Source: Liolophura sinensis (lineage: Eukaryota; Mollusca; Polyplacophora; Chitonida; Chitonidae). Taken from it: a stretch of DNA of 64,000 nucleotides. The position numbers and the translations under genes are program-made. The stretch is taken from the NCBI RefSeq assembly GCF_032854445.1, contig NC_088307.1, forward strand, positions 11,346,001-11,410,000, given 5' to 3'. How positions within the stretch are numbered: the first letter of the stretch is position 1; each line of letters opens with the position of its first letter. This document shows positions 1 through 64,000 of this stretch, in pieces. The notes beneath the pieces were generated by a model. It did no database searches and was not told the origin of the DNA. It saw nothing but the letters and a program-made list of their open reading frames with translations.

Positions 1-463
1 AGACCACCGAAGCCGTCGCATGCTCAAGAACTTTTTACACCTCAATTCAGGGGTAGCATGAAATATTCAGTTCTGGCTGCAGTTCCAATGGTCTATTTTA
101 TATCCAGTTTGGCCCCTTGCTATTTGCAAATATAGCGGTCAGTTTTAATTTCGGTAATTAATGAACCTTGAAATGCCCATATTTCAGTTGACGGTTTGAT
201 TTATAAGGAAGTGTTTTTAGTGACCAGTTCTAGGGGCATACAGACGAATTTCCTACGCCCATCTTAGCTGGATGGTCTGCGTTATGTTGGGCAGACCATG
301 GTGGGATGGTGTTCGAATATTCGCACACCATTCGCGTAGGATACTGTCAGTATGCTCGTATCATGGAACCAATATGGGTGTAAGATTGCCCTTTGATTTT
401 ACGACATTAAAACAAATACATAGTAAGTATCAGTAATAAATATATGTAGCCTTTTGCTACAAC
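1..463. other. No gene seen; small foldback inside
   Basis: No coding exon, RNA gene or known repeat was recognised here. The only structure is a three-stem foldback at 252-340: a closing stem CCTACGC/GCGTAGG, an inner hairpin ATGGTCTGC (272-280) with GCAGACCAT (291-299), and a nearly perfect 26-bp palindrome at 306-331. Confidence 0.5.
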
Positions 464-737
464 AGTCATGATTTATTTATTTATCTGATTGGTGTTTTAC
501 GCCGTACTCAAGAATATTTCACTTATACAACGGTAGCCAGCATTACGGTGGGTGGAAATTGGTTAGAGCCCAGGGGAAACCCACGACCATCAGCAGGTTG
601 CCATCAGACCTTCCCACTTAAAGCCAGAGAGGAACCAGCATGAGCTGGACTTGAACTCACATCGACCGCATTGGCGAGAAGCTCCTGGGTCACTACACTG
701 GGCTAGCGTGCTAACCAATGCAGACACGGAGGCCCCA
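464..737 (-). repeat. SINE-A copy, near full length
   Basis: Read on the minus strand it has a tRNA-like head (GGTTAGCACGCTAGCC-type A-box region near 700-720 and a B-box-like GAGTTCAAGTCC around 650). A conserved core follows, then the tail motif TACGGCGTAAAACACCAATC and AAAT repeats. The same element recurs more than twenty times in the window in both orientations. It resembles the MetaSINE type of lophotrochozoans from memory. Confidence 0.85.
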
Positions 738-1211
738 TACAACAATCACGTGTTTAACGTATAAACAAATTTGTACAAGTGAAGCGGACGGAATACGGAC
801 AATGGAACACCATGAGACCATGGTCAACCCACCATACCCGGGCTGTGCAGCCAAGATAGCCGAAGGATATTTGCCTAGGATCCGGCCACAGTACTGCATG
901 TCTGTACCTCTAGTAATACCTAGTTATTCATGATGATCATCGAACATGACATGGAAATTATGTTGTAGAGTATGGGGTATTTTTTTAATCACTCACCTGG
1001 CATTTCACATTACAGTACCTCACCAAGCCACAGGCCATACACTTCTTCAGGGTCTCACTTCTGAAACACAATGCCAATTCGATTTCACATATGTACATTG
1101 TAATTTGTACCTTGATTCTTTGAAAAACTAAAAGTGATGTAAGACCGAAAAAACCCATTTATTTATTGGTACTCAGGTTTCAACAGCTATTCAACATCAT
1201 ACTCATGAATA
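738..1211. other. No gene seen
   Basis: Only short open frames occur, with no splice-supported exon and no recognised motif. Confidence 0.4.
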
Positions 1212-1585
1212 TTAAACTTGGAGTGAGTGAGTGAGTGCTTGGGGTTTAACATCATACTTAACAATTTTTCAGTAATATTACGATGAAGTAATCATTAAGA
1301 GTGCATGCTATGTGCCTCCTTGTTGCAGGACAGATTTCCACCATTCTTTTATCTAGTGCTGCTTCACTGAGATGACTTACCAAAGGTAAGTAAGGCGCCC
1401 CGCCCGAGCCATTATACTGATACAGGTCAACCAGTCATTACACTATTCCCTTCATGCTGAACGCCAAGCGAGGAAGTTACAACTTCCTCTTTTTAAAGCC
1501 TTAGGTGTGACTCGACCCAGAATTGACCCTGGATCTAACGCTCCCGAAGCAGATGCTCGACCAACTGTGCTACTGGGGCCGGTAT
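1212..1585 (-). repeat. SINE-B copy (tRNA-Pro-like head)
   Basis: On the minus strand this is a second SINE family. The head resembles a tRNA with an anticodon loop TTCGGGA (Pro CGG type). The body contains the paired motif GGAAGTTGTAACTTCC, and the 3' end reads AACCCCAAGC followed by ACTC repeats. This copy begins with the repeated gagt run at 1220-1237 (the complement of the tail). Confidence 0.85.
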
Positions 1586-1785
1586 ATTTAACCTGGAAGT
1601 CAGGTTTATGAAACTTAAGGGTCTCCTGATGTCAGGTATATTCAATATTGTTTCTGACCATACCTTGGTTTACACTAATCACAGAAGATGATAGCCCAAC
1701 AATAAAGGGCTCGAAATAATCATTATTAAACATTGACTATATAAACAATATATATAAAACCACAAGTAATTAAATTAAAATTAAT

Positions 1786-3010
1786 CTATGTTTTGTATGA
1801 AGACAATAGCATGGACTAAAACATGCACATTTCTTTGTATGAAGACAACAGCATGGACTAAAACATGCACATCCTTTGTATGAAGACAATGGCATGGACT
1901 AAAACATGCACATTTCTTTGTATGAAGACAATAGCATGGACAAAACATGCACATTTCTTTGTATTAAGACAATAACATGGACTAAAACATGCACATTTCT
2001 TTGTATGAAGACAATAGCATGGACTCAAACATGCACATTTCTTTGTATGAAGACAATAGCATGGACTAAAACATGCACATTTCTTTGTATGAAGACAATA
2101 GCATGGACTAAAACATGCATATCTCTTTGTATGATGACAATGGCGTGGACTAAAACACGCACATTTCTTTGTATGAAGACAATGGCATGGACTAAAATAT
2201 GCACATTTCTTTGTATGAAGACAATGGCATGGACTAAAACATGCATATCTCTTTGTATGAAGACAATGGAGTGGACTTAAACATGTATATCTCTTTGTAT
2301 GACGACAATGGCATGGACTAAAACATGCACATTTCTTTGTATGAAGACAATAGCATGGACAAAACATGCACATTTCTTTGTATTAAGACAATAACATGGA
2401 CTAAAACATGCACATTTCTTTGTATGAAGACAATAGCATGGACTAAAACATGCACATTTCTTTGTATGAAGACAATAGCATGGACTAAAACATGCACATT
2501 TCTTTGTATGAAGACAATAGCATGGACTAAAACATGCATATCTCTTTGTATGACGACAATGGCGTGGACTAAAACACGCACATTTCTTTGTATGAAGACA
2601 ATGGCATGGACTAAAATATGCACATTTCTTTGTATGAAGACAATGGCATGGACTAAAACATGCATATCTCTTTGTATGAAGACAATGGAGTGGACTTAAA
2701 CATGTATATCTCTTTGTATGACGACAATGGCATGGACTAAAACACGCACATTTCTTTGTATGAAGACAATGGCATGGACTAAAACATGTACATCTCTTTA
2801 TATGAAGACAACAGCATGGACAAAAATATGCACATCTCTTTGTATGAAGACAACAGTATGGACTAAAACATGCACATCTTTGTATGAAGACAATGGCATG
2901 GACTAAAACATGCACATCTCTTTGTATGAAGACAATGGCATGGACTAAAACATGCACATCCTTTGTATGAAGACAATAGCTTGGACTAAAACATGCACAT
3001 CTCTGTACGT
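1786..3010. repeat. 42-bp tandem array, about 29 units, 419-bp higher-order period
   Basis: The unit contains TTTGTATGAAGACAATAGC followed by ATGGACTAAAACATGCACAT. Units differ by point changes and 1-2 base indels. The blocks 1906-2280 and 2325-2699 are nearly identical, so ten units form a higher-order repeat of 419 bp. Long open frames on both strands are by-products of a period divisible by three. Confidence 0.95.
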
Positions 3011-5490
3011 CTTACAAACATGTGCATGTATAACCTATCGTGTAAAACAACACTCATGTGTTAATGCAGGGCACCCCACCTGTGCTGTTTGAAAATATCA
3101 TATTTTATATAATTAAAAAGCAAAGCATTTTAACTGACATCAACTGTTGATGGATATGACACCATTAATGTCAGGAATTTTCCCTACAGCGATGCACAAG
3201 GCTTGTTTCCTGTCATTGTCTCCGTCAATGAGATTAAAAATTTAGAAAGTTGTGCACGTTCTTGTCCATGCCATAACTGCGTTACTATTAAGATAATGAA
3301 CATTATAATTAGAAAGGATTTTCATTAGTTTTTAGTCTTAATACTGGCCTGAGTATTTTCATAAGTTGGTTCTTGTGCTGCGTAAAATAGGGACAAAGAT
3401 ACAGTCAATATATATAGAAACGTCTTCTGACAAATGCCACATCAGAATACCCTTGAATGTGGAACGGGGCAGAGCTCGGCAATTACCTACATCTGATTTT
3501 TAATGGACATAAAATTATCTGGGGTCCAGTTTTCGTGCCAAAGCTCGCATTAAATTGTGTGTAGTTCCCATACCTCTCTAAGCATGCCTCACACCTGCTT
3601 GTTCTCTGTGAGTGTAGTAATACGTGGACATAGGGCTCACAAGTCGCCAGAAGATCGCCTTCCTTCTTCGTCATTTTAAATGTCAAAATCTACCGCGCAG
3701 CACGCTGCACCAGTTTCGGTTTGTTAGGTGGTTCATGTGGGGATTCCCGGAATATGCAACCAATCAAAATACAAAATGACGAATGCCCCTTATACCATTG
3801 CTCAATGTAAGCCTAGCCATGTACGTGACGATCCAAAGAACGCTTTATTTGGGAACGATTGTAGGCCAAAATGGCGTTAAAAAGTTTGTGTGTGCTTGAA
3901 ACACAGCCAATATAAAAAGGAAAGAATTGGTTAAAAGACAAATAGCGATAAGTTATTGGTGTTTTTTCTTAAAGGATTAGCATTCCGATTTATTATATAT
4001 GTTTGTTAAATTGAGTGAAGTAGTAGGCCTATTGAAAAAGGGTATATTAATCTGAGTAACATGACACTTATAATCAGTAGATGATGAGGCTGGTTTTCTG
4101 TATTTTTTTTCGTCAACGCTCGGTAGTCTTCGCCGAATTACCTCATACAAGTACAAGCTTCACGAGCTGTCAGAGGTTCGCCGTTTAATTAGTTCAGTGT
4201 TTAAAGAAACGCTTACAATTGTCACAACGAGCATAGCGAATTTCTCCACGAAATGGTTTGGCTATTCTTGCATACATTTTGTGTAAAAGGGTCGTCGCGT
4301 AGAGCTGTTTCAAATTTCCACATGATTTGGTCTTCAGGGGGAGGCGTGGATTTACAGCGCAAGAAGGAAGGATTTTCTACCCACCGAAAACAGCCGTATC
4401 TGCTATCGCCATTTTTCAGCTGAAAGCTCCGACAGGAGTACAGTCCTCATCCTACCTGTATTTATATTGTACACGACTCTATTCGGAATGCCGAAAATAA
4501 CATGTACCTGCGTTGTCATCGCATATAGGTATGAATTTAGAATCCCGTGGGGAAGAGAATGATTTTTATTGTGAATCCCACAGAGGGAAAGAATAGTAAA
4601 GATATATTAAATAATAAAACAAACACTCGAAATACGCAGTGCAAAACAGGGTAAAGCTATAGCTTAACAGTCCGTATATTGCCAGTGCGGTTGGAAATGC
4701 CTGGACAAAGATCAAATTCGAAAATATCAGAATCTGAAGTCTGGCCAGAGATGACACTGTCATAAATCGTAACTTCAACGTCGTCCACTATCAGCTTCTG
4801 AGTAGCTAAAATCCATTTTTAGCTTTTCGTTTTAATACGAATCGCCAGGCTATTTCGGCCAGCTCGACTTGGGTTGACCACCTATGATATCTCCGTACGG
4901 GGGCGGCCGGCTGGAGATCGCCTAAAGCAGTAAATCCATTGTTTTGGTGGATTTAAAGTCATTATTACGTTTCTCAGACGCCCTGTCGGTAGCATACTGT
5001 TTAAATAGGTTATAATCTTTATAATGAAGGCCAGTAGCTAAATCTGGACACTAATCCTTTAATGGGCGCACTCTGGGATTTCAAAACTTGGCAACGGCTT
5101 CAGGAGAACAGGAATGGATTCGAACAGGTGGCCCCGTTGGTGAACGGCTTCTGCGCGGTGTTAACTGTGGCAGTGTTTATTCTCATGAGAAAACACTTGA
5201 AGCCAAACGTGAGAAGGTCTTGCCAATTAATGAAATGTACATGTACCTGTCGACGGTCCTGGGTTTCCCCAAGTGACTATAAACCCCACAGCACAGACAG
5301 ACAGCTGAATAAAACTCCACACAGGTCTGGTTCTGGCAAGAATATGTCGTTGTTAAAGATACGTATTTGGGTTGAGAGGATATCTACTGTTCGTTTAAAA
5401 AAATGTCTTCCTGTCTGACCGCAGCACGCGTGTTGAAATTATGATGGCATGTGTCATTATGATGACGTTAATAACATTTGTGCATAAGAT
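3011..5490. other. Gene-free stretch, nothing recognised
   Basis: Only short unsupported open frames occur (the longest is about 118 codons at 5062-5418). I see no splice-consistent exon set, RNA gene or repeat family shared with the rest of the window. Confidence 0.4.
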
Positions 5491-5501
5491 ACACATGTAT
5501 A

Positions 5502-5668
5502 TCTATACCGAAACGTCAATCACCGAATAAACCGAATAAATAAATATCACAACTTTTATTTATTCGGTGATGGATGTTTCGGTATAGATAGAATACCGTC
5601 ATCAAGCACGGCATCAGTACATGTATATAATGCCGTCAGTCAACGAATAAATAGAAGTTGTGACCCAT
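5502..5668. repeat. Compound foldback element
   Basis: Arm 5502-5531 pairs with 5559-5588 (28 of 30 bases) around a 27-base loop. A second arm, roughly 5545-5576, pairs with roughly 5632-5665 and shares the motif TTTATTTATTCGGTGA. The middle segment can therefore pair either way. This looks like a decayed non-autonomous inverted-repeat element. Confidence 0.7.
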
Positions 5669-5916
5669 ACATATTTTAACTTATCCAACCCAGTTTATAA
5701 ATGCCATTGACAGAAGTACATTCATGCAGTGCTGCTGATTGTGGCTGTGTCAATAACAAAAGCAATAGTGTATCTCTTGCAAATACAGCGAAGAAGTGTA
5801 TGTCCTTGTCTGTCGTGTCCGCTTGTTTCCTTGTGGTTTGCAGTACATTAATTCATTCGTATCACAATGGTGTTGCAATATGGCAAGTGCTGGTTGATTC
5901 ACATATGACCCCAGAT

Positions 5917-6285
5917 ATACGACCGGTCCGGATAGCACAGTTGGTAGAGCGTCCGCTTCGGGAGCGGTAGATCCAGGATCAAACCTGGGTTGGGTCACGA
6001 CTAAGACTTTAACAGAGGAAGTTGTAACTTCCTCGCTTGGCATTCAGCATGAAGGGGATAGTGCAACGACTGGTTGACCCGTATCAGTATAATGGCTCGG
6101 GCGGGGCGGCTTACTTGCCTTCGGTAAGTCGTCTCAGTGAAGCAGCACTAGATAAAAGAGCGGTGGAAATCCGTCCTGCTACAGGGAGGCACATTGCGCG
6201 TACATGCACCCTAAGGATTCCTTCGTCGTCATATGACTGAAAAATTGTTAAGTACGACGTTAAACCCCAAGCCACGACACTCCAC
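5917..6285 (+). repeat. SINE-B copy, full length, plus orientation
   Basis: The head starts near GGTCCGGATAGCACAGTTGG and carries CCGCTTCGGGAGCGG (anticodon arm, Pro CGG type). The body runs through GAAGTTGTAACTTCC, and the 3' part ends GACGTTAAACCCCAAGC near 6275. It is a retroposon, not a functional tRNA gene. Confidence 0.85.
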
Positions 6286-6866
6286 CAGCACTTTGACGTC
6301 AGATGAAGCTTTCCCAACCTTAAAGACGAAAATGAATGTGAGAATAGCTCTTTTCTACCCTTAGTTAAAGATTATACTTAAATATTGTCCTCAAATATTT
6401 CATCCTATTGGCGAAGAGAATGACAACAAAAGGTCATGTGACGTCATAAAGCCCCACCCCCCACCCCCGATAAAATTCAAACTCTTGAAATCCTTCAAAA
6501 CTCTTCGAACAATCTAAAAAGATAAATGATAAGCCTTACTTCACATTAAATTTTTATCTTTCTTGTACTTTAATTCATGCATGATTGTTTTAACAAAGGT
6601 TTTAAAAAGTGTTAAAATCCGGTGTCAGCGCATATACCCAAGAAATTTAAAGGACAACACTGGAACAAATGTATATGCGCATCGATAGTATCCCACAATG
6701 AGTTTGAAAAGCACATTTTTATTTTTGTGAGCTTGCATAACAGAGATATCCAGTTCAAATTAAGCAAAATAACACACATTGAGAAAAATCGAAAATCGCC
6801 ATGCTATCAGTTTTAACCAATTATGCGCGAGTTATTTCTACAATCTAAAAAGGCAGCTATTTCCGC

Positions 6867-6972
6867 TGACGTCACAGGATCCCAGTTTTGCCTTTCAGTC
6901 ACAGCGTGGGTTACGAGAGCAGCGACATTGTGTTTCCGGTTTCTCCAACATGGCGCATCCCAAGGCCTCGTA
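6867..6972 (+). promoter_or_regulatory. Candidate promoter with CRE and YY1-type motif
   Basis: A perfect CRE (TGACGTCA, 6867-6874) is followed 70 bases on by CCAACATGGCGC (6945-6956), a YY1-type AAnATGGCG motif. That motif also supplies an ATG. A short frame MAHPKAS runs from 6950 into a possible donor at 6970 (TC|gtaag). No continuation exon was found, so a real gene start here is only a possibility. Confidence 0.25.
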
Positions 6973-8211
6973 AGAATTCCAGATTGAAAGTTAGTTAAGT
7001 TATCAAGCAGAAACAATGGTCAGAAACAACAGCTATGACCTTTTAAGTCTGTTTCCATCCCTCTTTCGACAAAATTAAGATTAGATCAGTCGTTTTCTGT
7101 TTTAAGGAGAAGTCAAATACGTAGAACCAACAAACAAAAGATGTGAAAAGATGTTGGCCCGGTTAGCTGTTCCAACGTTTTCCTTAAACCGCATTATGGG
7201 AACGCTCATGCAGGCCGCTTCACTTCACTTCTGGAGTAAACTACACATGCACTGGGACAAAGCAGTTTGATTAGTTTGACTTGACAAAATTAAACGTGTT
7301 CAGTTATATGAACCGTCCAAATGGAGGCCTCAGACTAGCTTGCTATGTGTAAGCCCAAGTTTTCAATGTAGGTTTAAAATTTAAATAACTACCTGTAGGC
7401 TTATGTTAAAATATCTCAGAAATTAGCTGGTCGTTCCCCGCAGGGCATGCTATCAGGTATCCCGACATTTTCCTTTAAAAATTGACCGAGTTGTTACATC
7501 GTAGCTTTTCGCCCATGTTAGTGTGGTGTGACCGGGTAGGGTGTCTTCGTTATGCAGCTTCAGTGATGCAGCTCTATTATTGTCTTATAACTACAGAAGA
7601 CATTTTACCATCACTTAGACAACAAACTTTCTGTTAAAATCAGCAGATTAAGTTTTGAGAGTACCTTGGTGCAGAATAACCTGATATATAAATAAAGTGA
7701 TGTCTTCAATATTTATTTTGACTCAGCCTTTTGACTTCTATATAGCGGTTTATCGTAGTACTAGTCATTGTATATCTCCGAAGCCGGTCTTCTGAATAAA
7801 TATATAGTAGACGACGTTGTTCTCTGAGCACGCCTGCGTTCATGCATTTCGTACGGGTTAACTGTGCGCTGAAGTACGTCCCTGCCATGGGCCTATTCTA
7901 TACTAAGCTTAGTCAGCCCACATGCTGTGCGGTGCCCTATTGTAAGGCTCTTGAGTCGAGGATAAAGAGAAGAAAAGACTAAAAAGGGGTGGGAGAAGTT
8001 TTATTTGTGCCTATACAGTGAATATGTACATACAATAAAACGTCAGCGGACCGGTCTAGACGAGAGTCACAGGCACACACCCATTTCTACATATACTCGT
8101 TATACATGATGTAGCGAACCCAACAGGGCACAGGCTTGTTCCGTTGTTCAGGCTTGTATACATGGGTACAACTGTAAACGTATGCTTAAAACTCTTCTCA
8201 ACCAGACAGAA

Positions 8212-8221
8212 CACGTGACTC
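8212..8221 (+). promoter_or_regulatory. E-box CACGTGACTC upstream of the Ly6 gene
   Basis: CACGTGACTC lies about 215 bases before the start codon of the two-domain Ly6 gene. The same ten bases occur about 100 bases upstream of the start of the convergent minus-strand Ly6 gene (28636-28645, complement). CACGTGAC is a bHLH-zip (USF/MITF/TFEB-type) site; use here is inferred. Confidence 0.35.
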
Positions 8222-8433
8222 GCAAATTCCCGCTGAACAGCAATGCTTCAGTATTACAAATCTCGCGTGATAATGCGTGAAAAGTAGACAGTGCACCTAT
8301 CTCGAAAACTGACAGCTAGATTCGGAGAACGTTCTTGCATATAGACTGCAAATATAAGTATACCTTTTTTAAAGACTATGGGATTTTTGTGATTTGAACT
8401 GTACACGAGTGAATGACAATCTAACTAATCGCG

Positions 8434-11400
8434 ATGCCTGTCGGACTGCGAGGACTGTGTGCCTTAACTCTGTATTACTTGCTGATTGATTTAGCTACAG
8501 GTAAGCAGTGTGTGATAATAGATGTAATGGAGTCGCTAAATATTTCTCAATTCACCATCCTCCTTCTACTTCCAAACCCTACATCAGATGAAATTATCTT
8601 TGGTCGAATCATGGAGGTCCACCTCCATGACCTAAACAACAAGGGTTTTAAATATTTGTCGTAAATGGCGTTACCCATGCACCTTAGAGCGCTATATTCG
8701 ACGACGTGACTGACAAGGAAAGTTATGATTTATGAAATTTTGTATAGTATAAGACATATGCTGCGTGACATGTCGGTATAGACCAATGTCCCTCAAACAA
8801 ATATAGAAAAGCACAAATCTAACGTTCATGATCAGTTCATTACATATGTGGAAGGCGATTAATGTCAACTAGTTTTCATTTTCCTTTATTATACACCCTC
8901 AGCCAACGAACAACGGTTTTTTCCGGGCTCTGCCCAGTTTCCTCCCACCATAATGCTGGCCGATGTCGTATAAGTGAAATATCCTGGAGTACGGCGTAAA
9001 ACACAAATCAAATGAATAAATAAATAAATCAACCAACGATGAAATTATCGGTGAAGGATTCGACAGATCAAAAAAACGAAGAAATGAATTAAACAATTAT
9101 TTAATACATCAATCAGGCAAATCCCACGGATCAGCCCGTCCTTCAGTCAGTCCATCCCCGATCCATCCGTTCATCCTTTTATAACCATATTGAATTAGTC
9201 AGTCCATCCATCCTTCTTGTTTCAGTTAGTACAACCACCACCACGGCATCCACGACCAAGGAGACGGTATTCTACTGTTACGACTGTAACAGTGCTAATT
9301 CTGCGTGCCTGGGGAACGCAACGCTAGACCGTTCCCAAGAGGGACACGCCATCGTGGTGACGAACTGCACGGTGGGTCAGAGATGCTTCACGCGTGAGAA
9401 TAAACTCTCCAAAACTGACAGTGAGTCCTTTTAGGATTAACCATTCATGTATTTATAATGAGTAGATTAATTATTGATTTCTTTGTTTACTTAATTGATG
9501 TTTAATCCCATAGTCAAAAGTATTTTCACTTACACCATGGTTGTTTGTTTTATAGGTGTGTATGGAGGAAGTCGTGGAAACCATCGGCCTTTGGCAACGT
9601 GCTGATGGATTCTCCAAAAAAATAATATGTTAAATTTAACAGAAAGTCTGTTATCTCAGTGATGCGAGCTATGTATTCTGTTATTGCAGCAGATTCTGTT
9701 AAATATAACACAGAAGATTAACAGAGCATTATGTTGATTATGACAGAATACTGTGTTATAAGAACAGAATATATTCTATAGCATCAATCAGACAAAATAC
9801 TTTCTGTTAAATTTAACAGATTCATTTTTTGAGTGTACATTTGGGTCAGTGGATTAAGATAAGCATCAATTGTAAAGATTAATGGGCGAATGACGATGGA
9901 ACGAATTAGGCTTATAGAGAACAGGAATCAAAGCCGAACTTGAAATAAAATAAATGAAATATTGAGAATATATGAACGCATGGAGGAAACAATGACAAAA
10001 TAACAGAAAAGATCATCACTTCCATATATAGCGCATGATTCGCAAAGGTTTTGCATCTTTCGGGGTGGCATGGGGATGGGGAGGGGTACCTCCACTGTTT
10101 TCTCAGGTATGAGCATGGAAAAACGGTATTCTTGATTAAGTCGGGCTAAATTGAATTAGGCTAAAATTAAATCTTTTATGTACCGTTAATTAATTCATGG
10201 TAAATTAGTCTTTCAGTTATTCGCTACATTAGTCTTACATTTAGAGATGTTGAGTTTTAGGAACCAATACCTGTAGTTAGGTGATTCCTTGAGGGTCGGG
10301 CCCTTGCCTACGGTTAGCTGTGATAGTCCATCTGCCTCCCCACTGGTCCAGACCTGTGCAGTTTTGAATGTGAATTTGAGGTCGCAGGCTATAATACAGC
10401 TCTCACCGGTTTGAGTACTGGGACTGTAAATCTCTCAATGTTTCTCACGCTGGTAACTGCATGCGTAATTGTTTACTCCGGGTGCTCTAGTTTCCTCAAA
10501 CCTTAAAACTGACCGCCGTCGTATAACTAAAAAAATTTTAATAAAACAAAATAAAACTGTAAACTTAAACTATAAATCTACTCTTTCTTCATTTTATTTC
10601 TTTAATTTTTTTTTCTTGCTGCAGACATTTATCGAGGATGCACAAAGATAATAGGCGGTAACCTCCCTGTTCCCCTCCCTGACGACGGTTGCTATGACTA
10701 CAACGGAGACAATTTCTGTATATGTAGCGGGGACAGGTGTAATATAAAGCCAATAGGTAAGCTTTCTATCGACACGTATCCCACACAGTATGCACACAGC
10801 GGGCCAATGTAGGCCCACTGCCGTGAGTTACATCCGCCAAATGTGGGTGTACCACAGCAGCCCAACGTACTTTGGCACGAAGGCCTAATGTTGGCACCCA
10901 CGTCGGTTCTTGGTTAGCCCAAGAGAATAGCCCAGCGTCGGGTCGAAGCTGGCCCGTTGCACTTACTTAAAGCAGAATACAGCGGGCCAATACGTTGTCT
11001 TTATTGCTTATGGATAGTAGGTTGTACCGGGATATCAACAGACCAGTGTCGGTCCTTGGTCGACCCAGTGTATACAATTTTAAGGAGTACAGCGGCCCAT
11101 TGCTGGGCTGAGGTTAGCTAATTAAGGATAACTAGCATCCCACTGTTATTCTTCACAAATGTTACCGTTGCAATTGGCTCACAGACTTCAACTGACCATA
11201 GTTGCCAGTCCCAAATCAGTACACCCCTTGTAAAATGTTATCCCATCGGAGTAATCGGTAAAACAATGTTGATATTCATCAGGTCAGAATAAATAAGCTC
11301 TATATAGTGTACATTAGGAATAATAAGTTAGATATTAGCACTTCCGGTGTTTAAAAGCAAAACAATCATTTGTGAAGAATAACTTTGAAGTTAATTATTA

Positions 11401-14400
11401 AATTATAAAGTTTAAATAATCATCAAAATCAATCAGATATGACTAACACAGGGAGCTTTTGACACGTTCCTGTTATACGCTGACTAATATGCGAAACAGA
11501 ATAAATTAAGCAAAAACAGACTATGTAGATGAAACTGATTACTATTTAAGAACATAGACGTACATATAAAACGTCCTGAATCAACGTAAAGAAGAATTTA
11601 TGGCTCCAGTCCTTGAACAGTCTCCAGTCATTCAATTCAACTGCCTTCCACAATGAGTGTTTGATGATATTTTCAATGACTGTGTAATGGTTAAAGGATT
11701 TCTCTTGGGATGACTCTGGGATTCGAACACACGTCTCCACATTTGAAGTCCTGCACTTTTTCAGTTAAGCAGAGGGTAAATTCCCACTAGCTACCGCTAG
11801 TAAAAGCACTTGAAACCTCTTGCTATTAGACCAATGTAATGGCTAAAGGATGAGTTCAAATGTCCACACCAAATGTCCAGCACTCTACAAATTGACCGGA
11901 AGATAAACTCCCATCGGCTACTTCTAGTAGATCCCGCACTGGAAAAGAACTCCTGTTAAAGATAGGGTTTCTTTGTGTCACACTGGAATTTAAACTCAGA
12001 TCTCCATATCCAATGTGCAGCACTCGGCCAAATTATCAAAGGGTATTGCTAGTAGAACAACTGTAAAATTGCTTCAGTCACATTGTATTCGAGGCACTTG
12101 TTAACTGCAGCCATCACCACTGCGTCTGCAAATTACGTTGAATAAATTGAAACAAAAAAATCCTACAGCTGGGGAGTTTCTGGTCCCAGATGAATTGTAG
12201 TTTAATTCTCTTTCATTGTTTTAGGTACAAACAAATATATATTATACAAATATATATAAATACAAATATTAATGAGATTGCTTTGTGAGAGTTGTATATT
12301 CAAGTTTTGTGGGTATAAAAACAGGGAAACATATTGTATGTGGGAGTTCACCAGAACATGCCTGTAAAGTCTGTCTCGTATTACATATGTAACATATCAC
12401 ATTAACTTGGAGAAGCACATCTGTGAAAGTATACTAGATTTGAAATCATTGAACTGTGAACAAAACATGAACAATGAATTGACTCACAAAACTTAAAATC
12501 ATTTCCAAAAGAAAAAGTCAAAGGAAACTTAAGTTCATTACCGATTTGTTCTCATCAATCTGATTGATCCAATTTCTTCTAATTGATCCAATTTCTTCTG
12601 ATTGATCCAGTTTCTTCTGATTGATTCAATTTCTTCTGATCGATCCAATTTCTATTGATCGATCCAATTTTTTGGCATCCTGGGTAATTTGATCTTCCTG
12701 GTTAGAATTCTTGAGAAAGTGGTTACCTCTGATCAAACAATGCTCACAGACCCAAGTCGCCGGACTATGTGATATCAAGCCTCTTTTCCTTGGTTGAGTA
12801 AGCTAGCTGGGGTATACAGTGTACGACAAGTCACCATCAGGTCACCCAAATTCTGAGACTGGGCAAGGATTTGTTGCTTCCTGCAGTGTCACATTTCACT
12901 GGGCATTTGCATACATACTATATTTCTGGAGTGGCTCTAGGGCAAGCCTTTTGCATGGTCAAGGAAGCAAATTAAATGGCCATGAAGAGGCCATATCGGG
13001 AACAGCTATTACTGTGTGTTAAATAATGTAGGTGAATAATATATGAGAATTTCATGCCTTGTTTCTGTTGTACATTTTATAATTTATATACATTTCTTTT
13101 GTGTGACTAAAGCTGGTGGCGGGAAGACTGAGAGAAACCACCATTATGATTTAATATTCCATCTTTGATATATACTTAGAAAATCGGCTGCTAAACCGTT
13201 ATTCAAAATGTCTAGACAGTGGTAGGTGTATGAGATGCTGAGTGATATCTTATCATCATCAAAGCGTTGTTGTCTGTAGACTTTCCAGTGATGGCGACAG
13301 TCTAACATTTGGTCCAATCAGAAAAGTGTTTTGCCATCGGCAATTAAATGATTTATTTGATTGGTGTTTTACGCCGTTCTCAATAATTTTTCACTTATAC
13401 GACGGCGGCCAGCATTATGGTGAGAGGAAACCGGGCAGAGCCCGGGGGAAACCCACGGCCATCCGCAGGTTGCTGACAGATCTTACCACGTACGGCCGGA
13501 GAGGAAGCCAGCATGAGCTGGACTTGAACTCACAGTGACCGCATTGATCGGCAATTAAATGATGTTCCCATCAAACTAAATTTCCGATAAGTTTGACAGT
13601 CCGGCATGGGCTTGACCAACATTGGCAAATGTAAACTTAAAGTTGGGCGACAGGATGACATTGTGCGAACACCAAGCCAATTCATGTGTAATCGACAGAA
13701 TAATGCTCTGTCATCATTATATACAGCCGACGAAGTCAAACAAAATCAGCAAAGATAGTGTTAGGCCACCACTAGCGACTACCTATTTGGAGTTGTGAGT
13801 AGCATTGAAAATCGGGCCAATGCGGTCAAATTGTACGTGGTAGAAAAGCGACATTCGTATGGTGTATCGACATCGGACTAACGTTGGTCAACCGATGGCG
13901 ACGCTTGCCACCGTAACCTGTTTTCTGTTTTTGTATATGAATCAAGCACTGCTATTTTAAGTTGTATATGACTCCGACGACTAGCTATTTTGCGTTCTTG
14001 CAAATCAGGAGCCTTGCTATTTGGTGGTCCTATACATTTTACATTCTTGTAAGTCAATGGAATTAACTGCTATTCTGTGTTCTTGCAAATCAGGAGAACC
14101 GACTGGAGTGAAGATGGATGCCCACTTGAAGACAGCTGACGGTGGAGTCCTCCCCCCTCCATGTGAGTATATATATATATAAATAATTTGTTAAATTTAA
14201 AGGAAGGTTTGTTGTCTGAGTGATGCTAGAATGTTTTCGGTTATTGCAGCAGATTATTCTGTTAAATGTAACACACATATTCTATTAATTCAAGATATAA
14301 GATTATATTAGATTAGCAGGAGATTGGATTAAATATGACTCAGTATTATCTTGTACTATCAGACCTCACTCAGACAGTATAGGCTGTCTTGTTAAATTAA

Positions 14401-17400
14401 CAGATTGGTTTTTTTTAGTATAGGTCACAGGCAGAACTTTGAGGAGACATTTATACATACACTATTTAACGCAGGCCTATTAACAATAATCTCCGTGGTC
14501 AAGGGGGTTAGCGCGCCAGCGCGGCACAATGACCCAAGAGCCTCTCACCAGTGCCGTCGCGGTGAGTCCAAGTCCAGCTCATGCTGGCTTCCTCTCTGGT
14601 CATACGTGCGGAGGTCTTGCAGCAATCTCCGGGTGGTCGTGGGTTTCCCCCGGGCTCTGCCCGATTTCCTCCCACCATAATGCTGTCCGCAGTCGTATAA
14701 GTGAAATATTCTTGAGTACTGCGTAAACCACAAATCGACTAAGTAAATTAATAAATTAACAATAATAGTGTACCGGTATATTAATAACGGCTATTAATCT
14801 GTTAAATTAACGGAGAGACTCTTATCTGAGTGGTGCTAGAATGTACTCTGTAATTGCAGTAGATTATTCTGTTAAATATAACACTCATATTCTATTAATT
14901 CAGCATAACCATTCTATTAGACTAACAGGATATTATGTTGAATGTGACACAATATTGTGTTATATTAACAGAATACATTCTAGCATCACTCAGACAACAG
15001 ACTTTCTGTTAAATTAAACATATTATTTTGAATTCAAACAGCTTTATTAGCTGTACCTTCAACCAAGCATGTCTTCAATATAAAGACTTTAAATTTTGTT
15101 TTTTTTTGTTCTTGTTTTTTTTTTCTAAGCAATAGGAAGTGGTTTTATTTTTCACATATTTCTCCACGTACATGTATATGTGTTTAGCTTGTAATGATAT
15201 AACACTTTTCTTACGAAACTCAAACATCTTATTAGTTTATTTACTATTTTACTAGTATGTGTCATAAAATCTTCTTCCAACAGCTTTATTAATCTCCTGA
15301 CATATATATTACATGAGATTATATTTATGGATATTACTTATATGTGTTTAACATGTAAATACATAAAGTCTTAACATGAAACGACATAAATGTCTTACCG
15401 TAACATGTAGACAAAAAATCGGTAATAAATTCACCTGCACATACACACGAGATTACTTATGGACGAACCGTTTGTTACAGATGTTCCAAGAGGTAACAAA
15501 AAACACATCGAATGTAATATCTGTAACAGTGGTAAGCCTGATGAGTCAAACTTCAACTGTTTAGCCCAGAGAACTGCCAACTGGAAGACAACCTGGAAGA
15601 GAAACTGTACAGGCCGCTGCATTACCAAGACAAATTTTATCTATTCCGATGGTAAATATGCTATCTTCTAGTAGTGATTGAATGACTGATGGCTTGGTGG
15701 ATTGATAAATGGTTGTATTAATTGATTTCAGGTTATGTCTCATTTTGTTTACGTACCTGATTTATTTATTTATTCATTTATTTCTTATTTATTTATTTAT
15801 GTATTTATTTATTTATTTGATTAGAGTTTAACACCAAACTCAAGAATTTCTCGTATAAACGAAAACGTCAATCATGGTTATGGTTGGAGGAAAACCGAAG
15901 AGCCTGAAGTGAAACGCCGTCTTTCGTTACAAATTTAACACTAATCCAGTTGTGTTCATTTCAGGATAATATATTTATTTGAATGGTGTTTTACGCCGTA
16001 CTCAACAATATTTCACTTATACGACGGCAGCCAGCATTACTCTCTTAAATACATCTCTTTGTACAAATTTGCAGATCCACAATGACATGTGTATTGATTG
16101 GTATACACATGTATGCACAAGTCAGGGTGGGTGTGTTACATGAATTACACAATTTGTGTACTTCTGGTACACAAAATTATGTGGATTTGCAATTTTGCCA
16201 CAACCGTGTGTACCACTAGTACACAGTAGTTTATAGAGAGTATGGTGGGAGGAAACCGCGCAGATCCCAGGGGAAACCCATGACCATCCGCAGGATAATA
16301 TAACACTTTTTTCTGTTTCAGATTATCTGTAACTCCAAATTCTGGATAGTACAATCATTCATTTCTGGTTTGCCGGCAACCTACATGTAAATGATGTACT
16401 GGTTTCCTGCCCTTTAAGATGTTCATTCTTTTCTTTCAGTTGAAGTGTTCCGAGAGTGCACAGATACCTGGTACAAGTTCCCGCTACCTTTCCCTCCAGA
16501 CGGTTGTTACGAGTGGTACGGGGATACGGTTTGTCTGTGCAATTATGATCTGTGCAATTCAAGCCCCCTAGGTAAGTTGTTTTGTTACGTGGATACTGTG
16601 CGTGTGTTCAGTTATGGTCTATGCAACTTAGGCCCCTAGGTTAGTTCTTACCAGGATACCGTGCGTGTGTTCAATTATGATGTGTGCAACTCAGGCTCCG
16701 TAGGTAAGTTCTTACGGGGATACCGTGTGTCTGTCTGTTCAGTTAACAGTTCAGTTCTGTACGTTATTACGAGTTTTTGTGACCGTTTACTCCTCTTCCC
16801 GAATGACTCAGGTTGATAATGTTTTCTTTAAGCTAGCGTTGCCTTGATATTTTAGAATACACGCATGCGCAACTGCATGTGCACTATGTCTCGTTCACAA
16901 AGTGTTTAGCTCTAGTACACAATGTGAAGCGCAGATGTTCAATCCGTTGAAGTAATAGGCGTATAGACCGGCAGCTATTATCACGGCTTAAGCCATGGTG
17001 TTAGGTGGCTACAATCTGAATATTTACAGAAACAGAATAAAACCCCGACGGAGGTAAGCCGACAAGAGGTAGTATGTCATCGGTTACGGGGGACCATTTG
17101 CAAATTATCACACTGACGTGGTTGCGCTGGTTTTACCATCTGTGCTGTAAGTCCTGTATTATATGTTTAGGATAATATGGTACTCAAGATAAACGCTTGA
17201 GAACCGGGTACAAACTCTTATATACTTTAATTCGGTAAACTCCTTTGTCTTTCCTTTGTGGGCGCCGAACTTTAAATTGCTTTCTGCACGTGTTGTCATG
17301 AATACATGCACCACAGAAGCAGTTGGCACGTGCAAATCAAAGCGAAAGAGTTTCGAACAAGGATGGCACAACAAGGTTTTCCGTAATTAACTGCAGGCCT

Positions 17401-17576
17401 GCTCTTATTATTGATTTATTATTATTGACGTGTATTTCTTCTTTTTTTATTCAGGTAAACACAACGGCTTACCTTTAGATGCTCATCTCCTGACAAAAGA
17501 TGGAGATTCTGGTGCTACCATGGCTCAGTTGTCGACTTATCTCTTGTTCGTTCCAATGGTGCTCTACCGTCTCTGA
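8434..17576 (+). CDS. GPI-anchored protein with two Ly6/uPAR three-finger domains
   Basis: Seven coding exons: 8434-8500, 9226-9420, 10625-10756, 14094-14162, 15481-15651, 16440-16571 and 17455-17576. They splice GT-AG, all in phase 1, to 295 aa. Exon 1 encodes a signal peptide. A Thr-rich linker (25-33) leads to Ly6 domain 1 (C40-N127) and domain 2 (C166-N251). Each domain has ten cysteines in the CxxC...CxC...CN order, and there are N-glycosylation sequons at N53 and N69. The C-terminus has a small-residue stretch (DGDSGA, 271-276) and a hydrophobic tail, as expected for a GPI anchor. The two domain modules (exons 2-4 and 5-7) have matching layouts, exons 3 and 6 are both 132 nt, and each module ends in a DAHL motif, so the gene grew by internal duplication. 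Ligand and role cannot be told; Ly6 proteins act in adhesion, receptor modulation and innate immunity. Confidence 0.88.
8905..9032 (+). repeat. SINE-A 3' fragment in Ly6 intron 1
   Basis: This contains the GGGCTCTGCCC...CCACCATAATGCTGGCC core end, TATAAGTGAAATAT, and the TACGGCGTAAAACAC tail with AAAT repeats. The tRNA-like head is missing. Confidence 0.75.
9615..9836. mobile_element. MITE-1 copy (inverted-repeat element)
   Basis: The ends are inverted. Each arm carries the palindrome CTGTTAAATTTAACAG followed by AAAG and a stretch ending in the gatgc / gcatc pair. The outer edge ends TTTTTTGAGTGT. Related copies lie at 14181-14420, 14793-15030 and 24960-25217, with a right-arm fragment at 58105-58187. 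No coding capacity. Confidence 0.75.
11690..12070 (-). repeat. Three degenerate tandem tRNA-like units
   Basis: About 130-bp units repeat the series ggcta..tctagta, tRNA B-box-like TTCGAA or TTTAAA stretches, and atgtgcagcactc. On the minus strand the third unit reads GGCCGAGTGCTGC...GGAGATCTGAGTT, like a Ser/Leu-type tRNA. Decay rules out functional tRNAs. Confidence 0.5.
12545..12675. repeat. 19-bp minisatellite, about 6 units
   Basis: The unit is close to TTCTTCTGATTGATCCAAT, repeated with point differences. Confidence 0.8.
13344..13548 (-). repeat. SINE-A copy, head truncated
   Basis: This starts with TTTGATTGGTGTTTTACGCC, runs through the core (CCGGGCAGAGCCCGGGGGAA) and stops in the B-box-like CTTGAACTCACAGTGACCGC. 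Confidence 0.85.
14181..14420. mobile_element. MITE-1 copy next to a splice donor
   Basis: Same inverted-repeat family as 9615-9836. It begins about 18 bases after the exon 4 donor of the Ly6 gene (14163), separated only by a short TA run. The arms are diverged. Confidence 0.7.
14492..14757 (+). repeat. SINE-A copy, near full length
   Basis: The tRNA-like head carries GGTTAGCGCGCCAGCGC. B-box-like GTGAGTCCAAGTCCAGC, the core and the tail GTGAAATATTCTTGAGTAC follow. Confidence 0.85.
14793..15030. mobile_element. MITE-1 copy
   Basis: Inverted arms run from TTAATCTGTTAAATTAACGG to ACTTTCTGTTAAATTAAAC. The gatgc-like gtgctagaatg and its complement cattctagcatc lie inward. Confidence 0.75.
15759..15910 (-). 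repeat. Diverged SINE-A fragment
   Basis: A long TTTA-type tail leads into a decayed version of the SINE-A 3' region (gagtttaacaccaaactcaag). Confidence 0.55.
15966..16294 (-). repeat. SINE-A copy split by a 201-bp insertion
   Basis: The element reads normally to CCAGCATTA (16039) and resumes at TATGGTGGGAGGAAACC (16241). The break falls inside the conserved CAGCATTATGGTGGG motif. Confidence 0.85.
16040..16240. mobile_element. TA-flanked MITE nested in a SINE
   Basis: The 201-bp insert starts CTCTCTTAAATAC and ends with the complement of CTCTCTATAAACTAC. It is bounded by a TA on each side (16038-16039 and 16241-16242), which is a single TA in intact SINE copies. Inner segments (AAATTTGCAGATCCACA against AAATTGCAAATCCACA) are also inverted. 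TA duplication fits Tc1/mariner-mobilised elements. Confidence 0.82.
16522..16735 (+). repeat. Tandem copies of Ly6 exon 6 end plus donor
   Basis: The 3' end of Ly6 exon 6 with its GTAAGT donor (from GGATAC at 16522) is repeated with starts at 16591, 16654 and 16718 (periods 69, 63 and 64). The second copy has a GTTAGT donor and the third GTAAGT (16703). Copies keep TGTGCAA(T/C) stretches but carry frame changes, so they look like intronic debris, not alternative exons. Confidence 0.8.
16950..17155 (+). repeat. Interspersed repeat X1, copy in Ly6 intron 6
   Basis: This shares the series gccatggtg-tag, aataaaaccc-gacggaggtaa, gttacggggGACCATTTGC, TTATCACACTG and gctgtaagtcc with copies near 33.75-34.06, 46.65-46.97 and, reversed, 38.69-38.95 and 43.57-44.05 kb. 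Confidence 0.6.
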
Positions 17577-17837
17577 TACGACCAAGTTGGCCGCTATCAT
17601 AAAATCAGTCCAATCATTTACTCAATGAAGAAAGGAACTGATGAAAGAAAGTGTGAATTTTTTTTTTTTGTTCGCCTTGAACGTCCTGTGCGACCACCGT
17701 TCCTAGTCGTATAATTTTGGACGAATTATTCGGACTATACAGCTGCTACACCGACCTTGAAAGTGTTTGGATGACCTTGAAAGTAACTGTGTGACACCTG
17801 TTTTGTGACACCTGTCGTGACATGTCCTGATTGTTTT

Positions 17838-17975
17838 TGAGTGAGTGAATGAGTGCTTGGGGGTTAACGTTCGTACTTAACAATTTTTCTGTCCGATTAT
17901 GACGAGGGGGTCCTTAGAGTGTATGTAATGTGTCTCTTTGTTGCAGGACGGATTTCCACCGCTCTTTTGCCTGCT
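17838..17975 (-). repeat. SINE-B 3' fragment
   Basis: This contains gagtgcttgggggttaacg, caatttttctgtc and caggacggatttccaccgc, the 3' half of SINE-B in reverse. Confidence 0.75.
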
Positions 17976-18979
17976 TCAGAAAATCGCAAAATTAACCAAT
18001 TACTGTGGGGAAATATTAAGAAAATATCAAACACAACATACATCCTTTCTAAGACGCTACTAAAATTAATATGTATACATGTAACGTTTATTTCGCAACA
18101 TTTCCTACATAGATATATATGCATATATAATAACATTGTGATAATATATATATATATACATATATACACATTCACTCCAAATATTCACGTTTAATTTCAA
18201 AATTAACATATGGCATAAAATTACTTCAATGATTTATCTTTATCAAACAAAGACTACAAGTAGCTATTACTAAAACGGATAGAGGTTCACTATATGTCCG
18301 CGTATTACTGTTCAATCATTATCAATTACAGCTAAATATTCCATAGTAAAATATTAGACAAGAGCTCAAGTCTAGGCGATGTCGATGCAGTTTTTCTTAA
18401 CAGAAGGTAAGCGAAGTTTTTCTTGCCTTTCCCTTTATTTTGCCTACTGGTACCTAATTCTTATAATTTTTGGACATCGTTTTTGTTCTTATTAATAAAT
18501 ACGCAGGTATAATTGCAACAGAAATGCGTAGTTTCTCTTTTCTCACATTGTTAGTCCATCTAATGAACAACATATCAATATCTTTACTTTTCCAAAAAAA
18601 ATCCTGGAGAGAAATAGAATTATTAGCTTCAGCACTACTGTATTATCCGCGCTAAAAATTAGATGAATTACGGTACATCAGCACGATATGGCTGGAGTAT
18701 TGCCGAAGCGACGTTAACCAACGATTATCCATTTACATTTATTCGGTGTAATGTTAATCCGCCTTCAGTTTTAACGCAAAATATGATGGTCAAATTTGTC
18801 CTTATGAAATACATGTTCCCATTCCTCTTGCTATGTTTATACACTTAAATTTGGCTGAATAAATGAAGTCACGTGCGCAGAAGACGCGTGACCTATTTTA
18901 TATACATGCTTTGTTGAAATGATTGTTGTCCTTGGCGGTTGGGTTTCATAGAAAGCAAACAGGTATCTTGTGTCCAAAT
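17976..18979. other. AT-rich stretch, no gene seen
   Basis: A TA/CA microsatellite lies at about 18140-18170. Short frames at 18470-18850 have no support. Confidence 0.4.
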
Positions 18980-19178
18980 GTCAATTATTTATTTATTGAT
19001 TTGATTGGCGTTTTACGCCCTACTCAACAATATTTCACTTATACGCCGGAAATACACGACCATCCGCAGGTTGCGGCCTGACCTCTCCAAGTACGGCCGG
19101 AGAGGAAGCCAGCGTGAGCTTGACTTGAACTCAAAGCGAGTGCATTCGTGGCTGACCACTTCGGTCACGCAGCAGCGC
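18980..19178 (-). repeat. SINE-A copy with internal deletion
   Basis: The tail motif and TCACTTATACG join directly to CACGACCATCCGCAGG, so about 50 bases of core are missing. A run of 14 C follows at about 19177-19190. Confidence 0.75.
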
Positions 19179-19769
19179 CCCCCCCCCCCCCAACCCAATC
19201 CCAATTAGGATGGTACACTTATGTACGTACTATTTTCAGATGGACGAATGTTTATATCATTATAAATCGCCCTCATATAAACGCGGCTTCTGCCATCTTG
19301 GCTAGTTTAGCAAACCATACATAACGGTATCATCACGTGATTAACTTTGACGTAATAGTCCTTTTTGCATTGTTGTCATGGTGATCACATGTAGGTAAAG
19401 TATACCATTGTATATATTTGACGATACCCCCTATTCTACACATAACTGACATACTTAGTCACTACTGAGGCAAAATTCCTATAATTTCAGACGTGAGGCG
19501 TTGCAGGCCTCTACGAGTATACATCTTACGTGAATTTACGCCCTCGTATAGGTTTACAAAATGCTTCGGCACATGGAACATAGTCATGCGAAAATGTATC
19601 CAAATTACGAGCTAAGAAAATGACACCTAGACTTTAGACACATACATTGACAGCTTGTGTTCGGTGTAGGTAAGCCCTATAACGAACCCGGGACTGGTCA
19701 TGCCTAAAACTTCACGGTAGGCCCACTGTCTCGCTTGTCAGCACTGAGAGTTTAGAGCCCGGAAACATG

Positions 19770-19935
19770 ACTGGTTGGCCCGGTGTCAGTATAACGTGAC
19801 TGGGCGGAGTGTCATGCCTGGTGTCCTCGACATGATACTTTGGTGTCGGCAGCAATTTGGCGACACGGACTCGCCCTAGGGATTCATCATGAACAAGAGG
19901 ATGAATGGTGGCAAATGGCACATGACATTGGCTGT
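19770..19935 (+). repeat. SINE-C copy
   Basis: This carries TTGGCCCGGTGTCAGTATAA, GTGACTGGGCGGAGTGTCAT, the cctcgacatgatact motif and GGCAGCAATTTGGCG. It is shared with 20606-20760 and 41938-42065. Confidence 0.65.
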
Positions 19936-20059
19936 TCCCTGTCAGGAGTTTGCTCTTCAATGTATCGCTTCCTTTCTATTCACAGTGATAGCTAGTGGCT
20001 GTTTGTATATAGATGGACAATTGTTTTCATACTGATTGAAAAGAAAAATTAATGTTATT

Positions 20060-23000
20060 TTATACAAAAAGGTTGTGTTGGACAAAAAGACCTATAATGA
20101 GCGATAAAATGAATGGCGGCAAACGACACATGGTATTGGGTGAATGATTTTCACCCTCAGGGGTTTCCCCTGTAGAATCCCACAGATGTTCATCAAGCTC
20201 TTTGTCTGATGGCTCACCTGAAAAGAAAAACAAACAAAAAAAGACCCTGGAGACATAACAAAGATGCGAATGGCTAGGTCAAATACATTGTCGTGCCTTG
20301 AAAACGCATAACGGAAGATGGTGACATTTTTATACAACTGCGGTAGCCTATAATTGAGGCAAAAAATATTGAGACAAACACAACACTTGTGAGCCGTAAA
20401 GAAGTATTCCCGGTATGTATTGATTTGTTTGATTAGTGTTCTACGCCATACTCAAGGTTATTTCACTTATATGATGAGCTGGATTTGAACTCACATCGAT
20501 CCCATCAGCGAGTGACCTCTGAATAATTGTGCTGTGCAAGAGCGCTAATCCACAGACCTATATTCTGTTCAAGGCAATTTTCTCTGTTTTCATTTAATAA
20601 TAAATGCAGACCTGGTTGGCCTGGTGTCAGTATAATGTGACTGGGTGGGGTGGCATGTCATGGACTCACCCTGCCACAGGAAGGTACAGACTATGTACAC
20701 ACACTGAATAACTCATCGTCGTCATCTGATTGAAAAAGTCTGAAGTACGGCGTAAAACCCCAAGCATACATACGTACATGTACAACGTAAAACCCCAAGC
20801 ATACATACGTGCATGTACAACGTAAAACCCCAAGCATACATACGTACATGTACAACGTAAAACCCCAAGCATACATACGTACATGTACAACGTAAAACCC
20901 CAAGCATACATACGTACATGTACAACGTAAAACCCCAAGCATACATAGGTACATGTACAACGTAAAACCCCAAGCATACATACGTACATGTACAACGTAA
21001 AACCCCAAGCATACATACGCACATGTACAACGTAAAACCCCAAGCATACATACGCACATGTACAACGTAAAACCCCAAGCATACATACGCACATGTACAA
21101 CGTAAAACCCCAAGCATACATACGCACATGTACAACGTAAAACCCCAAGCATACATACGTACATGTACAACGTAAAACCCCAAGCATACATACGTACATG
21201 TACAACGTAAAACCCCAAGCATACATACGTACATGTACATCACCCCAAGTACTCACCCATGGCATCTCCGTTACAGAGTTCCGTACTACAGAGGCACCAC
21301 GTGTCCAAATAGTAGCGGTAACAGCCGTCTTCGGCCAGCGGTTTGGGTAGCTGAGGGAACAACTCCGTGCAGCCGCGGTACGTCGCTACAGAGGGGGTCG
21401 AGGGGAGGGAGAAGAAGAATGATTAGTGATGAAACTATGCTTGATTTTTTATCTCCGCCACTACACAAGGAGGCTATGATTTTTCCCTTGTTTATTTTTG
21501 TCTATCTCTCTGTCTGTTTGTTTGAAACTTTACGGGGAAAAATATGCAGGAACTTTTCTAAACGATTATATACAGTTGACAGATGTAGAGTAATCTCCCT
21601 TCCTCCGTCATACGGCAATCTATGTACATTTAGCTGACGTCAGATTTGTTTACTTTATTGACATTTTACAATATAGTTACTCCTGCTTCTACTTTCTTTC
21701 TTTTTTTATTTCACTGGTGTTTTTCGCCACACTAAGAATTTTTCACTTATACAACGGCGGACAGCTTTATGGTGGGAGGAAACCCACGACCATCCGCAGG
21801 TTGCTGCGAGTTCCACGTACGACCGGAGAGGAAGCCAACATGAGCTGGACTTGAACTCACAGCGTCCTCATTAATGGGTGGTTCATTGGGCTGTGTTGGC
21901 GTGTGCGCGTCTACTTTGCCCTCTGATCGTATACTTAGTCCCTGAGTAGAGAACATGTTTTCTATATTTATCCTCCAACCGGGTAGAGAACATGTTTTCG
22001 ATATTGACCCTCTCACCGTATACTTAGTGCCCGGGCAGAGAACATGTTTTCTATATAGACCCTCTCACCGTATACTTAGTGCCCGGGTAGAGAACATGTT
22101 TTCGATATTGACCCTCTCACCGTATACTTAGTGCCCGGGTAGAGAACATGTTTTCTATATTGACCCTCTCACCGTATACTTAGTGCCCGGGTAGAGAGCA
22201 TGTTTTCTATATTGACCCTCTCACTGTATACTTAATCCCTTATTAGCGAACCTGGTTTCCTTACAAGCCCGTTCACAGTATATAGACTCAGTAAGGAGTA
22301 TATTTTTGATAGAGCGTGTTGTGCTAGCGTGTTTCACCTCTCTCGCGTGTTGGCCACCCCCACCCCTTCCCCCACTCTCCAGTATATTTAATGCCTGGAC
22401 AGAAAACGTATATTGCCCCCTCCCTCCGGTATACCTACTGCCCATTTGGTAGACTTGTTCTCTATGTTGCCCCCGCCCCCCCGTATACTGACTATCCGGG
22501 TAGAGCACGTGTTTTCTTACTTACTGCCCAAGTTGAGGAAGTGTTTTTTGTACTGCACCCTATCCCCACTCAGGTATACTTACTGCCCGGATAGAACGCG
22601 TGTTTTCTATACTACCCCCCCTCCCCCGCCCCCGTATACTTACTGCCCGGGTAGAGCACATGTTTTCTATATTGCTCCCTCCAATGTACTTACTGCCCAA
22701 GTTGAGGAAGTGTTTTCTATACTGCACCCCATCCCCACTCCGGTATACTTACTGCCCGGGTAGAACGCGTGTTTTCTGTTTTGCGCCCCACCCCTCCGGT
22801 ACACTTACTGCCCGAGTAGAGGACGAGTTTTCTAGCCCCCCCCCCCCCCCCCCACCATTCGGTATACTTACTGCCAGGGTAGAGAATGTTTGTTCTGATG
22901 AAGCACTTCTCCGTACAGTTAGCCTTCCACGTGGTGGGGTAGTTCACGGATGAGTTACCCAGACAGTTGACGTTAGGCTCCTTAGGGTCCCCGCTGTTAC

Positions 23001-26000
23001 AAGTGTGGCAATGGTACTGAGGACGTTTCTCCTCTTCTGCTAAACAACAAAGTCGTTAACACCAAGTCGTTATATGTTTATTGACTTGATTGGTGGTTTA
23101 CGCCTTTCTCTACAATATTTCACTCATATACGACGGCGGCCAACATTATGGCGGGAGGAAATCTGACAAAGGCTGCGGTGCGGGTCTGGGCTGAGGTAGA
23201 GAGATGGAACCTGCTGACAGATCTTCCCACGCACGACCGGAGAAGCCGACATAAGCTGAACTTGAACGCACAGCGATCATATTGGGGAGAGGTTTCTGAG
23301 TCATTGTGTTGCACGAGCACGTTAACCATCGCAGCACAACCCTCCCATCCCCCTCCTGGTTATTTATATATTTTATGATTTGCAGTGTTTAACACTCAAC
23401 TATTCACTCAAGAGAATTTTACTTGTCTTTATTTATTTATTTGACTTTTGCTTAGCGCTACAGTCAAGAACTTCAGTCACATTTACAAATTTTATGGATG
23501 GTGGAAACCGTTGAGCTCTGGGCTAAACTACCGCCTTTCGGCAAGTAACTGACACTCTTTGTGATTACATGTACTTCTGTGCAACAAATGTCACCAGGCC
23601 GTTAACTGGTTTATTTGACTGATGTTTATGTCCACATGTATTTCTCTTTTATATGACGGCAGTCATCTTCACGGGTGACCGAAACTGGAGTGCTCAGAGT
23701 ACACAACGGGTAAGGGGTTCTCTAAGCGTCATCATTTTTCACCTGTTAGTAGCTTACATCTGTTACAAATATAGCTGCAATTAAGGTGCGACTGTATAGT
23801 CGCTGATAGCGTCCATTTTTAACCGCGACCTTCCCGACCCCGCATCTTCCACAAGGGCACGTAGGTCGCGATGTTGTTAAATCCGCACCCTCCTCTGGCT
23901 CGCGAAGGTCGCGGTCAAAAATGTAAGCTTTCAACGACTATAGCGATTCAAGTGAACTTTTCGTGTTAGGGTTGGGTTCCGTATAGCATTATTTTGAACT
24001 TATCCTTTGTTCCTGTGTTTGGGACTTGGTGGGGGTTTTAGTTTGTTCGCAGTAGGCTTATAAGTAACTTTTTAGGATGTCGGGTGGGATATGAAATGTC
24101 AGTCGTAGTTGTCTTTTACACAGAATACCAGTTTGGCTGAATCAGTGTGCTCAGTGCTGTAAAGGGTACGTAGGAATACCCAAATAACGTCGTACTTTTT
24201 CAGTCATAGGAATCCATAGAGTGCATGTAAGGTGCCCCCTTTTTGCAGGACGGATTTCCACAGCTCTTTTATCTAGTGCTGCTTCACTGTGACGCCTTAC
24301 GGAAGGCAAGAAAGACGTCCCGCCAGAGCCATTATACTGATACGTGTCAGCCAGTCGTCGCACTATCCCCTTCATGCCGAACGCCAAGCGACGAAGTCAC
24401 AACTTCCTCTCTTAAGGTCTTAGGTGAGACTCGACCCAGGATTGACCTTGGATCTACCGCTCCCGAAGTGGACGCGCTAGCAACTGTGCTATCGGGGCCG
24501 ATACCAAATAAGTGTACTCGATGCTGTAAACAGCCAGTATGCAGGAATATTTAAAAAAATGTACTCTGTGTTATAATTTGTGTATTCGCAATACTCAATT
24601 AGTTATACAAGGAGCTAATATAATAATACGCTAGCTTGTCGTGTGTCGTAGGGCTAAACCAGGTGAAATGGCATACACAATTCAATGACAGTTAATTTCT
24701 AGGTCCATTTAAAGGATAAAAACGTATAATTTGGCTGGCTCCTTCAGAATGTCGGGTTTAAACAAATGAGAGGAGGAAAGCGCGGGTCTGACCTGGAGCT
24801 GGAAGTGACATGCCTTAAATAAACTCACTGTGTAAATCTGATTTGCGTTTGCAGGGCGGTTAACCCATCGCCTTCAACAGATCGCCATGTTTGCACATTC
24901 TGTCTGATGTAGATTGTCTCAGAGTCAATCAATGTGACGACGTTACATCGGTGTTTAAACACTAAAAAAAATAATAATTTGTTAAATTTAACAGAAAGCC
25001 AGATGCTATAATTTTTGTTATTGCGGCAGTTATTGGCTTAAATGTAGCAAATATTCTTTACAATAAAATGTTCAATCAGCATGATTATTGTATTAGGCTA
25101 ACAGAAGATTATGTTGAATATGACAGGGTACTATGTCATACTAACAGAATACATTCCAGCATCATTCAGAAAACAGACTTTCGGTTAAAATTAACCAACT
25201 ATTTTTTTTTTGAGTGAAGCTTTAGTATATTGCGTGAATGCAAAATGGCTTATATAGCTATACAGAGTCATAGACGCTTGATAGTTACAAGTAGCACTGA
25301 TGCAAAACAAAAACAAAAGTGCTACACCTAAAAAACTGAAAACATTTAACATTCTATAACTTTTACAACTGAAAACAAAAGACGAAACTGAAGATAAAAA
25401 AATTAGAGGGTTAGAATTAAACCTAAAAATTATATCTTCTGAGGAAAACCGTTACCTGAAAACGAATGTCAACAAGTGGTTACACAACGGTATAATGTAC
25501 TCTAACTCCCTCCAGCCCCCCCCCCCTACCATCACCCCCCCCTTCCAGGAATATGTGACACCTGTTTATGTCACTAGAAGCTGGTGAACTCCAACTTGTA
25601 ACCTAGTGTCAGTTGTTGATTTTGTGTTGAATACTATTCGCATTTCCTCATTGTCTGACTAGGCTAAAAATGCACACGTGTTTTTTTTTTTTTTTTTTTT
25701 TTTTTGGCAACCTTTTCTTGAATTGCTCAAAAAAGCGATAAGAGCGATGAGAAATTTGTCAGACAAATAAAGAGCATTTCTAAACACGGAAATAACTTCA
25801 GGAAGACAAATCCCGGCTTTAAAAGAGGCCAATCGTGAAGAATGGCATGGGATTCACATGAAACTCGGCTTCCAAACGGATTTCTTGTTCGTTTGTGCGA
25901 TCAGCCATCCTGTCTGAATTTAAAGGCGCAAGAAGCAAACAAAATGGCATGTGTATGTGGAGAGAGGTTTAGACAAATGCTGGGATGACTGGTTGACTGG

Positions 26001-28537
26001 TTGATCGAATTGTTCGTTTGATTGGTTGATTTATTGCTTGCTTTTCTGATTGATTGACTAATTGATTGATTGATTGAATGATTGATTGAATGAATTATTG
26101 AATGAAAAATTGGCTAATTAATTCATTGAATCGTTCACAGGTCTTGTAACTGATGTACATTAAGGATCATCAAAAATGTGGTGACCCACCCGGATAGCAC
26201 AGTTGGTAGAGCGTCCGCTTCGGGACCGGTAGATCCAGGATCAAACCTGAGTGGAGTCACACCTAAGACTTTAAAAGAGGAAGTTTTAACTTCCTGGCTT
26301 GGTCTTCAGCATGAAGGACATCGTACAACGACTGGTTGACACGTATCAGTATAATGGCTCTGGCGGGGCGGCTTGCTTGCCTTCGGTAAGGCGTCTCAGT
26401 GAAGCAGCACTAAATAAAAGAGCGGTGGAAATCCGTCCTGCAACAAGGAGGTACATTACATACACCCTATTGATTCCTTCGTCGTCATACGACTGAAAAA
26501 TTGTTGAGCACGACGTTAAACCCCAAGCACTCACTCACACACTCAAAATCTGGCAAAACAGAGTGGTGAGTGAAACACATTGATCATGATACGCTGGTTA
26601 TGCGAAAAGTCATATAAATTCACGTATCGGTACTAAATGTGACAAGTAGGGGAACATAGGTGAGTTTTAGTACGAAATTGTTGTTGATTGTTAAAGGGGA
26701 ATTGTGATAACCAGTTGAAAAAACAATTTTACGAAACAGTAACAGCCAATATGGCAGTGCTGTGGACAATTACGTGCCTGCTATAAGAAATTTAAAAAAA
26801 GGTTGTTGTATATATGAAATGCGCAGACTTTTTAATTCTACATACGACTGGAGTTATCTCACCAAAACTGTAATCTCAACTGATCTTTATTTTTTTATTA
26901 CCCTTTTTATTTATTATTTTTCTAATCGATACTTCACGTAAGTCCGATTTCTCTCTTTCTACTGACATTGTCAAGTTGTAAAAGCCCGGATTTATGAAAA
27001 CCTGATTTAAAAAAAACAATTTTAAGAAATGTATATTGGGTTGTACATTTACAGTGTTTACTGCAGACTCTATCACAGTGCTGATACAGCGCTCCACAAC
27101 AAATGTATAAGGAGTGTATAGGGAGTATTGCACACAAAGCGTTGCACGTGACTGGTAGACATTTGACGCATGCCCGCTAGCGTGTTTAGAATGGGCTCTA
27201 GTTCCTGAACGATCCAGGCTTTATAGCTTGGTCTAATCCGGGAAAGTAAAGATGAAAACACCCCCAGTTTAAACACAGGAAACGAGCCTTTTTTTCACCG
27301 CATATAGACAAGACTGGATTTGGCCTGAACATATAACTTGAACGATACAGACTGTGGTGGAGGTAGTAACGTCATACTCTAAATTGAATACAAGGACTGA
27401 GGCCTCTTCATTTACCATGACGGGATGTCAACACCATATGGACAAACTTAATCACTGTGAATAAAATAAACCATTATGTCACAAAATGAACCACTGTGAA
27501 CAAAATGAACCACTGTGAACAAAATGAACCACTGTGAACAAAATGAACCACTATTAACAAAATGAACCACTGTGAACAAAATGAACCACTATTAACAAAA
27601 TGAACCACTGTTAACAAAATGAACCACTGTGAACAAAATGAACCACTGTGAACAAAATGAACCACTGTGAACAAAATGAACCACTGTGAACAAAATGAAC
27701 CACTGTATGAGCAATATGTAAAACCAAAATCGCGCGCAGTCAAAAGCATTAGTACGAAGTCAATACGAAAACGCCGGAGTACCGTTAGATGCTGGCTGGC
27801 GAGACTACAACAGTGATAGTTTACAAAGCGTCAAGCGATAATACTTGTATAATACCTTACATGCAGTGTAATTTTTGGTTTTGGATTATGTCGATTTGTT
27901 GACATTTATTTTAACTTGCTGGCTTCACGTTTATTGTTCTCTTGACCTTCAGATTTACGGCACGTGGGGTGATGAAGTCTACTCTAGTAAATTCCTATCG
28001 TATCGCCCATCACGTGTCCGCACTCGCACACTCCTAAATGAATACTAGATGTGTGGGTAAGTAAGTGTTCTTGACAGCTAATCCTCTTTTTTGTTGCTAT
28101 TAAAACGAAAAGACAGTTCTTACCATAACAGTTATGTGTTTCTTACGTCAATACGTTTCCGAAATGATAGCGGTAGTTTTCTTGTGAATGGCGGTGGTTT
28201 CGTGATGAATGGCTGTGGTTTCGTTTCGAATGGCCGTGGTTTCGTTACGAATGGCGTTGGTTACTTTATGATTGGCAGCGGTTTCCTTAATAATGACAAT
28301 GGTGGCTTTGCATATTTTCCGTCTGTTTCCTTCTGCTTCCCTCCTGCCACAGGCTTGACCGTCTTCGTATGAGCGAAGCACTCTTCAGTAAAACCTCAGT
28401 CAGATAAATGATTCAAATCCATTATGAATTTCAGCAACAATTAAATGTCTATCCTTACCTTCGTCTTCAAGGGATACCTCCACTAAAACGAGCAATGACA
28501 GAAGGCAGGTAATCCAAACAAGACTGTATGTGCCCAT
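20060..28537 (-). CDS. GPI-anchored protein with one Ly6/uPAR three-finger domain
   Basis: Four coding exons on the minus strand: 28537-28459, 23039-22872, 21385-21257 and 20217-20060. They splice GT-AG in phase 1 to 177 aa. Exon 1 encodes a signal peptide (hydrophobic core about residues 6-19). The Ly6 domain (C37-N121) has ten cysteines at 37, 40, 52, 68, 72, 88, 104, 113, 115 and 120 and a sequon at N67. The last exon has the family motif ELDEHL and a hydrophobic tail after about residue 155, indicating a GPI anchor. The domain matches domain 2 of the plus-strand gene best (shared spacing NSGxP, NCL, TTWK, NCT, RTN/KTN, DGCY). Exon 2 has a TAGCAG tandem acceptor, so 23036 is an alternative start. 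The gene converges with the other Ly6 gene, with the stop codons about 2.5 kb apart. Confidence 0.85.
20417..20556 (-). repeat. SINE-A copy with large internal deletion
   Basis: The tail region joins directly to ATGAGCTGGATTTGAACTC, and the head ends in gagcgctaatccacag. Confidence 0.7.
20606..20760 (+). repeat. SINE-C copy whose tail feeds a tandem array
   Basis: This begins TTGGCCTGGTGTCAGTATAA and ends in the SINE-B-like tail TCGTCATCTGATTGAAAAAG then GTACGGCGTAAAACCCCAAG. The next base pairs start the 35-bp array. Confidence 0.75.
20748..21240. repeat. 35-bp minisatellite, about 14 units
   Basis: The unit is CGTAAAACCCCAAGCATACA plus TACGTACATGTACAA. Units are nearly identical, with a TACGCACATG variant block in the middle. 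The array starts in the SINE-C tail and ends about 16 bases from the exon 3 donor of the minus-strand Ly6 gene. Open frames of 173-199 codons here are artefacts. Confidence 0.95.
21700..21885 (-). repeat. SINE-A copy
   Basis: This runs from TTTTTCGCCACACTAAGAAT through CATCCGCAGGTTGCTGCGAG to CTTGAACTCACAGCGTCC, in intron 2 of the minus-strand Ly6 gene. Confidence 0.8.
21924..22871 (-). repeat. Tandem array built from a splice-donor region
   Basis: About 16-18 units of 52-65 bp contain TACTTACTGCCCGGGTAGAG or variants followed by a (c)atgttttctata stretch. The real end of Ly6 exon 2 (22872) and its donor have the same sequence. On the coding strand each unit reads CTCTACCCGGGCA|GTAAGTA. Units near the exon keep GTAAGT; distal units at about 22015-22190 read CTAAGT. 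C-rich linkers, including a run of about 18 C at 22836-22853, separate units. Confidence 0.85.
23080..23330 (-). repeat. SINE-A copy, diverged
   Basis: This spans TGGTTTACGCCTTTCTCTAC to the head region TTGCACGAGCACGTTAACC. Part of the core is altered. Confidence 0.75.
23331..24194. other. Ly6 intron 1 sequence, nothing clear
   Basis: Possible very old SINE-A remnants lie near 23430-23530 (TTTATTTATTTGACTTTTGC). An imperfect inverted repeat in about 23810-23915 is built on cgcgaccttc/gaaggtcgcg. Confidence 0.35.
24195..24505 (-). repeat. SINE-B copy
   Basis: This starts ACTTTTTCAGTCATAGGAAT and ends in the tRNA-like head (CAACTGTGCTATCGGGGCCG). Confidence 0.85.
24960..25217. mobile_element. 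MITE-1 copy
   Basis: The left end ACTAAAAAAAATAATAATTTG leads into the palindrome TTGTTAAATTTAACAG. The right end is AACTATTTTTTTTTTGAGTG. The central part is diverged. Confidence 0.75.
25510..25706. repeat. Poly-C and poly-T tracts
   Basis: Two C-runs lie near 25518-25550. A T-run of about 25 bases starts at 25681. Confidence 0.8.
26010..26140. repeat. ATTG-type microsatellite
   Basis: Repeats of GATT/TGAT units with interruptions. Confidence 0.8.
26187..26545 (+). repeat. SINE-B copy, full length
   Basis: The head CCGGATAGCACAGTTGGTAG, the anticodon arm with TTCGGGA, the body and the tail AACCCCAAGCACTCACTCAC are all present. Confidence 0.85.
27456..27706. repeat. 19-bp minisatellite, about 13 units
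   Basis: The unit AAAATGAACCACTGTGAAC alternates with a variant CTATTAAC. It lies in intron 1 of the minus-strand Ly6 gene. Confidence 0.9.
28160..28310. repeat. 21-bp minisatellite, about 7 units
   Basis: The unit is near GGTTTCGTTACGAATGGCCGT. It is open in several frames but needs no place in the Ly6 coding sequence, which is complete without it. Confidence 0.75.
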
Positions 28538-28635
28538 TCTGACGACCACCCAGAATGGCTGGCTTAACTGTTACTGGGACTCTGTGAAACAAAGTAACAT
28601 TTTAAACCGATAGGACAAACCGCGAGAGAAAGCGT

Positions 28636-28647
28636 GAGTCACGTGAC
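28636..28647 (-). promoter_or_regulatory. Palindromic E-box GTCACGTGAC
   Basis: The 10-bp palindrome lies at 28638-28647, about 100 bases upstream of the minus-strand Ly6 start. Its coding-strand form CACGTGACTC is shared with the upstream region of the other Ly6 gene. A possible acceptor (tttcacag) near 28580 suggests it may lie in a 5' UTR intron. Confidence 0.35.
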
Positions 28648-28649
28648 CT

Positions 28650-31128
28650 CCGCTAATCCACAGTAAAACACAAGCCGAGCTCAAACAAACCGATCCTTTC
28701 ATTCGCGATGTAATTCGCCTCGCTCAGATGTAGGCTTTTGGTTTACAACTCCAGGGCGATGTTTGCTGTTTTCTTTCTGTGTGGCAACCGTAAAGAGCAC
28801 ATATATATATAATTCGGTCTGTCTGAGTAGAGTGACCCCAGCAACAACAATAGCATTTGTACCATCTTTCATAATGTGTAGAAGGAAAAGGAAAGCAGCA
28901 TAAAAACAGAACCATTTTCATCAAATTGCATGAGGACAGAGTGTGAAACTAAATAACGTTATTTATTAACGTTTAAAAAATGAAAATACAGACACGTCCA
29001 AGAAAAACAAGCGAAACAATAGCGATGTACGCATTTCCAAGATGGCGTCACGCCAAACATTTCAACCGAGAACAAACAAGCCTCTGTGTGCTTATGGCGA
29101 TGTGATTCCCGTGGACAAATGTTTTATTGATTGCATTGCTGACATTTGTTGACACGTTCCTAAAACGACCTTCTTTTCCGAGTTATAAGAAAAAGTAACG
29201 AACCCGTATTTGGCCAATTTGGGGTATACTGTATAAATCTGCAACAGCATTTTGATTTTCCTGTACAAGGATTAATAATAGAAACAAAACAGAAGTATTA
29301 TGAAATTATTGTAGCCACTACAATGATCTTTGCTAACCAATACACTTCAGATTAAGACAGATGGTCTTAGCCAGTGAAACCGTGAGTTCGAACCCATCTC
29401 TGGCTGTTGTGATGTTTCAATATTTCATCAGATACCTTTGTATACTTAACAAAAATATAAACCCACAAAAGAAAAAAAATGCCATGTTAAAATAACCTTT
29501 CGTGAAACATGCCCCCAAATGTATTTATTTGTATACTAACTGAGTTTTTTCCTCAAATCATGTAGCCCAATTGTAGTGGAAATCTAAGTCACAATTGATA
29601 CTGAGTATTTACCTTAATTGTTGAGTTAACGAGTTATTTAATACTGAGAGACAACAATACAGAAATTGTTTCGTGCGTTCATATTTGTGTTGAGTACAGT
29701 TTGGTTTGAATTGTACCCGCGATTTTCTTTACTCGTTGACCTAACCACATATTTTCAACAAAATAATAATTCCTGATTTATTGGCACAAGATACATGTCA
29801 CAATGAAACCAGTCCAGTAAACAACTATATTCTTAATGCTCCTTAATGGTCACACTAATACCCGGTGTACTAGACTGTTTATCTTTGTTTTTAATCATTT
29901 ATTAATCAGTATGTCTTATTTGCAAACAGATCTTACTTCACGATTATTGTTTACGGCTATTTCTGTTCACTTTGGATCCACTTTATTTTTAGATTTTCAT
30001 TTCATTCTTCATTTTTCCGGACTCTTTTCTTTTGTTTAATTAGTGAAACGTTCACCCCATAACCTTCAGCTTCACCTCAATACAACTATGAAAGATCAAT
30101 TTTCGGACACATGCACTTCCGCTTCTTTGTAAACAGTTACCCTCTGACATTTGGTGACCTTCCGTGTTATTGGAGACCACCATTTGTTTTCAATGAGTGA
30201 AGGATTCAACTGTATGAGACGCTGATATTTATTTTCTCTGAGCAATCATGGTTTGATTTTGTAGGAAATTAATAAACAAACTGACTCGATTGTTTGTAGC
30301 TTTTCAGTTTCGGAAGAGTTTAGTATTAGATGCATTACTGACACAAAGGCAAAGGTATTTACACAGTAGCAATAACTGGTCGCTCGACACTTGAGGACCC
30401 CAAAACCCAGAATCGGGAGATCTATTAGGCATGGTTGCCGAAGGTCTGTGGTTTTCTCCGGGTTCTTTTTGGCCTTCTCCATCCATAATCCTAGCTGTGG
30501 CTCACGTAAGTGAAACCAAGAATTCTAGAGCACGGCGTTAAATCTTAAACAAATAAATAAATTAATAAATAAGTAAATGTTAAAAAAAAAAAACAGATTC
30601 ATATGAATTTAGCCTCTCATCGATCAGCTATGAACACGATAAAAGCCGGTCTGTGTAGAATTTAGATCTAATAGAGTCTAGTTTTTTCCGATTTATTTAT
30701 GTTTCTACATCAAGCTGTGAAGAATGCAGACGAGTGGAACTCACCATCTCGCCAGGACACACAGGGGGCCGCGTTAACAATGTAACCGTTCACATACGCT
30801 CGTGTGTCCGTTTGCGCAATCTCATGTTTGTTAAAGACTATACTTGTATTCCACACAAACGTGGGAAAGTTTGTTAGTATGTTACCCAAGATCGGTGAGA
30901 TTTACACCTGTGTCCTTCACCCTTAAAACAGGCCTGCCGTGGCATTAGCAAACATTCGTGAGACGTTAAAGAACTATGAAATAAACAAATACAACGAAGA
31001 GTCGAGCCCATCGTTCTTATGTAAATCGGATAGATAATAACTAAAATCCGGACAACGATATCTGATGGGTGTCAAAACAAGCGGCGATCTTTCTACCAGT
31101 TTCTGTAGTTTCTAATTTATCCTTGTGA
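28650..31128. other. Intergenic stretch between the two clusters
   Basis: No exon was recognised. It contains a YY1/CRE-like AAGATGGCGTCAC (29039-29051) and a tRNA-like GTGAGTTCGAACCCATC at about 29380-29396. A decayed SINE-A 3' part lies at about 30434-30575, ending GCACGGCGTTAAATC and AAAT repeats. Confidence 0.45.
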
Positions 31129-31233
31129 GATAATGTTATCTGACCAACCCATGTCAGGTGTGCCACGTCCGGGTACTTAAAACGGTCACATCCACACCTG
31201 CGCCATTCCTGTGACAGTCCTTGTGCTTGACAG
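31129..31233 (+). promoter_or_regulatory. Promoter module and 5' UTR exon of gene A
   Basis: GATAATGTTATC (31129-31140) is a back-to-back pair of GATAA sites with two bases between. CAGGTG follows at 31155-31160. Downstream is a likely untranslated first exon ending TTGACAG|GTAAGT at 31233. The same order occurs before genes B, C and D. The transcription start is not defined. Confidence 0.6.
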
Positions 31234-32204
31234 GTAAGTCCTTAGATGGCGTGCATATCTGTTAATCGAGAAGCAACGGAGTTCATTTCCTCGCGACTCG
31301 AGTCCAAGCTATATTGACTCTTGCTCACCTGCAATGCATGATTTGCACACGTTTTCCAGTTCGCCAAAAAAACACCATCACAAATCCAGGAATGAACAAC
31401 AGATCACACGGCTTGGATCTCTTTAGGATGGGAAAGAATCATCATTGTTAAGGTGATGGGTATATGTGAATCGCGCTCCGGGTAGTGAGACTGCCCCTGT
31501 AAGTCAGGAAGTTAGATATGTTTTGAACAATAAATCGTCTGTTTTGTTGGCAAACTCCCGTTTTCCATTTTTACACCATTTATGTATACGTTTCTATCAC
31601 CTGAATCAACGAGCAACTTTTGGCTTCATTACCGTACAACTATATATGATCTGCTCATCTCTCACCAAGCCACTTTCGGATTCACTATATATACACATAC
31701 ATGTAACTGCAAACAGTGGGGGCTGGGGGGTGGGGGGGTATTGGTGGTGGAAGGAAAGCCACTTGTTTTATATCTGCCGAGGAGCACTCTTGTTTTGGCG
31801 AGAGCGTGGCATTGTGCACGTCTTCACACTTTGGATAACGAGGTTTGTTGGTCAACGTTGTTAGAAATGTCAGAGATAAAGTCCAGTGGGAAATTTCCAG
31901 CTCAGCTTGGCTGAGATATCTCATCATGAGTGAACCATTGATATAAACACATGTACGGAAACAGGATTCGCTCAGTAAAACCTTGGCTATAACTGGAGTT
32001 TGTTCAAATCCCCCTAACTTTAAACGGACTGTTATAAGTAGCGCTTCCAGAAAAAAAAACAACACATATGTCTTCATCGACAAATTTGCAGATTGAAACT
32101 GTATTCTTGACATGGCTAGGTTTTGATCTGGCTTCTGTAGGAAATATTTTAAATGTGCGAATAACTAGTGTTTAGGGTCTAATCTATGCGTCAAAACAGG
32201 CATT

Positions 32205-32560
32205 CGTACAACAGCCGTCAACCAATAAGGACGTTCAAGGGCAATAATTGCAAGACCAGTTTCTAAAACGACGTATAACACAAACCACCAAAGAACGTAG
32301 AAAGTATATCAAGTAGGAAAATAGGACGGAATCATGCAAAGAGAAGCAGTAAACAGTTTTTTATATCTTGTTGTGATCTAATTCAACAAGATGAATATAT
32401 AGCCCTTAGCCCCGGGTTAAGCGGAATTGGACATAATCACGAAGCCGCAGAGATTCTGTGCGCTCTGTCCACAAGTACCTACAAAAGAATTATGCTCACT
32501 GTAAAACTTAAGAAACTTGGAGTGAAGGCGTTTAATGGAATAACCTTGACACACTAGTTT
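32205..32560 (+). repeat. Interspersed repeat X2
   Basis: This begins CAGCCGTCAACC and contains ggacgttc-caggg, gcaataattgcaag, aagtata and gcaaagagaagcagt-aacagt. It is shared with 44100-44550 and partly with 53262-53495. Confidence 0.65.
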
Positions 32561-32704
32561 TTGCAGTGATAACTTGTGACGTCACACATCGTCACACATC
32601 GTCACACAACGCGCAGGATCTAACAAATGCAAGATCCTTCGGTATATTGCTGTCCAAGTAAGGATAATTTACAATGCCGAAATATCCCTCTAGTCGTAAA
32701 GTTT

Positions 32705-32822
32705 GCCTGTCCCAGCACAACGACCCAGACCAATGCGGTCGCTGTGAGTTCAAGTCCAGCTCCTGAGAATTGCGTAAAATATCAATATCAAATTGCCTAA
32801 CATATCAATCGAATAAATAAAT
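32705..32822 (+). repeat. SINE-A copy with core deleted
   Basis: The head half (AATGCGGTCGCTGTGAGTTC) joins the tail (GCGTAAAATATCAATATC, AAAT repeats). Confidence 0.7.
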
Positions 32823-33035
32823 TAAATGTGCGAAATCCACTATTATTTGTTTGATTGATTAAAGTCGAAGTTTTCACTTTCATTACGGAGATCAATTTTA
32901 TATGCGGAGGAAACCTGGGTATATTTATTTTCTGAAATGGATATTCGGTGATTTTGAAGAACAGTTTTCTTCTATATTTATTTCAGTCTACACAAAAACC
33001 ACTCAGCCATAAAACAGTCGCTGGAATCAGAAATC

Positions 33036-36000
33036 ATGTCAATATTTTGCCTATTAATAATCTGTGGCTTTGCAGGTAAGTGCAATAACTATTTAAACAT
33101 GATCTGCATGAGAAAGAAAATACATTGGATATCTTTAAAATTAAATATTACTGTAATAAAGAATTAATTATACATTTTGTCATCTGAAAAAATCACCATG
33201 ATTTACATCATCGAGTCTTTTTTTTTTCCTACTGTATGGTTTAAAACAGTTTTTGACATTTCGGCCCTATCCCCAATTCTTATTTAAATTCGCCACTTTA
33301 TACATGTATTCCTATTTTAGTGAAATTATTCACCAACACTTATTAATAGATGTTTAAATGCTTTGGATATCATTTCATTTCCATTTTTCAGAGCGTATCT
33401 GCTATCTTATATATCAATTCGTCTAGCCCCCCAAAATTAATCTCATTAGCCTTCAGTATTCCCTGAAAAAGTATTTCCTTGAAAAAAAAATTGACAAAGC
33501 GTGTCTATGAATCTTTTGTCTTGTCTTTTCCACGACGCCTTTGTCCTATGTACATGGTCTTTATACATGCGCCCCCCCCCCCCCCCGCCAGCCACGGTGC
33601 GAGGGGGGTGTATAATTGCTACTATAGTTAGAATAACACCGTATCTCAGGTAAACTTACGAGCCCACATATCCCTGGTTACGTCTGACCGTTTGCCACTT
33701 TTCACACTGTAATCTCTACCAAGATTCTTTTGGCGGACTAAGCATCCCAGAGACCTGGTCCCTTTGCACTGTTTTCATGTTATTGTATATTAAACGTGAT
33801 GACAACACAGCAATTTTAGTAATTCTAGACCAGTGACGTCTAATAAATTGCAATAAGCATCACTGCATTTATGTTACATAATTTTACTAGAGCCATGGTG
33901 CTAGAGAGCTACTGTTTAAGCATATACGTGAACAGTTAGAATAAAACCCTAACTGAGGTAAATTAACAAGAGACCATATTTCACTTGTTACGTGTGACCA
34001 TTTGTCAATATTCACACTGTCGGCGCTGTTCTGGGTTTGCTCTCTATGCTGTAATCCTATTATTATATACCACAGCCGCAGAGCGTCCCATTAACCCGGC
34101 AGAGTTCCCCAAAACTACGAAACTCATCACAGATCTAGCCGGAGTTGCTGGACAATCCTCTGCCTTACATATATGCGTCAACAAAGTGGACACTCCTCTA
34201 GACAAGACCATCCATTTTGGCGATCAAGTGGTTCAAATTAGCGACAAGATGAAGAAGATAGAGCAGAGGACGGAAGTGACGATAGATATCATGAATACTG
34301 TGATGTTGATACCTTACGTGGGACAGGCAGCGTCCATCGTCCTTCACCCAGCGGTGGCCGTCCTTAATACTATCAAGTCTGGGGTAAGTGCGCAAGGAAT
34401 ATGCTCGACTGCTACAGTTATGGTGTGAGGGTTCACTTTGTAAATGCTTGTCCTAAAATCCGTGGCGATTTTCTTTGGCTTGGGTAGCCATTTTCCTAAA
34501 ATTAGCATGAGTTTCAATTCAAACCCAGCGATGGTCGTTATCAACTTCAACAAGTCTGAGGTAAGCGTGCAAGACACATATGTTCCTGTGCTACAGTTAT
34601 GGTGAGAGGATTTTTTTGGACTCGGTAGCACTCCACCTAGAAATAACCTGTTGTCTTTGTCTTTTTCTTTCAGCGTTCAGTTTTTATAAGTAAGTCTCTT
34701 AATACAGTTCGTCTATTAGTAGTGGCCTCATTGCAGTTTGTAAAGATATTAGGATAAGAAGCAAACACGAGTAAAAAAGGCGTCATGTCCAGAAGTCTAG
34801 AGATACTGGACATTCAGAACTAAACTGTGCGCGCGCACAGAAAACCATACCTGTGCGACTTGAGGCTTAGTGAGCACAAGGTGACAGGTCATGTACGACT
34901 TGGTTAAGTATCACTATACTGTGACCAGGTGGAGCCTCGTGTCTTTTGTATCTTACACATCTTTTCAGAAAAACACTGCATTGATATATTCTGACGGTAG
35001 AAACAGTCTTTATATAACAGAAAAAAGCGATGTTAATGCTATATATATAATGTCTGGACTTATATAAAAGGCAATAGACTAGAAAACTAACCAAGTCAGT
35101 TAAAGGATTCCTTGATATGCGTACAGATCAGAAAATAACACAGTTATTTTTGGGTTTCGAGATTTCCCAATTCTTCCAACCAGCAATTCTTTTTTTATTA
35201 TTTAGATAGCGAAGGTCGAGCCGATTGTTGCCGGGTTTGCCAATAAGCTACATACATGGACTGCTCCTCTCCAGACGGTACAACACAAAATTGACTGGGT
35301 GACGGCTAAAATTGGCGCATTTACCAACATTGTGTCCACCAGTGAGTTTTTATACCATGCATTTTCTCAATACCGAAGGAATTATCTCCTTTCTAACATA
35401 TACTACAAGAATTGCTCATAATATGATGAAAATTTTGGTATTTAGGGAGTTTATATTCAGGACAGTAGTTGAAATATAATGTGTGCATTAGTTGAATGTT
35501 GTTTTGGAAATGGCTCTTGCGATTATCGACTTGGAACGCCCTTTACGGACTACGAATGGTATACAAATGTCGGACATGACGCTTATATTTTGGCAATGGA
35601 TCTATTGGATTTGGAATCTATCTACAATGTCTCATTAGTTAGATTCAAATTGTAATTTTCAAATGGACAGCGACATTCTCATGACTCCTAATGTTATATG
35701 GTTGATCAATAATGAGGTAATGTAGGATGAACCTTGGTTACTGGTGTGTAAGCCCCTTTAAGGATATTATGATGTAAAACACGACAGCTTGGAGAGTACA
35801 ACGAGTGAAGCGACCACAACAGCTCTTAAGATTTCGCTCTAACGTCCCCATTTCTTGATGCATACGTTCCCATTTCTTGATGCATACGTCCCCATTTCTT
35901 GATGCATACGTCCCCATTTCTTGATGCATACGTCCCCATTTCTTGATGCATACGTCCCCATTTCTTGATGCATAAAGGATAAATTTAAACATGTTCACAT

Positions 36001-39000
36001 TGAGACATTTCCTCAGAGATGAAACTCAAAGGAGTAACTATTTCTCAAGGAGACAAAATATCTTCCGTATTTCTTATACAAGTCAACCAAAAGCCATAAT
36101 TTAATTTACTTTTGCGACAGTTGATGCCAAAGCAATGGCGGCGGAAGGATGTGCCAACTCACTTCCGGTTGGCAGAACAAAAGTGATCCACGCGCTGGAA
36201 GGTGTTTCCGGCAAATTAGATATCATTCCGCATGGATTCAGCCACCTACTGGGAGAAGTTAACAAGGGCTGCCAAAAAGTGCAAGGTGTCCTCGGGAAAC
36301 TCCACCTACTGCGCAGACGCAGAGGATTACCAAGTCTCAGCAAAGTGAACCGTAAGCTTATGGATTTAAATTTATATTTATGTTTAAGGCTCCATCAAAA
36401 GACGCCATAGTTTGCTGCGATAGCACTGCTCTTTGTTGTTCATTTTCATAATGAGCACCACTACATTAATCGGACATGGAAAGCTTTACCGGTTTTTATT
36501 CATAAAACAAATAACAAAATAGCTAAAATTAAAAAAAAAAGTTATTGTTTTCACAAAACGTTTTTTTCGCTATATGTGTGACGTTTCATTCGGGTTCCAT
36601 TTCAGACGTTTTGGACGCCATTTTGTCGGCATTTGGACCGCTGGGGCACTTTTTGGATGAGGTCGACCACGTGCTGCACAAAAAGTTCTGTCTGCTTAAA
36701 AGGTATCTGTATGCTCATCATTCAACCTTTCTCTGTAGCTTGAATATTTGAACCTGCCTTCTGTATTAGGTTCTGTCGTCTTGAAAGGTCGGAGCACTTG
36801 ATGGCCAAGTGATTGATACCGCATTTGACACCACTAACGTCGGTAGTGGATCTACACCAGGAAATTAGAAAATTTGTTGAAATTATAACAGAAAATAGCT
36901 CTGATATTCATTCAAAGAGATATGATTAACAATTCTCGTGGATCTCGATTCAGCAATTGTATCAACACAACAGGATTTTTCTGCGGCGAAATATTTAACA
37001 AACAAAGTAAAAGCCATTTGTCTTCTGTTTTTAGATTACCAGATTTAATATTCCATTAAAACAACTACAATATTAATATAGACTGAAGTCCCGAAGCTCG
37101 TGTTTGTTGCTGTTTTTTTTTAACTTTTGCAATTTGTTTATGTTTAAAACACAACATAAGCCTACAGGGCTTCATAGGACAAGATGCTATGGCGCATTGT
37201 TTAGACTACAGTCACATTACATCCACACGCACAAACATATACATGCACACATACACGCACATATACACGTACTCATACATCCATACATACACGCACATAT
37301 ACACGTACTCATACACCCATACATACACGCACATACACACGCACACATACACGCACACTTACACATCCACATCCATTTTGATTTGTGAACTTTTCATAAA
37401 AGGCTCCATCTGTTTATCATGAACTGTGTTCACAGCCTTGAGGAATTAGTTAAAGCCGGTGTGAAAATTGGAAAGGAAGTGGCTAAAGGTGCAGAGCACA
37501 TCGGAAAAGAAGTGATCAAGGGAGCTAAGCACATCGTTGATGAGGCCGGCCATGTGTGGGTGGAGGTAGACAAAGCCGCTGAGCATGTCATTCACGAGGT
37601 AGGACACGGCATCGAGCACGCTGGCAAGGAAATCATTAAAGGCGCCGAACATGTTGTTCACGAAGTTGGTAAAGGCGCCGAACACGTTGGTCACGAGGTT
37701 GTAAAAGGCGTCGAACACGTTGGTCACGAGATTAGCAAAGGTGTCCACCACATTGGTCACGTGCTTCATCACATCTTCGGTCGACGGGAGCTGGAAGAGA
37801 ACCTGTACCTCGTCGACGGAAACCTGTACTTACTGGTAAATGTAAGTGACGAGATAGATTGTTGAAGAAAAATGTTTATTTATTTAATTTATTTTTTTTA
37901 TTTGGTTGGTGTTTGACGCCATATTCAATAACACGTTACTTATACGGATGGTGGGAGGAAACCGGGCAGCGCCCTGGGGAAACCAAGACAATCCGCTGGT
38001 TATGACTCTTCAACCTATATACCCGTGCGGTGGTTGATTGGGTTTTCTGCACCCATTAGCCCCTGTCGTGTTTGTTGGTTAGGTTTCCTCCACCCATTAG
38101 CCTCTGTCGTGTTTGTTGGTTAGGTTTCCTTCACCCATTAGCGTCTGCCGTGTTTGTTGTTTAGGTTTCCTCCACCCATTAGCCTCTGCCGTGTTCGTTG
38201 GTTAGGTTTCCTCCAACCATTAGCGTCTGCCGTGTTTGTTGGTTATGTTTCCTCCAACCATTAGCGTCTGCCGTGTTTGTTGGTTAGGTTTCTTCCACCC
38301 ATTAGCCTCTGCCGTGTTCGTTGGTTAGGTCTCCTCCACCCATTAGCCTCTGCCGTGTTTGTTGTTTAGGTTTCCTCCACCCATTAGTGTCTGCCGTGTT
38401 CGTTGGTTATGTTTTCTCCACCCATTAGCCTCTGCCGTGTTTGTTGGTTAGGTTTCCTCCACCCATTAGCCTCTGCCGTGTTTGTTGGTTAGGTTTCTTT
38501 CACCCAAACCTAACCATCATTTAAATGTAAAAGAAATATTCAGTACAACTTAGTAAAGGCACTGATGTAGATAAATACATACAAATCACTCAGTTATCTC
38601 TAAACCTCGGTTTCTTCCTACCATAATGCTGGCCGCTGTTGTAAAAGTGAAATATTCTTCAGGACGGCGTGATAGATGTACAGCATAGAGAGTAAATCCA
38701 GAGCAGCGGCGACACTGTGACAGTTGACAAATGGTCACACGTAGCCGCTGAAATACGGCCTTTTGTCAATTTACCTCAGTTAGGGTTTTATTTTAACTGT
38801 TCATGTAAATGCATAAATAGTAACAAATTACACGCCCCTTAGAACCATGGCTCTAGCAGAATTAGGTAAAAAAAAAATGCAGTGAAGTTAATTGCAATTT
38901 ATTATACATCACCGGTCTAGAATTACTCAAAATGCTGTGTTATATATTTATATAACTAAACAGTGCAACAAAAGTAAGTTCCCCCCAAAACGTTGTTTGA

Positions 39001-40715
39001 TATCTCCCGTGTTATGTACCAGATCGCAATGAAATTTTGCACACACCATCCCAGTAATCCGACGGACGTGGTATATCAAGGATTAACGTACTGGCGCAGT
39101 TGTGCGCTGATGGGTATGCGCAAACTGAAAACCGGTCGATTTTGAAAATTTCACAAAAGGAGTTTTGATTTCATCAGAGAATTCGTGTTACCAGTCCTGA
39201 AATATTCGTGCGGGTGGGCATTGAGGACATGATACACACCGCAAGAAATTCATGCGGTTAAACATAACCTGCATCGGGTCTGAGCTGGTCAGTAAAAGGT
39301 TCTCGGACCTGAATCGCCCACACTGCACTCTATATATTTGTAACCAGTTTTGTATTGCAACAGTGGTTTTCACTCAAACAATGAATAACATAAAGTCTAT
39401 ACAAAATAGGAAGCAACCTGAATCACTTTAAGTGGGTTAAATACTGCGAGACTACGAAGAAGTTGAAGTTGTTGTTGTCGTCAGTGTGATTTATTCTTTT
39501 TTTCAGGGAAGTATGAATACGCGCACGCGCAGAGGCATCGATGTTTGCGTGAGTCTAAGCGACATTCTCAAGGGAGTGAACGCGATCACGGGAGGTCTGA
39601 TTGGTAAAGCTGAGGGTCTTATTGACAAACTTTTCCACGGGAAAAGTCCATTCCACATTCCAGGTAAAAAAGCTATGTGCGATCTATGTAGGCTTTTTGT
39701 GTTGATACTTACCGCTCCACAAGTAACTCTGTCGGTGTGTCGGTCGGTCAGTGGTCCTGTCGGTTGGCCGTTTTGTCCGCCATTCAAGTCACAAGCATTG
39801 CTTTCAGCTTGTCTTCATAATGTCACCTGTCCTGAAAACTGATGTGCTGATATGACATTAAATATCTCTGCAAGGAAGAGTCAAGACATAGAAACCCTTA
39901 CGTTTCAGAAAAGTGGGGTCGAATATCTTGACAGACTGAGTAACATGGTCCTCATGTATAGGTTGGTACAAACGATGAATGCAATGAGCAGTATTTGATT
40001 TCCGCTGAAATATCGGGAGAATTACGGGATTTTGCCAGTTGGAGTAAGGAACCTCGACCTTATTAACCAGTGCCCTCCAACATAAATAGCTATTGGGTAT
40101 TTAGAAGATCAACGCAAATGGAAAACACATGAACAATCTTCCGATATCAATTTCTAATTGTCAATATGAGTCGCGTTAAATAGTGATGTCTACAGCAAAA
40201 TGACAAACCTTCCTGCAGTCTGTTATTCCCACTCTCAAAATCTCGTGCTTCTCGCGAGATCTTCAGGAAAACATCTTTGAACTTGTAATTGTTTCCAGGT
40301 CTCTCCACCGACGTCCTGCACATTGGATCCCTTTTCCACAACCTGAACTTTGCATCGATCCTTCCCAGCGCTAAAGACCTTCTCAAGTTGCCGCAGTTAA
40401 ACATGGAGAATATCCTTAAGCTAAATGTGAAGCTGTTTGATCAGATGTTACCGCAGTGTGCCGCGACATTTGGTATGTAAAAATATTTTTTTTAATTTTT
40501 CTTATTAACAATCAATGTTTTATAACGTTAATAGCCTTATGTTAACGCTAAATTTTGGTGCTTTTGGTCGATGTTTCTTAGGTCTAGTTTGTTCGCAATA
40601 AGCAGAATATGAGGCATTCCAGAAACTGTTCAGGGCAGAAATCTAAATAATAGGACATTTATGTGAATTTATAGAGTCACTTTCTTGTTTTGCAGCTAAA
40701 GTCCACTTTGGATAA
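33036..40715 (+). CDS. Gene A: secreted precursor of an unrecognised tandem family
   Basis: Nine coding exons: 33036-33075, 34076-34383, 35206-35341, 36121-36351, 36606-36702, 37436-37841, 39507-39663, 40299-40472 and 40696-40715. They sum to 1569 nt (522 aa) with consistent GT-AG sites. Exon 1 is a signal peptide. Residues 14-238 are helix-rich with no known domain; Cys falls in HIC, EGC and KGC contexts. RRRR (226-229), GRR (386-388) and RTRR (412-415) are basic cleavage-type sites. Residues 283-381 are nine exact 11-residue repeats of the GKGAEHVGHEV kind, rich in His (18 between 283 and 388 including HHIFG). Six mature cysteines match gene B. A 3' UTR intron starts four bases after the stop codon (donor 40720), with a possible acceptor at 41297-41298. 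A 5' UTR intron separates it from the promoter module. Function unknown. Confidence 0.85.
33571..33588. repeat. Poly-C tract in gene A intron 1
   Basis: A run of roughly 16 C flanked by GCG and GCC. Confidence 0.8.
33745..34060 (+). repeat. Repeat X1 abutting exon 2 of gene A
   Basis: This shares gtgatgacaacacag-aatttt, attctagaccag-gacgtct, aataaaaccc-taac and gtgtGACCATTTGtcaa with the other X1 copies. It ends in CTCTCTATGCTGTAATCC, 15 bases or so before the exon 2 acceptor. Confidence 0.65.
35845..35975. repeat. 22-bp minisatellite, 6 units
   Basis: The unit is CCCCATTTCTTGATGCATACGT without its last bases in some copies. It lies in gene A intron 3. Confidence 0.9.
37210..37375. repeat. 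CA-rich simple repeat just before exon 6
   Basis: Repeats of ACACGCACATA and TACACGTACTC lie about 60 bases upstream of the exon 6 acceptor of gene A. Confidence 0.85.
37880..38005 (-). repeat. SINE-A copy, partial
   Basis: TTTGGTTGGTGTTTGACGCC through GGTGGGAGGAAACCGGGC to AATCCGCTGG. The head is missing. Confidence 0.75.
38030..38510. repeat. 41-bp minisatellite, about 12 units
   Basis: The unit GTTTGTTGGTTAGGTTTCCT then CCACCCATTAGCCTCTGCCG T repeats in gene A intron 6 with few differences. Confidence 0.95.
38585..38670 (+). repeat. SINE-A 3' fragment
   Basis: CGGTTTCTTCCTACCATAAT, GCTGGCCGCTGTTGTAAAAG, AAATATTCTTCAGGACGGCG. Confidence 0.7.
38685..38955 (-). repeat. Repeat X1, reversed copy
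   Basis: The minus strand matches the X1 copies upstream of the exons, including the aaccctaactgaggtaaatt stretch and the ccatggttctaagg region. Confidence 0.65.
38960..39480. other. Gene A intron 6, unclassified
   Basis: The segment from about 38960 (cagtgcaacaaaagtaag) looks like the end of a DNA transposon by style, but no transposase is readable. Confidence 0.3.
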
Positions 40716-41937
40716 AAAGGTAAGTTGAAATGGGGACTACTGCAATGACGTCCATGGCTAAGTTTTTCATTTTGCCTCTTTCTGAGTGTTCTACTGATCT
40801 TTAATACAAAGATATTTTATATTTGTTTGGGATAAAAGATTTTCTAATAGAAAATATGTTTCAACGCTAAAAGGATTTCATGATATTTATTTGTCTTTAA
40901 AATGCTATTTTGGGGCGACATTTAACGTCAATTACTGTGTATAGTTTCGGGTGTGCAAAAAAAAGTAACTGAAATCGCATGTAAATGAAAAGCAAAAAAA
41001 TTGTCTGTCTGGGAAACATTTCAGACATAATCACAGGTAAACGTTGTTCGATATATGTTGTGTTGAAACAAAGATTGTTTCGGTGTGAGTGTTAATCAAC
41101 AAATCATTACTTGCTTCTCCGCTGACAAAAGGCAAAACTTCCTTTAAAATAGCTTTTGAATTTGTAATTTTTTGTTCGAAGTTTATGCACCTATGCGAAT
41201 TGAAACGACACTAGAACATGAAGCACTCGGTCTCCGGGAAAAGCTACTTTTATCTTCATTGATCTGTAAAGTATTCTATAATTTCTTCTTTGTTTCAGTA
41301 AAGTCTGGCATCAGCGGATCGATGCTGTTGTTGTGTCCTCGCAATGCTTTCGCTGAAGAAATGAATCATTCTTGAGGAAGACACGCAAAATGTATTACAA
41401 GCATTTACTAACACCATATGCAATGTCTTTTCAAATTCTTGGTCTAGTGTTTAACCCCATGCGTAGTAAAACAGCCCAGCAAGTTGTGAAACACCCTACC
41501 ATGCAAACAGCACCTGCTAACCTTCAGAGATTATTGTCCATGCGAACAAAGTCCGTGACAATATTATATTTTTCGGCAGTCTTTATTATATCAAGTTTTT
41601 CTACAGAAGCTAAATGTTGACTCAACAACTTCCGTATCGTCAATCTAAACTTTGGAGGAAATATTCGCAAACACTAGGCCTTTGTCAAAGGAAGGAGTTT
41701 ATGTGTTTACCTTCCCGTTACACCGATATACCACATCCTTACTGAATTCCAAAAATGCTTAAGGCCCCGCAGAAAGCTCGGGGCCAAGAAGTTGTACCAC
41801 CAAACGTCTACCTACTCTCTTAATGAAAGCTGAAGTCGCGACATATGCATCAAACTTGAGTAGGGTCATACCAAAGACTGTAAGACTGTCACTGGCTATA
41901 AGCTCAGTACGGAGATGTTAGAACAAGGAAACAATAG

Positions 41938-42065
41938 TGCTTGGCCCGGTGTCAGTATAATGTGACTTGGTGGGGTATCAAGTCTGGTATCTTCGGCATG
42001 ATACGTCAGTGGCGGCAGCACTTTGGCGGCATGGACTTGTCCAGAACCAACTGCGTTAACTGCAT
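41938..42065 (+). repeat. SINE-C fragment
   Basis: TTGGCCCGGTGTCAGTATAA, TGTGACTTGGTGGGG, GGCAGCACTTTGGCGGCATG. Confidence 0.7.
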
Positions 42066-42102
42066 GTGTATTCTTAAAAAGTCAAAACGTCTCATTAAAG
42101 AG

Positions 42103-42392
42103 TGAATGAGTGAGTGCTTGGGGTTTAACGTCGTGTTCAACAATTTTTCAGTCATGTGAAGACGAACGAATCCTTAGGGTGTATGTAATGTACCTCCTCG
42201 TTGCAGGACGGCTTTCCGCCTCTCTTATCGAAGGCAGGTAAGCCGCCCGGTAAGAGCCATTACACTGATACGGGTCAACCAGTCGTTGCACTATACCCTT
42301 CATGCTGAACGCGTGAATTGATCAAGGATTGAACCTGGATCTACCGCTCCCAAAGCGGACGATCTACAAACTGTGCTATCCGGGCCGGTGCA
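42103..42392 (-). repeat. SINE-B copy with internal deletion
   Basis: The tail (TGCTTGGGGTTTAACGTCG) through head (AACTGTGCTATCCGGGCCGG) is present, but the part around 42310 is shortened. Confidence 0.8.
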
Positions 42393-42435
42393 TATTAAAG
42401 AACGAGACGCTCAAATGCACCTACCGTATAAGGAC

Positions 42436-42658
42436 ATATCAGCTTGGGATTGCTCTTCTCTCCACACCACTCTTCCTCCCAAAAAATTCCGAGAAATTCA
42501 TCACTAATTATGACTGTTTTCAATAACACCTTTCATCGCTATATTAATATCAGCTTGGGATTTCTCTTCTTTCCACACCACTCTTCCTCCCAAAAAATTC
42601 AGAGAAATTCATCACTAATTATGATTGTTTTCAATAACACCTTTCATCGCTATATTAA
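42436..42658. repeat. 111-bp direct duplication
   Basis: The two units begin at the same ATATCAGCTTGGGAT motif at 42436 and 42547 and differ at a handful of bases. Confidence 0.9.
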
Positions 42659-42919
42659 CACGAGAAACAGCATAGCCTTCTTCAGTTCATGGATTACCAC
42701 TCATGATTACCACTCATGGCATATATCGTTGTTCATCGAGTTACTTGAAATTCTCACAAATATCTATGTGAAATTCGGGGAAACCATGTATCAAGAATGT
42801 GTAGGTATCGATACAAGTTGCGTCCTTACGCCCTCCCTCCTTTTAGCTGGCCTGTACTTGTTCTCATAATCAATACGACTATATGCAGGAGTAATCTTTA
42901 GCAAACTCAGTCATTCAAA

Positions 42920-43090
42920 TTCATCCAGCCCTATGTGGAGGTTTTTGAAGGTCTTCAGCAACCTGCGGATGGTCGTGTGTTTTCCCCGAGCTCTGCCCGC
43001 TGTCCTGCTTCCATAATGCTGACCGCCGTCGTATAAGTGAAATATTCTTGAGTACGGCGTAAAACACCCATCAAATAAATAAATAAAATC
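42920..43090 (+). repeat. SINE-A copy, head truncated
   Basis: CAGCAACCTGCGGATGGTCG to GAGTACGGCGTAAAACACCC and AAAT repeats. Confidence 0.8.
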
Positions 43091-43569
43091 ATTCAAATTC
43101 ACTTAACGGGATAATGATAATCTGCTGGTTATAAGCCACCAGCACAAACAGCAAAGGTTATCAAAGGTATTTATCCACCTTCCTTGGATTTAAAGGAAAC
43201 TACACACTCTTCAGATGGTACATTTTACTTAGACTTGTATTGTTACAAAAGTCAAAACGGTTTCCAGGATAAATAATGATGATGTAAATTATCTTTACGT
43301 GGATAATCAGAAAACAATTTCTACAAGTGTAAGGGTTCTTGCCCTAATATTACACGCGTGTAGATTATCATACCTCATGTATGCTTTATTGATTGTGTTT
43401 ATTGAGGACGGTACTAGGTTATCAAATCAGAGAGCAAGTCCTGCGTCTGATATCGGATGTTTTCTTTAACATTCCAAAAGTACCCTCCCTTAAAGTGCCT
43501 TTCATAAGACCAGATTCAGGGTACGGGAACAGTAAGATTAGTACTCGCCTTGCATTATAATAAAATACT

Positions 43570-44050
43570 TACAGCAGAGAGCGAAAAATCCAAAGCAGCA
43601 AAGCCAATGTTTATTTATTATAAACTTTATTTATTTGATTGGTGGTTCTACGCTGTACTCAAGAATATTTCATTTATACGGCGGATGCCAACAATAAGGC
43701 GAAAGGAAACCGGGCAGAGCTAGGCGGAAATTAAAAGGCATGTGGTGAATATTGGCAAGTAAACTCACGTAAGCCAGTCAAATACGGGGTCTAGTTAATT
43801 TACTTCAGTTAAAGTTTTTTTCTAACTCTTCATGTAAATACTTCAATACTAGATAATTACACGTTCCCAACCCCCAGCTCAATGGCTTCAGCAGAATTTG
43901 CTAATAAAAAATAGAAAGGTGTTAGTTACAATTTATTAGACGTCCCTGGTCAAGAATAACTCAGCATGCTGTATACTATCATCACATTTAACATTCAAAG
44001 ACATTACAACAATGCAAAGAGAACAGGCCTCTGGGATGCTTAGCCCACCA
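43570..44050 (-). repeat. Repeat X1, reversed, carrying a SINE-A
   Basis: X1 in reverse is interrupted at about 43625-43735 by a partial SINE-A in reverse (TTTGATTGGTGGTTCTACGC to AAACCGGGCAGAGC). It is followed directly by repeat X2. Confidence 0.6.
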
Positions 44051-44099
44051 GCAGAATCCAGGTTTATGCAGCAAGATGTATCCGAAATCTGTTCATTCG

Positions 44100-44550
44100 T
44101 ATTCCAGCCGTCAACCACGGACGTTCCAGGGAAATAATTGCAAGGCCATTTTCCAAAACAACTTATATCACAAAACACAAAAAAAACTAAGAAAGTATAT
44201 AAAATACGAAAATAAGACGGAACCATACAAAGAGAAACAGTCAACAGTTTGCTATGATGTTGGAAAGAAGCGAGGTGTGTTCTAGGCGACTGAGTCAAAT
44301 CAGTATTCCAATCGTCTACCATGCTAGAATATCAGTCGCCGATAACAAAATATGTATCTCAGATGCGCTTTGATTTCAATTGTTCATTTATCCGTCTAAT
44401 TCAACATGGGTTAAGCAGAATTAGACACAATCATGAAAAAGAGCGCCAGAGATTCTGGACGTTTGCCCATATCTACTTACAAGAGAATTATACTCATTGC
44501 TAAACTTTAGAAATGTTGAGTGAAGGTGTTTGGTGGCACTTAAGCGATTG
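44100..44550 (+). repeat. Repeat X2 upstream of gene B
   Basis: This shares gaaataattgcaaggcca, aagtata-aaatacgaaa, gcagaattagacacaatca and gagattctg with 32205-32560. It also shares the caacagtttgctatgatgtt segment with 53340-53400. Confidence 0.65.
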
Positions 44551-44635
44551 ATAGTGTTCAAAAGCGTACGGGTCATATCCGAAGGAGAACTATATCGCTG
44601 TTCTCAATTCAGATCGTTAACACTTGTCAGGATGA

Positions 44636-44732
44636 GATAATGTTATCAATTTTACGCCAGGTGCGTCGTTTTCCAACTGTTTAACCCAGTCAACCTTACC
44701 TAAGGGCCATTCTTGTGACACACTCAGGACAG
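44636..44732 (+). promoter_or_regulatory. Promoter module and 5' UTR exon of gene B
   Basis: GATAATGTTATC (44636-44647) and CAGGTG (44658-44663) are ten bases apart. They are followed by a likely untranslated exon ending CAGGACAG|GTAAGT at 44732. The exon shares CTTGTGACA-like sequence with that of gene A. Confidence 0.6.
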
Positions 44733-45115
44733 GTAAGTTGTATGTCCAGGTCTCAAATTTTTTCTCCTTTTTTGGTTTTCCAAAAAATCATATTTTCTTT
44801 TATGTTACGTGAAATTGTGAAAAAATTATCTCGTCTAGCAGCAGTTGAAATGAGAATCATAATTTAAAACAGAAATTTTAATGTGTTTTTCACCATATGT
44901 ATAGCAATAAAATAGAGATGAAGTTCTATTCAGTTTTTTACGCATGTATCAGTTACTAGAGACTAGAAATGATGCATGCCTCACAGTTCATTTCAGTTGT
45001 ACAGTTATCTACATGTTTTTCTCTTCATAAGTTGGTATTTCTGAATTCTTCTTACCGTGCTTACAACAGGACCGTCTCTCAAGCACAGCTGTGTCGCTTG
45101 AATCCAGTCCCAGCC

Positions 45116-48100
45116 ATGGTTGTGCTTTTCCTGTTGTTCTTCTGCGGGTTAGCAGGTAAGTTTAACTAAGAAGTTGCAACGGGTGTCTGTATGTTAATGT
45201 GACTGGAAAATCTGTTCTAATGTTTCCAACATTTGTCTGTTCGTATGTCCGGATTTAACCGGCCAAATCGTAGAACGTTCAAAGGTTGGAAAATTTGCCA
45301 TCAGGAATGACGTCTTTGGATATGTGGCGTTGAACTCAGAGGATTAATGGTCTTCATGGTGTTTCATTGATGAAGCGAGATAGATTTTGCTAAAATATCA
45401 ATTATTAATTTTGCTAAAATGATGTGGACTTATCATATTATTATATTATTGACATATTTCCTGGTGTTAATTTCTTTCTCAACAGCCTCACAACGCTCTA
45501 TCAACCCCGCCGAGTTTCCCAAAACCATTGAGCTGATCACAGATCTGGCCGGCGTATCGCAAAAATCCGCTTCCCTTGAAACATGTATCAAGAAAGTGAC
45601 CAGTCCTCTGGACAAAACTGTTCATTTTGGCGACGAGATAGCCACGGTTGGGGACAAGATAACGACGTTGGTACAGCGAACCGAGGTCATTGTTGACATT
45701 CTCGATACCGTTATGTTAATACCTTATGTCGGAGAGGTTGCCTCATTCGTCCTGGAACCCGCCGTGACCGTTCTTAATGTCATCAAGACAGGGGTAAGTG
45801 TCAACCCTGGAATGGCATCTGCAGAGTTATAGTTGTTGCGAATAGGGTTACATGAATGCGTAATGTTGGGGAAACAGGTTTTCGAGAAAGAGACTGATTG
45901 GGATCAAATGATGCAACTTAACAGTCTTGTTTTGGAAATACACGCGATTATAGTCTTACGGCAGTCTTACTGCCGTACTGATAAATTTCACAAATACAAA
46001 AGTCCCAAAGATGGCGTTTCCATATGTAACATGTAAATACATACATGACGAGAACGAAATGTAAAAAGTTTTTAAACATCCGGTTCCATTAATTGGGAAT
46101 TGATTGAAACAGCTTTTTTCAAAGAGAAGATCTTGCAAAAGCCGACCATTGTTTTTCGTATATTTGAGTAAAATCGTCTAACCAAAATAGGCAGATGTTA
46201 TGTCCTGGCGATCAATGTATTTCAGTTATCAAAAGTAAAGCCAGTTGTTCAGGCCTTCGCCAACAAAATGCATGCATGGATCCAACCCCTTAAGGCCGTG
46301 ATGAATAAAATCCATTGGGTGGAAAATTCTATTGGCAAGTTTGCCAAAATTGTAACCGCTGGTGAGTAAAAAAAGTCCTTCAGCGACCATAAATTTTGTT
46401 CCTCACATCTAGAATAATGATTTGGTAACTTTGTCTGGTATAGAAAGAGAGATTCAAATTATCTTCGCTGAGTCACACTGTTGAGTCGTTCATCGTAGTT
46501 TTGTTCTTAAGCACTTCAACTGTAATACGATCAGTGATCAGTTTGTCAATGTGGCAATCCTTCTTCCTCACACTGTGGTAATATATTTGATTATTGCTTA
46601 AAGTAAGCCCGTAACATTAGAGTTGTACAGAAAAAAAGCCTTTGGAACACGCCTCCAAAGACCTGATGCTTTGCATTGTTTTTATTTTAATGTATGCTAA
46701 TTGTGATGACAACACAGAATTTTTAGTCATTCTGGACCACAGACGTCTCATAAATTGCTATTAACACAACTGCATTTTTTCAGTTAATCCTGTGTTAGCC
46801 ATGATGCTAAGGAGTGTTTCATTTGTTACTATTTTAGCATTTACATGGATAAAATAAAGTCATAACGGATGTAAATTGATAAGGGGCTGTATTTCACCAG
46901 TTACGGGAGACCATTTGCCAACTATCATATTGTCGTCGCAGCTCTAGTTTTACTCCCATGCTATAGTCCTTTGATATTTATTTACTTGATGGATGTTTTA
47001 GTGGGATGATGTATATTCTACTTTTGCCCTGCTTTGTTGTATCAGTCGATGGCAAAGCTGCGGCCGCAGAAGGGTGCGTCAACTCACTTCCGGTTGGCAG
47101 AACACCGGCTATCCACGCCCTAGAGGGAGTTTCGGGTAAACTGGATGTGGTACCTGACGGATTCGGTGTGGCGTTGGGGGCAGTGAACACCGGGTGCAGC
47201 AAAATTGAGGGCTTCTTAGGGAAAATCCACCTTGTACGCAGGCGCAGAGGATTACCAAGCTTGGGAGCCGTAAACAGTTAGTATGGAAAGCTACTATATA
47301 TATTTGGCCAATTTGAAACTAAGTCGACTAATTCATAGTTCTATCTGAGGACGCAGGGAAGAATCCAGAAGTGCCTAACTTGACGAAAGTTGTAACCAGG
47401 AGCCCTTGTAATCAAAATGCAGCTTGTGGCGTAACAACAACCACAACATGAAAATCAACCCTAAATCTTAATTATTGTTACTGAACTTTAATTCAAGAAG
47501 GCGGGCTCTTAATAAAAACAAGATATAGGATTCAACTAACGACTTACATTTCTGACTGGCAATCATTCATAATTAATTTTGTTTAATCCTTTTAGACGAG
47601 AATCGTGTCGGATTACCACATCGAAGTTCTAGTTAAAATGGAACTAAATTTTTCCAAAAATTAAAATCCCATCGCTGCCACCAAAATTTCATTCATGTGA
47701 GTCAACTTACACCCTTAATTAATACTAGTAAGTTCTCCCGCCGTACGTGGGAAGGTCTGCCAGCAACCTGCGGATGGACGTGGGTTTCCCCGAGCTCTGC
47801 CCGGTTTCCTCCCACCATAATGCTGGCCGCCGTCGTATAAGTAAAATATTCTTGAGTACGGCGTAAAGTACCAATCAAATAAATAAATAGATAAATAAAT
47901 AAATAAATAATAGTCAGCTAATTGAGGAAAAGCTCAAACATCTTTCTAGAATTTACGTGGAGAAACATTATGGATATATGTTTGATTTATGATATATGAT
48001 TTTTGCAGAGGTACTGGATACCATTTTGCATGCGTTTGGACCGCTCGGTCACTTCCTCGATGAAGTCAATGCAGTACTTCATAAGAAGTTTTGTCTGCTT

Positions 48101-51100
48101 CACAGGTAAATATGGGTCATTTTTATGCGATAGTGGTTACTTATATGGGCAGAGGAAGCTAGAGTAACAGGAGTGACCCAACGACCTTTAGCAAGTTACA
48201 GACGGACTTTCCAAAGTGTGATGTTTAGACATGCACACAATATTGGTGGGAGACAAGTGGTCTACAACTGAGATTAGAGTGTGCAAACGGCGACTCCAGC
48301 GTCATCTATCGCTTATTGTCACCAAGGCCCCGAGGACAGAGAGAGTTGCTGAACATGAATATTCTCTGTTCGTAAAGAGAGTGAATAAATTCCCCTTTTT
48401 CAGACTGAGAGGACTTAGTACTGGAACTTCCGTGGCCGAGTGGTTAGCGTGCTAGCGCGGGGCAATAACTCAGAAGCCTCTCAATAAACGGTTGCTGTGT
48501 ATTCAAGTTCAGCTCATGCTGGCTTCCTCTGTTGTCGTACATGGGAAGATCTCTCAACAACATGAGAATGATCGTGGGTTTCCACAGGTTTCCTCCCACC
48601 AATATGTTGGCTGTTGTTGTACAAATGAATTGTTCTTGAGCACGACGTTAAACACCAGTCAAATAAATAAGTAAATAAATGACTACCAGAATGTACCTCT
48701 TGTTAACTCTACCCATAATATACTGGTCTATATCATGTAAGCGAAAATTCACCAGTATACCGTTAAACACCAATATGGAAATAAGTCAATCATTAACTTG
48801 TAGGCAGAGGCTATACAAATGAATTATGTTGCAGTCTGGAAAAACTGGCTGAAGAAGGAGTAAAAGTAGGAAAGGAAGTGGCACAACAAGCTGTGCATCT
48901 TGAGAAGACGGTTATCAAGGATGCTAAGCAGGTTGTGGACGAAGTCGGACATGTTTGGGTTGAAGTGGACAAAGGAGCCGAGAAAGTCATAAACAACGTG
49001 GGCAAAGGCGTCGAAAGTTTGGGCGAGAAAATTATCGACGGCATCAAGGAAGCTGGTGAAGTTGTGGGCAAAGGTGTCGTGAATGCCGCGAAAACGGTCG
49101 GTGAGGAAACGAAACATGTCGTTGAAGAAGTGGGCAAAGGTGTTGTTAACGCGGCGAAAACGGTCGGTGAGGAAACAAAACATGTCGCTGAGGAAGTTGG
49201 TAAAGGTGTCGTAAACGCCGGTAAAACAGTTGCCGAAGGAGTTAACACCGCAGTCCACAAAGTTGGGAGCTTCTTTCATCACATTTTCGGCAAACGTGGC
49301 GTGGCAGAGAACATCTACTTCGTAGACGGGAAACTTTACGTTTTGGTTGACGTAAGCTTTGAATTTTACCAGGCTTTTTCTTATGTGTCATTCATATGCT
49401 TTCGTGTTTTCGTAAAAAAATGTTTTAAAGAAAATAAAATACTTTCCAGCTTCATCAAAAGTCTTCACGGTGGGTTGCATCTAATTTCATCTGTTACTCT
49501 ACCAGCGTAATCCAACATATTGTTTTCGTTACGGTTATAGCTAAGCACTAGACTTTGATTCAAAGTGATACAGAATCGATTCTGATTGGCTTATGTGAGA
49601 GATACACAAGTCCAGTCTATGCCTTGCCTAAGCTCAATATAAGGTATGATACATTTATTGAAGCTGTGACCAAAGCTGTAAGATTTAACCCAGGAAACCT
49701 TATCTCCACTGTCAGCCAATCAAAGTCGATTATGTATCCCTGTTACACAAATGAAATGGTGTTTTAGTTTTGATTTTCGGTCTTGGTAAGTTTTGCTAAC
49801 GTGTGTAAAGACTAAAAATCGTGAAGTACGACTTTAAACCCTAAGCACTCACTCACTCACTCTTTCAGGGAAGTGTAGACACGCGCACGCGCAGAGGGGT
49901 GGACGTTTGTTTCAGCTTGAGCGACGTTTTCAAGGGCATTAACGCCGTCACAGGAGGACTGATGAACAAGGCTAAGGGCTTGATTGACGGCCTTTTCCAC
50001 GGAAAGACTTCATTTAAAATTCCAGGTGTGGATACAGGTCAAAGCATTTTCAGGTATAGGGAGGGGTGCAGTGGATGAGTATTCAGTGAGTTAAACAGGA
50101 CACAAATCTATTGCTTAGAAATATATCAGTTGCTAAACTTGGAGGAAGCTTCTATAAACTCTGTCTAATTAAAAACTACAAGCACAAATTCAATATTGCT
50201 GCCAGACATGACGCGAAAGGCTCATGACTTCTTGCACGTAGGCCCTTCCTTCAGTAAATACCCTAGGTTAAAATATGTATATGTCACAAATGTTATTGAC
50301 ACACCAATCAGCTGAAAGACAGACAGAGATTTGTAGGCCCATAATTATTAAGGAACTTAAGAGGTAAAGTTAAGTCATAAATTACAAGGGCTGGAAAAGC
50401 CAAAGTCAGAACAGGAAAGAACTCACACTATAATTAATACATAGTTCTGCAATAAAGAGTCATTGCAAATAGTTTAATCTTTTAGAGCAAAATATTTTTA
50501 TCGTAGCTGTGGCCACAGGTCAGATGTCTGCAACAAAAGACCAACTATTCCAGAATAAAGTTTGCTTAGTGTTAAACCTGAATCGCAGAACATCATGAAA
50601 ACACTCAAGATTTCCCCATCTTAATAAGAGAAATCGATTGTTTGTTTGATTAGAGTTTAACGTAAAAGCAGCAGTCTGCAACAGTCATATCATCTTGGTG
50701 TCTTATGGTAGCTGGCCAGAGCCAATACGAAGACTAGAAGGCCATGCAGAAAACACCACGCCCCATCCAATATTGGCATACTCGCAGTAGAGTAGAATTA
50801 GAGCCAAGTAGCAAGCAAGGCATGTACAAAGATTGGTGACGTAAAAGCATAAGACTAGACCCTGTTTTTTTCTTCAAATCCGAAAACGCAAACAAAAACT
50901 AAAAACGTAATGTGGGAAGTTACTTGTACTATAGCTGTTTTATGTATGTCGTTTTAAATCTACCCAGGCCTTACTAGTGATGTCCTCAACATTGGCTCTC
51001 TGTTCCACAATCTGGACTTCGGAGGGCTACTCCCGCATCTCAAGGACATCGTGAAGTTACCACAGGTAGACATGGACAAAATCATGAAACTGAATGTGAA

Positions 51101-51617
51101 ACTGTTTGAACAGACACTTCCACAGTGTGCTGCGGTATTGGGTAAGTAGAAAATAGCTCCCTTGACCATTTTAGCCCTGTTTATTATTGTTTATTAATAA
51201 TGATAATATGACTTTATTTCAAACTTAATGTTCTCAAAGAAACATTTGAAGGGAGAGAACGAAGTCTTAATTAGACTAGTTACAGGATCATACCGGAAGT
51301 TGAATGTAATTAGAGAAATGAACTTATTGCGCCACTTAGGTCACAATAAAAATGTCCTAAAGGTTTTGATGGGGGAGAGAATTTGCAAATCAGGTTCTGA
51401 ATAGGTATTGCTCCATCTAAATGCTTTCGAAGGCAAAATAACTTTGTGGTACAGCTCATTAATCAGTAATATAACCCACTGAATTATACTGAGTTAAACA
51501 ATATCCAGATGGCGCTATGTCTGTTTTGTCATAAGTGACTATTGTTACTCATTGCCAAAAGTCAATTGACTAAATCATACATATCTCTTGCCAGCTAAAT
51601 TCAACACGCAAGGATAA
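45116..51617 (+). CDS. Gene B: secreted precursor, paralogue of A
   Basis: Nine coding exons: 45116-45155, 45486-45793, 46226-46361, 47046-47276, 48009-48105, 48835-49351, 49869-50025, 50968-51141 and 51595-51617. They total 1683 nt (560 aa). Every exon except 6 and 9 has exactly the length found in gene A, in the same phase. It has a signal peptide, the six shared cysteines, RRRR (226-229), GKR (423-425) and RTRR (449-452). Exon 6 codes thirteen consecutive 11-residue units (283-425), such as GKGVVNAAKTV and GEETKHVVEEV, ending exactly at the GKR site. A 66-base direct repeat is visible in the exon. The repeats are Lys/Glu-rich and poor in His, unlike A. A 3' UTR intron begins four bases after the stop (donor 51622; possible acceptor 52291-52292). 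Function unknown; the repeat helix suggests lipid or surface binding. Confidence 0.87.
46650..46972 (+). repeat. Repeat X1 upstream of gene B exon 4
   Basis: This matches the 33.75-34.06 kb copy through gtgatgacaacacag-aattt, catttgccaactatcatatt and ctctagttttactccc-atgct. It ends about 70 bases before the exon 4 acceptor. Confidence 0.65.
47735..47912 (+). repeat. SINE-A copy, head truncated
   Basis: This begins CCGTACGTGGGAAGGTCTGC and ends GTACCAATCAAATAAATAAA. Confidence 0.85.
48425..48680 (+). repeat. SINE-A copy, near full length, diverged
   Basis: The head CCGTGGCCGAGTGGTTAGCG leads to the tail ACGACGTTAAACACCAGTC plus AAAT repeats, in gene B intron 5. Confidence 0.8.
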
Positions 51618-51689
51618 TCTGGTGAGTTTTAATTTGTGTTGGAACTTTAATGCACTTTTACAAACGTATGAACTTGTGTAAACGTCATA

Positions 51690-51930
51690 CTTAATTTACA
51701 TATTGCATAATACAACTTGTGTTAACTTCGTACTTATTTTACATATTACAACTTGTGTAAACTTCGTACTTATTTTACATATTAAAACTTGTGTAAACTA
51801 CTTACTTGTTGTACATATTACAACTTGTGTAAACTGCGTACTTATTTTACAAACTACATATTACAACTTGTGCAAACTTCTTAATTATATTACATATCAC
51901 AACTTGTGTAAACTTCATACTTGTCAACAT
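51690..51930. repeat. 36-bp minisatellite, about 6 units
   Basis: The unit is near CATATTACAACTTGTGTAAA plus CTTCGTACTTATTTTA, downstream of the gene B stop. Confidence 0.9.
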
Positions 51931-52760
51931 ATTATCTTACTGCACAATTTTCCCTTTCTAAAACAGCCTTATACTTACACTACTTACGTCATCATGAGTG
52001 ATTTCAAATAAAACGCAAATATGTATAAAAGTATCTGGTTTGACAAGTGAAGGATATTACCACTGCTTCTATGTAATCAACAAACTGAAAGTCACTTTTA
52101 TGCTTTCCAAAACCCTAAGATTTGTGAACTTAATCTTCGAATTGCCACTCAGTTCAAAGTTGATGCGACAGACTAATTCAAAAAGATCTAAGACGTACTG
52201 GCACAATGTACACCCTCGTTAGGGATTAATTATGTAGTTACATGAAAAAGTAAATTATAAATTTCTGACTTCAAGAGATTTTGACTTTTCAGCTGACATT
52301 CCAACATAGAGTTCCAGATTGCAGAAAGTTCCAAGGTGACATTTGTTTTCTTCAGAACTGCATCATTGTACTGGTACTAAACCATCAGTTTTATAAAAAC
52401 TTTTACTCTTCCACGTTTATGGTGTTGTTTTTTATTTGGGTTATATACCAATATGTAGTTCTCACATCTCCTATGTATTTATTGCTATTAACTGGGATTT
52501 GTTTTCAACGGTTGCACCAATGGCGCACATTAAAATAATGCTGCGGACATTCAAGAATTGTTTTAGGCGTATTAGGATGATATCAAAGAGCTACTTAGCT
52601 CCAGGAGTGGAGAAAATTTCAGCTAACTCTAATGGTAACGGAAGCTAGAGTCTGGTATTAGGAAATCCAAGTAAGATCTAGCAAGACAAGATCTTATCTC
52701 TATTTCTACTCTGTCGCACCGTCAAGTGTAATGGGGCTTACCATCTGGGAATTTCCTTTA

Positions 52761-52897
52761 GTCTGGTCGTAGAAGCGTGGACTGGTACAAATCCCCAGTT
52801 TAGGAGTCTAGTCGTGGAAGCGTGGACTGGTACAAATCCCCAGAGTAGGGATCTAGTCGTAGAAGCGTGGACTGGTACAAATCCCCAGCTTAGGAGT
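52761..52897. repeat. 45-bp tandem repeat, 3 units
   Basis: Units start at 52761, 52806 and 52851 and contain GAAGCGTGGACTGGTACAAA then TCCCCAG. Confidence 0.95.
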
Positions 52898-53129
52898 TAC
52901 ACCGGGAATGTGATGTCTGTATGACTTTTAATATTCAAGAATATTCCAGACATATCAGGGCGGTCAGCTTTATAAGTGGGAAAAACCAGTGCACTTCAGC
53001 AGTTACATGACAAACCTCTGGACTGCAATATAAGCCCACAGACGAGCCAGCCAGATCTAGACTATAGCCTACGGTGTCATGGGTCAGAGGTCGAACCATG
53101 ACGGTGACTGACGCCTTCAGCGGATTTAT

Positions 53130-53240
53130 TGATGTGTTTATTTTTTTATTTGATTTGTGTTTTACGCCACAAAAGATATTTCACTTATACGACCGCGCGG
53201 TCAGTATTATGGTGGGAAGAAACCGTTCAGAGCCGGGGGG
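53130..53240 (-). repeat. SINE-A 3' fragment
   Basis: TTTGATTTGTGTTTTACGCC to GGTGGGAAGAAACCGTTCAG. Confidence 0.7.
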
Positions 53241-53261
53241 AGGGGGATCTCGGCGTCGAAA

Positions 53262-53495
53262 TAGGAATTCGCATACCAGACGTCAACCAAAGTTGAAATA
53301 ACCAAAGAACCAAAAAAGTATAAAGTATGAAATTGGGATAGATTTATGCAAAGAGCAAGAGTCAACAGTTTACAATGATGTTGGGAAGGCGCAAGGAATG
53401 GTCTAGGTGAATGAATGAAATCAGTATCCAAATTGTGTGTATCATACTATAGTTTATAGTTTGTAGATAATCAAAGTATGTAACTCCGCTGCGCT
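53262..53495 (+). repeat. Repeat X2 fragment upstream of gene C
   Basis: This shares gtcaacagtttacaatgatg, tctaggtgaatgaatgaaat-cagtat and taactccgctgcgcttt-type segments with 44220-44380. Confidence 0.55.
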
Positions 53496-53782
53496 TTAAA
53501 TACCATCCTGCTCGCAACGACCACATTGGTGAGTGGCTTCTGAATCATTGTGTTGCAATAGCACGCTAAATCAATCGGTCACAGAGGCCCATGAGCTGAC
53601 TGAGCGTGCCAATATTTGTTTGAATCTCATTTGTCTTTGATTGCCTCAGAGTGGAATTCCTAACGTTTTCTCCGCTATGTCTATATGTGTTCCAGTTCTT
53701 TCGACAGACACCGTTAGTTTCACATGGCTATGACAACATTTTTGCTGGAAATTCTTCACAAATGGGTTGGAATGATCTACTC

Positions 53783-53784
53783 AT

Positions 53785-53835
<51 letters not shown>

Positions 53836-54020
53836 TTTGATTGGAGTGTTCCGCCGTACTCAAGATAATTTTACCTGTACATGTATAATGGTGGCCACAA
53901 TTGTGGTGGGAGGGCCGTCCGCAGGTTGTTTGCAGACATTCACATATCCGACCGGGGAGGAAGCCTGCATGACTTGGACTTGAACTCACAGCGACTCCAT
54001 TGGTGAGGGGCTTCTGGGGG
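53783..54020 (-). repeat. SINE-A copy with long TTTA tail
   Basis: About 15 TTTA units at 53783-53840 are the complement of the SINE tail. The core and the B-box-like CTTGAACTCACAGCGACTCC follow. Confidence 0.8.
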
Positions 54021-54274
54021 AAACGCGACTCGAAGTCTGTGTTACTGTGTTATTCTAAGTAGTTCTCTAAGCATTTCCTCAATTGCTTACTCGGAACAAA
54101 CGTCTTAGAGGGTGAAACCATTTCTATACGCCTCACAGTATGCCATATTTGCCTTGTTCCCTTGTCTTGTACTACGCTCATCGCTCGTGGGGATTTAAGA
54201 ACGATAACCACGTATGTGATAATAAACTGACGGCCAAAAGAAACTTTTCAAAGCGTTCAGATCAATTTATTTTA

Positions 54275-55105
54275 CCAAAGCAAAAAAACAGGATGACCGT
54301 TGTCATGCTGTTAAACGACACCACGTGGCTGCTGTTGAAGGAATGGCAGGACAAAAGGACGTAGAATTTCATCCACGTAACGTTGAGCTGTTAGGTTCCC
54401 GTAGATGAGACCCAGTAGTGTCCGTTCCTCTCCTCAGATCCCACCCCACACCATCACGCTGCCGCCACCAAACGGTACTACCTCCTGAACGCATGATGCA
54501 GCCGTTCGTTCGTCTCTCTCACGGTAAACTCGCCGTCTGCCATCGGCTCGGAACAGGCAGAGGCGGCTTTCGTCCGTGAAAATAACACGTTGCCAATCAC
54601 GTCGCTGCCAACGGCGTACAATTCGAGCCCATCGCAACCTCTGGCGACGATGTTCGGCTGTCAGCAACTGCCCCCTGAATGGTCGATAGTCCCGAATTCT
54701 GTGAGCCATGTGTCTCCTGGACACGGTCTGCCGACTGACCTGGTGACCTAAGGCATTGATTGACGATGACGTCACTGTCAGAAAGCGGTTCCTTAGGTGA
54801 TTAGGTGGGCCCCGTCTTCTCTGGGCGTAGTTACCCTAGGCCTGCCTGTTCTTGGCCTGTCCAATGTCTACCCTGTCTGTCTGTAACGTTGCATCAAGAT
54901 TGACACAATTGCACGAGAGCAGCCGAAGGTCCTTGCAATGTGGGCATGGGTGGCTCCCATGGATACCATACCCAGGGCCCTCTCGCGTTGTTCTGGAGTC
55001 AATCGAGGCATTATTTTGGTGGTTTCTAGTCAGTGTGCAAGTCCAGCACACTGTGTGTAACGTTTTTGTACACTTATGACATGTGCAGTTGCGGCCATCC
55101 ATGGG
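54275..55105 (-). pseudogene. Decayed Tc1-type transposase
   Basis: On the minus strand, an N-terminal helix-turn-helix part (from near 55011) reads MPRLTPEQRERALGMVS-like residues and then hits stops. The central part (54775-54434) is open, with the D-containing segment VIFTDESRLCLF and then GGGSVMVWGG. A further piece with QHDNGHP near 54300 precedes the left end. The last catalytic residue of the DD(E/D) triad is missing and several stops and frame changes are present, so it cannot work. It could once have mobilised TA-flanked MITEs like 16040-16240. Confidence 0.8.
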
Positions 55106-55489
55106 TCACGTGATTTTTCAACTTTATTCGTTGTCTCAAAACAAATTCGTGTGGGCGTATATGACGCTTGTCGCACATAGGAATATGCTCTGTACAATGT
55201 TTTCCTACAATAATTTGGGATTAATTTGCAGAAAATGCTGGTTAATTGATATGCAGTTTTACCAACAAAACTTACTTTCGAAAATTATTGGAAAAGAAAG
55301 TCCACATGGAGATCATTATTGAAAAATGCGAGGTGCCAGGATCTGATAAATTTTTGCAGCTTGCTTTGCGAGCAGTTTTGTGGGCGAAGGAAACCTGAGT
55401 ACCAATCTACAGACGAAAGCAACTGATCATCAACGAACGTAAGACTTTACAAGCGGTCTCACAGCATCCATCGACCGGATATTTATTAA

Positions 55490-55625
55490 GATGATTGGTG
55501 TTTTTACGCCGCACTTATTTCACTTATATGACGTCGGCCAGCATTATGGTGGGAGGAAAGCGGGGTGAGCCCGGCGGCAGGGGGGACCCAATACCATCAC
55601 TAACCACCTCGGCCACCGAGGTCCC
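55490..55625 (-). repeat. SINE-A fragment
   Basis: GATTGGTGTTTTTACGCCGC to GAGGAAAGCGGGGTGAGCCC. A head piece CACCTCGGCCACCGAGGTCC follows. Confidence 0.7.
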
Positions 55626-55877
55626 TCTCAAATATGCTTAAATGACTTTCCTTTATATTATGCATACGTTTCTATAGTTGCTGTGTTTCGTAATAAACAG
55701 GCCTTCGTGCCGTGTAGACGCTTGAATTGTGCATTTGCCACCTTGACCTAGTGTTGGAAAGTAATCTTAATTTCGATGGATGTATACCCATATCGTTAAG
55801 TAAGACACGTACGTGTGGGACAGGAATATGTGAAGAGTTCAAGATATAGGGAACTTGTGAATGTTCTACCTGTAGAA

Positions 55878-55979
55878 GATAATGTTATCAGTTTTACACC
55901 AGGTGCGGTTATTTTTGCATATTTCAATGCCGTCATTTTTGCAAACGGGTCTTTCTCGCGGCGTTCATTCCAGTAGCAG
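55878..55979 (+). promoter_or_regulatory. Promoter module and 5' UTR exon of gene C
   Basis: GATAATGTTATC (55878-55889) and CAGGTG (55900-55905) have the same ten-base gap as in gene B. A probable untranslated exon ends AGTAGCAG|GTAATT at 55979. Confidence 0.6.
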
Positions 55980-56239
55980 GTAATTTCTATAGACTCATAT
56001 CAGCCTCCATTTGTTTATTCTTGAAATATTTTTGATTCATTCTGGTCTGTTTTTAGGGTTATTTGTCAATTACGATGACCTTGTCAACAAACAAATATTC
56101 TCACACAGCCATCTGTATATTCTTGCAATATTTTTTTTATTTATTTTGATATCTTTTGGGGTTTTTATTTTATCAACTTTGTTGACTTTTCTTATGAATA
56201 ATGATAATTCTGCATGTATGCACTAAATACGATTTCATT

Positions 56240-56707
56240 TGATCTGAGTGGTGTTTTACGCCGTACTCAAGAATATTACACTTATACGACGGCGGCCAGC
56301 ATTATGGTGGGAAGAAACCGGGCAGAGCACTAAATACGAGTGCGTGAGTGTGAGTGCTTGGGGTTTAACGTCGTGCTCAACAATTTTTCAGTCATATGAC
56401 GACGAAGGAATCATTAGGGTGCATGTACGTGTAATGTGCCTCCTTGTTGCAGGACGGATTTCCACCGCTCTTTTATTTAGTGCTGCTTCACTGAGACGAC
56501 TTACCGAAGGCAAGTAAGCCGCCCCGCCCGAGCCATTATACTGATACGGGTCAACCAGTCGTTGCACTATCCCCTTCATGCTGAACGCCAAGCGAGGAAG
56601 TTACAACTTCCTCTTTTAAAGTCTTAGGTGTGAGTCGATCAAGGATTGATCCTGGATCTACCGGTCCCGAAGCGGACGCTCTACCAACTGTGCTATCCGG
56701 GCCGGTC
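56240..56707 (-). repeat. SINE-A fragment followed by full SINE-B
   Basis: 56240-56332 is a SINE-A 3' part that stops at CCGGGCAGAGC. The short target-like ACTAAATACGA flanks a complete SINE-B (56340-56707) on both sides, consistent with a target site duplication of about 11 bases. Confidence 0.8.
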
Positions 56708-56799
56708 ACTAAATACGAAACCATGTCTACGAATATTACAGGACTTAAGGAAAGACCGCCTCGAAAAGACATTGGAGTCACTCGAATAAAGAAACCAAT

Positions 56800-59700
56800 A
56801 TGGCGATACTGTTTTTGCTACTCTGTTGCGGTTTAGCAGGTAAGTTTTAAAAAAAAAAGATAAGTAAAATGGTGGGATTAAACGGTATGGCTGATACATA
56901 CTGATATTATAGAACTGTCTTGATGAGAGAGAGGAATAGACTTTAGTCTTGGAACCATAGAGCAATGCATGGTACTCAGTAATACCTTTGCAATAGTCAG
57001 TAATACCTTTACAATACTCAGCAATACCTTTACAACACTCAGTAATACCTTTACAATACTCAGCAATACCTTTACAATACTCAGTAATACCTTTACAATA
57101 CTCAGCAATACCTTTACAATACTCAGCAATACCTTTACAAATCCTTCATCCATCATGGTGTCATTCATTTTACATTGTAGTTTTGCAAATAATCCCCCTT
57201 CTTTCAGCTGTACAGTATATACAGTTATATTTACATTTTTCTTTGACCTCACAATGTAAGATCCCTCGCTAACTAGGTCATTTCAAAGGGGGAGAAAACA
57301 TAAAAAACAAGCAGATGTCATATAATGAGTAAATATAGTCAAGAATTGTTTTGGCGGACTTCTCAAAATAACTTTTCCTTTCTTCAACTTCGTGACCAAG
57401 TATAAGACACAGCACAATTCATTGTTGGAGAACAGATACAACAGCCGATCTTTAATCTGGTTGAGTGCCATACATACACATGATACATGCATGTACCACA
57501 CTTTCAGGTGTAAAACAGATAAATCGTTTCTTAGAGTTATCTGGAACGTACCCGGCCTTCAAAAAAAACAGAGATAAACCTTTAGCACCATACCAATAAT
57601 GCTTTGTCTGGCCAAACTCTCTGGGAAAAGCACTGGATTGTTCTGGTAAATTTTGCATACATAAAGCAAGCACTACTGTTTACTGTAATGTGTTATGTTT
57701 TCTGGTGCACCATTGCTTATCCACGTATCTTATCAAATTAAAGCAAAAGAAGCCAGAAAACCATCACAAAAGCAGTATTTTCCATAGAAAACATAAATTT
57801 TTGAGTCTAGGAACCACAAACTGTGATATTGAATGATTATTCAGCCCTCATGCCGACGTACATGGCGTTGCATGCCCGCCAAAAAAGCACCCCTATGGTC
57901 CCTCCGTGCGAAGAGAGCATAATTTCTCTCTAATCTTCCCTCAACCGAGAGAAATTACATTGTTTGCTGGATACTTGGGACCACCTCTTGTTATGATGGA
58001 AGATCAATGCATTTACACATTGACATACTCTGAATGAGAATCTGATGCATATCCAATAAATTCATTTAACGTGACAATTCTTGTTTTTAACTAAGATATG
58101 AATTATATCATAATAACGGAGTACATTCTAGCATCGCTCAGAAAATAGACTTTCTGTTAAAATGAAGAGATTAATCTCTTGAGTGTATCACTCCGAACCA
58201 CTGTTATACTTCGCTGTGAAGCAAGTTGTTTTGTTACCGTAAATCCGTGTGACCATTCACCAATTGTCACACTGTCGTCACTGCTCTGGTTTACTCTCTC
58301 TGCTGTAGTCTTTTATATTGTGTACTCCAGCCTCAGGGCGTCAGATCAACCCCAAGGAATTTCCGAAAACCACGGAACTTATCGGGGACCTAAGTGGTGT
58401 GTCCGGGAAATCTACTTCCCTAGAAGCTTGCATCCATAAGGTGGCCAGTCCAATCGATAAAACGATTCGTTTTGGCGACGAAATGGCTGCCATCGGCGAC
58501 AAGATAAAGAAAATAGTGCAAAGAACAGACGTAATCATTGAGATCCTGGATACCGTGATGCTGATCCCGTACGTTGGGGAGGTGGCGGCGGCCGTCCTGG
58601 AGCCGGCCGTGGGTGTACTGAACAGTATCAAGTCCGGGGTGAGAGACAAACCGTGGAGAGAACAACCCACCCGTTGAACAGGATTTAGCAATAATTGTCG
58701 TTTTATTTATGAATTTATTTATTTAATATTTGATTGTTGTTTAAGACCATATTCAAGAATTACCCAGTCAGACGATGACGGTCAGTTCTTATGATCGCTT
58801 GTGTTGTTACCAAAATCAGGGGTATTATTATTCAAATATAGATAGAGGGCATTGCTGTTATGTGATTTACAAAGTTGCGAGTTGTGCAGATTTGCTTTCC
58901 ATTAGATATGGCCGAAGAAAATTGATACTGCTCCCAATAATATGTAAACCCCATTCTCTACAACAAGGAGTCTAACAACAGCTAGAATATCTGTCTTGTG
59001 TGCCTGAAAATAATGAGCCTTCTAAATATAGAATTTTTCCAAATCCGTCAAACGTAAGGTTTTGACATGTCATACATATTATTTAATTGATATCTGGCTG
59101 CTATAATGTATGTACATCAAGTGAAAATAGAATTCCAAAGTATTCCCGAGTGATGAAGAGAGATTCATGAAAATATTAGTGTGGACTATCAAAACCTTAG
59201 GTTTAAAGGGATACAGAATCGATTCTGACTGGCTGGTGTGAGAGATAGGCAAGTCCAGACTATGCCTGGCCTAAGCTGAATTTTAGGTACGGCACATATA
59301 TTCACGCATGACGGAGGCTGCGGTGTTTAACCCAGGAGCCCCGTACCTGTACTGTCAGCCAATCAGCCTCTATTCTGTGTCCCTTGAAAACATTTTGAAT
59401 CATTGCGAATTTAGGTGTTAAAGCTTTGAGGTGTTTACTTACAAAAATCTCCTTATTTGAAATGTTTTTTTAATTCCCCTTTTTTTTATCTACAGGCCTA
59501 TTTTATAGAATACGGAATCCTTTCAGATCGCAAAAGTGAAACCGGAAGTTATAGCATTCGGCAACAAAGTTCACCAGTGGACAGAGCCTCTCAAAACTGT
59601 CCAGCACAAAGTGGAATGGGTGGAAAAATCAATAAACAGTTTTACGGTAATTGTGAATGAAGGTGGGTATAGTGAACATTCATTTTCTGTCCTATTCTTC

Positions 59701-60446
59701 ACCTATTATTTAGGGGCCTCCGTGGCTCAGTCGGTTAGCGCGCTAGCGCAGCGTAATGACCCAGGAGCCTCTCACCAATGCGGTCGCTGTGAGTTCAAGT
59801 CCAGCTCATGCTGGCTTCCTCTCCGGCCGTAAGTGGGAAGGTCTGGCAGCAACCTGCGGATGGTCGTGGGTTTCCCCCGGGCTCTGCCCGGTTTCCACCC
59901 ACCATAATGCTGGCCGCCGTCGTATAAGTGAAATATTCTTCAGTACGGCGTAAAACACCAATCAAAAAAAAAAAAAAAAATCACCAATTATTTCCGCCTT
60001 GCTAGTAAGACTTTACATATTCATAAGCATCTAAAGTCTAATGTATTGTACCTTTTTCTCGGAACTGACACGAGATTAAAAACGGGTTAAGGCGACCTGA
60101 TTTAGAAGAAAATTAACGAAAATCGGAGTTGATACGTTTTATGGAATATACGTTCTTCAGTCGTACAGTGGAAAGAGCTATGTTTTGCACTACTTTTCGT
60201 ACTCTCTGAACACAGTTGAAGGAAAAGCCTCCGCAGCGGAAGGATGCGTCAACTCACTTCCGGCTGGTAGGACGCCTGCAATCCACGCCTTGGAAGGAGC
60301 GTCGGGCAAACTTGACGTCATTCCACACGGATTTCGCGTGGCGTTTGGGGCAGTGGATTCAGGTTGCCGAAAGGTCGAGGGCGCGCTCGCCAGAATTCAC
60401 CTTGTACGCAAACGCAGAGGTTTGCCAAGTCTGAGCAAAGTGAACC
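56800..60446 (+). CDS. Gene C: 3'-truncated copy of the A/B precursor
   Basis: Exons present: 56800-56839, 58331-58638, 59527-59662 and 60216-60446. Their lengths (40, 308, 136, 231 nt) are identical to exons 1-4 of A and B. They join in frame to 238 codons: a signal peptide, the NPKEFPKTTELI segment, three cysteines and RKRRG (226-230), ending in an intact GTGAGT donor at 60447. About 50 bases later the sequence passes into the second copy of the duplicated block. Exons 5-9, which carry the 11-mer repeats and the C-terminal chain, are therefore absent. Either C is a truncated gene made by tandem duplication or the junction is an assembly error. The reading frame is intact in all four exons, which favours recent origin or artefact over old decay. 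Confidence 0.75.
56968..57145. repeat. 21-bp minisatellite in gene C intron 1
   Basis: The unit is CTCAGTAATACCTTTACAATA, about 8 copies, with CAGCAATACC variants. An identical copy lies at 62108-62285. Confidence 0.95.
58105..58187. mobile_element. MITE-1 right-arm fragment
   Basis: The sequence acattctagcatcgctcag then GACTTTCTGTTAAAATGAAG ends CTTGAGTGTATC. The counterpart in copy 2 is 63245-63327, where the first differences between the duplicate blocks occur. Confidence 0.65.
58225..58315 (+). repeat. Repeat X1 3' end abutting gene C exon 2
   Basis: CCAATTGTCACACTGTCGTC then ACTGCTCTGGTTTACTCTCT, followed 15-20 bases on by the exon 2 acceptor (58330). Confidence 0.6.
58680..59526. other. 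Gene C intron 2, nothing distinct
   Basis: AT-rich, with a short decayed SINE-A-like tail (TTTGATTGTTGTTTAAGACC) at about 58705-58760. A stretch at 59212-59390 resembles 49555-49740 in gene B intron 6 (gatacagaatcgattctga), a further interspersed repeat. Confidence 0.45.
59714..59988 (+). repeat. SINE-A copy, full length and little diverged
   Basis: The head GGGGCCTCCGTGGCTCAGTC leads through GTGAGTTCAAGTCCAGCTCA to GTACGGCGTAAAACACCAAT and an A-run. It is the best preserved copy in the window and lies in gene C intron 3. Confidence 0.92.
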
Positions 60447-60499
60447 GTGAGTGTTGTTTGTCTAATTCACTAGAGACCCTTTTTACAAATCATTCGCAA

Positions 60500-63314
60500 C
60501 TTGCTTTGCGAGCAGTTTTGTGGGCGAAGGAAACCTGAGTACCAATCTACAGACGAAAGCAACTGATCATCAACGAACGTAAGACTTTACAAGCGGTCTC
60601 ACAGCATCCATCGACCGGATATTTATTAAGATGATTGGTGTTTTTACGCCGCACTTATTTCACTTATATGACGTCGGCCAGCATTATGGTGGGAGGAAAG
60701 CGGGGTGAGCCCGGCGGCAGGGGGGACCCAATACCATCACTAACCACCTCGGCCACCGAGGTCCCTCTCAAATATGCTTAAATGACTTTCCTTTATATTA
60801 TGCATACGTTTCTATAGTTGCTGTGTTTCGTAATAAACAGGCCTTCGTGCCGTGTAGACGCTTGAATTGTGCATTTGCCACCTTGACCTAGTGTTGGAAA
60901 GTAATCTTAATTTCGATGGATGTATACCCATATCGTTAAGTAAGACACGTACGTGTGGGACAGGAATATGTGAAGAGTTCAAGATATAGGGAACTTGTGA
61001 ATGTTCTACCTGTAGAAGATAATGTTATCAGTTTTACACCAGGTGCGGTTATTTTTGCATATTTCAATGCCGTCATTTTTGCAAACGGGTCTTTCTCGCG
61101 GCGTTCATTCCAGTAGCAGGTAATTTCTATAGACTCATATCAGCCTCCATTTGTTTATTCTTGAAATATTTTTGATTCATTCTGGTCTGTTTTTAGGGTT
61201 ATTTGTCAATTACGATGACCTTGTCAACAAACAAATATTCTCACACAGCCATCTGTATATTCTTGCAATATTTTTTTTATTTATTTTGATATCTTTTGGG
61301 GTTTTTATTTTATCAACTTTGTTGACTTTTCTTATGAATAATGATAATTCTGCATGTATGCACTAAATACGATTTCATTTGATCTGAGTGGTGTTTTACG
61401 CCGTACTCAAGAATATTACACTTATACGACGGCGGCCAGCATTATGGTGGGAAGAAACCGGGCAGAGCACTAAATACGAGTGCGTGAGTGTGAGTGCTTG
61501 GGGTTTAACGTCGTGCTCAACAATTTTTCAGTCATATGACGACGAAGGAATCATTAGGGTGCATGTACGTGTAATGTGCCTCCTTGTTGCAGGACGGATT
61601 TCCACCGCTCTTTTATTTAGTGCTGCTTCACTGAGACGACTTACCGAAGGCAAGTAAGCCGCCCCGCCCGAGCCATTATACTGATACGGGTCAACCAGTC
61701 GTTGCACTATCCCCTTCATGCTGAACGCCAAGCGAGGAAGTTACAACTTCCTCTTTTAAAGTCTTAGGTGTGAGTCGATCAAGGATTGATCCTGGATCTA
61801 CCGGTCCCGAAGCGGACGCTCTACCAACTGTGCTATCCGGGCCGGTCACTAAATACGAAACCATGTCTACGAATATTACAGGACTTAAGGAAAGACCGCC
61901 TCGAAAAGACATTGGAGTCACTCGAATAAAGAAACCAATATGGCGATACTGTTTTTGCTACTCTGTTGCGGTTTAGCAGGTAAGTTTTAAAAAAAAAAGA
62001 TAAGTAAAATGGTGGGATTAAACGGTATGGCTGATACATACTGATATTATAGAACTGTCTTGATGAGAGAGAGGAATAGACTTTAGTCTTGGAACCATAG
62101 AGCAATGCATGGTACTCAGTAATACCTTTGCAATAGTCAGTAATACCTTTACAATACTCAGCAATACCTTTACAACACTCAGTAATACCTTTACAATACT
62201 CAGCAATACCTTTACAATACTCAGTAATACCTTTACAATACTCAGCAATACCTTTACAATACTCAGCAATACCTTTACAAATCCTTCATCCATCATGGTG
62301 TCATTCATTTTACATTGTAGTTTTGCAAATAATCCCCCTTCTTTCAGCTGTACAGTATATACAGTTATATTTACATTTTTCTTTGACCTCACAATGTAAG
62401 ATCCCTCGCTAACTAGGTCATTTCAAAGGGGGAGAAAACATAAAAAACAAGCAGATGTCATATAATGAGTAAATATAGTCAAGAATTGTTTTGGCGGACT
62501 TCTCAAAATAACTTTTCCTTTCTTCAACTTCGTGACCAAGTATAAGACACAGCACAATTCATTGTTGGAGAACAGATACAACAGCCGATCTTTAATCTGG
62601 TTGAGTGCCATACATACACATGATACATGCATGTACCACACTTTCAGGTGTAAAACAGATAAATCGTTTCTTAGAGTTATCTGGAACGTACCCGGCCTTC
62701 AAAAAAAACAGAGATAAACCTTTAGCACCATACCAATAATGCTTTGTCTGGCCAAACTCTCTGGGAAAAGCACTGGATTGTTCTGGTAAATTTTGCATAC
62801 ATAAAGCAAGCACTACTGTTTACTGTAATGTGTTATGTTTTCTGGTGCACCATTGCTTATCCACGTATCTTATCAAATTAAAGCAAAAGAAGCCAGAAAA
62901 CCATCACAAAAGCAGTATTTTCCATAGAAAACATAAATTTTTGAGTCTAGGAACCACAAACTGTGATATTGAATGATTATTCAGCCCTCATGCCGACGTA
63001 CATGGCGTTGCATGCCCGCCAAAAAAGCACCCCTATGGTCCCTCCGTGCGAAGAGAGCATAATTTCTCTCTAATCTTCCCTCAACCGAGAGAAATTACAT
63101 TGTTTGCTGGATACTTGGGACCACCTCTTGTTATGATGGAAGATCAATGCATTTACACATTGACATACTCTGAATGAGAATCTGATGCATATCCAATAAA
63201 TTCATTTAACGTGACAATTCTTGTTTTTAACTAAGATATGAATTATATCATAATAACGGAGTACATTCTAGCATCGCTCAGAAAATAGACTTTCTGTTAA
63301 AATGAAGAGATTAA
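60500..63314. repeat. Identical block, copy 2 of the 5140-bp tandem duplication
   Basis: This matches 55360-58174 with a constant offset of 5140 and repeats all its content: a SINE-A fragment at 60630-60765, the SINE-A plus SINE-B pair at 61380-61847 and the 21-bp array at 62108-62285. Confidence 0.92.
61018..61119 (+). promoter_or_regulatory. Promoter module and 5' UTR exon of gene D
   Basis: Identical to the gene C module: GATAATGTTATC at 61018-61029, CAGGTG at 61040-61045 and a presumed exon end at 61119. Confidence 0.6.
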
Positions 63315-63778
63315 CCTTTTGAGTGTATCACTCCGAACCACTGTTATACATCGCTGCGAAACAGGTTGTTTTGTTACCGTAAATTCGTGTGACCATTCAC
63401 CAATTGTCACACTGTCGTCACTGCTCTGGTTTTACTCTCTCTGCTGTAGTCTTTTATATTGTGTACTCCAGCCTCAGGGCGCCAGATCAACCCCCAAGGA
63501 CTTTCCGAAAACCACGGAACTTATCGGGGACCTAAGTGGTGTCCGGACAATCTACTTCCCTAGAAGCTTGCATCCATAAGGTGGCCAGTCCAATCGATAA
63601 AACGATCCGTTTTGGCGACGAAATGGCTGCCATCGGCGAAAAGATAAAGAAAATAGTGCAAAGAACAGACGTAATCATTGAGATCCTGGATACCGTGATG
63701 CTGATCCCGTACGTTGGGGAGGTGGCGGCGGCCGTCCTGGAGCCGGCCGTGGGTGTACTGAACAGTATCAAGTCAGGG
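61940..63778 (+). pseudogene. Gene D: partial copy with frameshifts in exon 2
   Basis: Exon 1 (61940-61979) is identical to that of gene C. Exon 2 (63472-63778) is 307 nt instead of 308. One C is added in a C-run (CAACCCCCAAGG, near 63490) and two bases are lost in GGTGTGTCC, which reads GGTGTCC (near 63540). Read straight through, the frame meets a TAG near 63563. The downstream part of the exon is intact and well conserved in another frame, with the GTGAGA donor kept. Exons 3 onward would lie beyond the window. It is a young pseudogene, or a gene whose consensus sequence has base-calling errors in short repeats. Confidence 0.65.
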
Positions 63779-64000
63779 GTGAGAGACAAACCGTGGAGAG
63801 AACAGCCCACCCGTTGAACAGGATTTAGCAATAATTGTCGTTTTATTTATGAATTTATTTATTTAATATTTGATTGTTGCTTAAGACCATATTCAAGAAT
63901 TACCCAGTCAGACGATGACGGTCAGTTCTTATGATCGCTTGTGTTGTTACCAAAATCAGGGGTATTATTATTCAAATATAGATAGAGGGCATTGCTGTTA
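63779..64000. other. Gene D intron 2, cut by window end
   Basis: This matches the start of gene C intron 2 with occasional base changes. Confidence 0.7.

Follow-up and report, generated by a model that had tools for sequence, protein, structure and literature searches.

A tandem family of predicted secreted precursors with an 11-residue-repeat amphipathic helix in the chiton Liolophura sinensis

Exchangeable apolipoproteins (PF01442) and apolipophorin III (PF07464) are secreted proteins with long amphipathic helices. Clusterin (apolipoprotein J; PF01093) follows a plan of signal, cysteine-bearing parts, furin site and amphipathic helix, with a vertebrate cysteine spacing of C-x10-C-x2-C-x4-C and C-x9-C-x6-C-x2-C. 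Alpha-synuclein and the perilipins are intracellular and are not known to be cut by furin. LEA group 3 proteins use 11-mers, and LEA proteins are mostly intracellular and not known to have furin sites or cysteines. To our knowledge, little is known of lipid carriage in the mollusc class to which chitons belong. Here we analyse a gene cluster in a 64,000-nt stretch of the genome of the chiton Liolophura sinensis (hereafter, the window), a species whose genome project includes published RNA-seq from digestive gland, foot, gill, gonad and heart (PMC11068029).

The window contains two complete genes, A and B, as a sequence-only reading had proposed. Each splices cleanly into nine coding exons, preceded by one noncoding first exon with an identical donor (GACAG|gtaagt) in both genes (Table 1). 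Coding exons 1–5 measure 40, 308, 136, 231 and 97 nt and exons 7 and 8 measure 157 and 174 nt in both genes; exon 6 (406 nt in A, 517 nt in B) and exon 9 (20 nt in A, 23 nt in B) differ. All eight introns between them are GT-AG in A, as are all eight in B, with the same phases (1,0,1,1,2,0,1,1). The products are 522 aa (A) and 560 aa (B). An in-frame MMWTYHIIILL... directly before the 308-nt exon of B was dropped as a candidate signal peptide, because the 40-nt exon is common to A, B, C and D (with a candidate in a further copy, E) and an acceptor lies at 45485.

Table 1. Features of the gene cluster (window positions)
Feature	Position	Strand	Remark
A element, inverted GATA pair AGATAATGTTATC, at promoter/exon 1	31128..31140	+	
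A noncoding exon 1	31129..31233	+	57% to B 44636-44732; start approximate, placed at conserved element
A second exon, ATG 33036, 40 coding nt, signal peptide MSIFCLLIICGFA	32987..33075	+	
A 308-nt exon, INPAEFP... hydrophobic helix	34076..34383	+	
A diverged extra copy of 308-nt exon end, with donor, intronic	34523..34612	+	74% to 34346-34433
A 136-nt exon	35206..35341	+	
A 231-nt exon, two Cys, furin-type site RRRR|G	36121..36351	+	
A 97-nt exon, one Cys	36606..36702	+	
A 406-nt exon, 11-mer amphipathic helix	37436..37841	+	
A 157-nt exon, furin site RTRR|G, one Cys	39507..39663	+	
A 174-nt exon, last Cys	40299..40472	+	
A last exon, coding part and stop	40696..40715	+	
B element	44635..44647	+	
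B noncoding exon 1	44636..44732	+	start approximate
B second exon, ATG 45116, signal peptide MVVLFLLFFCGLA	45070..45155	+	
B 308-nt exon	45486..45793	+	
B 136-nt exon	46226..46361	+	
B 231-nt exon, furin-type site RRRR|G	47046..47276	+	
B 97-nt exon	48009..48105	+	
B 517-nt exon, 11-mer amphipathic helix	48835..49351	+	
B 157-nt exon, furin site RTRR|G	49869..50025	+	
B 174-nt exon	50968..51141	+	
B last exon, coding part and stop	51595..51617	+	
Tandem block, first copy, promoter to exon 3 of C	55353..59695	+	99.2% to 60493-64834
C element	55877..55889	+	
C coding exon 1 (MAILFLLLCCGLA)	56800..56839	+	
C 308-nt exon, intact	58331..58638	+	
C 136-nt exon	59527..59662	+	
C 231-nt exon, site RKRR|G	60216..60446	+	
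Tandem block, second copy (D)	60493..64000	+	continues past window to 64834
D element	61017..61029	+	
D coding exon 1	61940..61979	+	
D counterpart of 308-nt exon	63473..63778	+	start approximate; frame broken vs C

Comparison of the two genes bears out the earlier claim of selection. The nine coding exons of A and B align at 59–75% identity and the eight introns at 44–53%; the whole-gene dN/dS of about 0.16 (NG86: 0.159, at a dS of 1.65, which is near saturation) indicates that A and B evolve under purifying selection. Family-wide, dN/dS is 0.07–0.16 across five comparisons, with dS again near saturation.

The remaining copies are less regular. Two points distinguish them from the initial description, which had C and D as two partial genes sharing exon lengths and all phases with A and B. 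Firstly, the shared pattern holds for A and B (except exon 6 and the last exon) and for C, which has exons 1–4 only, but it does not extend to D: exon 2 of D is frameshifted against C (+1 and -2), and is thus out of phase. Secondly, C and D lie in an apparent 5.1-kb tandem block with near-identical copies, whose match resumes over exon 4 of C (59984-60463 versus 64830-65310, 97.5%). C and D are therefore more likely to represent one gene with a tandemly duplicated 5' half than two copies. Exons 3–8 of D lie beyond the window, exon 8 being one base short with an early stop; a partly decayed copy, E, lies to the right. Together, these comparisons support a real, spliced and selected tandem family. 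A diverged, broken paralog is found on another contig, C8.

Three features had been overlooked: the helix encoded by exon 6; the two conserved furin-type sites that flank it, with the distribution of six mature cysteines over the predicted chains; and a 13-bp inverted GATA pair in the promoter region. The 13-bp element precedes all five copies on contig C13, which account for five of its 44 occurrences genome-wide; it was not found in the C8 loci examined. A looser form (15 bp, up to three mismatches) gave six matches in the window against 3.04 expected, no more than chance could give (5 of 100 shuffles reached six); the promoter-element claim rests on the exact 13-mer.

The claim that the genes encode secreted precursors is consistent with their signal-peptide-like N-termini and precursor-type cleavage sites. 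A and B each contain exactly two R-X-[KR]-R motifs, in matching positions on either side of the exon 6 helix. Cleavage there would give an N chain of about 214 aa, a middle chain of 186 aa (A) or 223 aa (B), and a C chain of 107 or 108 aa. The six mature cysteines of each protein are single and widely spaced (47, 172, 212, 267, and 420/512 in A or 457/549 in B), and are split 3+1+2 over the predicted N, middle and C chains. Given the odd numbers on the N and middle chains, at least one interchain bond would form if all six pair, the simplest being N to middle. The C8 paralog retains the codons of all six mature cysteines; its first cut site, KRKR, falls short of the full furin motif.

The products are not wholly unrecognisable: exon 6 encodes an amphipathic "3-11" helix built from 10–13 eleven-residue units, proline-free and with statistics of the lipid-binding type. 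The helices of A, B, D and E all have their strongest hydrophobic periodicity at 99 degrees, or 3.64 residues per turn, and in none of the four was the peak equalled by any of 2000 shuffles; the best identity lag is 11 in A, D and E, and 22 in B. In A and B, the mean moment is 0.42–0.44, and the hydrophobic, aromatic and charged fractions are 0.40, 0.01–0.02 and 0.29–0.31, respectively. These statistics are close to those of ApoA-I (moment/hydrophobic/aromatic/charged 0.39/0.40/0.065/0.35), alpha-synuclein (0.30/0.47/0.02/0.24) and Plin3 (0.35/0.37/0.01/0.23) in Table 1 of PMC5889406. Exon 6 of the C8 paralog encodes 36 aa without 11-mer repeats, and its 23-aa core has no significant period (12% of shuffles were equally strong). 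This suggests that the helix is dispensable for some family function, although the C8 copy is itself broken. AlphaFold models of exon 2 (three alignment rows; pLDDT 42.8) and exon 6 (two rows; 40.7) were unusable.

For most of the protein, the initial finding of no nameable domain stands. Searches of Pfam, NCBIfam and the PDB gave A and B no confident match to a characterised family: no Pfam or NCBIfam model scored over its curated cut-off, and no PDB match was credible. Initial Pfam and PDB queries were rough joins (503 and 540 aa) that lacked the signal peptide and the residues at the junctions; the final B protein was run whole and as two pieces, whereas the final A protein entered only the PDB profile, as one of its rows. 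The lowest E-values—a designed helical bundle in the PDB (4uos, 0.0058), PF01442 (0.0062), PF05531 (0.0073), PF06911 (0.011), PF15984 and PF21629 (both 0.012) and NCBIfam ZorA_3 (0.021)—were set aside as composition; these matches fall mostly on the helix, the exceptions being PF05531 (exon 2) and PF21629 (exons 3–4). Alpha-synuclein gave no significant match in PDB searches (best E 1.2 with phmmer, 1.3 with a profile). The weak PF01442 and synuclein similarities may be what any 11-mer helix gives. PF01093 returned no row for the rough A and B joins with E-values allowed up to 10, or for either piece of B (exons 1–5 and 7–9) with E-values up to 1, a null limited by HMMER filters that discard most matches beyond about 0.1. 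A PF01093 search of the genome was also empty, but its controls were equally silent, making it uninformative.

Searches further afield were likewise negative. With the N part as query, 107 viral and 51 prokaryote pattern matches were obtained from viral and prokaryote contigs, none of them a relative. Six family peptide strings had no occurrence in the literature searched, and no description of the family was among the literature matches listed. RTMP1 of the chiton radula was considered because it, too, is a novel secreted chiton protein; PMC6351634 describes a Gly/Ser-rich protein that has WF-rich and His-rich regions, which does not fit the family. Repeat genes on C11 and at C13:2.52M were dropped as family members (hhalign probability 0.3–0.4%).

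Our leading interpretation, to which we give somewhat less than an even chance, is that the genes encode a secreted protein that is cut by furin and held together by disulfides, with a central chain that adsorbs to lipid or to hydrophobic surfaces of other kinds. The signal peptide would bring the proprotein into the secretory path, where furin-type proteases would cleave it at two sites, ...RRRR|G and ...RTRR|G; of the resulting three chains, N and middle would most simply be joined by a disulfide. On contact with lipid or a hydrophobic surface, the middle chain would form one long 3-11 amphipathic helix, as alpha-synuclein, the perilipins and the exchangeable apolipoproteins do, serving to bind lipid particles or hydrophobic clients outside the cell. 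The GATA-type element may switch the copies on, and repeat number may adjust the protein.

Four alternatives were weighed. One, which we judge improbable, is an extracellular chaperone in the manner of clusterin, with the chains remaining linked and the helix binding unfolding proteins rather than lipid. It would explain the shared plan, and the same genome carries a seven-copy array that looks clusterin-like and also has 11-mer helices; however, the family has no CxxC motif and only six mature cysteines, the Pfam searches gave the window proteins no PF01093 match, and all four hhalign comparisons with these clusterin-like genes outside their helices gave a probability of 0.3–0.4%. More doubtful still is a LEA-like protectant, in which the 11-mers would keep surfaces or proteins stable when this intertidal animal dries or freezes: the 11-mer, proline-free helices of low hydrophobicity recall LEA group 3, but the furin sites, cysteines and predicted secretion do not, and no LEA model is among the Pfam matches listed for the window proteins. 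Equally doubtful is a structural, mucus or metal-binding secretion, in which His-rich helices would bind metal or cross-link. The helices of A, D and E contain 16, 13 and 22 His, respectively, but that of B only 5, indicating that His is not conserved across copies, whereas the period is. Least probable is a defence precursor from which furin frees a membrane-disrupting helix, for although tandem duplication, secretion, two cleavage motifs and the hydrophobic stretch that exon 2 encodes around TVMLIPYVG fit, the core of the helix has a net acidic charge (-6, -5, -2 and -13 in A, B, D and E), unlike cationic antimicrobial helices, and selection is purifying rather than diversifying.

A broader form of the surface-binding interpretation—that an extracellular carrier of three furin-cut, disulfide-linked chains arose in chitons independently of apolipoproteins and clusterin, with helix length set by repeat number within one exon and all C13 copies under one GATA-type element—is one we consider unlikely. 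If the leading interpretation is right, a mollusc class has an exported helix of the synuclein/perilipin kind that furin releases from between two unnamed parts; the copies would offer a natural range of helix lengths (10 to 13 units, with almost none in one diverged copy) for relating helix length to surface binding. If the gene family alone holds, it is another unnamed secreted family, findable by six cysteines, two cut-site motifs and a fixed exon pattern.

How, then, does the family compare with known systems? With alpha-synuclein and the perilipins, A and B share eleven-residue units, few aromatics, no proline and a moment of similar order (PMC5889406 Table 1). Like the exchangeable apolipoproteins and apolipophorin III, the family is predicted to be secreted with long amphipathic helices, and the tabulated composition and moment of ApoA-I are close to those of A and B. 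An amphipathic helix of 11-residue period, a trait of PF01442 proteins, is present in A, B, D and E, but not in the short C8 exon. B scores 16.7 bits against a PF01442 cut-off of 90 and A is absent among the matches listed, as are both proteins for PF07464. We know of no apolipoprotein counterpart to the two furin-type sites, six cysteines and helix-free parts. With clusterin, the family has in common predicted secretion, an amphipathic helix, cysteines on separate predicted chains and furin-type motifs between the cysteine-bearing parts; it differs in having two cut sites rather than one and in lacking the vertebrate cysteine spacing, and the clusterin-like genes of the Liolophura sinensis genome have no profile similarity to it. 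The best explanation of these likenesses and differences may be that the family works like apolipoproteins or clusterin, but belongs to neither.

The two complete genes of the tandem family, A and B, each comprise nine coding exons preceded by a noncoding one, with identical intron phases (1,0,1,1,2,0,1,1) and GT-AG boundaries in all eight introns between coding exons. Spliced, they encode products of 522 aa (A) and 560 aa (B); in these models, the exon lengths and shared phases proposed in the sequence-only reading hold. The 40-nt coding exon extends from the ATG as far as its donor and encodes a hydrophobic N-terminus (MSIFCLLIICGFA in A, MVVLFLLFFCGLA in B); upstream of the ATG lie 5' untranslated sequence and an acceptor. 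In each protein, hydrophobicity is highest over residues 1–19 and, by this criterion, both have a predicted signal peptide, as the earlier suggestion of a secreted-type N-terminus would have it. Alignment of A with B gives 59–75% for the nine coding exons versus 44–53% for the eight introns, and the NG86 dN/dS is 0.159, upholding the earlier claim of selection on these genes. Corresponding values are 0.094 (A–C) and 0.067 (B–C) over exons 1–4, and 0.150 (A–D) and 0.158 (B–D) over exons 3–7; all of these ratios are rough because dS is 1.5–3.1, and pN/pS is 0.25–0.33 in every comparison.

R-X-[KR]-R motifs occur exactly twice in A and exactly twice in B, delimiting three predicted chains (N, middle and C). 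Assuming a 15-residue signal, the six mature cysteines are distributed 3+1+2 over these chains. All six codons are present in D and in the C8 paralog, a diverged relative on contig C8 (two of D's lie in the shifted exons 2 and 8), and five are seen in copy E, to the right of the window, because its exon 8 is missing. Cleavage at the furin-type motifs and cysteine pairing are both predictions from sequence; if all six cysteines pair, the odd counts require at least one bond between the N and middle chains.

The sequence-only reading could name no domain. This stands insofar as we obtained no Pfam match above cut-off and no credible PDB match (by sequence or by profile) for the window-family proteins, and likewise no NCBIfam match above cut-off for a window-family protein; it does not stand for exon 6, which is readable as a repeat amphipathic helix. 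The exon 6 cores of A, B, D and E (110, 147, 125 and 143 residues, respectively) contain neither proline nor cysteine, have a best repeat lag of 22 in B and 11 in the other three, and show a hydrophobicity rotation of 99 degrees per residue. For all four cores, tested one by one, none of 2000 shuffles matched the observed periodicity strength; the C8 paralog, with a core of 23 residues, fails this test (12% of shuffles equally strong). The helices of A and B have a mean moment of 0.42–0.44, with hydrophobic, aromatic and charged fractions of 0.40, 0.01–0.02 and 0.29–0.31. These statistics place them among the lipid-binding helices listed with moment and composition values in Table 1 of PMC5889406, our moment being averaged over sliding windows with the Fauchere-Pliska scale rather than a HeliQuest value.

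The genome assembly (609,464,459 bases, 632 contigs) was searched with a rough A protein (E ≤ 0.001; 95 of 119 candidates scored). At least 44 matches were obtained: at least 31 on C13 (NC_088307.1) at 11.380–11.427 Mb, at least two on C8 and at least 11 elsewhere. The 11 listed from elsewhere (seven on C11, three on C13 near 2.5 Mb, one on C7) involve the helix part only. With the C8 paralog as query, all 23 matches at E ≤ 0.05 lie in the C13 cluster or on C8.

Of the four copies A–D proposed earlier, A and B hold up as genes, while C and D are probably not two separate ones. C consists of exons 1–4 and then ends, exons 5–8 being found only downstream of D. D exon 2 carries +1 and −2 changes relative to C and is out of frame, so the phases are not shared by all partial copies as had been claimed; D exon 8 is one base shorter than that of A and stops early. 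Since C ends at exon 4, exons 5–8 follow D, and the frame of D is broken, C exons 1–4 and D exons 5–8 may be one gene with a duplicated 5' half; in this assembly, the last part of that gene would remain truncated. Alternatively, the tandem block could be an assembly artefact from two haplotypes. This is possible because heterozygosity, given as about 1.24% in the description of a chiton assembly of 609.5 Mb (609,495,693 bases) and 632 scaffolds (PMC11068029; species later corrected to Liolophura sinensis, PMC12441733), is near the divergence of the block; the absence of any N from the window sequence counts slightly against a joining error. Copy E retains exons 2–7 and a candidate 40-nt exon, MLSFLLLLGITCV, with GC instead of GT as the donor after exon 5 and a +1 shift in exon 7; no exon 8 was found within 10 kb downstream. 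The C8 paralog keeps the exon order (20–57% identity by exon), with an out-of-frame exon 4 containing TGA and an exon 6 of only 36 aa without repeats. With C, D, E and the C8 copy each partial or frame-broken, only A and B are intact as assembled.

A 13-bp element, AGATAATGTTATC, which we take to be two inverted GATA cores, lies upstream of all five C13 copies in one orientation. For copies A–D, it precedes the donor ending the first exon by about 97–105 bp; a donor-type sequence (GACAG-GTAAGT) lies farther downstream in E. The elements of C and D share a recent duplication, leaving four independent occurrences. When the 92-kb stretch was simulated 200 times with a first-order Markov model, the 12-bp core occurred on the plus strand 0.005 times on average. 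Genome-wide there are 44 matches (five in this cluster), and the reversed pattern used as a control gives 28, so the element is not generally enriched. A looser 15-bp version (≤3 mismatches) is not beyond chance, and AGATAATGTTATC was not found at the C8 or C11 loci examined.

Positions and motifs of features (window numbering, continued beyond 64,000, unless a locus or contig is named)
Feature	Copy or locus	Position	Detail
AGATAATGTTATC	A	31128	same orientation
AGATAATGTTATC	B	44635	same orientation
AGATAATGTTATC	C	55877	same orientation
AGATAATGTTATC	D	61017	same orientation
AGATAATGTTATC	E	72683	same orientation
Tandem block	C/D	60493–64834 = 55353–59695	99.2%
Tandem block, continued		64830–65310 = 59984–60463	97.5%
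First cut-site motif	A, B	end of 231-nt exon	RRRR-G
First site, other copies	C, D, E, C8		RKRR (C, D), RRRR (E), KRKR (C8)
Second cut-site motif	A, B	start of 157-nt exon	RTRR-G
Second site, other copies	D, E, C8		RTRR (D), RSRR (E), RGVR (C8)
Amplified exon end	E	L002:2193–3595	103 bp ×13.4
Amplified exon end	clusterin-like gene	L006:4871–5679	49 bp ×16.5
Amplified exon end	A	34523–34612	one diverged extra copy
Tc3-type transposase fragment		54437–54835 (−)	PF01498, E 3.1e-9
Cys-rich ORF		9105–9431 (+)	
Cys-rich ORF		15429–15668 (+)	
Cys-rich ORF		16418–16636 (+)	
Cys-rich ORF		22720–23055 (−)	
Long minisatellite		1792–3004	42 bp ×29
Long minisatellite		20751–21239	35 bp ×14
Seven-gene array	L008–L010, L014–L017	C11:18.312–18.404 Mb	
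Two further loci	L006, L007	C13:2.519–2.538 Mb	

The Cys-rich ORFs of the window, which presumably resemble Ly6/three-finger exons, gave no Pfam match at E ≤ 0.05. Elsewhere in the genome, mitochondrial DNA forms a concatemer (seven COX1 copies on C99 at ~15.5 kb spacing, one of them partial; one copy on C632), and mollusc haemocyanin (PF14830) has eight matches in a single cluster, in keeping with a molluscan genome.

The C11 array consists of seven near-identical tandem genes (seven of seven loci read), each with a signal peptide, C-x10-C-x2-C-x4-C, an 11-mer helix, an RKKR site and C-x9-C-x6-C-x2-C, a cysteine spacing that we take to be that of vertebrate clusterin. A rough gene model from this array reaches 21.7 bits with PF01093 (cut-off 23.6), and the genes are possibly a mollusc clusterin array. 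The two further loci on C13 combine a CxxCxxxxC motif with long His-rich 11-mer helices. Profile comparison of non-helical parts gave probabilities of 0.3–0.4% between the C11 array and the window family, and so does not support their kinship. In the window family (A and E) and in a clusterin-like gene at L006, exon 3' ends with their own donor have been multiplied within the following intron.

In the most likely reading, the parts of the window family fit a secreted precursor that furin-type proteases would cut, the middle chain providing a long amphipathic helix that may lie on lipid or exposed hydrophobic surfaces. Although the sequence features tested for exchangeable apolipoproteins and for clusterin were not found in it, the family is similar in plan to both.
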